A stretch of DNA of 64,000 bases, from NCBI GenBank assembly GCA_903813345.2, contig CAIIXF020000011.1, forward strand, positions 2,502,571 to 2,566,570. The letters are read 5' to 3'. The position numbers were made by a program, and so were the translations under genes. Under the pieces are notes generated by a model. The model had not been told where the DNA came from. It did no database searches and saw only the letters and a list, made by a program, of their open reading frames with translations. Shown here piece by piece: positions 1-64,000 of the stretch; position 1 is the stretch's first letter; every line of letters starts with the position of its first letter. This stretch comes from Owenia fusiformis. Lineage: Eukaryota > Annelida > Polychaeta > Sabellida > Oweniidae.

Positions 1-410
1 ATGATAGAATCTAAACCAGTAGTTGAATTTTAATTTTGATTACAGATTCGGATTCCTGAGAAAATTTTACACCTTTTCATAACTCGCGCCTTAAATTTGG
101 AGTAAATTTGACCTAGGTGTTGTCCTTGGCTTTTCAATGTCCAACCTTTGAATACCTTTTACATCCTCTTCTACAGTAGAGGATCATTCGTTTTATTTTG
201 ATTCAGTCTGCATCTCCTATTTTTACAATTCATAATTTCCCTCGGCCCTGTTGACTTAACATGGGTATCAAAATAGCGTTTTCTTTATTTCAAAACACCA
301 TAACTTGGAACTTCTTCACTGGTAGTCCAATTAGAATTTTTGTTTGCAGATTTGGATTTCTGAGAAAATTCTACACCTTTCTCGTAACTCAAATGTTAAA
401 TTTAGAGCGT
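1..410. repeat. Two-copy direct repeat, about 300-bp spacing
   Basis: The block at about 22-105 recurs at about 325-405 in the same orientation. Both copies contain an ACAGATT/GCAGATT start, a GGATT..TGAGAAAATT core and ACACCTTT. No coding pattern is visible. It may be part of an older repeat entering from the left edge. Confidence 0.5.
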
Positions 411-954
411 TTTTAGACTTTCTTTTTGGACACCAAATCTCAAGATTGGTAAAAGTAATCGAAAAAAGATTTGCCTTCCAAATTAGCTTTCTACAAGGAA
501 CGTGATGAGAAAGAACGAGAAAAAATACTCATGGACGACTGAGAAAAGTGGTAAAATAATGAAAAGACAAGACCTAGATAAAAAATTGGTGGTGTCAGGT
601 AGATATCCTTGTTGAAAATCGCATCCCTGTGTATTCCAATGGGAAAGAAACCGGATGTAGACAAAGTTGTACCCTACATGAGAGCTATATGGCTCAGTGG
701 CAGAGTCAAGGTTAAAACGAACACAGGGCTTCTCCAAAGAGAGGTTTCTGGCTTTTCTGGCTCTGTCTTCGAGTGTAAAGTACGGAAAAAACGTACGGAA
801 AAATATATAAGGTATTGCTCGCCAAATATGGCGGTACTCAACACTACAAAACCATAAAAGTTAAAATGCTCCTAGCGTTACATCTTCGTTGTCAAATATC
901 ATCGTTATCATCCCAATTTTATAGCACATTTGACCCACATTTACCGTGCTGTTA
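411..954. other. Gene-free stretch
   Basis: There are short open frames on both strands but none has a recognisable protein, splice context or repeat homology. Nothing further can be supported. Confidence 0.4.
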
Positions 955-1210
955 TTTATATAGTGTTCGTTGTCCTATTTTAATCGGTTAAATTAAAGAC
1001 ATTATTTCGATGGTAGATAATTGATCAACTTTATAATGAGTATAAAAACACTTTGATTGATTGTTGTTCCAAAGGAATTTATTCAATGTGTTCTATTAAA
1101 CATACAGTTCATGGGAATCTAATTGAAGCGACGGTAATGTCCGCTATTTGTTACAACGGTATCCGACTTAACCGTTGTCAGACTATTCCGGTGTGATAAT
1201 TGGGCGTGTG
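955..1210. repeat. Single arm of a foldback MITE family
   Basis: This block matches the arms of the complete foldback element at about 30506-31030. Shared landmarks are a GACGGTTATGT/GACGGTAATGT block, a tract ending in CTATTCCGGTGTGAT and a segment about TTGATTGATTGTTGTTCCAA. Only one arm is present here, so it is a partial copy. Confidence 0.5.
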
Positions 1211-1332
1211 AATATTCCATGTAATAATGATTGTACATTGGTAACAATCTATTATACTTAACTACATATCATTCGGAATGAGAGAGATTTCATCTTTATT
1301 CAGACAATGTACATAACTCAACGACATACTAC

Positions 1333-1917
1333 TAGTGGTGTCAATTAACCGCTTGAGCATTAACCGGTTAACCGGGGGTTTTTACCGGTTAAAGTCGGTT
1401 AACCGGCGGGAAATTTGAACTTATAATTTCAAATGAAATCTTCATTTTCGATCTTGAAAGTTGAAAAAATTGGAAAAATGATATATCGACGTTTATTTTT
1501 TACGTTCGTCAAGCTTTACGCTATTCTATGTAAGCAAGCGCGGGAAAGCAATATGGCAGGGATTAAAGTTACTGATTGGATGTTTGTAAGGAATTATCGG
1601 ACCTATCACATGTATGAGTAGCTCACATGAAACTGACGCTTGAAAAACAAACAGATTAAAATGCAAAGTAAGCGCGGGAAAGCAATGTGGCAGGGATTAA
1701 AGTTGCTGATTGGATGTTTGTAAGGAGTTATGGAACTTATGACATGTATGAGTAGCTTACGTAAAACTGACACCATAAAACCAAAAGGATTAGCATGCAA
1801 AATAAGCGCGGGAAATAACAGAATTATACACGGTCAACTAACCGCCCATAAAAACTCAGACCGGTCAAGGCATTATCGGCGGTTAACCGGTTAACCGGTT
1901 AATACTTGACACCTCTA
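1333..1917. mobile_element. Non-autonomous hAT-type element (MITE)
   Basis: The element has terminal inverted repeats beginning TAGTGGTGTCAA at the left and ending TTGACACCTCTA at the right. It is bracketed by a perfect 8-bp target duplication, CATACTAC, at 1325-1332 and 1918-1925. Eight-bp duplications are typical of the hAT superfamily. Subterminal AACCGG repeats follow the TIRs. Inside, a block of roughly 100 bp containing AAGCGCGGGAAAGCAAT is duplicated in tandem (about 1533-1635 and 1670-1770). No transposase is present. The intact duplication suggests a fairly recent insertion. Confidence 0.85.
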
Positions 1918-1991
1918 CATACTACTATCACAAAAATACATTTGAAAGATGTTGCTCAAATTGATTTAATAATCTAATAATTGCTGTACAG

Positions 1992-2630
1992 GTACATACC
2001 AAACGCCAGACGATTTTAATTATCACCCATAAATGTCGAAGGAAAAACGTTCATCAGGTTCAATGTGAAGGCCTGCAATGATGCACACTTACTTCTACAA
2101 AAGACACCTGGGGATACAAGCAATGATCTTTATAAAATCGTTATCCATGGTTGGGCAAGCAATCCTAAATCGGCTATAAAACAAGATGACACTGTCGTAG
2201 CTAGCTCTACAGGTTCCGTTTTGAGTTGCAACGAGATGAGACCATTCTGGGTAATATCAATCTTTCAAAATATGGGGTTACAGTCATGACTTGGAATGGC
2301 AAGGGGAAGAATACAGCAAAATAGTAACAAATTGTTCCTAACTTGTCTCTCTGTTGCACCTTTTAGATTAAATAACAAACATGTAAACGTGTGACTCAAA
2401 CAACAATCTTTATACCAACGATACATACTTTTTCAAATTCTAAAGCACTTACAAATTCTAACTTAAAGGTGAGTTGGGCAAATGGGAAAATTCAAGTTGG
2501 ACACGGACTGGTGGTTGGAGAGTCAATTTTTCTGACTTGGCAAGATCCAATTCCAAACACTGTTTATGCTTTAACTTTTATGACTGGTTGGGGAGCGTCT
2601 GGCACATGGGAGCTTATCGAGGATAGTTAA
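1992..2630 (+). pseudogene. FAMeT-domain (Methyltransf_FA, PF12248-like) gene fragment, frameshifted
   Basis: Two exons encode most of a farnesoic acid O-methyltransferase domain. Exon 1 (1992-2250) follows a TGTACAG acceptor. It reads YQTPDDFNYHP, then breaks frame by one base near 2030, then continues VEGKTFIRFNVKACNDAHL to SCNEMRPFW, ending at a GG|GTAATA donor. Exon 2 (2469-2630) follows an AAAG acceptor and reads VSWANGKIQVGHG, SWQDP-like TWQDP and TGWGASGTW to a TAA stop. The join FW|VSW restores the family's continuous core. The family is a small extracellular or sugar-binding-like domain widespread in invertebrates. Its enzymatic role is not established for such fragments. No upstream signal-peptide exon was found. 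The one-base break makes it a pseudogene, unless it is a sequencing error. Confidence 0.8.
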
Positions 2631-3344
2631 CCTCTGAATTAAGGTAAAACTAAACCGTAAAATAACCTTATATATAAAATACATTCAATCATCTATACAC
2701 GATAAATAATGAAAATATAGTGTTTTTGCAATGAATACTACGGAAAGCGAACGGGGATATACCGCAGAATTTAAAATTCAATGGAGTTTTAACATGGGAG
2801 TGATATCACACACCGCGGCCCAGTCAGATATATTTCTGCGCACTTTATTTATTTAATTCACTTTGAACAACGCGCCCCCTGTAATTCATTCAGTGCGCAA
2901 TTAAAAATTGTTTATGAGTGATATCGCACACCGCGGCCCAGTAAGATCGATTTCTGCGCACTTTATTTATTAACACACTCAAAATATCGCGCTGAAGCTT
3001 GTATATGCTGGCGCGATGTAATTATAGTTTTCTGTTAATAAATGCCCAACAAGAAAGGGTAGCACAACGAATTCAACTTTTTTCGAAAGACTGCAGACTT
3101 GACCTGCGAAATTGTAATTTTGGATCACAGTGATGCCTCTAGAGAGGATATCTATGAGAATTACAGATTATAGTGCGCAGATGATTATAAAGTCAAACTG
3201 ACCTCAAAATGGTAGTACACAGTGTACACTGCCATCTTTCAATAAAGTAACTACAGACCTTCGTATACAAAATACCAGAATGATTGATGTAATACCTGTA
3301 TACCATTTCTTCTGGGAGAAGGAAAGTTCCTATATGTATTCCAT

Positions 3345-3520
3345 GGCCGTAGCCAGGGGGCTTCACCCCCCTCCCCCTTGCCAAATATTCGTTCAAAATC
3401 ATGCAGTTTTTCATCATTCTTAGCACTTTTCGCATGATTTAAAAAGCTCCCCCCTCTTGGCAAAATCTCCCCCTTGGTAAAACCACTCCCCCAGGTTAAT
3501 CCAGGATACGGGTCTGTATT
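3345..3520. mobile_element. Small MITE, CCGTAGCCAGG family
   Basis: It starts GGCCGTAGCCAGGGGG and ends CCAGGATACGGGTC, an inverted pair. C- and G-rich subterminal runs surround an AT-rich middle. It resembles the element at 8297-8456 and the region near 7420-7520. It is nested in the larger foldback element. Confidence 0.55.
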
Positions 3521-3714
3521 CTTAGACGAGATTGTTCAAGAACATTAGGTAGACATAAGTGCCACCTGTTAAAAGATAGGAGATCTTTTCTAAGTTATTA
3601 AGTCATCAATCAGCAGATTGGTAATTGTATCCCCCACCCACTTCAAACTCCATACACTAACATACTATTACAATTTTATCTGTGTTTATTTGACTGTAGA
3701 AGGTGCACATTCAT

Positions 3715-4840
3715 AGCATTGAATTGCATTTCATTGCATTGTATTGTATTGTATAGCACATCATTGTATTGTATTGTACTGCATTTTATTGTATTGCACT
3801 GCATTGTATTGTATTGCACTGCATTGTATTCTATTGCATTATATTGTACTGTATTGCACTGTATTATACTGTATTGTATTGTACTGCAGTGTACTACATT
3901 GTATTGCGCTGCATTGTATTGTATTGCACTGCATTATAATGTATTGCACTGTACCACATTGTGTTGCACTGCATTGTATTACACTACATTGTTTTGAATT
4001 GCAGTGCAATATATTGCACTGCACCATATTGTATTGCATTGCATTGCAGTGCACTGCACTGCATTGTATTATATTGCACTGTATTGTATTGCACAGTATT
4101 GTATTGCATTGTCTTGAATTACACTGCATTTTATTACACTGCATTGTATTTTATTGCACTGCATTGTATTGTACTGCAGTGTACTGCATTCTATTGCACA
4201 GCATTGTTTTGTATTGCACTGTATTGTATTGCATTGTATTGAATTGCACTGTATTGTATTTTATTGCACTGCATTGCACTACATTGTATTGCATTGTATT
4301 GAACTGCGATGTATTGTATTGCACTGTATTGTATTGTACTGCACTGAACTGCGATTTATTGTATTGCACTGTATTGTATTGCACTGCACTGTATTGAACT
4401 GCGATGTATTGTATTGCACTGCATTGTATTGCACTGTACCACATTGTATTGCACTGCGTTGTATTGAAATGAACTACATTGTATTGCACTGCACGGCATT
4501 GTTTTGCACTGCACGGTTTTGTTTTGCACTGTATTGCATTGCACTGCATTGTATTGCATTATATTGCACTGTATTGTATTGCATCGTATTGCACTGCATT
4601 TTATTGTATTATATTGCACTGCATTTTTTGCATCATATAACACTGCTTTGTATTGCATCATATTACACTACATTGTATTGCATCATATTGCACTGCATTG
4701 TATTGCATCATATTGCTCTGCATTGTATTGCATCATATTGCACCGCATTGTATTACATCATATTGCACCACATTGTATTGCATCATATTGCACTGCATTG
4801 TATAACATCATATTGCACTGCATTGTATTGCATCATATTC
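3715..4840. repeat. Satellite built from TATTG / CACTG / CATTG pentamers
   Basis: About 1.1 kb consists almost wholly of degenerate 5-bp words (TATTG, CACTG, CATTG, TACTG), often in 10- to 15-bp higher-order groups such as TGTATTGCACTGCAT. The last part (about 4620-4840) shifts to a longer unit containing TTGCATCATATTGCAC. Because the unit is 5 bp and stop-poor, several long frames stay open on both strands. These are low-complexity artefacts and not genes. Confidence 0.95.
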
Positions 4841-5569
4841 CGTATTTACCATTTCGTTACAGTTTCATTACATAAAATGTTATTTATAAGATTATAATTT
4901 TCAAACATTGAAAATATTTTATACAATATCAATTAAAAGATATGAAATGGCCCAAAATAATATATTTTCAATGGAACCCTTTGCAAGGGTCACTTCAACA
5001 TAACGCCATGTGTAATCTGTATGCATACGCCCTCTTTTAATGAACATTATCTTTGAAACCATATTAGAATCGAATCTGATAAAAGTGTGCATGTCCTGGA
5101 TGTGCTGCGCGCTAGAATCGGGAAATCTCAAAGTTCTCCTCGTTAGAGCCATCAATATTATCCAAAATTGTCATTTCGCTGGTTCACTCCGCAGTCTTTC
5201 GAAAAAAATCAAATTCGTGGTGCCACGAATTTTTATTCGTTTTCTAATCACATATAATCATTTTTTCATCGCGCACTGAATGCCGGAATTTCTGCGCACT
5301 TTATTTTAATTAACTTTGCACAACGCGGCCCCTGTAATTCATTCAGTGCGCGATGAAATCTATCTGACTGGGCCGCGGTGTGTGATATCACTCCCATGTT
5401 AAAACTCCATTCGATTTTGAATTATGCGCATGTCCCCTATCGCTTTCCGTAGAATACAGCACAATATCTCTAAGTGATGATCCATTACACAAACGAATTA
5501 GAATAAGTATTCAAATCGCCAAGATTCTTTTACCGTATAGTTCTTATCACTGCGTGAAAAATGGAATTT

Positions 5570-5755
5570 CTAGACTAAGCACGTCTAGAAACTAAGTCTA
5601 AGCACGCCGGGTGCTTAGGCGTGACTAGTTTTGACACGTCTAGGTACGCGATGAAACCAACTCTAGACATCTCTAGGCACGCCTAAGCACACACAGTGCA
5701 AAGACGTGCTTAGAGTGTGACAAAAAGTCTTGGCACGCCTTGAGACTAATGATTG
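5570..5755. repeat. Cluster of GCACG / CTAGG short inverted motifs
   Basis: Many copies of TAAGCACG, CACGTCTAG and TAGGCACGCC occur in both orientations within under 200 bp. They include a hairpin of CTAAGCAC and GTGCTTAG separated by only a few bases near 5600. No coding signal was seen. Confidence 0.6.
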
Positions 5756-5759
5756 AAAT

Positions 5760-8290
5760 CTAGAATGGAGTAATTATCGAATCAGATGAATGTATATTGT
5801 TATAAGCAATTATGATCAACATTCACAATTTAGACATATTTTGTATAACAAACTGTTCACGTATACCATGACGTTTTACATACATATGATTGAATAATAA
5901 ATCACGTACTGTTTAAAGGTTGTGAAATACCAAACAAGCTGTACTGCAAACTAGTAAAAATATTTTTCCCGGGCATCTATCAACTTCAAGTTGTTACATC
6001 AAGTCCCGGGTATCAAGCAAGAATAGTATTATTGTTGTGCGTCTGACCAAATGGATGAAAAAACTACATTATGTGTTCATATTGTGTATGCAATGTATCA
6101 TTACTAATTGATATAGGGCAGGGGCGAAGCCAGCTTTCATTCAGGATGGGGGGGGGGGTGCAATCGCCAAAAACGTTTCGGTTTTCAGTCACGGGGTTGC
6201 GATTGTTGCATAAACAAGCCATGAAAATAAGATTTATTTTGAATTTTACAAAAATTTCTTCAAAATTGAGCTTTTTCTTTCTCGTGCTTTTATTTTTATT
6301 GCACCCCCTCGCTTCGCCTATGGACGCAATTAGCATATTCATTTAAGTTGCCTCTCCCCGTAGATACGCGGAAATTGCAAGAAATTCCACATTTGATGCA
6401 GTGATCATACTTGCGAATCATCATTGAAATTAATCTTATTAAGCAAACAAGAATTAAAATACAGTGTACGTTACGCTAAAAACAAAAACTCCTTTGCACA
6501 ATTACAGACGATGATTCAAAATAGTTTTTTGAAACCCTTTTTAGAGTACTTCTCTCCTATAGTGCAGGAAATAATTGTTTGGACGGTGGTCAATATTACA
6601 TACACCCCCCCCCTCCATAAAATTAGTAACAGGATCCCTTTTTCGGCCACCTATCTAATCAAAGCCTGATTATGATTGGCGATTTAGATAAATTCGTCAA
6701 ATGTCACAAATAACTGAACTACTAGATCTAGCATTGCAATTGAGGAAAGAATTAGATTTAAATATCGATATGCTTCGAAATGAAAACACACGGTTACCAG
6801 TCTAATGGAAGGGGTACGTAATGAAGACGCGATATTGTGTTTACCGTCCATCGTCCATCGCTCGAAAAGAAAATCGCATTGTCCTGACCAATCCATCTCA
6901 CAAAAATCGCATTAACCTCAAAACTCGCTAACAAAAATTGAATTCATCTCCCATTTGTAAATTAAGAGATTTTGAAACGAAAGGAGTATGAAGCTCTGTT
7001 TGAGCCTATTAAACACAGGTGAATGGTAATTTCATCATCATGCTCTGACACAGTTAAAGTCATGACGGTCATCTGAGCAACAAGCGATTTTGTTTGGTCG
7101 CTGTTATATTGTTTTGTTGATTTTTTTTATGCTGGTGGGTGCGTTTATATTATTCAATAAAATTTTATATTTCAAAATGTCATTAGTTAAGTCATTCGGA
7201 TATTTTGTAGACTTATGATATAAGACTTCTGGTTTTGTTTCATCATACAAAGTTTAGATATGGACTTCGAACTTCAGATTTCATTGAAGAGAGTTGGGAA
7301 TATCATGATCGGAATTGAATATGACCTATGGTTTTATACCCTGTGACAACATGATATTAACCTCTGGCCCTCTGAGCCCTCGAGAAATGTATCGTGTCCC
7401 TTTGGAAGGGTTGGTGCACGTCACCCCCCCCCGGCCAAAAAGTCTAGTCTTTCAAAAGCGTGCAGCTTTTCACCATTGTGAGCACTTTTCAAATACACCA
7501 TTGACCATTCCAATGACTTAGCATCGGGATACCATCTGATCATGTATTTCACCAGTCCATGTTATGTCGATGCACCATTGAAGACTCCTCATTTTCCCAG
7601 AAGAACTCAAGTTGATCGAATCCCAAAAGGTACAACCATGCCAGCTTTCAGTCGGGGGGGGGGGGGAGGGGGTGATGCCAAAACGAATTTCGGTTATCAG
7701 TCAGGTTCTTTCTGATTGCATTTTACCAATGAAATTATAATCTCTGACTAAACTCGACTTTAGATTTTAAGATATGAATTTTAGATCTCACTGTTATTTA
7801 ACATTAAATGTCTAGTGTGGGATGGAGCGATAAATCTCCCGTCAAGAAAATGGAATGGCATCTCTTAGTCGGGCTCTTACTATGCTATTTGGACATTCAA
7901 TCTCACTTCTGACATTGCGTGTGGGGTACAATTTGATCAAAGAAATTCCAAAATCAGAATCTAGCAAATCGCAATCTTTGCCAAAATCATTTATAGTTCG
8001 GACATTGCACATACATCTATCGTTCCCAGGAAAGTGTACATGTTATAAAAACTTCCAGTAATTCCAGAGACAAATGTATTATTTTGTTCTCTAGCGTCAT
8101 TAGATGATAGCAAAAAGTAATTGATTGATTGAACTATTCATTTCCTTATTTTGTAAGTGAACCAATGTATAAGATGACATGATTTATCATAATTACATAA
8201 AAGTCTATGGCTACCCTTTGCATTCGTTCGTCTTCTAATGCTGCTAATCACCCATCCCCTCTTCACAAAACGACGACCTTTTAGCTGCTT
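5760..8290. other. Gene-free stretch with small MITEs
   Basis: No exon or recognisable protein was found. A MITE-like unit lies at 6113-6325. C- and G-rich remnants near 7420-7520 and 7650-7680 look like decayed copies of the CCGTAGCCAGG MITE family, sharing GTGCAGCTTTTCACCATTGTGAGCACTTTT-like sequence with 3390-3435. The remainder is unremarkable. Confidence 0.5.
6113..6325. repeat. MITE-like unit with CGAAGC ends
   Basis: The left end reads GGGGCGAAGCCAGC with a following G-run. The right end, read in reverse, is ATAGGCGAAGCGAGGGGG. The two ends are an imperfect inverted pair. There is no coding capacity. Confidence 0.45.
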
Positions 8291-8296
8291 TCCAAA

Positions 8297-8456
8297 TTCA
8301 GGCCCGTAGCCAAGGGGAGCGGAGGGAGCGGCCGCTCCCTCTCCTGGCCAAATGATATTTTGCCAAAACTGTCAAAAAGCCCCCCCCCCACTCCCTTGGC
8401 AAAAACTCCCCCATGGTAAAACCGCTCCCCCGGTAAATCCTGGCTACGGGCCTGAA
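8297..8456. mobile_element. Short MITE with CAGGCCCGTAGCC termini
   Basis: The 13-bp terminal inverted repeats are CAGGCCCGTAGCC and GGCTACGGGCCTG. Subterminal G/C runs and GGCCAAA/TTGGCAAA blocks are also inverted. The element is about 160 bp and non-coding. No clear target duplication could be fixed. Its TIR is shared with the 1.9-kb element at 21247-23142. Confidence 0.7.
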
Positions 8457-8639
8457 AATATTATATCTTGATCTATAATTTATAAACATGATTTTCTAGG
8501 TTCTAGGTTTCATGGGTCGTCATTCCCCCAGAGGCCTCCTTGAAACATACCGATTGCAATTTTACCCATTTCAAACATGTCTCTGTGTCAAACAAACCAT
8601 AAAAACAGATAACTAGAAATGCATTAGGGCCAGGTCTTG

Positions 8640-9115
8640 GCCAGGTCGGTGATATTGATATATGCACTCGTTCGCTTCGCTCTCTCGTGCAAATATCAAT
8701 ATCACCTCGTAGATAAAAATGATATTCCTCAAAATCATAGGATATCCTATAAGTATCTTGTTTACCTATATTGAGGACAGTATTGATGTATGGGCCACTT
8801 ATTAGGGTCATAATTCAATTGTGAAGTGTAGAGGCATAGATTCTAAACCAGGAAGAAATGTTATCCTTGTCAAAATCCATTTGCATCCTACACATCCTCT
8901 ACATGTACATATCATTCAAATATATTATGAATTTATGAAACTGTTGAGTTTTGACAAAGATTGATAATTATAGGATATCCTATTATTTTGAGGAATGTCA
9001 TTTTATATACGAGATGATATTGATCTGCACGAGATAGCGAAGCAAACGAGTGCATATATCAATATCACCGAGTAGATTAAAATGATATTCTGAAAAAGTC
9101 ATAGGATATTCTTAT
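8640..9115. repeat. Foldback repeat with GATATTGATAT-rich arms
   Basis: The left arm (about 8641-8765) and right arm (about 8965-9112) are inverted copies. They share GTGCATATATCAATATCACC, GAAGCGAACGAG-type and AGGATATCCTAT segments. Each arm also has an internal palindrome in which GATATTGATAT and ATATCAATATC flank GCGAAGC. It is non-coding. Confidence 0.6.
8770..8890. repeat. Dispersed repeat, inverted copy at 40975-41125
   Basis: The sequence around GGGCCACTTATTAGGGTCAT, GTAGAGGCATAGATTC and CCATTTGCATCCTAC recurs as reverse complement at about 40975-41125. This is a dispersed repeat family of unknown type. Confidence 0.6.
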
Positions 9116-9152
9116 TATCATACACTTACTAGACGTAGTGTATAGTAAATGT

Positions 9153-9329
9153 TTATTATTATTATTATTATTATTATTATAAATTTTATGTTAAATAGTT
9201 CAATTTTGTGGGAAATCAACAAGCGGAGTATATCGTCACAATATCCTCCGCATATTGGTTACCCGGAGTATATCGTCACGATATCCTCCGCATATTAGGT
9301 TTCTGGAGTATATCGTGGCGATATCCTCC
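9153..9329. repeat. ATT microsatellite followed by three 25-bp palindromes at 40-bp spacing
   Basis: A (TTA)n run spans about 9153-9180. It is followed by three near-palindromes starting GGAGTATATCGT and ending CGATATCCTCC at 9225-9249, 9265-9289 and 9305-9329. Starts are spaced exactly 40 bp. The spacers differ, so the palindromic part is the conserved part. Function is unknown. Confidence 0.75.
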
Positions 9330-9469
9330 GATTATTAATTTTACCAATATATATCAAATTTATTTTTGACGTTATTATACATATAGTACAATACGTATAT
9401 AATTGAGTGATCTATCGCAACTCTGAAATTGTTTTCGTCTTCATATAAACATAAACACCTTAAACCCTA

Positions 9470-10310
9470 ATTCCCTTAACCTGTTTAAGCGTACCGATAT
9501 TCAAGGTTTCATATTTTGCTTTGTCGATGGTAAAATGTTCAGTTTTTTCTAGATTTGTTTTCAACCCGCCACATTTAAAAAAATCAGCGCTCTCATAGCT
9601 TGGTATATGGATTCTTATTTCTTACAAAAAGTTTCATGTCATATGCATAAAGTTTTATCCGCTTATCTTCTCCACTTTTAATAAAATTAATTGAATGTTC
9701 GTCTCTAATAACGTAGATGCGAGTAGGTAGTTACAAGTTTCACCAGCAAGTGGCTCGTTCGGGTCAGATGGCATGGCTGGTATAGTAGAAAGTTACTTAA
9801 ATAATATCTGTTTTAGTGGTTCAATTTTCATATAACTCTCATGTATCTAATAGTTATGCAAGTTGAAATATGTCCAGTAGAAGAAAATGCTATCTGTCTA
9901 TTACAAGAAAAGATATTTCACTTTTTGTGATTTTGTAACAAGGGGTCTATGAGGAATCAACCCGAACTAGAAGTCACATTTTCAAAAAATTAAATTCTCA
10001 AAGTTGATAAACAATTTTCGAAACCATATTTCTAGATGTACTTTTACATGTACATTTCAAATATGACATCACGTTGACAGAATTTTCAATATTAAATGAC
10101 GTAAATCAAGATTATTTATACTCGCATCTAGTCTATTGCTTGCGCTAGAAATTCCACACAGAGAATAAAGAGGATAGGGAATAGAGGATCACCTTGCTTA
10201 AAACCCTTTCTATATCAAAAACAGCCTGCCTTTGTTTCCAGTTGATCCTCTTTTATTGAGCTAGTTCTGAACTGATTAAAATGTATTTTTCTTATCTGTT
10301 ACGATTTGAT
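9470..10310 (-). pseudogene. LINE reverse transcriptase remnant
   Basis: Read on the minus strand, 10205 to about 10120 gives GFKQGDPLFPILFILCVEFL, matching the non-LTR RT block RQGDPLSPYLF. About 9656-9637 gives LYAYDMKLF, the YADD active-site block with the first catalytic D changed to Y. Then FKCGGLKTNLEKTEHF follows in a shifted frame. Stops and frame changes make it dead. The two RT blocks are separated by a nested element at about 9711-10129. It looks like an L1/Tx1-like or similar APE LINE, but the clade is not certain. Confidence 0.7.
9711..10129. mobile_element. Nested element inside the LINE remnant
   Basis: The ends are inverted: TAGATGCGAGT at the left and ACTCGCATCTA at the right. 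It splits the RT motifs of the surrounding LINE. Part of its interior (CAGGTAGTTA-like, then TTTTAGTGGTTCAATTTTCATAT) recurs at about 44690-44880. It is non-coding. Its precise limits and target duplication are uncertain. Confidence 0.5.
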
Positions 10311-10314
10311 AAGA

Positions 10315-10990
10315 GACGGTGATCGCATTGGGCGTTTTATGTTGCTCTGATACGATTTGAAATATGATCTATAATTCAACAATTAAATGATGCCGTAGTT
10401 TTAATTTCTAAAACGACTAAAACAATAAGTACTTGAATGACAGTAATCGCTTATTACCGTACGAATTACTTTGTTTTTAAGCAATTTTTAGAATGTTTCC
10501 GCCCACTGGACGTTTAATAAGAAGTTCTCGAACCCCAACCCCATATCAATTGACATAATTCTGAAATAGTGAGTTTATATCATAGAATGACTTTTATACG
10601 TTTCAACATTCATGACATAAAGTCTTAAATTTTATGGTTGTTGTAAAAATGTATTAGGATGTTTAGCTCTTAGACACACTGATTCATATGCAAATAGGAA
10701 AGTATTTGTTATAACCAGTGGTGATTTGAACGTTAGTTATCATAATTATTAATATATTTAACGTGTTTAAACATAAGATAGATTTCGCACATACGTGAAA
10801 CTATAAATTATTTTCAGTATGCATATATTTATATGTCATAAGTATAAGTGAATTGAAAGTATGGGCTTTGCAGCAAATACGTATATTTAAACGAATGTTT
10901 TATATGTCAAAAGACACGAAACAAGTAGAACTAGTCAAAGTGAGATTATTTATCTATTGGAAACACAAATGTATATTATATATGATGCAC
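10315..10990. other. Gene-free stretch
   Basis: No coding signal is visible. A segment near 10770-10800 (GATTTCGCACATACGTGAAA) resembles the terminal repeat of the MITE at 47858-48683. Confidence 0.4.
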
Positions 10991-10992
10991 CA

Positions 10993-12419
10993 CAGGGTGG
11001 ACCAAGAACCCCCCTAACTAATATTCCTGATAAATATTTTTTAACAAACACGCCAAAATTGATATATCATCTTAAAGATAATTTAATTGACAACAAAATG
11101 ATATATCACAGAATAGTTTTCAACAACCCTATCTAGAGATGTAACCAGTTATGTGACATGGGGGTAAAAAGAACACCTTCTCAATTTTCATCGATTTTGC
11201 GAACAAACGCCTATTTCTACCAAATATTACTGTTCAGTCAAAAATTGCATCATTCTCATTATATGTTGTTTTCATTCAGTTTTTGAACCATGCATGCTAT
11301 ATGTATATGTATAAAACAAATTTATTTCTTCTTCAGTCTGTCCAAATATGGCTTAATACACCCACATTATGATCAGATTATTCGCTAAAGACGCGGGAGC
11401 CACAATTGGTTGATGGCATAATTGATGAATGTATGCGGAAGTACCATTCAACTGCTAGTTATTATTTCTTTTAGATAATCTACATCCTTGATAGACTTGG
11501 CATCTTTAAACACAAATTGTTCTAGATGCCCCCGAGTATGGTTATCAACATTATTGGCATCTGGACTGCCAGACAGCCATTTGTCTGGGCTAGCGATCAT
11601 GAAATTTCGAATCTCCAAAAAGTACATTGAACCCTTGTGATGTAGCACTGTCCTTTTATATCCCTGATGAGTCCTTTTTAAAACCTCATTTCAGTAATAT
11701 TCAGAGTATATTTTTGCTCCTGGTTCAACAAAAACAGGGTCGGTCTTTCCTTTCTTGGAAACACCGAGTGACACCACTACTCTTTCAGAAAAATGTCATC
11801 TCGATTTGAGTAGCCATCGTAGTCACTCGTCTTGCTTACTGATATAGAGTCTAGCCTTTTGATTTCATGTATAATACTGGGGGCATTTAGAACAGTTGGT
11901 CTATGAAGATCCCTAGCCTATCAGGGATGTAGACAAACTGAAAGAACGAATAGTTGGATAGTTGGAGTTGGATGGTACTTCCGCAGAGATCCATCAAGTA
12001 TGCCAATGACTTTTGCGTATTAAGCGAATAATCCGATCAGAAGAAGCCTATTGGGCTATATAATGGACAAGCTGAAGAAGAAATGAATTTGTTTTATAAG
12101 CATACACATGTATTTTAAGCATGTACGGTTCAATAACTGAATGAAAACAATGTATAATTGTCTCATGACAATGATGCAAGTTTAAAGTGAATGGTAAAAT
12201 TGGGTAGAAAAACGCTAATCTTTGCAGAATCGATGAAAATTGAGGTGTTTTTGACCCCCATGTCACATATATGGTTATATCTCAAGCCAGGATTGTTGAA
12301 AATTGTTCTATTATATATCATTTCGTTGCACATCAACTTAACTTTAAGACGATATATCATTGTTGAAAAGTAAATATTTATCAGGAATATTGACTAGGGG
12401 TGGTTTTTGGCCCATCCTG
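10993..12419 (-). mobile_element. Defective mariner/Tc1-type element with long TIRs
   Basis: Terminal inverted repeats begin CAGGGTGGACCAAGAACC at the left and, read inward from the right, CAGGATGGGCCAAAAACC. Similarity extends over several hundred bases, with shared AATATTCCTGATAAATATT and a GAAAATTGAG..GTCACAT block. TA follows the right end. The left flank is CA, probably a mutated TA. The interior contains a decayed transposase on the minus strand. Confidence 0.7.
11448..11835 (-). pseudogene. Decayed mariner-family transposase
   Basis: The minus-strand reading gives VSLGVSKKGKTDPVFVEPG, then a stop, then a frame with KGSMYFLEIRNFMIASPDKW and HLEQFVFKDAKSIKDVDYLK. These match the family pattern V.V.AGVS..GKT.L.FVEPG followed by P.SPD.NP.EN.WG.LK. 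The 'SPD' block is recognisable only as SPDANNVDN. Stops, a frame change and loss of the catalytic 'QDNA' block show that it is inactive. Confidence 0.6.
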
Positions 12420-15400
12420 TATATATGCATATCAATGTATATATCAATGTTTGTTTATCTGTATCCATTTGCGACGCTATATTTAGTTCAATTGGTCTCT
12501 TGTGTCGTATTTTATCTCAAGTAGTATTTACTTTCAACATATTTCCTATTCTCGTTAGTTACTATTTTTGTATTCAAGTTCAGTTTTTTCATTAATAGAT
12601 GTCACATATTAAGATATATATTTATATTTATAATGCACAATGTACCCACATGCAAAATAATTTAATAAAAAACTAATTTGCGAGATTGTATGTAGCATTA
12701 GAACCCATTGTAAATGTATTTATGATTTTGTGCATGATGTAAATCTAATAAATTCTATATATATCTTAGATTGAGATGTTGATAGTCATTAAACCACACC
12801 ATTTTATTAACTTCATTCAAACCAAAGTAAATTAATTTACCCAACTCAAAATCGTGAAGAAAATCTAAAAAGCTACACAATTCTACAACATATGGGGACG
12901 TATTTTCGCTATTAGTCGCAAGGGCGATGTGCTGCTACTTCTTTACCCTTATCCAATCCCATAAAACACACAAACATACGCTATATAGTACATGTCAAGA
13001 TGCGTAATGTTGGTTCAATGTATTAAGACCGAAATTCTATGATTTATGGAGCAATATACATGTATAGATGACCGATGATATTTTCTGACCATTCCACTTT
13101 ACAGCACTTTTTACACGACTATTGAAAGCTGTAATATTGTCATTCCATAATAACGTAATTGCACCTCTGTAAGTCTACCGTGATGGGGAACTTACTTCAT
13201 CAATTTACCTGGGTTTCTTTTTATTTACTTACATGAACATACACCCTGGGGATAATGTTTCCTTTTAGTAGATGGACAGGTCGAGGAACAATGAACTGTA
13301 CTGTACATTACGTAATTTCATTTGGAAATTGAACATCATCCATAAATGTACTAGATCGGTGTCTCATATGCTGACATCGACCGGAAGCAATGTTTTTTTA
13401 AAATATGTCTCAAATTGATAGTACCCCGGACAGGTTGAATAATGCAGTTGTGTTTTTACTCTATATTTCCAATAGAACAACCATTCTTAATGTAATTTGT
13501 GTATTTGATTCTGGAGAGAATTTCCAACATGGAAAATAAATATTTTAACGAAATTCCAAATTTAATGATTTTTGTCGGCTTTTTTCAAAAAGATGCCACT
13601 GTCAATAAAATACAGTTTTTTCTTAAACAACTGAAATTTTAACGTCATTTCAAAGATTGTCAAGCTATTGAACTGTTGGCCTCTAAAGTCTTTCCAGATG
13701 TAATTGATGCCATATTAATTACGGCTGATTATTGTTATTCATTTTTGTCATATTAAATAGGCCTAATGTTATTACAGTGCATTAGGCCAATGAAAAACTT
13801 GTCACTCTGAGTCAAGTTTCCTCGGATAACGCACCTTTTTCGCCATTGGGTTTTCCGCCGCTGTCACTCAGCATGCAACCCCCCCGTGGCACATGAATTG
13901 TACCATGCTTTGAATATGTCAGGTTTCCCTGACAATTTCATGATAATGTGACACAGCTATATTAACATCTCTGAAGGATCTAATGCCAGAAACACTTGAA
14001 GTTGGAGATTTGTAATGTTTTACCTCGGGAATGAACTCTGGGTTGCCAAATACAAACTTTATACGGAAGTGATAATTTTAGATTCACTTTATAGTAAACA
14101 TCTTTTTCATGCCAAATGTGATTCCTTGAGAGTAAATTGGATTATCATGACAAAGGCATATACATGTATCCGTTTATTTGGAAAAGTAAAAAATATTTTC
14201 AAACTTCACACATAGCCTTTAGTTAACAAAAGGGATAACTATTTTACCGCCACCTGAAGTGTTAGTGTTGTTGTTTGTTTTATTGTTTGTTTTATTTATT
14301 TCCTAAACTCCAAATAATACAAGTACAATCGCAATAGTGGAAGACACCCCAAGGAGCATATAATCCACGTTATATTAAACAAAAAATATTTACAAGTAGC
14401 AAAACTCATACAATAAATCAGTGCTCATTTGAATTAAAGATCGACACTAGTTATTTCCCATTCGGTTGGTCCCATCCTCCATCCTCCTCTACCCTCGCTA
14501 TTCAAATATACAGCAAAGAGTTTGCTCAATCAATCATTTTACCTAAAGAACATGTTCCGCCCCTGTAATGAGGACAACTTCTTAATGCTAATATGATGAA
14601 ATGTGGACAAATTTGGATTGATGAAACTGCCCTAAGACTGACGGACCTCACGTGTGATGTCGGTGATCAATTTTCTATGTAACCAACGGAGATCAGTCTT
14701 CATTTTCTATCTTTATTGCATATTACCATAAACAACCTGGAACATACAAAACTAAAAAGAGTTGCAATTCAGAGGTATGACTAACAAAAATAACAAGATT
14801 GTATGAATAAATGAAATACATGTCTTTGGACACATACTTTTACTGTGCACTGGAGACTGATAGAGACATATTTCGTGTATTTTACATAACTAGCTAAATC
14901 TTTACATCTTACACTATAAAACACCAAACATGTCAAACAGATTCTAGCTTACAAAACCTACCCAGGCACTACTGTAGACCATGGGGTTGATAGAACATCT
15001 GGTCTTGATCAACACTAGAATGAAATAAATGAGTTCAAAATAAGTCTTACAAACATTCTCAAATCATGTAAACCTCACAGATTCAATGTAAATTTTAGGA
15101 GATCTTTCCAAGAAGAAATGACAAAAACTATAAATTCCTAAGAAATCTCACATGTCCCAAGAAATGTCAAAGTATACGCAATCTAATGTATTTTACACAA
15201 GGTTAAGTTTGAAATATAATAAATGCAACCATACCTGACTTAATAAGGGTCTTTATACCCAAAGCTAGTTTAAATTATGTAACAACGAGTCAATTTCTAT
15301 AAGAATTCAGAAAAGCAAATTTCAGAGCATCCCGTTTTTCCAAGATGGCTGACTTGCACTTTTAACCAACCAGATCGCTTAAAACTTAGATTACAGCGGG

Positions 15401-15530
15401 AAGTTTAAACTGATATAAAGTTTCAAACTATTTAGCTCTGTTACATCTAATTCAAGTAAACTATATCAAAGTAACTCATGAGTACTTGAGTGACGTGGCT
15501 GAAGCAATTATCAAATAAATAAATAATGTA
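12420..15530. other. Gene-free stretch
   Basis: No exon, RNA gene or complete repeat could be supported. Open frames are short and lack protein-like composition. The region is AT-rich, with ordinary microsatellite-like runs near 14270-14310. Confidence 0.4.
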
Positions 15531-15534
15531 ATAC

Positions 15535-15675
15535 TCATGTATATGCAGGTATTTTTTCAATAATTCCTATATTTAGCTGCACACGATTTCATAAAAAACG
15601 ATAGGTGCCAAGTACTATCATAAAAGCGTTAATAACTAAAACAATATTAAAGTGTTAGCGTAAATAAGTATAGTG
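15535..15675. repeat. Dispersed repeat, direct copy at 36118-36255
   Basis: The block from GTATATGCAGGTATTTTT through TATTAAAGTGTTA..GCGTAAATAA recurs in the same orientation at about 36118-36255 with scattered differences. It is non-coding and the family is unknown. Confidence 0.65.
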
Positions 15676-15679
15676 GCCT

Positions 15680-16834
15680 ACAAGGGTTGTTCAAAAGGTT
15701 TTGCACAGATATGTCTATTTGTGAGAATAATAGATCAATTTTGTTCATAGTTGGTATGTATGTGCCAAAATCTTATTCCCTGACACTGTAAAAGTTTCAT
15801 GTATATATGCCTACTACTTAACATTTTACGGTTACTATAGTAACCACGTTGATGACGCTATGGTCCATATCATTTTGTAAAAGATCACTAGTAACACATA
15901 AAGATCAATGTTACTAAGCATGCTAATTTAAATTTCATAAACTATCAATTTAAATTTAAACAATTTCTAATATTGTTCTCATGGAAAAATTTGAATCTTA
16001 TCTCAATGTTTCCGATGTTTTCTTTGGTTATGTCAAAGAATGACCGTAAACATACTCTTCAAACATCTTGAACAAATCACCTCATATTGTGACGTTATCA
16101 AAGTTCTCATGAATGCAGGAAATATTGGAGAATATGACTCGGAATGATAAAGTTAGAGCAGGGAAACATTGATAGAATACATGATAAAGAATGGGGAAAT
16201 AGTATTACACAAGTTATATTCATTCATGATTTGCTAAGTATTCCAATATGGAATAAAAGAAGGGAAATGTATTGAGGGTAGCTGTAGTTATGAGAGGGCT
16301 TAATATCCTATAGGTAGGATGGTTCATACATTTGCTTATGGACTGGACGTAATGCGACAAGTATAATGCATTACTAAGGAAGACTACATGTTAAGTACTG
16401 TATATTTAGATCAAATATAAATTAGTTATAAATATATATATATATATATGGGGATACCAACACAAGATAAGTTTCGTATACGCCACTAAAATCGTATCCG
16501 ATCCATATGACGTAAAATCCAATTGTATCCGACGGATACTATTTTAAAAATATTTTGAAAAAATAAGGACCACCTACTCATTCGCTGCGCTCACTCGATG
16601 GAAATTTCTTGTGTTTTTGCGTGCTTTTTATTTGTGATTAGGAGTTCTCATTAGGAGTTCTCATTCTCATTCTAGTGGGGCCAGTTAAGCTGTTAAATTG
16701 CACTTGCTATATATAAAGCACCATTTTCTGACCAAAGTATCATCAATACATATAGTTTTGATATCTAACGAAGTGGTGTTGAAAAGTGGCCCCAGTTTCA
16801 TAATAGCAGGCCTCAAAGATCTTGCTCATTTACA
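15680..16834. other. Gene-free stretch
   Basis: No gene was recognised. An (AT)n run lies near 16430-16450. Nothing else is distinctive. Confidence 0.4.
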
Positions 16835-18470
16835 TTGAGCCCCATGTTAATTTATCAATCTTCAAAAGAAGATTATATAACAGTTCTAGAGCAATAAAGC
16901 CCATATTCCAAGTACAGGGTGTTAAAAAAAAAACGCAACCCAAAGAAATTGCTATATCTTGAAAAATACTCGTCCAATTATGTTCATATTTTCAGCAAAT
17001 AAAGAAGAGGCTGTGTATGTATAGCTCCTGTCAATGGTTAGTTGTAAAACATGATGCAATGGACATCTGCTCAAAAGACAGTTGTACTAGCAAAATGCGA
17101 AAACCGCAGTCAGGGGTGACTGCAACCTCAAAAAATTAAATAACTTCCTAACCATAGTGTTTTTGCTCTTCAAATTTGGCACAAACCATCTTCATTAACT
17201 GTATGATAAATCTGTAGAGTGAAATCAAAATCACATTAGGGACTTCACTGTCATGGTTGAAATGGTTTCAAATCGCAGTCAAATGCCCTGGTTCAGGGAG
17301 ACTTAAGAAGGCATTTTGACCATGACTATAAAGTCCCTAGAGTGATTTTGGTGAAACTCCACAAATTTACCACACATTGAATGAGGATAATTTGTGCCAA
17401 ATCTGAAGTTCCAAAACAACATGGTTAGAAAGTTATTTGGTTTTATTGCTGTGGCAGTCACCTCTGACTGCGTTTTCATATTTTCCTTGTACAACTGTCA
17501 TTTGAGCAGGTGTCCAAGGCATCATGTTTTACAACTTACTGACAATAGGAGCTATACATACACAGTCTCTTTTTTCTTTTCCTGAAAAAATGAACATAAT
17601 TGAATTAGTATTTTTCAAGATATAGTTATTTTCCATTCGCATTTTTCATATTTTGCTAGTACAACTGTCTTTTGAGCAAGTGCCCAAGACATCATGTTTT
17701 ACAACTAACTAACAACAGGGGCTATACATAAACAGTCTCTTCTTCCTTTCCTGAAAATATGAGCATAATTGGATTAGTATTTTCCAAGATATCGCGATTT
17801 CTTTGGGTTGCGTTTTTTTGAACACCCTGTATGTTACAAAAACATGATTATCTTTAAAATCAGAAGGGTATTTTTTTTCTTTACCTAGTTCAAAAGATAT
17901 TGGCGTTTGAATCTTGGAAAATCCCCATTGACTGCCATTATAAACCACTGTCAATATTGCTTTACTTAAGTACCCTTTTCTTAAATAGTCCCCTATGGAA
18001 TTTTCTAATATTGTAGATTTTGATAGTTAATATATTGATTTAAGGAAAATCAAACAGACACATTTCTGAAAAGTTCTAATTTTTGATATATCTAGCCGTT
18101 AAAAACTATAAAAAAATCTATATTGGGCCCAATGCTAATTCATCAATCTTCAAAAGACAACCTGTAGATCAGTTCATAGGTGATAAAGCCCATATTCCTA
18201 GGATGTTACAATCGCATGATTATCTTCAAAAGAAGAAGGGTTAATTTTTTTCTTTTTCCTAGCATTTGGATTTTGGAAAATCCCCTTTGATTGCCATTAT
18301 AAACCGCTATCAATATGGCTTTACTAAAGTGTCTTTTTCTCAAAAAGTCAAAAATGGAATTTTCTAATATGGTAGATTTCTAAAGTTAATCATATTGATT
18401 TTAAAAAATCAAACATACACATTTCTGAAAATTTCTTATTTTGGATATAATTAGCCGTATATTTAAACCT
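16835..18470. repeat. Tandem duplication of about 350 bp, first copy split by a transposon
   Basis: Copy 1 is 16840-16914 joined to 17832-18120. Copy 2 is about 18125-18470. Both contain TCATCAATCTTCAAAAGA-like, AATAAAGCCCATATTCC, CATGATTATCTT, TGCCATTATAAACC and GGAATTTTCTAATAT. Copy 2 shows the sequence without the insertion and so serves as the empty site for the 915-bp element at 16915-17829. Confidence 0.75.
16915..17829. mobile_element. Mariner-type foldback element, copy 1 (915 bp)
   Basis: It starts CAGGGTGTTAAAAAA and ends TTTTTTTGAACACCCTG, flanked by TA on both sides (16913-16914 and 17830-17831). TA duplication and CAGGGTG ends are typical of Tc1/mariner. The arms are long inverted repeats of about 430 bp and contain further internal repeats (AAGAAGAGACTGTG-like, GTTGTAAAACATGATG, GACAGTTGTACTAG). 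A near-identical second copy lies at 33237-34149. No transposase frame is present. Confidence 0.85.
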
Positions 18471-18479
18471 TATTATTTA

Positions 18480-20490
18480 CAATAAACACCACGTTCCTGT
18501 TCTGGATTTGTCATTTCGTGGCTTGTTTATACACAGTTTACTTACAGTAAAAAGTTTGAGTGGCTCTGAGGCACATATACTGAGAAAACACGAGAATGGA
18601 CTAAATAGTATGAACTTGGATATCTCAGTCGGTAAGTTTCCAGCTTATATTCTGCTTCTAGTAAACCACCTGGCAGATTTGACCCAATCTTTATAACCAT
18701 CCATATATACGTCACCGAATGGAACTAGTTGAAAAGAAAATCTAATCTGTGAATATTGCCTACAGGCAAGAAAGAGGACATGCTGCCTTTCCCATCCACT
18801 ATTTTCTAGTATCGTTACCGCAAAACTTTGCAAAACGCCTCGATGTAACCGTCATGCTATAACACCGTGATGTAACCCTTCCTTGATTCCCTGCTTTCTT
18901 AAAGCCAGCCAATCAATGTGCTCAAATAAGCCTTTGCAGCCCCAATGCACTTATATATGAAGAAGATCATATCGCTCAACTAACCAATCACTGGCCATGT
19001 ACTGTTTTATAAGCTCACGTCATATTAGCAAAGACCTTATACTACCATCGGATAACACTGAAACACCCAGTTGCTGTAAATAAAAACAACTGTTGCTGCT
19101 TATAAAAGGTAAATATGGCCGCGGATCATTACACCTTTTTTAGTCTTGGCACTCGCCATAAAGTTCTGTTTACATTATCAAGACTCTTACATACTATTTT
19201 ATTTATTGACGATATAGCATATTTACTGCAGTGTACCACTAACACTAGACTATATCCTATTAAGTCTGAATTATATTCACAGACTGACTTCTAGTCAGTC
19301 TGTTGGATTACCACTAACACGGTAGAGTATTGCAACACATTATTATCTTCTGAGCAGCCATAAAAATGATCTGGTCTGCGATTTTAGCGAAAGGATCAGT
19401 TTAGTTCAGTGAAAATGGCAACAGATTTCAAACAGTCATATATTGAATTGTTATGTATAGCTTAGGTGTCAGGGCCACATCCTAGTCATGCAATACTTTA
19501 AATATATTTATAGTTTATAATTTATAATTTATTACTAAAAAGTAAATTACTATGAGCAGATTTTAGATTTAATTGATGTATTATGCACGTTGTCCCATTC
19601 ACAATTCCAAGTATTGTAGGCTCGGTGCCTTCTTCCCAAGTCCAGGCAATATTTTCCACCATGACTCGTGGAGTATTTGGCCTCCCAGGTCATGAACTTT
19701 TGGCCTCCCTGGTTTGGAAGTGTCATTGAGGGTCCAGTTATCAATTTTATATATCTTCAGTCACCTACTAATGTATGGTGTATTCTCCTTATTTACTTTT
19801 ATCATGGTAGCATGAGTTTGTGTGGCTGTGAGACCAAGTAAAGTATGAAAAATGGCAACTGAATCCATAGTTCAACAAGTTAAACCCAATATTACGGCTT
19901 CCATTTATTAATCTGAATGTTATTGTTGCCGTGATTCCGTGCTATGCTTTCATTGGTTGCAAATTTTCACTATCAGTTATTAATTAAACGCGCATGGAAT
20001 TCTATGCATTTAAGGCCTAATAGGCACGGACGTTCAACCTAGGGCGGGCCACAAGATATGTCAGATAAGAAATAAGGCCCAGACTAGGTTTAACTTGTTA
20101 AACTACTGAATCCAATGATTTTCTATCTGTTGAACTGTGGCAATTTAACATCGCAGTGCTTAATGTCATTATTCACGCCTAGCCATCGACAACGTTCAGT
20201 GACAAAACATACTTTAGATGTACAGTGTCACTATTAACTGATTTGAAGCTAAAACTATGATGAAGGTTTGATATAGGTTTTAAAAAATCAATATGATATG
20301 AGGAATGCACAAAGGATTTCATTTTTGATTTTTGCCTAAGAGTGTCTATTATTTTTATAAGAATATGTTTGTAACATAATTAGAAAGCTAAAGGGGGTCT
20401 AGGGGTTAGGTATAATAGAGTTCCCAAGTTTATAAATAAAAACTCGGTTTGCGTGAGAAAAATATTTTTTCGAAACAAATTTATTGTTAC
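18480..20490. other. Gene-free stretch
   Basis: No exon pattern or recognised protein was found on either strand. Nothing distinctive apart from AT-rich runs near 19500-19545. Confidence 0.4.
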
Positions 20491-20499
20491 CTTAAAGTT

Positions 20500-21105
20500 T
20501 GTCAAGAAATGGTTTGAAATAATTCAAAGAATTACAAATATTTATAAAAGCAGTACGAATTATTTGATTTGAATATTTTTTGATATTTCGCTTTTTAATT
20601 CAACAAAATTTGACTCCTTATAACTTAGGTTTGATGAATTGAGGTCACAACACATTCATATTGAAGTTCTAACTTACAATTAGTGTCTGACATCATTGTA
20701 AGTAATAGATTTACGAAAATTTCGAATTAACCGGTACACAGCGGCATGTATCTGTTCTTTCACGTGACACGTTTTCAATAAACTAGATGCACTTATTTAG
20801 TATTTAAATAAACACAGGCTTTAAATAATATTGAACATCAGCCTTTTGATAATGTTCCGAAAACTGCTGGTGCTATTGCTTAAATAGCATCTGGCTTAAA
20901 TATATTATTTTAACGTGACCCGCGATTTTAACTCATTTGAAACTAATCGACATAAAAGAACTAAAACTTACATAGATCATGGTGTGGCTTATTATTTTCA
21001 AATATCAAAGAACGTGAGGAAAATAAGCTCTTCTTTGTCCTTGTCCCGCAAAACCTGATACCTACAAAACTTAAAGCAAATGACATTGAAAGACCTTTTA
21101 TGAAA
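20500..21105. repeat. Upstream part of duplication unit A, matching 43700-44310
   Basis: About 600 bp align collinearly with 43700-44310. Shared strings include AGCAGTACGAATTATTTGA, TAACTTAGGTTTGATGAATT, TTAGTGTCTGACATCATTGT and AATAAGCTCT. The two copies lie upstream of promoters A and B respectively, so the segmental duplication extends well upstream of the genes. Confidence 0.8.
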
Positions 21106-21247
21106 TTATACGTTTAACATTTTCGAATTACCTATCTTCGGCCATTTATAAGTAATCACGTATCGCAAACCCTAACTTAAGTAAAATACCGCTTAGTGTA
21201 ATAACAAACTACGTATAGGTAAATGGGTTATTTAAGCTAATCTTAAA
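21106..21247. repeat. End fragment of the TTAAGATTAGC MITE family
   Basis: The sequence from ACGTTTAACATTTTCGAATT through TTCGGCCATTTATAAGTAAT to GCTAATCTTAAACTC is a reverse-complement match to about 39865-40015. The last few bases of this MITE are found on the far side of the next element (AACTCCCTAAT at 23143), so that element interrupted it. Confidence 0.7.
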
Positions 21248-23142
21248 CTCCAGGCCCGTCAGATGGGGGGGGGTGCGATGGGTGCGACACCCCCCCCCAA
21301 AAAATTTTTTTTGTAATTTTTTTTCATCATCTCATACACTTTTAAAGTGCCCAGAAAGCATCAAATAACATCTTAAAATTGTAAAATTTCCTAGAGGGAG
21401 TCGGCCACCCCTCACATCCCCCTCAATACAATGGAAAAGTTCTGAATTTATTTTATGTATTGTCTCAGACACTTTTAAAGTGCCTAAGTGCCCACACATC
21501 ATCACATAGCTCCTTGATATAGTCAATATTTCTGGGAGACTAACACTTGCTCCCCTTAGGGATCCCCATCCCACCTCCCCCTCTGGCACCCTCGCCCCCC
21601 CCTTGACACCCCTCTAAATTTTTTTAATTAACTCATACACTTTGAAAGTGCCCAGAGAACACTAAATAGCGTTTTAAAATTGCAAAATTTTCTAGGGGGA
21701 GTGGACCACCACTCACACCCCAAAAAACAATTGAAAAGTTCTGAATTTATTTTATGTATCATCTCAGACACATGTAAAGTGCCCAGACATCATCAAATAG
21801 CTCCTTGATATAGTCAATGATTCTGGGAGACTAACACTTACTCACCCTCTTGCATCCCCACCCCACCACCCCCTCTGGCACCCCTCCCCTTTGACATCCC
21901 CCAAAATATTGTGATTTTTTCAAAAAATTTTATCGTGTCATACACTTCGAAAGTGCCCAGGAAGCACCAAATAGCATCTTAAAATTGTAAAATTTTCCAG
22001 GGAAGTAGGCCAACCCTCACATCCCCCACAAAACAATTGACAAAAATTCTGAATTTATTTCATGCATTGTCTCAGACACTTTTAAAGTGCCAAGACTTCA
22101 TCAAATAGCACCTTGATATGGTCAATGTTTCTGGGGGCAGATATGGGGGACAAACACTTGCTCCCCCTCTGGCACCCTAATCCCACCCTCCCCTCTGGCA
22201 TCCCCTTTGACACCCCCAAAAATTGAAAGAAGAAGCACTAAATATCATCTTAAAATTGTAAAATTTTCTGGAAGAGTTGGCCACCCCTCACATCCCCACA
22301 AAACAATTGAGAAAATTCTGAATTTCATGTATTGTCTCAGACATTTTTAAAGTGCCCAGACATCATCAAATGGCACCTTGATATGGTCATTGTTTCTTAG
22401 GGCAACCCCTCGCTCCCCCTCTGGCACTCCACACCACTTCACCCTCTCATTCTCTTTGACATCCTCAAAAAGAATTTGAAAAAAATTCACTTTTTATTGA
22501 CTCATTCACTTTAAAAGTGCCCAGAAAGCACCAAATGGCATCTCAAAAGTGTAAAATTTTCTAAGGGGAGTGAGTCACTCCTCACAAGTTTGGAAGTTGC
22601 ATTTGTTATTTTAAACACTTTAAAAGTGCCTAGAAGTCACCAAGTGACATAATGAAATCATAAAAACATACAAATTTCTGGCAGCCCACTCCAAAAACTA
22701 AAGCATTCATTTACTCAAACACATTAAAAGTGCTCAGAATTAACCAGACAGCAACTTGAATTAGTAAAATTTTCCTTGCTGCCCCCCTAAGAAGAAAATG
22801 ATTGAAAAAAAATCTGAATTTCGTATCAATAGATTCTATTTCAATTAAATCACCTTGAAAGGGTCCAGAAATCACTAAATATGATCTTGAACTGCTAAAA
22901 GTTCTCGGGCATTTATGCCCTTCTACAACCTCCCCCTATTCCAGTGTTTCTCCAAATTTCTCATACAATATTCAGTCTAAAAACAATACGAAAACAATAA
23001 AATTCTACAAAATAACCGACCCCCTCCCCCCCCCCCCTTTGACTTACGCAATTTGATTTACGCGGCAAAAAATTGACAATTTTATTTTCTCTTTAGTTAA
23101 AACCGCACCCCCCTTGGAGAAAAGTGTCTTACGGGCCTGAAC
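21248..23142. mobile_element. 1.9-kb element with CAGGCCCGT ends and internal dimeric tandem repeat
   Basis: It starts CAGGCCCGTCAGATGGGGG and ends GTCTTACGGGCCTG, giving a 9-bp terminal inverted repeat CAGGCCCGT shared with the MITE at 8297-8456. AACTC flanks both ends. The interior holds about 11 copies of a unit centred on the short palindrome CACTTTTAAAGTGCCCAGA. Spacing alternates at roughly 130 and 170 bp, forming a dimer of about 300 bp. Each unit continues with a block like CATCAAATAGC and a C-rich tract. No protein is encoded; the open frames there are repeat artefacts. Confidence 0.75.
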
Positions 23143-23149
23143 TCCCTAA

Positions 23150-23402
23150 TAATTCACAATATCTCACTCATGTTTAACACGCATATCCATTCATGAATCT
23201 AGAAGTGCCCATATTTGTGTTTAGATCATTCTAAAAATACCTATATTTCACATAATGAAGCAGAAAAATAAGTATATCTGAACTCAGTTGCACTGTATTT
23301 AAATTAACATCTTTACACTCCAATGAGTTGGCTTTAACATAACACGAACCACATCATTGTATTGCCAATATTGTTAGAGGAGGCATAGGAGTTGAGAACA
23401 AA
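23150..23402 (+). promoter_or_regulatory. Copy A promoter and 5' untranslated exon
   Basis: This block is conserved in three places (here, 48690-49376 and 62631-62855). It has TAATAATTCAC at its upstream edge, then CATTCATGAATCTAGAAGTG, an AT-rich TAAGTATAT and an initiator-like TCAGTT (A at about 23286). The exon downstream contains ACACTCCAATGAGTTGG and ends at 23402 before GTAAGT. A four-codon upstream ORF (ATG AGT TGG CTT TAA, 23323-23337) is present. The inferred splice partner is the AG acceptor before 26470. Transcription is inferred from conservation and splice signals only. Confidence 0.65.
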
Positions 23403-26400
23403 GTAAGTACTTTACTGACGCTATATTAAATTAAAATTTTATAACTAACTGAATTGTTGAACGTTTAAAATAGAAATATACATACAAAATTAACTTTTCT
23501 ATATTAATCCTCAAGGCTTGCCTAGTATTGGTATATATGGGGAAAACGGTTGGGTTGGTCTCATCCTTGATTAGACTTTAAGAAATGATGAAAATATCAT
23601 TTTAGAATAACTTATTTTGGAACAAGTTTGTGTTATGTGAACCCTACGCGCAGAGTCTAGCTATAAACTGCCTCTTTAAGAAGCGAAGACGAATGAATTT
23701 AAAGGGTATGTTATGTGATTTTCATTTTCTGTATCAAACAATATGGTTGCTTCAAATGAATCCATTGGATTTAAGGAGAGTTGGTTAATTCAAGTTTATT
23801 GAAAACGTCTTCCCGACTACACAGGTTAAAATTGTACTTTGCACACTTGACCCTTGCACAAAGTTTCATTGAAAATATGTTCTTTTAGTGACTTCGTCGA
23901 CAATATTTTACAATATGTGAAAAGAATTAAAGCACAATCAAGACGCATTAATTGCGGCTTATTCGTTCCATTTAGGCATTATTTCCTATAAACCTCACAC
24001 TCGATGCTGCGCGACTCGTCCTACCGCAGGGTTGAAATAACACATTTTGATGGATCACTCGGTCCACATTGCACTGAGTCCCGGGATAAATTCTTTTTTC
24101 AATATAATCTTCTTAATAATCCACACAGAGAAAGCTAATGGCTCATTATTAAATGTTAACGCTTCGATGCAAGGAAAAACTGACTAAACCGGTTTACGAT
24201 GAAGTAAGTAGGTACCATGTGGTGAATTATGAGGAAACGGTGTCATGCTATGTATTTGCATGATGGGAAAATATAATTTTATTTATTTTGTTGTTTCCAT
24301 GACAAGTTTATTGCAAAGTACACGATGTTAGAACCAATTGATAAGGTTATATCTCATATTTCTTTTATCATGAAAAAAGAACTTTTTGAATGCTAAGGAA
24401 AATTCATATTTCAATAAGCTGTTAATAATAAATTCATATAAATTCGTAAATTATAATAATTTCCTAATAAACTACCTTTATCTGATACCATGTGAGCAGG
24501 GGATCGGTATAAAGACCTATTTTAATAGACAAAGTCGAACAAAGCAAAGGGTACCACCATGACTAATGTAAAAGTGAATGTAATTTCAAACATTGAGAAT
24601 TGAGAGATGATACTAGAACACAAGCTCTAAAACTAGAACTCGCTATCTATTGCATTTAAGGTCAGGGTGCATGATGGGAAATTTTCTGCATTCCTCAATT
24701 GAGTCACATGTTATTTTTCAAACGAGAATCACTCCTTCCCTTCATTGTCTATATCTTCCAGTTTTGCACAAAGAGTGCACTTATGTGCCTAGAAAAAACT
24801 TGTGAGAAGAATGTTTTGATAAAATGTATAAAAAACAATTTTTTCACCTAATTTTCTCATTTTTCATACACTTTACAAAACAAACCTTCTCACAAGGCTT
24901 TTCTAGGCACATAAGTGCACTCTTTGTGCAAACTTGGAAGATATAGACAATATGGGGAAGAAGTTATTCTTGTTTGAAAAATAACATGTGACTCAATTGA
25001 GGAATGCAGAAAATTTCTCCAACATGCACCCTGTCCTTAAGATATTGATAGTAAGCATACTGTCTATAAGATGATTACTTTTAAATGTTTGTCTTGGGAC
25101 GACAATGAAAAATGGGTGGTGGCACTAAAAAAGCTATTATCTTAAATTAACCAATTCGGTAATTTCGATTAATTTTCTTTACACAAATAGATTCAATGGG
25201 TATTGGTTCGTAGAACCAGTATACCAACAGACTCACATCTTCATCTGATTGTCGTTCAATGCCAAAATACTATTTCCGGGAATTGATCTAATCGGCAATG
25301 CGTTGTGCAACTCGAATGTAAATTCAAAAGTGTTCATGTTATAATGTGTACTGATTAGCCAGAAAGGAGTAACGCTTCGCAAAATCACCTCATGGTTCAA
25401 TGTCTTTAGGTTGTAAGATTTTAAACAGCATTGAGTTATGTAACAGGATCAACTCAACGTGTTTAGTTTGTATACTGTATTCTGACTGGCTAGAACGTAA
25501 CTCTGCATGACTAGCTTTGTGAAAACGCACCACAGGGTGGGCAGCTCTAATTGAGGTATTATATTTTTCGCTCATCGGATGAAAAATCGTGGCTCCAAAG
25601 TAGTCAAATTTGAATCATGTCCGCTCTGCATTGAATGCAGTGGCAATCAATTACACTGACACTTTTTAAGTACGTCACTCGGAGATCCTAAACTCTAGCA
25701 ACCTGTTTAAAACCTGTTCTGATCGTGATGTCATGATTTGCACTTAACATTGGGTTCCCGATTTTGAACACAAAATTTCACATTTATAGAAAGATTTACA
25801 AGGACGGTATATGGTTTGACTTGTAAGTGGTGTTTACTTCATTTAAAAATGTATAAACTGAATTTTGACCCCATGAGCATCACACAGACACTTTAAAAAG
25901 TGTTATTCGCTGAAACTTGAAATGATTATGATAGTTACATTGTCTTTCAGATGATTAAATTTTGGGATTCTTTGGGACAACCTGTATATCTTAACGTTAT
26001 ATAATGCTATCAATATTTATTAGGGCTGAGGGTTCTGCCGAATAAGTATACTAATTTATGAACTAGGATGTGACACATTCGCATTTTTTAAAAAAGCACT
26101 ACACACTACAAAATTATATTTTGTAAGACTTGCTACTTTTATTAGCGCATCGGTAAGTTAATATGCGTGATTAATCAGGAGGATCATCGATTGTATGATG
26201 TCACAGATTTCAAAAATTGTAATTTCTATCGATGAATCCTAACAAAAAATTTTATATGAGTAATACACACTGTATAGTTTATTAAGCAAACCTTATATTG
26301 CTTGCGCCCAATGACTCAAAATACCCATGTCTGTTTAGCTTCTTGATCTATTCACGTGTTGACTTTATCAGGCGAATAGTGAAATCCTTCTCCTTTGCCT

Positions 26401-26469
26401 TTTAAACATTTGAACAAGTTAGTACATTAGAAGGATTATATATTTTTTCATATCATTTTTTATCTGCAG
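23403..26469 (+). other. Gene A, intron 1
   Basis: It begins GTAAGT and ends CTGCAG. Parts align with intron 1 of gene B, for example GCGAAGACGAATG, TTAATTCAAGTTTATTGAAAACG, AAATGTTAACGCTTCG and ATTAGCGCATCGGTA. The last 450 bases before exon 2 are especially similar to 51305-51747. It also carries insertions absent from B, including the TTAA MITE at 24660-25036. Confidence 0.6.
24660..25036. mobile_element. Palindromic MITE with TTAA target duplication (piggyBac-like)
   Basis: TTAA flanks both ends (24656-24659 and 25037-25040). The ends are GGTCAGGGTGCATG at the left and CATGCACCCTGTCC at the right. The whole 377 bp is nearly a perfect foldback, with TCAATTGAGTCACATGTTAT and GCACTTATGTGCCTAGAAAA repeated inverted. 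Related partial copies occur at about 36345-36600, 43618-43690 and 41255-41275. TTAA duplication suggests a piggyBac origin. It is non-coding. Confidence 0.75.
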
Positions 26470-26588
26470 GTCATTGTCACCATCGACGGACACGCAGAAA
26501 ACTGCACTGAAAATGAAGATAATCATCAGTCTCACAATCGCAGTTGTGCTTATTAGCACCTGTCAAGGATATAATGGATTATCAGAAA
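26470..26588 (+). CDS. Gene A exon 2: last 43 nt of 5' UTR plus signal-peptide coding (from 26513)
   Basis: The exon follows a TATCTGCAG acceptor. The 43-nt leader (GTCATTGTCACCATCGACGG..) has the same length as in copy B. Coding starts at 26513 and ends after the first base of codon 26, before GTGAGT. In the signal peptide the A/B differences are three synonymous codons and two replacements, unlike the rest of the protein. Confidence 0.8.
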
Positions 26589-29500
26589 GTGAGTAATACA
26601 GTTTTGTTCTATGAAAGAAAAATGGTTTGTTCATTACCCGGAGCAAAGTATATATGTACCCATCTAAACGCTTTGTATTTCACATGGTCAATATCCAGTA
26701 TGGATCACTTCTGTCGCTGTCGCTTTTGAAAAAGTAGTAGATAAAAAATTAGATAAAATGTTTAAAATCGGGATAATGACTAATGAAAATCAAGTTTTAT
26801 CAGTGCAATCACCAGTTGAAATGTATACTTTATTTTGTTTATCTTGTGTGTATATAATTTCATAATAAAAAGTATGACGAAATTATTTGGTTCACTACAA
26901 TCATTTAACTTTTTGTGACGCTGTGAAAAAAATTATGGTCCCTCAGGGATTATGGTCCCCTTTTTATATGCCCTTACTGGCCCTGACTGTCCATAAGACA
27001 ATAAGGGAAAGAGATCACCATATAAATCAATGGAAAGTAGGACCATATATTCATAGGACCTTCTAGCCTTTTGCAACAGTGGTCTTGAGTTTGAAATCTG
27101 TTGAAAAGTGTTTTCTAGAAATTTCGAGTTCCAAGGGGCATAAAGATATATAACGTGGTATGTGTTGTTAGGTAACCGAACTCTCAGCTTTTTTTATAAT
27201 TGATCCGAAGATGTAAGATGGTCATGTATTTCACTGTAATTGAATGGGGCCGTTTAAGTTATCCATAATGGTAAAAAAACTGAACGCAAAATACATTGAA
27301 ACTTCGAACGAGGCACGTCTCGGTATACGTTCGTCCTTGGCTAAATCATGAACAGTTACGAGTGCAAAAACATTATAGAATATTGTTTTTGAATACTCTG
27401 CCCTGCTTAATTAGAATATGCAAGTGAACTTGTTTGTGAGTAAATGTTAAATATTTTGATACTTTGTTTCTTTGACTTCCCTCTCTGCTGGTTGTACAAA
27501 ATTACTATTAAACATAATTAATTAAGATCCGTTTGCCATATATCTATTTATACATCACAATGTATAATCACAATTACATTCTGAATGTTACATAGTAATA
27601 ATGTTCCTAGTAATAATGATAGTATAAAAAAAGTGACAGCCATTGAGGGCGATAGCGTAAATTATTTACCCGTGGGAATATCCTCTAAAATTTGCTATTC
27701 CCGAAGCCGCGGGCAGGGAAATAGTAAATCTATTTCGGGACACGTGACTAGGTGTTGAACAATCAGGATTAGTGTAACATATTGGGTATATAATAATAAT
27801 TATTAATTAATGCTTTGACAAATTGACAAGTTTCAACATAACCGGATTTTTCAAATCTGATGTCATGTAGGCCCGACCAACTTACACTCTCCTTTATGAG
27901 TTTGCCATCGTTAGCTTCCAATTGGAAGTTTTGTGCAAAAGAAAACTTTATTTTTTAATTTTTATTTAGATAACCTAAAAGTGTATTTTGACTTAAAATA
28001 TTTCCTATACTTCCAGATACTCAATTTTTTCTCAATTAGAATAGATTCAAAACTGCTTACTGCTGAATCTCTAAAAATTGTAATTCTTACTGTTTAATGT
28101 AAACCAGTATTAATTCATGATCTTTCATCCACACAAATTAAAAAAATCTGAAATAAAAATGCTAAATATTAAAATTAGAAATAAACCCATTGAGAGAATT
28201 TCAAAGACTACTTTCCTTGAAGTTATTATCGATGATAAACTTAAATGGAATGAGCATATTGCTCATGTATCTACCAACATTTCACAAGTAGTAGGAATTC
28301 TTTAAAAGGTCAAAAATAAGATAAATCACACTGCAATCATGTCTATTTATTACTCTCTTATATATAGCCATATAAATTATTGTATTCTTATCTGGGGCAC
28401 AGCAACTAAAGCTCTATTGTTTCAAATTCTGAAAGTACAAAAAAGATTCTTAAGACTAATTACAAACAGTGTTAGAACAGACGAATCCTCTTTACAATTT
28501 TAGAAAATAAAGATATTCATAAGCTAAATGTTGGTATTTTTGTATTTAATTGTCTAAAACGACCTAAAGAATTTCCTCAAACTTTATTCCATGACTACTT
28601 CATAGCAAATGCCCAAACTCATGGTCAAGAGACACGTTATAGATTCAATCTTAGAGCTAATCAAATTTAAATCTACATTTGAACAAAGGAGCATTAAATA
28701 CATAGGACAAACAACATGGAATGAATTACCTGAAACTTTTAAACATCTGAATTCTAGAAATAAATTTAAGTCAGATTTGAAAAAGTATTATCTGTACAAG
28801 TATTAAATTGATCTGTATAACATTTAGCTATATGTGCTTATATATATGTATATTTCTCTTCTTTTACTTTTCTCCTAACTTTCTTTCTTTAAAAACAGTT
28901 TTAAATCTTGTCATCTTGATTAATACAATTGCGTAATATAATCATATGTAACTATATACACCCGCATGGGTGTCAGTTGCCTGTACAATGAACATTGATA
29001 TAATTGATGAATAAATAACTCTGCAAACTGTAATGCGAAATGATGGGTTCGGGGAAAATTGGGTTTTAAGATAAATATTCAAAAGAAGATTTACAGAGCT
29101 CCAAAGTCGCTGAATAGGAAAGATAACTTGAAAAATAATTTTTACTTTGGAGATCTATAACTTTGTTGGGCTGGATGAAACATCAATTTTTGTAAAAAAA
29201 AGTTAACAAATTCACTTGTTTGCTTAGACTGTATCTTTCCAAGAACTCGGACTGATGAGTATTCATTCATATGACTTACAGCAAGCCTACTAGTTACTAT
29301 TGGTTTACATTGGAATGTGTATTTCACAAAATTATCTGATTTGTCACCAATTTACGATCTAAGGTAATTCTTAAAAAATGAAAAAACGAAGATATTGGCA
29401 ATTATGTAAATTAATAGTTTATTTCTTTACACGTTATCAAAGAGGTTATATTCTATAATTTGTTATTTTTTTAAAGCGATCCAGTGCTATGATGACATAC

Positions 29501-32500
29501 AGACTGCAAACAATCTGCAGGAACAAATTCGGGAGATATATCGCAACAAAGAGTCGTTTTGCGAAGGTGTCGGGGTGAGTAATGCCGTGGTCACATTTCC
29601 CCCAATTTTCACGACAGTGCCCGGCCGATTTAGTATTCTTTTCAAAATTGGATGCAATATTAAACAAAACACTCAATCGGCCGGGCGCTGGTCGACGAAT
29701 CGAGCAAATGTGACCCAGGCATAACATTTACCTTTTGACGTATTAGTCTATAGTATGAAATCTCTAGGACTTCTTATAAAGGGTTTGGTAGCACACGATA
29801 GCGAAGCTATATTTCACATAATATTAACATGCCTAAATATGTTCCCTAATATTTTTTATTATAACCGCTTAATATACTTCCGGTTTGGTGCTGAACTATG
29901 CTTGTCATAAGCAGAGGTAAAAAAATAACCAAAAAATCACATTTTCACAATTTGGAGAACACATTGCAACAGAAAATATTAAAAAATGATTTTAAATATA
30001 TAATTTAAGTTTCTTAGCTATACGATTGAGGTTATTTTTCTTATCAGTACCAAAAAAATATGTCACCAGTGTATGAATATCTAAGCACAAGTGCCAAAGG
30101 GAAAAGACCAAAAGTTGAAATGAAAAAGCAAACTCTAAGTGTATACCAGTCAAGAAAACAAACCCCATATACCCCAAAACCATGACCTAACCCGAAAAGA
30201 AACAATGTATAATACCCCCTATCCCCCACCATCCAAGAACCGATATCACAATCCAAAACCAGAACACCAAGGTACATTCCATTCATACTGAAGCCATTAC
30301 AATACATGTTGAAGAAAAAATTAGAAATTGATAGCCAATACTCACAATCTCACAAATAGTTGGAGACACAAGTACTAATAAAAGACAGAGCATTCAGTCT
30401 CAAATGACGTGAAGTAGATAAAATCCAGTCTCCAAGTCCATAGGAATTTCAAAGGGTCGACATCAATTCACACCATTTTTATATTAGAATAACAAATGCT
30501 TAAATCATCATCCCGGAATAGCCTTGCAATGGTAAATATAGATACCTTTGTCACAAATGGCGAACATAACCGTCACTTCAATTAGATTTCCATAAACTCT
30601 ATGTGTAATAGAGCTAGACTAAATTCCCTTGGAACAATAGTCAATCAAAGTGTCTTAATACTCATTGTATAGTTATTAATGTTCTTCCGTCGATATTAAG
30701 TCTTTAATCTAACCGATCAAAATGAGATACGGGACAACGGACCCTGTGATTATCATATGCCGTTGTCTTTCTAAATTTCTCAAATTCAGATTCCGTTGTC
30801 ATTGACGATATCGAAGACGCTATATTGTGGCGATTCACGACCCAATTTGATCGAAAATGGGATTTCATATGGTACACTATCATAAGAGCTTAATGCATGC
30901 GCCAAAAATGCGACGATTAAATCCAATGAAATGAGGACCAGGTGATTAAACAGTTAAAGTGACGGTTATGTCTGCCATTTGTGACCACGGTATCTGACTT
31001 TTCCGTACATAGGCTATTCCGGTGTGATTATGCTAGTTATTCACAAATTGAGTCTCAATACGATTTGAGATATGGCCTTTTATTCTGCGGTGAACGTTAT
31101 CAATAAAGGGGGCCTATTGCTCTTCCTTGACTAACTGCGACTACAGTTGAAATTCTATTTCTCGTAGTAATATATTGCTTTATAGTTGCTTATAAAACAA
31201 AAATCAAGATTAGGACAAATTCATGAATATTTTCTATAATGCCATGCATGCATTTGGCGATTGAAGATAATTTAGAAAATGTAACTAATGATGATAATTG
31301 ATAAATAAATAAAAATAAATAAAAAAAACTGTGTAACATTTAATTAGATATAAATCTTACCTATTTGTTATAACATATTATGATTTATAAAACAAGAACA
31401 ATGGTTTGTGATTGACCCCTTTAGATAATATGGATAATTTATGGTAATAAAATGTTTAAACGGCAAGAAAACTAATATGTTCGCAATCATAAATTACCTA
31501 AATTTTTCATACAATTTTATTAAATATGCTTGGCTCATATTTGAAAAATCAAACAAAATCTGAAAAGCACACTTGTGTAAGCACACTTATTAAACACCGA
31601 CATTTATAGTAAACCTTTAGTAAATTAAAAACATTGATATATGTATTTGTTTTTCGTATGCTTAGCATAATAATACGGATAAGTGTGTTATAAAATGTAT
31701 AAAACTTCAAATCAAAATATTTACCTTTTTGACCCCTTGTGATGAAAGACATTTTTCGACCCGAAAGTTTTTCACCAAATTGTATTTTATATTAATCAAA
31801 ATATATTCACCTCCTTAATTATTGCTTCAAATGTTGCTGCGATATATGTGTGCTACGGATCCTCCATATTCGGAAGCTACTCCATGGAGTACATGTATAT
31901 CCAGTATTAGTATGTACCAGGACACAGTAAATGGGTCAAATCACAGATGTATTCAATATTTTTTTGTATCTCTTAAACAGCTCAAAGAGACGTTTCAAAT
32001 GAGCATTGGCTTCATTGCTGTATTTTATTTTACGGTTATAAAAGCACATTTTCTTCTTCATCTTTGGCATATTTCACGGGTTTTGTCGCAAAATTTTAAT
32101 ATTTGTGATATAAGACCGGTTCTCAAATGTTGAGGCTCATATAACTTTCAATTCTCCACAATGCACAATAGTTCATGCATGAAAATTGTTTTTGGTAAAC
32201 TATAGAAGCTGGAAGAGTGTTACAAAAAGCAGATCAATTGCTCCGGCACTTAATCTGAACTCGGACCTTGGATAATCTTTAGAAGAACTCGTTTTATTGA
32301 TAGCTATATACAGGGTTTTACAGAAGAATTTGGACCAAGTCTTAGATCATAATGGCGTAGAATAATGGGAATAGCGTCATAAATCCCAGGACAGTGAATC
32401 TCAGATCGAACAACGTCATTTAATGGTTGAAAATCAAACTATTCGCCAATGTATAACCTAAAAGACCAAAAGATTATGCCGCAAATTTTGAAACAAAGTT

Positions 32501-35437
32501 TGAAGCCGTTGAAGGCTAAACATTTGGGTTTGCTTAGATCATTTAAGAGAAATGATAAAAAAATTGTTTTTTCAAAGTTTATAATGGCGGCCAATGGGGG
32601 ATTTTAGCAAAATATCCCGAAAATTAAACCATTAACGAGGCGTACAGCCTTTTTTATTTTGTTCGTGAAGCCACTCAGTAAAATTACGATTTCTCTGCAA
32701 CCTGATGTCCAATAAAGATCATTCAAGTAATTATGTGTTTGTGACACGTTTGGGCGTCCGGGAATAACAACGTCCATCCAAAGTTTGCATGGGAAATACA
32801 CGTGATTCATGACTGAAATCCTAGGACAATCCTATCAAAAAATAAAGAGAAGGAGTTCAACTTTCATTTGAATTACGAAAAAACGATGTAGGTCAAAATA
32901 GTTCCGACGTGAGCATGTTTTCTACGCGTATGCCTGTCATCTCAGAATTGAGAAAATGTTAGCAAGCGCGAGTTACAATAAATGGACGCTGATATTTCAA
33001 AAAGTAACCTGACTCCCTATAATTTGATGGAGATCAATCGAACCCAATTATGAACAGGCACATTATGATATATAACACTGTAGGGCGTAAGCGTTTTATA
33101 GTTGATCACGAATGCCATGGATTACGGTACTAACACCACAATGGCATTGCCGTTTTTGGGCTTATTACTTGAAAGCATCAATGCAGTTTTATTATCATAT
33201 ATTAATAGTTATATGACGAATCATCGCAATATGATACAGGGTGTTAAAAAAACGCAACCCAAAGAAATCGCTATATCTTGAAAAATACTAGTTCAATTAT
33301 GTTCATATTTTCAGGAAATAAAGAAGAGACTGTGCATGTATAGCTCCTGTAAATCGTTAGTTGTAAAACATGATACCTTGGACACCTGCTCAAAAGACAG
33401 TTGTACTAGGAAAATACGAAAAACGCAGTTAGGGGTGACTGCAACGTCAAAAAAATTAAATAACTTTCTAACCAAAGTGTTTTGGCTCTTCAAATTTGGC
33501 ACAAATCATCTTCATTCACTGTATGGTAAATCTGTAGAGTGAAATCAAAATCACTTCAGGAACTTTACAGTTATGGTTGAAATGCTTTCAAATCGCAGTC
33601 AAACGCCCTGGTTTAGGGAGACTTAAGAAGGCATTTTGACCATGTCTGTAAAGTCCCTGGAGTGATTTTGATGAAACTCCACAAATACACAACACATTGA
33701 ATGAGAATAATTTGTGCCAAATCTGAAGTGCCAAAACACCATGGTTAGAAAGTTATTTGGTTTTATTGCTGTGGCAGTCACCTTTGACTGCGTTTTCATA
33801 TTTTCCTAGAACAACTGTCATTTGAGCAGGTGTCCAAGGCATCATGTTTTACAACTTACTGACAATAGGAGCTATACATACACAGTCTCTTCTTTCTTTT
33901 CCTGAAAAATGAACATTATTGAATTAGTATTTTCCAAGATATAGTGATTTTCCATTCGCATTTTTCATATTTTGCTTGCACAACTGTCTTTTGAGCAAGT
34001 GTCCAAGACATCATGTTTTACAACTAACTAACAACAGGGGCTATACATACACAGTCTCTTCTTTCTTTCCTGAAAATATGAACGTAATTGAATGAGTATT
34101 TTCCAAGATATAGCAATTTCCTTGGGTTGTGTTTTTTTTGAACACCCTGTACAACGCTTGTTATACCCTAGTTGGGGTTAATTTTGTATATAAATGTAAA
34201 ATAATTTGGGGAATCCACTTAGAGTTTGAAGATTTCTTCAAATGTATCGTCGTTACGGATATGACGGCGTATAATATTGGATTTCCACAATGGCGGGCTA
34301 TTATGTCATCAATATACGTTGGATAATATGGCGACATTTTTTGTAACATTTGTTTTACAGACGATGTGACAACGGCCAAAACGGCCGATGTAGATTTCAA
34401 ATTTAAAAATAAATTGTCCTACATTATTGCTATTTCTAAGTAAAAAATCAAAAATTATCTGATCGCACCGCGTGATACACCATATTAATACATTTTCATT
34501 TGCGTAGCGTTTTGATTATCACCATAAATATCTTGAAAACAAACAAATTATACATATGAGCATAGTATAATGTAAGCTAAGAAGTGATTGGTTCACAATA
34601 ATGGTGTAAAGTTGAAATCGAGCGCGTATCAATACGCCTTTTTATCTGATTGGTCGGTAAAGTGATCTTTGACCTTGCAAACACCGCCTATAATATTAGT
34701 TCTGAACGCCTGAAATTTTAGGCTTTGACAACGCACATAATTTACATTTTAACGAGCGTAATTAACACGAGCATTAAGAAAGACAGAGTGGAAGACGCGT
34801 AATTCACATACGGAGGAGGGTCCTTAACTTCTAAACACGACTAGATTCAATGTGTAGATTCGCCAACCTTATCAAAACAGTAGGCTTGGACGTAAAATAA
34901 AATGATTAAAATAATTAAAATCTGGGAAATGATGTCCTTATTTGGTCCAGTTTACACATTAACCCATGAGATAAAATTAAGATTGAAAATGCAATGACTT
35001 TCCTAAAAATAATGTTAACATCTTGTAGTGTAAGGTTAAGGAAGTTGTTAGATCGATCTTTTTGTTCGGATATGTATGCTTTTCTTATGACTTGTATACA
35101 CTAAGCGTTTTCTTCTTCTTGTTAGGTCCCATTACAGCTTTTGGTCCTTCCCATTTGCACTTTGTGCTTAGTATTGCCAAGGCTGCTTTTCTCGATACAT
35201 TTAAGTTTACTGGAGCGACAAATCAACGGAATCTTTAATTGAAAAAGACGAGGCCTTAAGCAATGATAAGTACTAATCACACATATTTTGACCCAAATTC
35301 TGTGAATTTGTACGGTTTTGTATTTATAGGGCTATAATGACTGCAAAGTTGTAAAAGAGCTTCGTGAACTACATAACGAGTACAAGGAAGTACTAGAGAA
35401 TGTGCAGAAACTTCTAGTGGCATCCATGATTGGGTAA
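26513..35437 (+). CDS. Gene A: small secreted three-cysteine protein, 93 aa, unknown family
   Basis: The three coding exons are joined 26513-26588, 29477-29574 and 35330-35437. Intron phases are 1 and 0, with GT..AG at every border. Residues 1-19 (MKIIISLTIAVVLISTCQG) form a signal peptide with likely cleavage after G19, so the product is probably secreted. The mature 74 residues are charged and helix-prone, with cysteines at 29, 54 and 63 (odd number, so one may pair between chains). The C-terminal part, from about residue 64, has a heptad-like L/V pattern (KELREL, EVLENVQKLL). The start is the first ATG after the 5' exon and begins the signal peptide. Paralogue B has identical cysteine spacing but a mostly different mature sequence. 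I do not recognise the family. A gamete-recognition, pheromone, immune or venom-type role is possible, but none is shown. Confidence 0.8.
28060..28806 (+). pseudogene. LINE reverse-transcriptase C-terminal fragment in intron of gene A
   Basis: The protein fragments read FLEVIIDDKLKWNEHIAHVS, then after a stop KVKNKINHTAIMSIYYSLIY, INYCILIWGTATKALLFQIL, and later YIGQTTWNELPETFKHLNSR with FKSDLKKYYL at the end. This is the usual order of the region after the YADD domain in CR1/L2-like LINEs (FLGV.ID..L.W..HI; LIYP.LNYCI..WG; WN.LP). Several stops and frame changes are present. It has the same orientation as the host gene. Confidence 0.75.
29477..29574 (+). CDS. Gene A exon 3, mature region with cysteines 1 and 2
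   Basis: It has acceptor TTTTTAAAG and donor GTGAGT, 98 nt, phase 1 in and phase 0 out. It encodes IQCYDD at its start and NKESFCEGVG at its end. The equivalent B exon has the same 98-nt length. By hand count 36 of 98 bases differ, and of 23 changed full codons only two are synonymous. The flanking intron bases are far more alike. Confidence 0.8.
29584..29722. mobile_element. Short MITE adjacent to the exon 3 donor of gene A
   Basis: The inverted ends are GTGGTCACATTT and AAATGTGACCCAGGC, with a further inverted CGGCCG pair inside. Copy B lacks it: B runs GTGAGTAACAGATACCTTTT directly, whereas A has the insertion between GTGAGTAAT and CATTTACCTTTT. It begins within about 10 bases of the splice site but leaves GTGAGT intact. 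Confidence 0.7.
29725..30500 (+). other. Gene A, intron 2 (first part)
   Basis: The first part (to about 29985) aligns with B at 53725-54060, for example GGTTGGTAGCACACG, TAGCGAAGC and GAACTATGCTTG. The segment 30050-30300 has an open frame on the minus strand, but it has no recognisable protein and is absent from B. Confidence 0.45.
30506..31030. mobile_element. Foldback MITE, CGGAATAGCC ends
   Basis: The left arm starts CCCGGAATAGCC and the right arm ends GGCTATTCCGGTG. Both carry TCACAAATGGC and ATAACCGTCACTT in inverted orientation. It is about 525 bp and non-coding. A partial arm occurs at 955-1210. Confidence 0.65.
31035..33236 (+). other. Gene A, intron 2 (middle part)
   Basis: No coding sequence was recognised. 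31370-31560 matches B near 54130-54310 (GAAAATCAAAC..AATCTGAAAAGCA). 33100-33236 matches B near 59930-60020 (GCATTGCCGTTTTT, ATATGACGAAT). Between these, A and B share little, so large insertions or losses separate them. Confidence 0.45.
33237..34149. mobile_element. Mariner-type foldback element, copy 2 (913 bp)
   Basis: It is nearly identical in structure to 16915-17829, with the same CAGGGTGTTAAAAAA and GAACACCCTG ends, TA on each side (33235-33236 and 34150-34151) and long inverted arms. Gene B intron 2 lacks it at the equivalent site (ATTATACGCC near 60015), so it entered A after the gene duplication. Confidence 0.85.
34152..35329 (+). other. Gene A, intron 2 (last part)
   Basis: This part is collinear with 60015-61153 of gene B. 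Shared strings include AAATGTATCGTCGTTACG, GTAAGCTAAG.AGTGATTGG, GACGCGTAATTC and TTGGTCCAGTTTACACATT. It ends TTTGTATTTATAG in both copies. Long conserved non-coding sequence is consistent with recent duplication. Confidence 0.6.
35330..35437 (+). CDS. Gene A exon 4, C-terminal region with cysteine 3 and stop
   Basis: It has acceptor TATTTATAG and 36 codons including TAA. It encodes GYNDCKVVKELRELHNEYK and then a leucine/valine-rich helix ending ASMIG. Against B, 32 of 108 bases differ by hand count. Twenty-two codons differ and only one of those is synonymous, while the 126 bases just after the stop differ at 12. The first codons of the helix, RELHN, are unchanged. Confidence 0.8.
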   Translation, partial: GYNDCKVVKELRELHNEYKEVLENVQKLLVASMIG

Positions 35438-35651
35438 ACTCCCGAAGCACAAAAACCCACCACCCCTACCCAGCAACCTCTAGACGAAAAGCGAGTCGTT
35501 AGCCAAATCAACGAATTAAAGACCCAACTTAATCTTCTGGACGATCAAGGAACTGACGTGTAAAATGAAACATTGAAGAAAGAAAGAACATGAATCAAAA
35601 TAACATATAACATAATAAACAAAAATAGAATTTTTGGATATAAAAAATAAA
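35438..35651 (+). other. Gene A 3' UTR with open reading after the stop, and polyadenylation signal
   Basis: After the TAA the same frame stays open for 41 codons, PEAQKPTTPTQQPLDEKR then VVSQINELKTQLNLLDDQG, to a second TAA at 35561-35563. The same arrangement exists in B with no length change. AATAAA lies at 35646-35651. Whether the extension is translated cannot be told from sequence. Confidence 0.55.
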
Positions 35652-35804
35652 ACAAAGGAAGAATAAACTGATAAGTGGAACCCTCAACCATATTGTGTAA
35701 AGGTATTTTCGTAACACTAAAGGATAATGGGGAGGGGGGGCAGATGTTGGTTCCCGGATCCGACCCAGACACCCTGTATTGAGTGTGGACAACTTCTCAA
35801 AGAA

Positions 35805-36060
35805 ATGTCCATGTGCAGTATGGCTGGTGATTTTGGACGGTCATCTCTTTCACTATGAGTACTTTCTGGCCATAAATACATTGGTTTATTAAAAACAATA
35901 TATTTTCTTTGAAGTGAAGTCCCCATGATAGTAAAATATAAATAAAGACCCATCTTCGCGCTTTTCTAAAAATATTAGGCTTTTTATCTAAAAATAGGAT
36001 CTTGTTTTTCTCAATTTAAACATATCGAAAGTTTCTTCTACTATATTAACAACTAAAATG
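35805..36060. repeat. Arm of a dispersed foldback MITE (copy of 52755-53455 family)
   Basis: GTCCATGTGCAGTATGG, CTTTCACTATGAGTACT, CATAAATACA and AGTGAAGT..CCATGAT match the arms of the complete element at 52755-53455. Only one arm and part of the centre are present. Confidence 0.55.
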
Positions 36061-36117
36061 CATTGAGGTTAAAAATAGTTTGTATATTATCCAATAAATG
36101 AATAGAAATGTAATAAT

Positions 36118-36255
36118 TATGTATATGCAGGTATTTTTCAATAATTCCTATATTTAGCTGGACAAGATTTTATAAAAAGGTAGGTACCAGTATCATAAAA
36201 ACGTCAATAACTAAAAAAATATTAAAGTGTTAATAGCGTAAATAAATATAGTGTC
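36118..36255. repeat. Dispersed repeat, direct copy of 15535-15675
   Basis: GTATATGCAGGTATTTTT, ATTCCTATATTTAGCTG and TATTAAAGTGTTA are shared with the copy at 15535. It is non-coding. Confidence 0.65.
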
Positions 36256-36344
36256 CTATTTAGACAATTGATATATTTAAAATTCTGTTATTCTACAGTT
36301 TCTACTAAAGCCAGCGACATGTGTGTTAATATCAACGACATTTA

Positions 36345-36600
36345 AAGCCAGGATGCATGTTGGGAAATTTTCTGCATTCCTCAATTGAGTCACATGTTAT
36401 TTTTCAAACAAGAAATACCCCTTCCCCACAAGTCTACATCTTCCAGGTTTGCATCAAAAGTGCACTTATGTGCCTGGAAAAGACGTGAGAAGATTTGTTT
36501 TGTAAAATGTATAAAAAACGAGATAGTTCAGTAAAAAACAATTCTAAAAGTTTTCTGATTTTTTCACGGAATTTAATTTCTTGTTTTTTATACACGTTGT
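36345..36600. repeat. Partial TTAA-type MITE
   Basis: TTTAAAGCCAGGATGCATG is followed by GGGAAATTTTCTGCATTCC, TCAATTGAGTCACATGTTAT and a GTGCACTTATGTGCCT block, as in the complete element at 24660-25036. The second half diverges. Confidence 0.6.
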
Positions 36601-36957
36601 ACTATTTGTGCCTTATTTCAATAGGCTACTCTGTACTTATATTGATTGTATTTGTATGTATTACATTTAGTTAATGGTTTGGTAGGAAATCCAATCTATC
36701 ATTTTTCAGTGTTCAAGTTTGAACACTTTTCAATTCTCTCTATGTTACTCGCTACTATGTATGTCATAATGTTGACAGCAAATATCCTTCAAAACATATG
36801 CATAAAATTTTATGATCATGAATTCATGATGGCTGGAAATAACATGATTGGTACATGGCTTCAATTGCCATTTGCCTCTCTATTTGAAGATGACTATATA
36901 GATGCTGCTCCACATGGATCATCTCTCCATTTTTTTTTGATAAACTCTTTAATCATA

Positions 36958-38581
36958 CACTGTTGCTCATAAATATGGAATATTAGATTTGACAGCTCAG
37001 AATTCAAAATTTGGAGTAAGAGAACATTTATTTGGAGTCGGTTCAGACATTTATTTTCCAGGCAAATCATAACCATACATTTCATCTACAAATCAACATT
37101 TTTAGAGAAAAAATATTCACATATACGTTTAGAAAATTACTGTTACTTAACCAGGGGTACGCCAAGAAATTTTCCATTTTCAAAACACAGCGATCCAAAT
37201 CGTCATGCAAAACAGATCAAACAAAATAAACATCTGGTCATGAACATTGAAGTGTCCTCTATCCAATGATAGCACTAATATGCGTTATGCACTCTTTGTG
37301 CTGCAATCAAAGCATCAACCCTACGGGACCAGCATTGAATGAAATATCTGACCTTTCTAAGTGAAATAAGGCCCCATTCCTCAATCTGGGCAGTGCGTAA
37401 CGTGTCTAAATTTTGAGGTGGGGGTCCAAGTCACGAATCCCATTACCAAGGTCGTCCCACATTTGCTCTGCACTAGCCTGATTGGGTGACTTTTGTGCCC
37501 ATGATAGCTGGTCCACATTGCCTGCCCTGATGCAATCCAACACGATGCCACTAGCATATGCAACAGCATGATCATTCTGCAGTTGAATGTTGCTCCAAAA
37601 CACTCTGCTTACATGTCGTACTTGATGGAGGTCCAAAAGGTTAATTTACTCTGAAATTATGTTTGGGAATCACCAAGGGGGTGCAACTTCTGTAGTACTG
37701 CTCCAAACAACTTCTGTAATACTGCTCAAAACATGAATAGGGTTGCCTTCATGGACTGCCACATCAGTAAGTGACCTTATTGTCTCTTTCCAATGGTCTA
37801 TGACAGAAACGATCACAGTTATCAACTTTGAGGAGGACACATCTTATTTCTTCACATGCTGTCATATGACAACAAAGATTAGGTCCAACGTTTTGGTGCT
37901 TTCCTGCCCATTGAAGGCACATTTCTTTGTTATGATCAGTCAACTGCGGTCCCTTTAAAGGTATCATGGCCCTTTGCATTCGTTATAAAGAAATCACTGG
38001 TTGTCTATAGCTTTGGAACACGGATTTCGAGGTGAGACAGCCATTCATCTCGTAGACTACTGGTTGACTTAAAGCGATTTTGATGATATTAATGCAGCAG
38101 GTGGTGGTCTTTTCTTATATTTTTCTCTCTAGGGCTATTATTGCTGTGACCTAGAATCACATTTAGTTTTAGAGACTGTTCCTGACACACCCCTAGGGTC
38201 CTGGCAGTGGCAGTTTGCTTCATGCCAGAGAGCTCCATCCTTATGACCTGCCATGTTCTTTTTCGCTTATTCTATGGGACATGCCTTCTAAAAACTCTTC
38301 CAACTCTAAATTTAATTTTTATAAAATGTGCACAATGATTACAACTACGATTTGAACACTTCTTTCAAGTTACCAATATCATGAGGTCATTGGGTCACCT
38401 GAGTGAATGCAAGTTTAATCAACCATAAATGTTTTAACTTTTCATACCAATCAGTTTTATATGCATAACTGATGAGGGAATGAGAAAACTTTACACATTT
38501 TTATCAAAATGTTATCATTTTGTAGAAATTCCATCAAACAGTTGGTATCTATAAAATATTCCATATTTATGAGCAACAGTG
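36958..38581 (-). mobile_element. Defective Tc1-like transposon (1.6 kb)
   Basis: The terminal inverted repeats are about 25 bp, CACTGTTGCTCATAAATATG at the left and its complement ending AGCAACAGTG at the right. They are bounded by TA at 36956-36957 and 38582-38583. The interior carries a decayed Tc1 transposase on the minus strand. Element length and TIRs fit the Tc1 group. Confidence 0.85.
37270..38290 (-). pseudogene. Tc1-like transposase pseudogene
   Basis: On the minus strand the order is: an HTH-like start (RMELSGMKQTATARTLGVCQ), QWAGKHQNVG, then VFWSNIQLQNDHAVAYASGI, ASAEQMWDDLGNGIRDLDPH, and in a third frame PPQNLDTLRTAQIEEWG to RRVDALIAAQRV. This matches Tc1: HKEARLQWA..H, F.QDNA..H.A, SPDL.PIEH.WD.LG..I, L...L...W..IP and a terminal MR.R..A.I.A. 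The catalytic QDNA and SPDLNPIE blocks are altered (QNDHA; SPNQASAEQ), so it is inactive. Confidence 0.8.
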
Positions 38582-38849
38582 TATACATCATCCTTCTGAG
38601 GAATCTGATGACTCAAGGTTCTTTGAATTCACAGAAACCTTTATTGGCAAATGTAATTATCATGAAACATATGAATTTAAGAAAAATAGGGTCGTCTTTA
38701 AATACAGAGCTTTCAATTTCATCTGAGCTAATCAGTGAAAACTTGATAATTTATTAACTGCTACTGGTGTAAAATGTTCTATAATTGATCTGAGACTTGG
38801 CTTAATGTAATACATCAAAACCAGTTTGACTTAACTACTCGTCAGATTT

Positions 38850-39180
38850 TAATTCTAGAATAGATAAAAGAGGGGGTGCTGTCTGTTCAAATGTTCACAA
38901 CTCCTTGCATTATATTACACGCAATGACCTTACGGTTGGTAATCTAGAGTGTGAATCAGTAGCTATTGAATTCATCAGTCAAAACTAAAAAAAATATCAT
39001 TATTACTGTCATATATTAGCCACCTGGTGTTGATGTGTTACATTTGCGAATAAAATAGCAGATGAGGGTAAAGCATCTTACACCATTGGTGACTTCAACA
39101 TTGATTTACTTTTGATTGACCACACATGACTGTCTGAACAAGTTTTATTCATTCAATCATTTCCCATTAATGCGAGGGTT
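38850..39180 (+). pseudogene. LINE APE-endonuclease fragment
   Basis: It reads RGGAVCSNVHNSLHYITRND, then LECESVAIEF and, after a frame change, NIIITVIY with a stop in place of R, PPGVDV, and YTIGDFNIDLL. RGGGVA.Y, ESLFIEI, G.IYRPP and GDFNIDLL are standard blocks of the APE domain of non-LTR retrotransposons. It is dead (stops and frame changes). It may belong to the same LINE group as 28060-28806. Confidence 0.75.
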
Positions 39181-39199
39181 GTCCGAGAGGCAATACACT

Positions 39200-39864
39200 A
39201 TATACTCTAACTTATCTTAATATCATTCAATTCAGCTGGAATTTGTGTACATAACAATTGAAGTTTTATGTATTATATCCTGAAGTTTCAGCATCAAACA
39301 TTGATATAAGTCTTAAAATGGTTGCTATAGCAGGATTGGGGGTGGGCGGGGCAGGTACTAATTTTTCTAATTATGAAAAGATCTTAAGTGTTATTTTATT
39401 AACATTTCTTTCTTGTAAATTATCAAATGCTTGAGATATTGTTCAATTTATTCAGCATGATGTTAACAAAGTACATATAATGACATTTAGCACTGTGATG
39501 TCAAAATACCACAGTTCAATATTCACAAATTCGAATACAGTCACAGTCAAGAAACTCCAAAAATGGTTGCAATTCTCAACTGGTAAACAGAAGGCCTTGC
39601 GTTCGGTGGCCTAGTTTCATACTTCGCAGCCACGTAAAACGTATGCTGCCATGAAGAAAGTATGAAAGCAGTATATACCAGATAGAACTACAATTATGAG
39701 GTGACAGAAGAGATTTAAAAGAGATGACTGGAGCCTGGATGACAACTCCAAACATGGGAGGCAAAAACTCCACGCAAGTCACAGTGGTAGAAATTGCCAA
39801 GAGTGTTTGACCTGACAGGCATCAAAAGTACATAACATGCAAAGGCCAATATTTTTTTTTAGAT
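39200..39864. other. Gene-free stretch
   Basis: No gene or clear repeat was recognised. It may include more decayed LINE sequence after the endonuclease fragment. Confidence 0.35.
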
Positions 39865-40635
39865 ATTAGGGAGTTTAAGATTAGCGTAAATAACCCATTT
39901 ACCTTTACCTATACGTAGTTTGTTATTACACTAAGCGGTACTTTACCTAAGTTACAGGCTTTACGATACGTAATTACCTATAAATGGCCGAAGATAGGTA
40001 ATTCGAAAACGTATGTTTTTATCCAACAAATTATGTCATTTCTACATCAAATATCATCCATTAAAATTTAAAATAGTAACCACAAACATTTCTCATTGGA
40101 TATGCATAGTAATTAAGTGGTCGAACACATTCATTGATGCGATAAACGATGCCATGTGATGATGCATGAAATTGTTGAATTTACACATTCTTCACCAGTT
40201 TTGCTTATAGTATTATGTATGAAATCAGCCATTTTCTCGTGGTTTTAATTGTTTAACTTTACTATTTGGTCACTCTCATTGCTGGATCATGCTAGAAATT
40301 CAACATTTCGCCTTAAGTCACTGCCCCATTAGCGGGCCCACAAGCAACACCCCCTCCCAACTACAGTAGCTACACCACATTCTCTCTCTCTCTGAAGTAT
40401 ATAATAGTTCATGGAGGAGGTGACATGTACTGCTTCATGTCATATAAGTCTTCGCATGGTTTTCATTCTATAATTTGGATGTTAATTTTATCATAAATTT
40501 TAGCATACGTTTTCGTAGCCTTTTACGTTAATCTTAAAGTCATTTTGCAATACGCATTACCTATACGTATCCGTAACAAACATACGGATAGCGATAGGTT
40601 CACGTATATTTTTACGCTAATCTTAACCTCCCTAT
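39865..40635. mobile_element. MITE with GGGAG..TTAAGATTAGC ends
   Basis: The left end is TTAGGGAGTTTAAGATTAGC and the right end is GCTAATCTTAACCTCCCTA, an inverted pair of about 20 bp with one gap. Further inverted similarity includes TACGTAATTACCTATA-like sequence. It is about 770 bp and non-coding. A fragment lies at 21106-21247. Confidence 0.7.
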
Positions 40636-40639
40636 TGTT

Positions 40640-43160
40640 AAATGGGACACTGTGCAATATACATCCATTAAATCTAGGATGCGCTCATTGTAATTCAATA
40701 TCTTATAAAATGTATTTTTGAGCATACTTCTTATAGCTACACAAAATTATATTTGTTGATTAATTATTTCATATTTCCAATTTTTAGTTACTTTTTACAT
40801 GACTGTATAACCTGCCCCACCACATCCAAACTCACCAATTTGATTTTATTAAAACATCAATATAGTTTTATAAATCACGAAAATTTGTGGAATGATCAAA
40901 ATATCTCTAAGGAACATTTACTGAAAAATTTAAGGTTCGTTACACTATTCTATTTCATTATGTAGTAACATATTTGGATAAGATGTAGGGATGCGTAGGA
41001 TGCAAATGGACTTTGAGAGACACAAAAAACTTCCTGGTTTGGAATCTATGCCTCTACACTTAATGATTGAGTTATAACCCTAATAAGTGGCCTATACATC
41101 AATACAGTGGTGAATGAATATAGGTCAACAAGATACTAGTGTGCATTTAATGTAATAATTAAAGCAGAATACTCATTTTGAAAAATCAGATGAATTATTT
41201 TTCTATCATGGGGAGATCCCAATGGAGGGTGCATATGGTATTTTACCATCATGTACCCTGACCTTAATGTGTGCTAGTTTGATAACAAAATAACTGTCAT
41301 TTATAGTTTATTTGGTATCGATTGCGTTGACGCTGACCTATTAAAAATGATTTAGTCGATGGTACTTCCCTGAGACCATTTAGGCAGTGCTGGCGACCCT
41401 CAAATGTGATGTCAGTAAAATGTAGTAATCAATAGTGCTCAGGGACTTAGACGAAATCACGTGCATTGCCAAGTTTTTAACAAAAATAAGTTGACATCCG
41501 CCTATCATTATGGTCGCTTGTTATGTAAAAAATATGACTGGAGACCTGTCACCGACCTTTAATTCCATGAATTGTAAACAACTGTACTGTTAACATAGCA
41601 TGATTTGTTCACGTCATTCCGAACCACGGGAAATAGTACCGATTCAAGAAAATACATGACTGAAATTTGTTTCACTTGACCATTTAAAAGGATATAGACC
41701 ACTTTTTATTTATTTTTTTATTTCAAAGAATAAGCATGTTAAAGCAATTGTGTTGGTTTTAGCATAGCATATTTGCACAAATAAACATACCTTTTAAAAA
41801 TACATAGCATATTATTTAAGATGATTGTCTTCTCATTTATACTCTCAGGTCCTATCAATACATTTTTTAGTACATAGCAATGTGAGCTCTAAAGGGAACC
41901 ATTGTTTAATGTCATTTAATAAGGCACTTACAATAGTACATTCATACAGAAGATGGCAAAGGTTAAACTACACGTCTAAATGCAAACCGTGAACATGAAC
42001 ACTAAAGGTCACGCTCAAGTACACGTTTAATTTTTTTTTCTGTTAAGCTACACGTCTGAAACCATGTTAGTGGACGTGGAGGGATATTTATGTGGTTACT
42101 GTGTCTAAGGGACACTTAAGGCTTGTGTCCGCTAGGCCTTGGTTTAAATCCAATCGCTTGAATACATTATTTTGCTTTATTTCATATTCACCCACAATTC
42201 AATTACTTTTTAGTATCACTTTTTGCTAATATCAAGGGCAAACGTAATACAACGAAAATGCCTCGTTCGCATATCAAATGTTGTGACGAGACAATATAGG
42301 CCCTGGTTGTCATTTCATTTCGTTAAGTATACATATTGTGCTAATCCCCGGGTATTAAATTAGCCCTGCCTATTTATATTGTACGGAATGAAACAAAACT
42401 TTTGAAGTTGTCATTTACCCATTAAAATGTATTCTTATTTCCAATTAAGGATTGGAGTTCACCGATATAACAAACAAGAGTATCTGTATCAAATATGGGC
42501 TCCTGGACCATCCTAGAACATTACAAAAACCAATCACGTAATGAGCGACTTGTACTAGCTCATCTAAACGTAAAAAAACGTTCATGCTTACCTGCAAAAG
42601 AGGACTAATCTGGCGTTATTTTTCTGCGCGCTCATAAAAGTTCACGTTCACGTCACGCTTTGTTGAATACGCGTCTGTAAATTGAACCTATATGATAATC
42701 TCAAGTAAAAACCTGTAAACTCCACGCTGGTTTATTGGACATAAACAAACCTAATGTCATTTTTCTGCACGCGCATCGAAGTTCACGTTCAAGTTTTGTT
42801 AAATACGTGTAGCTTAACATTTATAATATTTCTGAAGGCACCATAGATTTTACACATATTCCAAGTCTTCTACTTTACATTGTATACATTCATCTGGCAG
42901 TTTGCAGTGTATTATTATACCAAGAAACGTCTCATAGACAAAAGACAGCCGCTCCATTTGCAAGTTAATTCTAGCATTTATCAACTTATAAGTGATCGCG
43001 TGGTAGGATAGAGTGTGATTGCGAATAAACATATACATATGCAATGATATCCAAAAAGATGAACGATAAATTATTGCTCGATTAAGGTGCAGTGGTACTT
43101 AGCAGGAATTGACAAAACAGAGTTCCACATATCATTTACAGGACCAGGATCGCAATGTAC
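40640..43160. other. Gene-free stretch with dispersed repeats
   Basis: 40975-41125 is the inverted partner of 8770-8890. 41255-41275 (ATGTACCCTGACCTTAA) is the end of a TTAA MITE. Near 42090-42165 a T-arm-like TTGGTTTAAATCCAA occurs, without a convincing tRNA fold. No gene was found. Confidence 0.45.
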
Positions 43161-43164
43161 ATGG

Positions 43165-43605
43165 TCAGAATGACCCTTAACATAATGAAATACATTTCTC
43201 AGCCCTCTGAAAATGTGACTGAAAAATAGCTAAAAGTAGGACCTAAGGAAAGGTTACTGAACAGAATGTTTTGAATTTTTCTGAAAATGTGCCCAATATA
43301 TTGCTCTAAATAATCCAATCTTTAAAAATGTGATAACATTCGTAGAAAAAGAAAAAATGAATTGAAATGCAATCTATTTTCCCTTTTTATGACCGCCATT
43401 TTTGTGTCAGAAAAGTTTCTAAAATGTCGAAGATTGTGTCATTTAAAGCAATATATTGGGTCCTTTCTCTGAAATATTCAAAACATTCTGTTCAGTGATA
43501 TATCCTAAGGGACTAGCTTTAGCTATTATTCAGTCACATTTTCAGCGGCCTGAAAAAGTTATTTAATCATGGAAAAGTTATTTAATCATGGTTAGGGTCA
43601 TTCTG
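43165..43605. repeat. Foldback MITE, GGTCAGAATGACCC ends
   Basis: ATGGTCAGAATGACCCTTAA at the left faces TTAGGGTCATTCTGAACAT at the right. CTGAAAATGTGACTGAAAAA and its inverted partner lie inside. A related copy is at 61560-61935, and a further relative lies near 50150-50540. Confidence 0.6.
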
Positions 43606-43699
43606 AACATTTCCTGTTAAGGTCAGGGTGCATGATTGGAAATTTTCTGCATCCTTCAATTGAGTCACATATTATTTTTTCAAACAAGAATCACTCCTA

Positions 43700-44310
43700 A
43701 TTAAAAAAATACAAATATTCATGAGAGCAGTACGAATTATTTGATTTGAATATTTTCTTTGATATTGTGCTTTTTAATTCAACACAAGTTTACTCCTTAT
43801 AACTTAGGTTTGATGAATTGAGGTCACAACTCATTCATATTGAAGTATTAACTTACAATTAGTGTCTGACATCATTGTTAGTAATAGATTTACGAAAATT
43901 TCGAATTAAACTGGTACACAACGGTATGTAACTATTCTCTCATGTTACACGTATTCAATAAAATAAATGCACTTATTTAGTATTTCAATAAATACAGGCT
44001 TTAAATAAAATTGAACAACAGCCTTTTGATAGTGTTTTGAAAACTGCTTGTGCTATCGTTTAAATAGCATTTGGCCAAAAAATGTTATTTTTAATGTCAC
44101 CTGCGATGTTAACTCAATTGCAACGAATCGACATAAAATAACTAAAACTGACATAGATCATGATGTGGCTTATTATTTTCAACTATCAATTTAAGAACAT
44201 AAGGAGAATAAGCTCTGTCTTTTCCATGTCCCTCAAAACCTGATACCTACAAAACTAAAAGCAAATTACATTGAAGGTAAATGTTATGAAATTCCACGTT
44301 CATATTTGTA
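43700..44310. repeat. Upstream part of duplication unit B, matching 20500-21105
   Basis: It is collinear with 20500-21105 (see that entry). The match ends near AAATTCCACGTTCATA. Beyond it, A carries MITEs and B carries unrelated sequence. Confidence 0.8.
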
Positions 44311-44689
44311 ACATAGAAAGTTAGAAAAGAAAAAATAAGTGAATATCAACTATGGTATGGTGATGTAATCTGGAGTCTGTCGTTTTTGCCTCGTTTCCTT
44401 ATTGTTATTATCCCAGCGAGTTTTTATGTATGTACTCACCTTTGTGTAAAAAGTATATACTACAAATAAAATCAAATATTTGTTTTGTTATAGCACTCTC
44501 AAGCTTAGCATTGCAATACTTTTATAATATATCATAAAATATATAAAAATAAAATATAAAATTATGAAATCAAAATTACACTGGACTAATTCAATTCACT
44601 TCAGTATATGTGTACACACTGTACAGTCGTTAGATATCTCATCTTATTCCTAGTAGTATGTAGGACATACCCCAATTACTCAGATTCGA

Positions 44690-44880
44690 GCAGGTAGTTA
44701 TCATTTTCGTCACCAGGCGGCTAATTGGGGGGAAATAACATGACAGGGTATTACAAAGTTCCTTTAAACTTGAATATTCATCAGTTTTAGTGGTTCATTT
44801 TTCATATTACCACTATTTAAATTAAATATGTCCACCAAAAGAAAATATTATCTGCCCAACGTAAGAAAGATATCTGAGTG
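44690..44880. repeat. Relative of the element nested at 9711-10129
   Basis: It shares CAGGTAGTTA, TTTTAGTGGTTCA, TTTTCATAT and TATGTCCA..AGAAAAT with 9720-9910. It is non-coding. Confidence 0.5.
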
Positions 44881-44942
44881 AAATCAGTCAAGTAAAGAAA
44901 CACTTCTCTATGAATAATGAGCTGGCAAATCATTGAGAAAGA

Positions 44943-47756
44943 GTCGAAGGCAAATATACAAAGCCGGCTTTCAAAGCCGGCTTCTACAGTACATCAGAAG
45001 CCGGCTTCTGGCGTCACCAAGAAGCCGGCTTTTAAAAACCGGCTTCGAATGACTTACAGAAGCCGGCTTCTGCAGTTACCAAGAAGCCATTTTTAAAAGC
45101 CAGATTCTCTCTCTCAATCATTTTGGTTGTGCATTATGCATCTTATTCTCATATAATTAGCATGGAAATGAGAGAAAAAATGAAAATAAGTAAAATTACA
45201 ACATATTGCAAGAGTTTTTGCAAAAAGTAATTTCAAACCAAAACTATGGGGGAAATTTAATTCTAAGTAAAAATATCGATGAATTAAATCATGTTCGTTA
45301 AATAAGAGTAGATTATGCATTGCATTGATAAAAACGCATCGCTCATTTTACAAAACTGGCTCCAACTTGGAGCCTGTTTGCAAATCAGCTCGCTCCATCT
45401 TACACAAGCTATGTAGGGGCAATCTAGCAACTGGGAATAACGGGATACTGTTTCATGATAATTGTTATGTGCATTATGCATCTTATTCTCGTATAATTTG
45501 CATGAAAATGAGAGAAAAATGAAAAATACGTAGAATTATTACATATTTCAAGATTTTTTGGAAAAAGTCATTTCTAGCCAAAACTATGACAGTAAATTGA
45601 ATTCTAAGCACAGATATCGATGAATAAGATCACATTTATCAAATCAGAATAGATTATGCATTGCATTTCCGTTGAATAAAAACGCACTGCTCACTTTTCA
45701 AAACTGGCTCCAACTTGGAGCCAGTTTGCAAATCAGCTAGCCCCATATGACAAATGCTATGTAGGTACAATCTGATAACTGGGAATCACGAAATACTATC
45801 TCACGGTTATTTTTATGTGCATTATACATGTTATGCTCGTATAATTTGCATGAAAATGAGAAAAAACTGAAAAATACATAAAGTTGTAATATATTTAAAG
45901 ATTTTTGCAAAAAGTCATTTCAAGCCAAAACTATGAGAGAAAAATCAATTCTAAGTAAAAAAATCGATGAATTAGATCATGTTCACCAAATCAGAACAGA
46001 TGATGCATTGCATTTCCGTTTAATAAAAACGCATCGCTCATTTTACAAAACTGGCTCCAACTTGGAGCCAGTTTACATATCAGCTCGCTCCATCTTACAC
46101 AAACTATGTAGGGACAATCTAGCAACTGGGAATCACGGGATACTGTCTCACGATCATTTATATGTGCATTATGCATCTTATTCTCGTATAATTTGCATGA
46201 AAATGAGAAAAAACTGAAAAATACGTAAAATTGTAACTTATTTCAAGATTTTTTGCAAACAGTCATTTCAAGCCAAAACTATGAGAGAAAATTCATTTCT
46301 AAGTAAAAATATCGATGAATTAGGTCACGTTCGCTAAATCAGAACAGATTATGCATTGCATTTCCGTTTAATAAAAACGCACCGCTCATTTTTCAAAACT
46401 GGCTCCAACTTGGAGCCAGTTTTCAAATCAGCTCGCTCCATCTTACACAAGCTATGTAGGGACAATCTAGCAACTGGGAATCACGGGATACTGTCTCACG
46501 ATCATTTCTATGTGCATTATGCATCTTATTCTCGTATAATTTGCAGGAAAATGAGAAAAGAATGAAAAATACGTAAAATTGTAACTTATTTCAAGATTTT
46601 TTGGAAAAGTCATTTCAAGCCAAAACTATGTGAGAAAATTCATTTCTAAGTAAAAATATCGATGAATTAGATCACGTTCACTAAATCAGAACAGATTATG
46701 CATTGCATTTCCGTTTAATAAAAACGCACCGCTCATTTTTCAAAACTGGCTCCAAATGAATTTTCTCTCATAGTTTTGGCTTGAAATGACTTTTTGCAAA
46801 AAATCTTGAAATAAGTTACAATTTAACGTATTTTTCAGTTTTTCCTCATTTTCAGGCCAATTATACGAGAATAAGATGCATAATTCACATAAAAATAATC
46901 GTGAGACAGTATCCCGTGATTCCCAGTTGCTAGATTGCCCCTACATAGCTTGCGTAAGATGGAGCGAGCTGATTTGTAAACTGGCTCCAAGTTGGAGCCA
47001 GTTTTGAAAAATGAGCGATGCGTTTTTATTAAACGGAAATGCAATGCATAATCTGTTCTGATTAAGTGAACATGATCTAACTCATCGATATTTTTACTTA
47101 GACTTTAATTTTCTCTTATAGTTTTGACTTGAAATGACTTTTTGCAAAAAATCTTGAATTATGTTATAATTTTACATATTTTTCAGTTTTCCTTATTTTC
47201 ATGCAGATTATACGAGAATAAGATGCATAATCCACATCAAAATGATCGGGAGACAGTATCTCGTGATTCCCAGTGGCTAGATTATCCGTTAATAGCTTGT
47301 GTTTAATGGTGCGAGCTGATTTGAAAACTGGCTCCAAATTGGAGCCAGTTTTGAAAAATGAGCGGTGCGTTTTTATTAAACAGAAATTCAATGCATAATA
47401 TTTTTGGAATTGATGAACGTGATCAAATTCATCGATATCCATGCTTAGAATTCAATTTACCCGTATAGTTTTGCAAAAATATGACAATATAAACTATATT
47501 CAAAAGCCATCTTCTGCAGTACGTCAGTAAGTAAGAAGCCAGTTTTAAAAGCCGGCTTCTTGGTGACTCCAGAAGCCGGCTTCTGTTGTCCTTCAGAAGC
47601 CGGTTTTTAAAAGCCGGCTTCTTGTTGACTGTAGAAGCCGGCTTCTGTAGTACGTAAGAAGCCAGTTTGTAAAAGCCGACTTCTTGGTGACTCCAGAAGC
47701 CGGCTTCTGTAGTACGTAAGAAGCCAGTTTGTAAAAGCGGTTTTTGCCTTCGAGTA
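44943..47756. mobile_element. 2.8-kb complex foldback element with GAAGCCGGCTTC arrays at both ends
   Basis: The outer ends TCGAAGGCAAA and TTTGCCTTCGA are inverted. Next to them lie arrays of the palindrome AGAAGCCGGCTTCT and variants (about 44961-45110 and 47505-47740). Between them are four full repeat units of about 345 bp in one orientation (from about 45300) and about two in the other (to about 47440), with the switch near 46755. Every unit contains a hairpin, CTGGCTCCAA and TTGGAGCCAG (near 45355, 45713, 46051, 46399, 46981 and 47328). A short frame recurs in each unit because the unit recurs. I see no transposase. Confidence 0.8.
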
Positions 47757-47857
47757 CTTCTGAAATCATTAGTAGCTGGTTTTTGTTATTGTATAATGTA
47801 CAGTCCATTACACGTGATTTTTGCTAACTAATTTATAAAACCATATGTTTAAAACCA

Positions 47858-48683
47858 CGAGATAAAAGAGAGATTTCGCACATACGTAAAATACAACTTA
47901 TAACGTATACTTATACTTATAAGAAGACGTACAAGGTGTTTCATAATGTGGGTATTTCGTCAGGAAAGATCTTCTCGGACTGTAATAAATAAAGGTCAAA
48001 GGGATGCCTTTTGTACTTTCTTGAATTGTAGCATGTTTAATTAGTTGATCCAAAATAGGCTCATATATAGTACATAAATATAGACCCATCTCTTCTCAAA
48101 TTGACTTTTTGGAGATGTTCGTTATGAAACACCCTGTATGTCATTTGTTGAGCTACTGAATGGGTCGTTTCCAGGAATTGCTAGAACCTACTGGTTTGAT
48201 TGGTGTTTCAAATTGATGGTTAAAGTATTTGATTGGATACTGTTCCTACTCAGCCGATTAATTTAGAAAATGCTTGCGGTCAATTGTTCCACACACATGT
48301 AAGTAAAGCTTTATACGTAGATCCAACTGTATACGTTTATCATCTACGTGTATATACAATTTTGTAAGTTCATTGAACTTATACTGATCATGAAAACTTT
48401 GAAATAATCAACTTGTTTATGTAATGACTCACTTGAAAGGATCGTGACTCACTTTAAAGGATCGTGTTTAGAATACACTACAACTACTAGGACACGGAAG
48501 CAAGCATTTAAGTGCATTCACAGTCTCTGGTTGATGGAGCTTTTCTGTATCGGGAATAGTTATGTTCCATTAAGTACAATTTAAAATTGATTTTAAAAAA
48601 AATATAATAGTTCGACATGACCCTTAAAACTATACGTATACGTATAAGTTGTACTTTCACTTATGTGCGAAATCTCTCTAATA
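47858..48683. mobile_element. MITE with AGAGATTTCGCACATA ends, containing a smaller MITE
   Basis: The left end AGAGATTTCGCACATACGTA and right end TATGTGCGAAATCTCTCT are inverted, with ACAACTTATAACGTATAC-like sequence continuing the match. It lies directly upstream of the conserved TAATAATTCAC edge of promoter B and is absent from the same position in C. It carries a 205-bp nested element. Confidence 0.65.
47932..48136. mobile_element. 205-bp mariner-type MITE
   Basis: The ends are CAAGGTGTTTCATAATG at the left and CGTTATGAAACACCCTG at the right, with TA on both sides (47930-47931 and 48137-48138). It is non-coding and nested in the larger MITE. Confidence 0.75.
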
Positions 48684-48689
48684 ATTCAC

Positions 48690-49376
48690 ATATGTTCATA
48701 TATGCATATCTATTCATGAACGTAGAAGTGCCAATGTTTGTGTTTAATCATTCTAAAAATACTTATATTTCACACAATGAAGCAGTAAAATAAGTATATT
48801 TGAACTCAGTTGCACTGTATTTTAATTTCGTAATGCCATAAGAAGTATATTTCTATGTTTTGCGTCCCCTTGCATGTACGATTTTGAGTAAATCAGAAAA
48901 AACAAACACAGCCAAATAGCAACCACAAAGGTCTGAAAGTACCGTAGCATTTCGTTCAGTCAGAATCAGAAATGACGGACAATTTGATGCAGGTCAAATT
49001 TGATAGTGTTATTGATTACTTTGGCATGTATAGTGTATTTTCTTATTTTTGGTTACCTTTGAATAATAGCTATGTTTAAATATATTTATATGATGCATGT
49101 CTTGTAATGCGTTTGTAATCACTGCAAATCGGAGTGACATTCCTTTTCCCATAAAATGTATACAATTCTTAAGTAAACAAGTTTCTGTTTTTTCTTGAGT
49201 TTGTTTTTGTTTTCCTTGTACCCTTGCATGCTTTGGATTTTTCTAGGACACAAAACAAAGAATCTATTTCTTGTGGCCTAATATCTTTACACTCCAATGA
49301 GTTGGCTATAACAAAACACAAACCGGATCATTGTATTGCCAATATTGCTCGGGGAGGCATAGGGGTTGAAAACAAA
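48690..49376 (+). promoter_or_regulatory. Copy B promoter and 5' untranslated exon
   Basis: 48690-48835 matches promoter A: TAATAATTCACATATG, CATTCATGAACGTAGAAGTG, TAAGTATATTTGAAC and initiator-like TCAGTT with A at 48808. The downstream exon part (49284-49376) matches A and ends before GTAAGT. Between them, 48836-49283 is about 445 bp absent from A and C. The upstream ORF ATG AGT TGG CTA TAA (49297-49311) encodes the same four residues as in A. Confidence 0.6.
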
Positions 49377-51747
49377 GTAAGTACTTTCCTGCTAAAACGT
49401 TAAATTAAAGTTTCATAATTAATTGTTTAACATTTAGAATTAAGAAATATATATAAAATATAAACTTTTTTATAGCTATAGGTATTTTATTCCTCTCGAC
49501 TTCTGAAAGGTTGATATATGGTGAAAGGGTTGGGTTGGTTTCAAAATCAGACTTTATGATGAAAATATCATTTTGGAATAACTTATTTCGGAACAAGTTT
49601 GTGTTATGTGTACCCTACGCGTAGCGTCTAGTTATGAACTACTTCTTAAGGAAGCGAAGACGAATGGATTCAAAGGGTTGGTTATGTGATCTCCATTTTC
49701 TGTATTAAATAATATGGCTTCTTCAGACGAATCCATTTGATCAGTCTATTTTGAGGATAGCTGGACCAGGTTAATTCAAGTTTATTGAAAACGTCTTCCT
49801 GACGCTACATAGATCGAAATTGTACTTTGCACACTCGACCCTTGCAAAAAGTTTCATTAAAATGTTTTCTTTAAGGGACTTCGCAGACAATATTTGATAA
49901 TGTGTGAAAATAATTTAAGCACAATCATGACGCATTGCAGCTAATTCGTTCCATTTGGGCATCATATTATCCCGGGCTAAATTCCTTATTATTCCTTGTA
50001 ATCTTCTTAAGGTAACTTATAACTAAATCAAAAAATCCAAGATGGCCGAAACCAGGAAGCACATGGCATTTGAGTATAATCTGACCATCAAAATTAACTG
50101 TCTTTTGGTTTGATTTTCTCTCAATTTTTTAGTTCCACTTATCATTTATATAACCAGGCTCACGGTGGTAACGCAAATAGAAAAAGTAAACATTTTGGAA
50201 TGGGAATTTGAGTCCTCTGAAAATGTGACAGAAAAATTGACAAAAAGAGTAGCACGGCAAAGGTCCCTGAACATTTTTTTTTCTAATTTCTCTGAAACAT
50301 CCCTTTAATATAGCCCAAAATGGAAGGAGCTTTAGAATTTTGAAATCTCTCATACAAATTAAAAAAAATAGAAAAAACAATTCGAGAAGTGTACTTTTTT
50401 CCTTATTTTGATCCCAATTTTTTTATCGGGTAATTTTTCAAATTTCCGTTGCTCCTTCGTTTTTGATATATGTTTGAAGTATATTTTCTGAAATGTTCAA
50501 ATATTTTGAATCAGCGGTTTTTCACTGGCTACTACTAGAAAAAAATCTTCTCAAATTCTTTAAACGGCACTTTTTTCTCAAACTAAAGTTTTTTGTTGTT
50601 CTGTGATGTCTTTGTAATGATTACAGTGTACAAGCTTATGTGAAATAATAAAAACGACTTCTCAGGAAGAGTTTGAAAATTTCAAGATTGTGAAATTTTC
50701 AATTTTTTCTGAAAATCGATTAAGTTAACAGTCACCTTAATAATACACACAGAGAAAGCTAATGGCTCATTTTTAAATGTTAACGCTTCGTTGCAAGGAA
50801 AAACTGACTAAACCGGTTAACGATGAAGTAAGTAGGTACCCTGTGGTGAATCATAAGGAAACAATGTCATGGTATGTATTTGCTCGATGGGAAAATATAA
50901 TTTTATTAATTTTGTTGTATCCATGTCGATTGTCGAGTTTATTGCAAAGAACAGGATGTACCAAATAATAAAACCAAGTGAGAGGGTAATGTCTCATAAG
51001 GAATAGACTAAATGCAAAATATAGTACTAAAGTGTAAGGTTTCGGATATCTTCAGCCGTTTTCAGTTGCAGTTCAGAAATCGTAACATGCTTCGATCCCA
51101 TGTTTAACAACAATTTTAGACTAGCGACATCTATCTTTTAAACATATAGATGAATCAAATTTTACTTCCGTTAAAAATGCGCACGCAACCAACAGTACAA
51201 GAAAACAACTGAACAATTAAGTGATCGCACTAAGAGATCGCACCAAGAGATCATGAGTTCGTGAAGGATGGATAACTTTATGGAATTAAATATTATAACA
51301 TCTTGCAGTGGTTCTGCCGAATACGTATATTAATATATGAACTAAGATGTGACACAGTCGCATATTTAAAAAAAATACTGCACACTACAATATTATATCC
51401 GGTAAGACTTGCTACTTTTATTAGCGCATCGGTACGTTAATGTGCGTGATTAATCAGGAGGATTTTACATCGATTTTATAATGTCAATCAATGAATCCGA
51501 AAAAACGTGTATATGAGTTATAAATATTGTATGTTTTATCAGGCAAACCTTACATTGCTAGCGCCTAATGACTCAAAATACCCATGTCTGTTTAGCTTCT
51601 TGTCGATCTATTCATGTGTTGACTATCTATTCACGTGTTGACTTCATCAGGGCGAAAAGTGACATCCTTCTACTTTGCCTTTTAAACATTTTAACAAGTA
51701 AGTATATCATAAGTATTTTTTATTTTTTATATATTTTTTTACCGCAG
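49377..51747 (+). other. Gene B, intron 1
   Basis: It starts GTAAGT and ends ACCGCAG. It aligns in blocks with intron 1 of A (see 23403-26469). 50150-50540 has CTCTGAAAATGTGACAGAAAAA, as in the GGTCAGAATGACCC MITE family. The TTAA MITE of A is absent. Confidence 0.6.
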
Positions 51748-51899
51748 GTCATTGTCATTATCGACGGAATCGCAGAAAACAGAACATAAGATGAAGATAA
51801 TTATCAGTCTGACAATCGCAGTTCTGGCTATAAGCACCTGTCAAGGACTTGATGAACTCGGAAGACAAAGAGGTCAAGCATATAATGCATTATTTGGAT
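51748..51899 (+). CDS. Gene B exon 2: 43-nt leader plus signal peptide and 11-residue insert (coding from 51791)
   Basis: It has acceptor TTTACCGCAG and donor GTGAGT after the first base of a codon. Leader length equals that of A. It is 33 nt longer than the A coding exon, an in-frame difference at the mature N-terminus. Confidence 0.8.
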
Positions 51900-54800
51900 G
51901 TGAGTAATACAGTTTTGTTCTCTGTTTGAACAAGGGTTTGTTTATTACCCGGGCCAAAGTGTATATGTACCGAACGAAACGACTTTAGTCTACATATGAG
52001 GAAGTGAAAGGATTGAATCAAGGGCTTATTTAATTCCCGGACTTTGTATTTGTACCGAACGAAACGACACATATGGGGCTTTGCATTCCTCATGGCTATC
52101 ATACAGTATGGAATCACTCCACAGATGTCGTTTTTGAAATGGTAGTAGACAAAAATCGATGTTTAAAATCAGGATAGTGGTTGATGGAAATCAAGTTTTA
52201 TCAGTGTGTTCACCAGTCTGTTCATCTCGTGTGTATATAATTTCATAAAAAGTATGACCAAATTATTGGTTCACTACAGTTATTTGACTTTTTGTGACGG
52301 TGGTCTTGAGTTTGAAATCTGTTGAAAAGTGTTGAAAATATGAATAGATGGCGGAAAAAGCGGTCAGATCTTTTGATTTTCGAGGCTCTTTTTCTCAGAC
52401 ATTTTGAGTTCCAAGGGGGGCATATTGAGCTATAACGTGGTATATGTGGAAACGTCACTGAAATCTCAGTTTTTTCATAATTGATCCGAAGATGTTAATG
52501 TTTTTCAGTTGAATTGTATTGGGCCATTTAAGTTATCCCTAAACGGTAAAAAACTAAACGCAATACGTTCGCCCTTGACTAAATCATGAACAGTTACAAG
52601 TGCAAAAACGCTAAAGAATGTTGTTTTTGAACACTACCCTGCTTAGAATACGCTAGTGAACGTTTTTGTAAGTAAATGAAAAATAGTTTAATCCTTTTTT
52701 GACTTCCCTGCCTGCTGATTGCATAAAATTACTATTTAACATAATTAATTAAGATTCGTCTGCAGTATGGAAAGTGATTTAGACGGTTGTATCTTTCACC
52801 ATGAGCACATTCTGGGCATAAATACAGTGTATTTTATTAAAACAATGTTTTCTTTCAAGTGAAGTAACCATGATGATAAAAATAGCAGTCGAACAATTCG
52901 AAAAATTATGAATAGGGCCCCCGTGTCCACATTTTTTCAAACTATTGAACCTATTTCCTCAAAAGAGGATCTCCCTTTTCTGATTTTTATTACATGAAAG
53001 AATATTCAACAAGCCGTCTAAAACATCATAAAAAATATAATGGTATTGAAAGTCTAGTTTTGAAGATATCAATTTTCAGATGACCAAAATGATGCTGAAA
53101 ACAATGGATAGCACGAGTTTTCCCTATGGGAAAATAATATGGGATATGTGGCTTTTAATTTAAACGCATTTCGATACGCATTCCATTTTTCAGAAATTGA
53201 TCATGTAGTGTAGAAGAAACTATTGATATGTTAAAATTCAGAAAAGCAAGATCCTCTTTTTAGAAAATGTGCCTAACATTTTTAAAAAAAGTGCCAGGGT
53301 GAGGCCCTAATCCATAATTTTTATATAATGGGGACTTCACTTGAAAGAAAACATATTATTTTAATGAAAACCATTGTTTTTATAGCCAGAGAGTACTCAT
53401 GGTGAAAGATATGACTGTCTAAAATCACTTGCCATACTGCACATGGACCTTTATTTATATATCAAAATGCATGATCACAATTACATTACGTAATGTTACA
53501 TAAATTACGTCAATTAATAGTTTATCTCGAAAATTCGTTTGTTCTTTTCATAAATTACTAGTACTTTTAAAACACGTTATACAAGAGGTTATTTTCTATA
53601 ATTTGTTATTTTTGCTAAAGCGACCGTGTGCAGTGATGCAAGGGAGGCTACAGCTATGTATAAGCAAGAACTTCGCAGGATTCATGACAACAAAGAGGAG
53701 TTTTGCGAACATGTCGAGGTGAGTAACAGATACCTTTTGACGTATTTGTCTATGGTATAAAATCTTTTAGTCTAGGACGTCTAATAAAGGGGTTGGTAGC
53801 ACACGGTAGCGAAGCGATATTTGATATAATATTAAGATGCCTACATACTGCATGTTCCCTTATCATTATTATTATAACTGCTTAAAAGACTTCCGGCTTG
53901 ATGCTGAACTATGCTTGATGCTGGACGATGCTGATGCCTGTCATAAGCAGAGGTCAAAAAATTCCCAAGAACTAGAATCCCATTTTTCACATTTTGGAGA
54001 ACACAATGCAACAGAAATTAGTACATAATGATTTGAAATATATTATTTAAGTTTCTTTTTCAGAACCGAAAATGTAATTATTTAAGCAGTGTAATGCAAC
54101 AAATGAATCAGTTTTACGTAGAATAACAAATTCTTGAATTAACCCCTTGATTGATTGACCCTTTGCGACTATATGGATAATTTCTGCTAATAAAATGTTT
54201 TAAATGGTAAGAAAACCAATGTGTTTGCAATCATAAATTACCTAAATGTTCCATACAATTTTGTTGAATCGGCTTGGCTCATATTTGAAAATCAAACGAA
54301 ATCTGAAAAGCATACTTGTGAAATCACACTTGTATCTTAGAAGGGTATCAATAAAAAATACTAGATGAATTATCATATTTTGCCATGCACTGCGCCTATT
54401 CATCTTCAGTTCAGTTGTAAATTTTCTCTTGAAAAAAATGAATGTTCCAAAGAACGAGTGTCTTTAAGATCCTATATTAGCCCCCAAGATAGACGAAATT
54501 GTTCAGGATATCAAAGAAGGGACTTTGTTAGATAACCAGAAACAAAAAGTCATTTACCAGGTCGTTCAATAAGTTCATGCAAAAACATTCTCATTTTTTT
54601 ATTTTTCAATGTTTTTCCTTGAAACTTTCACAAATCATAGAAAAAATACATACTCATTGAAAAACAAAAAATAAATTACTTTGTTCTGATTGGTCAAAAG
54701 CTATGGTTGCTATGGTATCCCATGTTTTGGTCACGCGGGGCAATTTATGACGTGAAAAAAAGTTAATTCTAAGTGAATTCTTGTGATTCATTAGTTGCAC

Positions 54801-57800
54801 ATTAGGTACACTCTATTGAATTGTCTTTTCAAATTGAAGTTCCTATCAATCATGTCACTCCATTAAATCCATAGTTCCTTGCGCTTCACCCATTCTTCGT
54901 ATTTAGCCCTAAAGCCACAGGGGAATTAAGTGCGCTACCCTATAAAGCGAGCTCTACAAAAGAAATGGTCTGAAATTACGCCTTTCTCCAAGCTATTTCA
55001 CCAAGACAATGCCCAATGTCATCAAGCAAATATGGTTCAGGATACCATCCGAGATACCCTACAGGTGGAGATTTTAGACCAGGCTGCATACTACCCTGAT
55101 GAGGCTGTATTGGACTTTGGGGTGCTCAATAGGATGAAAGATGAACTGAGAGGTGTTCGTTATGCAAGCATGACAGAGCTCACTGCAGCTGTGAAGAGTG
55201 CAATGCGCACTAAATTCCCTTGTGGCTTTAAGGCTCAATATGAAGGATTGGTGAAGCGCCAGGAACTATGCATCCAGTATAAAGGAGGATATTTTGAGCA
55301 TTTAATGAAGTGTCATAATTGTTAGGAACTTCAATTTAAAAATACAATGTTTTATAGAGTGTACCTAATGTGCAACTAATAAATCACAAGAATTCAATTA
55401 AAGTTGAACTTTTTTTACGTCATAAATTGCCCCGCGTGACCAAACACGGGTTACCATGGCAACCATAACTTTTGACCAATCAGAACAAAGTAATTTATTT
55501 TTTGTTTTTCAATGAGTATGTATTTTTTCTATGATTTGTGAAAGTTTCAACGAAAAACATTAAAAAATAAAAAAATTAGAATGTTTTTGCATGAACTTAT
55601 TGAACGACCTGGTATATGACCTTTTGAAGGAAAAATCACTATTTTAACATCATTATTGTCACTGTTTCTATTTATTATTAAAACAATCATTATTTACAGT
55701 CAATCTAGATCCTTTTCAATTGATCCTTTTGGCATTATCTTACATAATAGAGACAAAGCATAATGGGCAACATCTGAAAACACATACAAGTCAAAAATAC
55801 AAAAATACTGAATAAACTAATTGAGATCAACTGTCTACAAAAATATGTCAAAAAAAAATATTGAGTTTTTTAATTTTTTAATTTAATTTGGTTTGGTTTT
55901 GTTTACCAAAAATTTAAAAAAACAACATTTCGTGTTCATGTCTTGCACTGCAGTTCACATTACTGGGTTTTTACTCCTGACAATCTTTGGTTGAGCCATG
56001 TACATGTTTCACGTATCCACTAGATATATTTTGCTGATGACAAACACCTTTCCATACATGATTGTAACACATGATCAAGACCACTGTTTGGCATATCCTG
56101 CAAGGCCAACTGAACTGAGCAGTGCACATGTTTGACTATTTATGCGCTGCTTCAATTCACCAGATAGGTGAAGATCAGATGGTGCTCAATCAGATAAGTA
56201 GAGAGCACCAAGGAGAGCACCAAAAAGAGCCTCCATAGAAAGCTACTCTAGTGTGTCAATGACCGTTTTAATTTGGATTAACGATTATCCAAGTGGATAA
56301 TTGCCTGCGTTAAATGCCTTCCTGGCAATACCCGGTTGTTGCTACATGATAATTATGTCAAACAGTGGTTTTGATCGTGTGTTCAAATTGTCTTTTGAAA
56401 GGTGCCAATTAATTCTCCAGTATGGAACAGCGTGGGGAGAAGTGAAACCACCATGTTCACTGCTCCTCTGGGAATAAGAGGAATAAAATAACAATACTAC
56501 TGTAGTTGTGTGAACAGCAGTGTTCAAAATGGCCATTGACTTCAATGCTAGGAACTTGTAATGCACTTAAAGGTTGTATATGACTATCAAAGTGTTTTTG
56601 ACACATTTTCAAAGCCTTAATTCAGCATGTTGCCCTGTATGTATAATAGTTTCCAATACGTATTCACTTAGCATTGATATTCATCTTTCATTCCATATGA
56701 CGAAAATGTAAAGGATAGGTATCGATATGGAGAACTGAATTCAACAATGTTTTTCTCTTAAACCAATCACTGAAAACATTCTGTAAAAAAACATGGTATT
56801 TTATGTAATGTTGACTGATTGACAACAATTTAATGCGAAAATTATTTAGAGAAATTTTATATAACTGTTTTTGTTAACATTTTTTGTTTGTTTAGTGCAA
56901 TTGTTTTTGCTCCTTTCTACCAATTCTTGAGAATGAAATGAAATATCTTTCCGAACCTTATTGGAACAAAATAGCATATACGACATGTTTTTAGACCTCT
57001 CAATATTAAAGTTATGCAAAGGAATTTTTGGTTGATTTTAAAAAGTATTCAAAAAATTAAAACAAAATCCCCCCAAAATAGATAAAAATCAAGAAAAACC
57101 TTTTATTTCATTAACAAGATACTTTTTTAAAATCAACCAAAAGGACGAGTGTCTTTAAGACCCTATATTAGCCCCCAAGATATTTAGAAGAAATTGTACA
57201 GGATATCAAAGAAGGGACTTTGTTTGATAACCGGATCCAAAAATTAGGTCATTCTGACCTTTATATTTCAAAATATAGGTCATTTTATTTTTGTATAAAA
57301 TGACCTTTTGAAGGAAAAAATCACTCTCTTCACATTATTATTCTCGCTGCTTATATTTATTATCAAAATAATTATTATTTACAGTCATTCAAGACTTTTT
57401 AATTGATCCTATTGATATTATCTTACATAATAGTGACAAGGCATAATGGGCAACATTTGAAAACACATAAAATATAACAAGTCAAAAATGCAAAATAATA
57501 TTGAATAGTATCTTCTGTATACACTTTATTGAGATCAACTGGCTACAAAAATGTGTCAGAAAAGAATATTTAGATTTTTAATTTACATCACAATGAGAAA
57601 GAACAAGGGGCAACATTAAAATACACGTGAAGCAATTAACAAGTCTAAAATGCATATCAATCAATTAAATATTGATCTGATTGAGATCAATTGTTCATAT
57701 TCAGTATATTTTAAAGTGGCAGTAAATCATTGAATATATTATTTTGCATCACAGTGAGGAAGCACAAAGGGCAAAATTTGAAAAGACATGAAATATAACA

Positions 57801-60800
57801 ATTTCTAAAAGGTTACGCTGGACTTTACATAACTGTTGTACTTCTGTAGATGAGCACATTCATGTGTTTGTTCATTATAATAAGAGACTCTATGAGCTAT
57901 CATCATCTTCTTCAGATGACATCTGTTCATCTCTTTTTGCTTTTATACCCCTTGTGCCTACAGCCCTACTCCCAACTGGAACAACATGAACAACATCAAT
58001 ACTATTACATACATCTGGATCTGGGTTGTACTCCACCCATGTATAGTTGGATTTAGAGGACACAAACCTATTACTGGGTTTTTACAAATAAGGCCATATA
58101 TATGTTTCCCATCTACTTGAAGGTGGTCATTTGTGGAACGTTTAGATTGATTGGCTTGATATTCACTAAATGTGAGTTGACATACATCGTCTTCAGTCAA
58201 AATGGGGAAGTCCTCAAAAGAGTCCACTATCACAGGCTGGTATCGAAAGATTTGTTCGCTGTGACGGAGCATGCTATTTTTCATAAAAACACTAAGAATG
58301 CTTCACGATTTATTTTTTAACTCATATGTTTCGTTATATCAAAGATAATTACTTATTCCATGCAATGGATATATCATTTGCGTGTAACCTTCACTTCTGC
58401 TTGAAGTTCAATAACGCTAGGAGTAAAATCTATTGAAAACGTGAAAGTTACCCGCAGAAGTGAAAGTTACCCGCAAATGATATATCCATTGCATGGAGTA
58501 AGTAATTTTGTATGGTATAACGAAACATATGAGTTAAAAAATAAATCGTGAAGTATTCTTAATGTTTTTATGAAAAATAGCGTGCTCCGTCACAGCGGAC
58601 AAATATTTCGATACCAGCCTGTGACTATGACTTAGATGTAACCCTTTGTCTCCATATAGGGGGTACTGAGTGATTGCAGTTCATTCATACAATTCCCTTT
58701 GCTCTGGGAATTTTATGAGCAAATGTCATTTTCCCGTGAACTGATGTTGACTAATAGTATGTTTCTTCTGCACAATAAAGTTGAGCTGGATTTCTAAATA
58801 TGAACATTGGTTTGATCAGTCAGTGAACTATGATAATATAAAGAAATTATTCATTGACAAAAATGACGCCTATCACATGAAGACTAAATGATTGTACAAC
58901 AACCATCTCAATTTTGCATGTACATTTATATGAATGTATAGAAAGGAATTACATGTTATTATGTTGTTTAGAGCCATGGTAAAATATATGCTTCTCTTGA
59001 GGTCATGCTTCAGTGCAAGCATAAATATTTGTTCATGAAATGATAATATTAAATAAGAAAATATGCTTGAATATATAGAACACAATTGTCGCAATCATTC
59101 TAAGGATTTTCAAAATGGCTGACATCATTTTATTCATGCTGAAAATTGCATGAAAGTTCCATTTTTGCATGACGCCTGGTCCTTACCTAGATTTTCATAT
59201 ATCTCAAGAAGTACCTTAGAAGTACACTAATCCATCAATGCATATAGCTTTCTAGGTAAGAACCAGGCGTTATATGAACAAAGGAAGAGTTTATCATGAC
59301 CTTCCTCTCTCTAAAAATAAGTAGGTCAACACAATTGCAAACATAACTAATCCCCCCTCAATGACTATTGTAAAATGACTATTTATGTGTACAAAATATT
59401 AATCCAATGAGTGTATAGAGTGACACAATCAAACAATGGGACATCTGCCAAGTTGGGTTTATATATTTTGAAACGTTTTCTGAGACTGATAAAAAATTCA
59501 CATTTTCACAGGAAGTGATACATACCTCCCAAATCAACCAAAATATACTTATATCAGTAATCCTGAATGTTCTTTATTGCTATTTCTTTCTATCTTCAAT
59601 TTGGTCCTACATATCAAGGATATTAACGACATTGCATTTTTCAAAAAATGTTAAGTGACCCCAGGGGTGTCTATAGCCATTCGTTCTTTCCTTTGTACAA
59701 TTACAATATTGAGAGACCTAAACATGTTGTGTTTGATGCCTGGTTTGATGCAAATGTTTGATGCCTGGTTTAAGAGAAACGGGTGTTCAAAAAGTTCGCC
59801 ATATCGATACCCATTCTTTATAAAATATTGACGGAGTGGGAGCTGTTAGAATGACCCCTAGTTTTAGCAATTTTCAGAACGTTTCGTCCAGTGTATTTAA
59901 TGAGGGCCTACTTTCAATCAAATACAATAGCATTGCCGTTTTTAGGCCTATTACATGTACTTGAAGGCATAATGCATTTAATCATATATTAAGAATAATA
60001 TGACGAATTGATTGCATTATACGCCTTTTCCCCTGGTTATGGTTCATTTGTTTACAAACATAAAATGATTTCAGAGGAATCCACTAAGACTTGGGAGATT
60101 TCTCCAAATGTATCGTCGTTACGAAAATGACTTCATATTACATTGGATTTCCACAAAAACGGGCTGGGAGTATTTTGTCATCAATACACTTTCTCTTTCG
60201 TTATTGGAGCACTTTGACATTCAATTGAAAATTGAAAGTGCGTTTATTAGATTTAGGTAATTGGAATTGTGAAAATGTGCATGAAGATTTCAAATTTAAA
60301 AAATAAATTGTGCTTTATTGCTATTTCTAAGTTAAAAATTTCCGCGTGATTTACTATATCAATAACATTTTTATTAGCTTTCTGATGATCACCATAAATT
60401 ATCTTGAAACAAACAAAATGTATGAGCATCGCATAATGTAAGCTAAGCAGTGATTGGTTCACAATAACGGTGTAAAGTTGAAATCGGATTGGTCAGTAAA
60501 ATGATAATTTTACCTTGCAAACACCGCTCCTAATATTACTTCTGAACGCATATAATTTACGCATTCACGAGCGTAATTCATACCGGCGTTAAGAAAAACA
60601 TAATGGAAGACGCGTAATTCTCATACGAAGGAGGGTCTTACTTCTAAACACGCCTAGATTCAATGTGTAAATTCGCCAACCTAATTAAAACACTTAGTAG
60701 GTTAGGACGTCCAATAGAAATGATCAAAATTAATTAAAATCAGGGAAAGGGTGTCCTCATTTGGTCCAGTTTACACATTAACCCATGCCACAATGAAATA

Positions 60801-61261
60801 AAATTAAAATGGGAATTTCAATGATTTTCCTAAAAATAATGTAAACATCTTGGAGTGTATGGTAAAATAAGTTGTAAGATCGATCTTTTTGTTCGGATAT
60901 GCAGGGTTTGCTTTTCTTATGACTGGTATACACTAAGAGTTTTCTTATTCGTGTTAGGTCCCATAACAGTTTTTGGTCCTTTCCATTTGCACTTTGTGCT
61001 GCCAAGGCTGCTTTTCTAGATACATTTAAATTTATTGGAGAGACAAATCAACGGAATCTTTCATTTAAAAGACGAGGCCTTAATCAGTGATAACTTCTAA
61101 TCACACACACTTTTACCCAAATTCTGTGATTCTGTACGGTTTTGTATTTATAGGGCCGTGATGAATGCAGTGTTGGAGATGATATTCGTGAACTACATAA
61201 CGATTTCAAGGAACTACTCGGAAAAATCAAGGCACTTCTAGAACTAAACAACCTTGGGTAA
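51791..61261 (+). CDS. Gene B: paralogue of gene A, secreted three-cysteine protein, 104 aa
   Basis: The coding exons are joined 51791-51899, 53621-53718 and 61154-61261. Phases and borders are as in A. The signal peptide MKIIISLTIAVLAISTCQG differs from A at two of 19 residues. An 11-residue segment, LDELGRQRGQA, follows it directly and is absent from A. Cysteines at 40, 65 and 74 keep the C-x24-C-x8-C spacing. The mature region keeps NKE.FC and RELHN but differs at about two thirds of the aligned positions. The C-terminus, FKELLGKIKALLELNNLG, keeps the helical L pattern. The frame is intact and all splice sites are canonical, so it looks functional. The family is unknown to me. Confidence 0.8.
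52755..53455. mobile_element. Foldback MITE in gene B, intron between exons 2 and 3
   Basis: The left arm starts GCAGTATGGAAAGTGATTTA and the right arm ends with the inverted counterpart, TGCCATACTGCACATGGAC. CTTTCACCATGAG..ACA and GAAGTGAAG-like blocks are mirrored. It is about 700 bp and absent from A at the same place. A single arm occurs at 35805-36060. Confidence 0.7.
53621..53718 (+). CDS. Gene B exon 3, mature region with cysteines 1 and 2
   Basis: It has acceptor TTTGCTAAAG, donor GTGAGT and 98 nt. It encodes TVCSDAREATAMYKQELRR and then NKEEFCEHVE. The downstream intron continues CAGATACCTTTTGACGTATT without the MITE seen in A. Confidence 0.8.
54557..55612 (+). mobile_element. Internally deleted mariner-type transposon (1056 bp)
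   Basis: The terminal inverted repeats start CCAGGTCGTTCAATAAGTTC at the left and end with the complement, GAACTTATTGAACGACCTGG, at the right. They extend about 280 bp. TA flanks both sides (54555-54556 and 55613-55614). The interior keeps only the C-terminal half of a transposase. TIR identity is high, suggesting recent movement, presumably with enzyme supplied in trans. Confidence 0.85.
54930..55325 (+). pseudogene. C-terminal half of a mariner-family transposase
   Basis: The 131 open codons include FHQDNAQCHQANMV (second catalytic Asp block), AAYYPDEAVLDFGVLNRMKD (third Asp block, here VLDFG) and LRGVRYASM. It ends YEGLVKRQELCIQYKGGYFE. This is the usual mariner C-terminal order (QDNA..H; YPD.A..DF..F..MK..LRG.R). 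The N-terminal DNA-binding half and the first catalytic Asp are missing, so the product is not an active enzyme. The open frame has no stops, consistent with a recent deletion. Confidence 0.8.
57890..58284 (-). pseudogene. Unrecognised protein-coding fragment with acidic C-terminus, one frame break
   Basis: On the minus strand, from 58284: FEDFPILTEDDVCQLTFSEY, then HLQVDGKHIYGLICKNPVIG. After a one-base shift near 58065 it continues FVSSKSNYTWVEYNPDPDVC, VVHVVPVGSRAVGTRGIKAK and RDEQMSSEEDDDSS to a TAG at 57890. Residue use is clearly protein-like in both parts and the frame change is sharp. An in-frame TGA lies just upstream of 58284. I do not recognise the family. It could be the C-terminus of a host gene copied by retroposition or of a transposon protein. 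It lies antisense in gene B intron 2. Confidence 0.6.
58230..58624. repeat. Hairpin of two arms of about 170 bp
   Basis: 58230-58399 and 58454-58624 are inverted copies (CACAGGCTGGTATCGAAA facing TTTCGATACCAGCCTGTG; CATATGTTTCGTTATA; CAATGGATATATCATTTGC), separated by about 54 bp. The left arm contains the first part of the minus-strand fragment at 57890-58284, so coding sequence has been duplicated in inverted orientation. Confidence 0.8.
58625..61153 (+). other. Gene B, intron 2 (last part)
   Basis: 58625-59900 has no match in A and no recognised gene. 59930-61153 is collinear with gene A 33100-35329, minus the mariner of A. It ends TTTGTATTTATAG. Confidence 0.5.
61154..61261 (+). CDS. Gene B exon 4, C-terminal region with cysteine 3 and stop
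   Basis: 36 codons including TAA, the same length as in A. It encodes GRDECSVGDDIRELHNDFK and then KELLGKIKALLELNNLG. The intron side (CCCAAATTCTGTG..TACGGTTTTGTATTTATAG) is nearly identical to A, which makes the exon divergence stand out. Confidence 0.8.
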   Translation, partial: GRDECSVGDDIRELHNDFKELLGKIKALLELNNLG

Positions 61262-61409
61262 ACTCTTGAAGCACAAAAACCCACCACCCCTACCCTGTCA
61301 CCTCTAGAAGAAAGGCGAGTTGTTAGCCAAATCGACGACTTAAAGACCCAACATAATCTTCTGGACGATCAAGGAACTGCCGTGTAAAATTAAACATTGA
61401 AAAAATAAA
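61262..61409 (+). other. Gene B 3' UTR with open reading after the stop, and polyadenylation signal
   Basis: The frame after the TAA is open for 41 codons to TAA at 61385-61387, as in A. By hand count 12 of 126 bases differ from A and no insertion or deletion is seen in this interval, whereas small indels appear just after it. AATAAA is at 61404-61409. Confidence 0.55.
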
Positions 61410-61559
61410 TAAATAAAATGAATCAAAATAACATATAGCGTGATAAACAAAAATACAATATTATGCATATAAAAACCAATACAAACGAAATAATAAATTG
61501 ACAAGTGGACCTCCTAAACCGTAATGTATTTACATAACACTAAATGATAGAGGGAGGAG

Positions 61560-61935
61560 GAGATTACCCCCACCCCTGGTGTTTCCAAAGTTGAAGAATA
61601 ACAGTAAAAACTATGGTACCATATCATACGTTTTTCAGTTGTATTTAAGTTGCCATAAAATCTTTGAAATTTTAGAAAATTGTCTGAAACAAAAATGGTG
61701 GTCATAAAAAGGAAAATAGATCGTTTTTCAAATCAGTTTTTTTCTTTGTCTATGAATGATATCAAATTTTCAAAGATTGTATCATTTAGGACAATATATT
61801 GAGCACATTTTCTGAAAAAATCAAAAGATTCGGATCAGTGACCTTTCCTACCTCCTACTTTTAGCTATTTTTCCTTCAAATTTTCAGAGGGCTAAAAAGG
61901 TTATTTCATCATGTTTAGGGTCATTCTGACCATGA
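61560..61935. repeat. MITE related to 43165-43605
   Basis: GGGTCATTCTGACCATG near 61918, TTTTCAGAGGGCTAAAAAGG and the GAGCACATTTTCTGAAAAA block match the foldback MITE at 43165-43605. The left boundary is vague. Confidence 0.5.
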
Positions 61936-62630
61936 ACATCGTGATTCTGGACCTGTAAATGGTATGTGGAACTAGTCGAATTGACTGGAGGTCAACAAAG
62001 AACTCTGTTATCTTTGTTCAAAAAATGTCTAAAATTCAAAATTTTTGTCACTTCCTGTTTTGTCATTTCCTGTTAAGTATCATGTCAACTTAAATCTAAA
62101 AAAACTAGGTCAAATGATGTCAAAATACCAAAAGATCATATAACACTTAGTTGTAATAACCAGTAGCAGGTAGACCGGATTGAGAAAGTTCTTCCTGATT
62201 AGACGATTTAAAAGGGTAGGAGGTCTACTCGAGTGTATGTTATCAATTGATGTCGAGTCAGTCCATTAAGGTCGGGGCCAGTAAGGGCCTTACAAAGGGG
62301 AACCATAATCCCTGGGGGACCATAATTTCTTTCTTAGGTTTTGTTATTGCCGTTGTATACTGGCTAATATAATGTGCTTGGTGAATCTCTACAATGATGT
62401 ACGTGTAGATAAATTCACCCAAAACACTATATCAGATTTGAGTGAAGTCATTCAAGTGAATTAACACTAATCTATAAATAGTCGAGCTACATCCAATGCG
62501 TAGCTGATTATTGTTATTGTATAATCGTTACAGTCTAGTACATGTGCTCTGTTTTCTTCTATAAATCCATCACATAATATGTGTATTTCCTTCAACAAAT
62601 ATCTTTAGAACCACAAAAATATTCCAATAG
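61936..62630. other. Spacer between gene B and copy C
   Basis: No gene was found. 62270-62335 (GGCCAGTAAGGGC, GGAACCATAATCCCTG) is an inverted match to 26935-26985. 62505-62560 (TTGTTATTGTATAAT..ACAGTC) matches the stretch upstream of promoter B near 47785, so unit homology continues here. Confidence 0.5.
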
Positions 62631-62855
62631 TTCACATTTGTTTATCATGCCTATCTATTCATGGATCTAGATGTGTCCATATTTGTATCCGAAAATCCTA
62701 TAAATGCTAATACTTCTGAAATAATAATAGGTTTAAAATAATGAGCTTAGTTGCGCTGTACTTAGGTAAATGTCGTTACACTTTAATGAGTTGGGTGGGA
62801 ACAAACAACCTCATTTTGCCAGTATCGTTGGAGGAGAGTTTGGGACAAAAACAAA
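62631..62855 (+). promoter_or_regulatory. Copy C promoter and 5' exon (third unit of the array)
   Basis: TTCACATTTG, CTATTCATGGATCTAGATGTG, an initiator-like TTAGTTGC near 62748, TTACACTTTAATGAGTTGG and ACAAAGTAAGT match promoters A and B in order. The exon would end at 62855 before GTAAGT. The upstream ATG (62786) is kept, but the TAA that ends the four-codon ORF in A and B is changed, so the frame runs through the splice site. Coding exons of C would lie beyond the window. Confidence 0.6.
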
Positions 62856-63299
62856 GTAAGTTAAATTCACTATTTAAACAAGAAATTAAAATGCTGTTCA
62901 AAACTTTCAAACTATTTTATTCAAACAAAATGTTTATGTTTAGTCAAACGCTTGCAACACCAATGGCCTTTACTAATTACAACTTGTTGTATGCTTATAA
63001 AATTGAAAAATGCGTGGGCGGGTGGGTCAAATATTTTTGCAAACTTGCGCTCTTCAACAATTCCAAAATAACAGCGCCATCTATCTTACTCACTTAAATC
63101 AAATAACTTCATTATTTATCAATTAGTTCGTTAATCACTCTCAATAATGTTAGAACACAGTTCGGGGTTGAACAACCATTATTTATTAGGTTGCTATAGT
63201 AACATGCTTACAACACAAGTGGCTAAACAATCCCACATAATTAACTACAGAAAACAAGTTTATTCAACTATACGTCACTACAGATCTCAATTTGTCACA
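62856..63299 (+). other. Copy C, start of intron 1
   Basis: It begins GTAAGT. Similarity to introns A and B fades after about 60 bases. No coding signal on the plus strand. Confidence 0.45.
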
Positions 63300-64000
63300 C
63301 TACGTAGCTCCAGCTCCATCACCTAAGACCCATCTGGCAATTGAACACCTATAGTCCAATGGTATGTCTACATAACGCTCCCGGGCCCTTGATCTCCATT
63401 CTCCCCGACATTTAATGAGGAGTTCAGGTGTACCTAATGCAAATGCAGTACAGGCTCCCCCAGGTCCAAATGAATGACCCAAATAGTCATTCGGCTCAAC
63501 ATCACACTTAACTAGCACTTGATGTAACATGTGTATAAGCACTTTGTGAGTTATAACTTTTAACTGACCCTTGTCCATGTATGTAGCAAAGGGCGAGCTT
63601 GACAAGGACAGGGCCGAGTCGCCCCTTCTCTCTAGCATGTCGAGGAAGGCCTTTTTAGGGCATAGAATGTTTGCTGTTACACTCAGAGGAATTTTTTGTA
63701 CACGGTTCCTGAATTGTAAAGTTTTAGTATTTTTGATAGTCATTATCAGACCCGCATTAACACATTTAAAGTCACTGGAGCAAATGTCTGACTCAGGATC
63801 CAACTCTCCGGCCGGTTTCACCAGATGATTGGACTTCCTGCAGAAGCTGAAGAAGGCATTTATATACAAAATCAAAAATGTCGCTTCAAAAGAGCTCTCA
63901 ACATGTATCTTAGAATGAATATTTAAGCCGCACGGGAGTAACGGACAATTTCCTTTTAACGGGAGTGTTCTTTGCTCTAGACAGGCCTCTCAATAGCATA
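63300..64000 (-). pseudogene. Tyrosine recombinase fragment (DIRS/YR-retroelement type), frameshifted
   Basis: On the minus strand the fragment begins at the window edge with LLRGLSRAKNTPVKRKLSVT, breaks frame by one base near 63926, then continues HSKIHVESSFEATFLILYIN through KKAFLDMLERR to NDYLGHSFGPGGACTAFAL, CRGEWRSRARERYVDIPLDY and a stop at 63300-63302. The order R-K-S-V-TP, HSF..GGA, GEW and RYVDIPL matches the catalytic domain of YR recombinases of DIRS-like elements. The catalytic Arg expected in HSFRRGG is Gly here. The nucleophile Tyr in RYVD is kept. Likely inactive. The element continues beyond the window. Confidence 0.75.

Follow-up and report, generated by a model that had tools for sequence, protein, structure and literature searches.

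Two tandemly duplicated genes, A and B, in a 64,000-nucleotide stretch of Owenia fusiformis DNA (the window) encode small predicted-secreted proteins, and selection has most likely kept changing the mature parts of these proteins. For this pair, the mature replacement rate lies above both the intron rate and the synonymous rate, and the agreement of the intron clock with the synonymous clock makes the replacement excess unusually clean for a single genome.

Gene structure of A and B

Self-comparison of the window identified A and B as tandem duplicates. The segment carrying A (20520..35726) matches that carrying B (43698..61549) in blocks with other sequence between them; these segments and all features below lie on the + strand and are numbered within the window. 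Exon 1 of A (26513..26588) encodes a predicted 19-codon signal peptide and the first 6 mature codons and ends in phase 1 at GTGAGT. Two hypervariable exons follow, of which exon 2 (29477..29574) carries the first and second mature cysteines and exon 3 (35330..35437, TAA stop included) the third. In B, exon 1 (51791..51899) comprises the signal peptide and a mature start that is 33 bases longer than that of A, followed by exon 2 (53621..53718) and exon 3 (61154..61261, TAA stop included). The products have 93 (A) and 104 (B) amino acids. A shared exon structure and a common C-x24-C-x8-C spacing had been proposed in the preliminary description, and both were recovered, with GT/AG intron borders and phases 1 and 0 in both genes. 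A deposited Owenia fusiformis protein, P0001, is identical to the product of A, agrees with its exon 1 and has exactly its three proposed exons. The record agrees with the three-exon model of A; for B no such record was found.

Exon and noncoding divergence

Between A and B, 36 of 98 bases differ in exon 2 and 32 of 107 in exon 3, close to the 36 of 98 and 32 of 108 counted by hand before. Across both exons 46 of the 68 codons are changed and three of these 46 are synonymous, in line with the earlier estimate of about 41 replacements among 45 changed codons. The signal peptide shows three synonymous and two replacement codon changes, as first described; beyond the signal peptide, exon 1 is comparable only partly, given the 33-base in-frame length difference. 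The alignable introns differ at 288 of 2042 sites (K2P distance 0.157), a figure that tends to be low since the intron blocks are those alignable by blastn and transposon-filled parts are excluded. The intron alignment 34166-34399 is also outside this set because it contains a poorly aligned insertion; adding it together with its flanking blocks brings noncoding divergence to 674/4623 (14.6%). Few changes had been noted just before the last exon (about 3 in 40 bases), and 9 differences were found in the last 80 intron bases there.

When segments of high divergence were sought irrespective of exon borders, the best ones lay inside exon 2 (29480-29543, 31/64) and inside exon 3 (35395-35429, 18/35). 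As neither was matched in any of the permutations (0/60 each), the exon excess is not due to chance. Divergence at the level of the exons also occurs in 91 of 3422 noncoding windows of 98 sites, all of them in the poorly aligned intron stretch at about 34250-34450. With preset 80-base flanks the pooled introns differ at 69/304 sites, and the exon excess then has p = 0.006; the pooled flank figure arises because intron 2 of A opens with an insertion (29/65 there), and the other three preset flanks differ at 40/239.

Selection on the mature exons

Diversifying selection, which the preliminary description had read from a conserved signal and a hypervariable mature region, was supported by codon analysis with the introns as neutral rate. 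In a fit to the 74 mature codons that can be compared between A and B, omega was 3.80 at a neutral distance of 0.155, which equals the intron K2P distance of 0.157, with a wide 95% interval of 0.06-0.36 for the exon neutral distance. The 95% interval of omega was 1.65-14.9 at kappa 1.67 and 1.35-12.2 at kappa 1. With the distance left free, omega = 1 was rejected (likelihood ratio statistic 8.80, p = 0.003), and for single exons p was 0.02 (exon 2) and 0.07 (exon 3). When the distance was fixed at the intron rate (0.16), omega was 3.68 and neutrality was rejected with p = 4.5e-15. A direct comparison with the introns gave the same picture: replacement sites of exons 2 and 3 are in excess (61/162, p = 1.7e-12), synonymous sites are not (8/42, p = 0.37). 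Given synonymous change at the intron rate, the replacement excess and the conserved signal peptide, neither hypermutation nor relaxed constraint nor the borrowing of old exons is likely.

Further copies of the family

At least six copies (A to F) were found, all within about 138 kb of C11. E is complete, with three exons, and like A and B has intact frames and splice sites. C and D have no recognisable exon 3, and F is a lone signal exon. DNA profiles and tblastn in C11:2382571-2676570, and protein profiles in C11 2412571-2676570, found neither an exon 3 for C or D nor exons 2 and 3 for F. The latter interval, which excludes the added 30 kb, has no runs of N, so an assembly gap is unlikely to be the cause of the missing exons. 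C further has a GC donor after exon 1, and exon 2 of D is two bases short.

Exon 2 lies above noncoding divergence (blocks aligned by blastn) in all six pairs among A-D (p 0.005 to 1.5e-8), and the A-B and C-D comparisons share no branch of the tree. Between C and D, exon 2 shows eight replacement and no synonymous changes. The signal peptide has dN < dS in 14 of the 15 pairs of the six copies, the exception being B-F, and the frame is kept in all six although exon 1 varies in length (76, 109, 109, 97, 106 and 76 bases). In single-omega fits with IQ-TREE, taken as likelihoods only, omega = 1 was not rejected for exon 2 of five copies (lnL -399.79 vs -400.73) or exon 3 of three copies (lnL -233.85 vs -233.97), the older copy E being included in these fits.

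Protein properties and family searches

The mature proteins of A and B are acidic (pI 4.7 and 5.0, net charge -5.2 and -6.0, respectively), and three mature cysteines are present in A, B and E. In exon 2 of five copies the residues C, I, N, K, F, C and V are invariant, and the always-hydrophobic positions have largely helical spacing. An AlphaFold model of P0001, with two B exon pieces as alignment, was all-helical but weak (pLDDT 63, pTM 0.41). With this weak model Foldseek returned no match at E <= 0.001; 50 of its 247 weaker matches were inspected and are mostly helical bundles by title.

A match to a slowly evolving known family would have spoken against the original interpretation, and the searches gave none. 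In Pfam, searched to E 10 for A and B and to E 0.1 for A, B and E, there was no significant match: A gave weak, unrelated ones below the cut-off (E 0.06-0.07), B and E gave none. Sequence searches of PDB with B alone (to E 10) and with an A+B+E profile (to E 1) gave nothing below E 0.18. In the protein database the Owenia record itself was the sole match (1/45 and 1/396 candidates), and the same searches did not find B or E among deposited proteins.

Comparison with known systems

Replacement excess between A and B, a conserved signal peptide and several clustered copies were found here, as in tandem, positively selected families of secreted proteins. Abalone lysin is a larger protein, with five helices. 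In abalone, replacement change above that of introns was reportedly described by Metz et al. 1998. Lysin and sp18 are secreted sperm proteins of the abalone acrosome; like A and B, they lie in a tandem array, with positive selection acting on paralogs (PMC9022041). They differ in that A, B and E gave no sequence match to them in Pfam or PDB. The small serum proteins of Protobothrops flavoviridis belong to the PSP94 family, have more cysteines than the Owenia family, bind the snake's own venom proteins and show no sequence match to the Owenia family. Like it, they form a tandem array with KA/KS > 1 in young paralogs (1.739, against a low intron rate, KN 0.0649) and lower values in older pairs (PMC6609765). 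The rodent pheromones Esp, Mup and Abp share with the Owenia family clustered genes for secreted proteins and introns as a yardstick, and for Esp extensive conversion and putative positive selection are described (PMC3477143). These are vertebrate families, again with no sequence match. Mollusc water-borne pheromones of the attractin type have six conserved cysteines in two helices, a pattern from which A, B and E depart with their three mature cysteines. The kind of evolution is already known, and the family appears to be new.

Proposed function and alternative explanations

The explanation we favour, with a confidence that stays somewhat short of even, is that positive selection has been reshaping a ligand, predicted to be helical and secreted, to fit a partner that itself changes, with gamete recognition as the most likely role. 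The products of A and B would be secreted after signal cleavage, and a two-helix body would be held by a small invariant set, the three cysteines and the helix-spaced hydrophobic series, with the other positions being those that change. A partner molecule would drive the change in the mature exons; that this partner sits on a gamete is the least certain step. Owenia spawns its oocytes, which activate in sea water and are then receptive to sperm (PMC8111721); sperm and egg proteins of this sort are known from such a setting. For the family as a whole we infer partner recognition, with gametes as first candidate; the pheromone, immune-effector and venom roles listed in the preliminary description are candidates as well. 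A bolder and rather doubtful extension is that the locus acts as a diversity engine, in which duplication and conversion homogenise the signal exon and introns of at least six copies and selection separates the mature exons; each worm would then carry different helical keys. This would be the first such recognition family, for gametes or as a spawning pheromone, known from the annelid lineage sister to all others.

Adaptive divergence after duplication but without a contest, with the copies tuned to different fixed targets such as a set of inhibitors or a water-borne pheromone blend, is an alternative to be taken seriously, if an improbable one. All copies are paralogs of one genome, by which a continuing contest and a burst after duplication are not separable, and it is among paralogs that the excess occurs. 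In comparisons with the older copy E, dN < dS (in exon 2 omega is 0.46-0.75 and dS 0.66-1.10; in exon 3 omega is 0.71-0.72), a pattern that bursts after each duplication would produce. However, omega declines with age in the same way when the free positions become saturated, and another burst would be required for exon 2 of C and D, a young pair.

Slightly less probable is a role as immune or antimicrobial effectors in a race with microbes or parasites, to which small predicted-secreted cysteine-containing proteins, a tandem cluster and positive selection fit equally well. Typical membrane-active antimicrobial peptides are cationic, unlike the acidic mature proteins of A and B, and a cationic antimicrobial peptide was therefore rejected; the lack of a significant Pfam match also speaks against an effector. 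Selection on an antimicrobial multigene family has been studied in Alvinella (PMC5431198). If the cluster is reproductive, it would offer genes that may underlie species-specific fertilisation or spawning in a tractable annelid model, and if immune, it would represent an uncharacterised effector family. Among the matches listed in a literature search, no account of a fast-evolving recognition family in Owenia was found. Published Owenia RNA-seq covers developmental stages and nine adult tissues (GSE184126, GSE202283, GSE192478, GSE210813 and GSE210814; PMC9977687).

Gene conversion or exon borrowing, by which introns were homogenised and exons are older or stem from a distant copy, is very unlikely. 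Its best argument is the block common to C and D, where 23 substitutions in 4363 columns (gap columns not counted) are concentrated in exon 2 (8) and the next ~450 bases (10), with 5 elsewhere. This block looks as after recent conversion, which complicates the C-D pattern. However, the changes in exon 2 of this pair are all replacements, so selection would have to bar conversion there, with eight changes being too few as proof. If the exons were far older than the introns, they would hold more synonymous change, and the equal A-B clocks (0.155 vs 0.157) count against borrowing, within an interval that still permits about a twofold difference.

An origin without any selection, through relaxed constraint, as pseudogenes, by local hypermutation or from two haplotypes that the assembly placed in tandem, is barely credible. 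In its favour, neither B nor E turned up among deposited proteins, and C and D, besides having no recognisable exon 3, show the unusual donor and the two-base loss. Against it, relaxed or dead genes should not surpass the intron rate, hypermutation would lift synonymous change too, A, B and E are intact in frames and splice sites, and noncoding divergence of 14%, together with different insertions, goes far beyond what we would expect for alleles.

Sequences flanking the exons

The 5' leader of exon 1 of A (26470..26512) follows an AG acceptor (TCTGCAG) and is open in frame, and P0001 starts with its translation, which is probably why the deposited protein is labelled partial. It differs from its counterpart in B (51748..51790) at 9/43 bases. 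The 126 bases 3' of the stop in A (35438..35563) and their equivalent in B (61262..61387) differ at 12 positions, the same count as before. In A they can be read in frame through 41 codons up to a TAA. That they form a C-terminus since lost, or one reached by read-through, was rejected, since 12-18% of shuffles were equally open (the tests in A and B not being independent of each other), 9 of the 10 changed codons are replacements, and E passes this point in another frame; the 126 bases were left as 3' untranslated sequence. Scans of the window with Rfam at gathering scores and for tRNAs were empty. Directly 3' of exon 2 of A, a short palindromic transposon-like insertion with approximate borders (29583..29721) was read from the sequence; such an insertion is absent 3' of exon 2 of B, and a similar one follows exon 2 in C and D.

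Structure and gene models of genes A and B

Genes A (window positions 26513-35437) and B (51791-61261) were delineated from the sequence and by self-comparison as three-exon genes on the plus strand encoding small predicted secreted proteins, the two being tandem copies. Self-comparison of the window further revealed a larger duplicated stretch around them (about 20.5-35.7 kb and 43.7-61.5 kb), which is interrupted by other sequence. In both genes the GT/AG borders, the phase 1 and phase 0 introns and the open frames are intact, and the products (93 aa for A, 104 aa for B) have a near-identical 19-residue signal peptide. The tandem arrangement with common exon structure, signal peptide and C-x24-C-x8-C spacing, as claimed in the preliminary description, was thus seen in both copies.

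A profile of A and B searched against about 5.8 billion proteins yielded a single match, the unnamed partial Owenia fusiformis protein P0001, which is identical to A apart from 14 additional N-terminal residues; these translate the 5' leader that follows the AG acceptor (26468-26469). Because of this identity, the deposited model agrees with the exons originally drawn for A; for B and the further copy E, no record was found among deposited proteins in profile searches. The Owenia genome paper gives RNA-seq support for 99.29% of its filtered transcripts and states that gene models overlapping repeats were taken out (PMC9977687); if P0001 stems from this annotation, the figure backs A generally, not as a test of A itself. 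The 5' leaders of exon 1 (A 26470-26512, B 51748-51790, plus strand; 9 of 43 bases differ) are open in frame and start exactly after an AG acceptor, which makes it likely that the gene has another exon upstream or that its start is longer. Past the TAA stop, 41 in-frame codons are open in both genes (A 35438-35563, B 61262-61387) and end at the same TAA; a frame equally open was obtained in 12-18% of shuffles. These 126 bases differ at 12 positions and diverge less than the introns, and GGGTAAAC at the stop is splice donor-like as well.

Replacement change in the mature region exceeds the intron rate

In the A-B comparison, 288 of 2042 aligned intron sites differ (K2P 0.157), as do 36 of 98 in exon 2 and 32 of 107 in exon 3. 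For the mature region, that is, the product after the signal peptide, the Nei-Gojobori method gave dN 0.50 and dS 0.22, while a codon model using the intron transition bias gave a replacement/synonymous rate ratio (omega) of 3.80 at a neutral distance of 0.155, which is the intron level. Omega = 1 was rejected with the distance left free (p = 0.003; exon 2 alone p = 0.02, exon 3 alone p = 0.07) and far more strongly with the distance fixed at that of the introns (p = 4.5e-15). Since the exons are short, the intervals are wide (omega 1.65-14.9, neutral distance 0.06-0.36). Synonymous change in exons 2 and 3 did not differ from the introns (p = 0.37), whereas replacement change did (p = 1.7e-12), and high-divergence segments sought without reference to exon borders fell within these two exons. 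The earlier claim that the mature exons diverge beyond the introns therefore held in the codon-based dN/dS check: the replacement rate exceeds the intron rate and the synonymous rate equals it.

The intron yardstick consists of blastn-alignable blocks and is biased toward conserved sequence; in addition, one part of an intron that aligns poorly is as divergent as the exons. With preset 80-base flanks, one of which opens with an insertion in A, pooled introns differed at 69 of 304 sites and the exon excess had p = 0.006. The synonymous rate within the exons avoids both problems and yields the same neutral distance.

Further copies in the cluster

A genome search detected two further places with related sequence, and a cluster was then seen in 200 kb fetched around the window (positions of C-F refer to contig CAIIXF020000011.1). 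Sequence searches placed exons 1 and 2 of copy C (2445237 and 2444388) and copy D (2481075 and 2473291) on the minus strand, and the three exons of copy E (2569327, 2570221 and 2571515; 142 aa) on the plus strand. Exon 3 of C and D was not found in searches of the surrounding stretch of the contig (2382571-2676570). The donor of C exon 1 is GC, and D exon 2 lacks two bases relative to the other copies, features by which both may be dead or incomplete. E exon 3 carries a 21-residue Tyr-rich insertion ahead of the third cysteine and a different end with a basic tail; a Tyr/Gly-rich stretch is present in D exon 1 as well. Copy F consists of a signal-peptide exon with an intact donor (2581792-2581867), and no recognisable exons 2-3 follow it up to 2676570; F may be a relic or serve another secreted gene. 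The length of exon 1 keeps the frame in all six copies, and their signal peptides are constrained: of the 15 pairs, 14 have a dN lower than dS.

Exon 2 excess, probable gene conversion and distant pairs

Exon 2 divergence exceeded noncoding divergence in all six pairs among A-D: AB (35/93 versus 184/1386), AC (21/93 versus 145/1246), AD (25/93 versus 174/1497), BC (28/93 versus 82/627), BD (34/93 versus 134/1033) and CD (8/93 versus 29/1661). These pairs have branches in common; as no other pair is nearly as close as C and D, the A-B and C-D paths are separate and mutually independent, whereas the other four pairs are not. A palindromic transposon-like insert directly 3' of A exon 2 (window 29583-29721) also follows exon 2 of C and D and is absent in B, a possible marker by which A, C and D may form a group.

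C and D have in common a 4.36-kb block of 99.4% identity (2444459-2440098 and 2473362-2469004), in which 23 substitutions over 4363 columns are concentrated in and beside exon 2: exon 2 has eight, every one a replacement, the ~450 bases after it have 10, and five lie elsewhere. Other blocks common to C and D are 72-99% identical. With substitutions piled at exon 2 and the rest nearly identical, the block is likely a recent gene-conversion tract, which complicates the C-D comparison. Against local flanks, the C-D exon 2 excess had p = 0.003.

Pairs with E also speak against positive selection: their dN was lower than dS, with omega at 0.46-0.75 for exon 2 and 0.71-0.72 for exon 3. At the exon 2 dS of these pairs (0.66-1.10), saturation cannot be distinguished from weaker selection. 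When a single omega was fitted over all copies, omega = 1 was not rejected for either exon.

Protein character and possible function

The A/B pattern of evolution resembles those described for lysin and sp18 of abalone (PMC9022041) and for the small serum proteins of a snake (PMC6609765). The family also evolves like rodent Mup/Esp genes, for which one study states that positive selection predicts coding variability above that of introns and reports extensive conversion in Esp genes (PMC3477143). No sequence match of the family, E included, to the abalone, snake or rodent systems was found in Pfam or PDB. Judging from rates and sequence, this appears to be an orphan family with an already known mode of evolution.

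In five copies, the exon 2 residues C, I, N, K, F, C and V are invariant, positions 3, 13, 17, 20, 27, 28 and 31 are always hydrophobic with largely helical spacing, and a structure model, itself weak, shows helices throughout. These features suggest that a helical core is conserved, with other positions shifting under selection, as in binders of a moving partner. Owenia has males and females at a 50:50 ratio, and its oocytes undergo activation in sea water and are then receptive to sperm (PMC8111721). Given separate sexes and oocytes that activate in sea water, gamete recognition would be the tentative first choice, by biology and analogy, not expression. Divergent pheromone or inhibitor sets, by the same kind of analogy, seem unlikely, and a role in immunity would be slightly less probable again. 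The acidic mature forms of both A and B speak against a cationic membrane-active peptide.

Repeats and transposon relics in the window

Intron 2 of B contains, at 54543-55626, 185-base inverted repeats (95%) around a 131-aa frame that had no Pfam match and that we take to be a mariner-type transposase relic. Two satellites are present, one CATTG-based (3708-4833) and one with a 347-348-base unit in both orientations, back to back (45128-47473).
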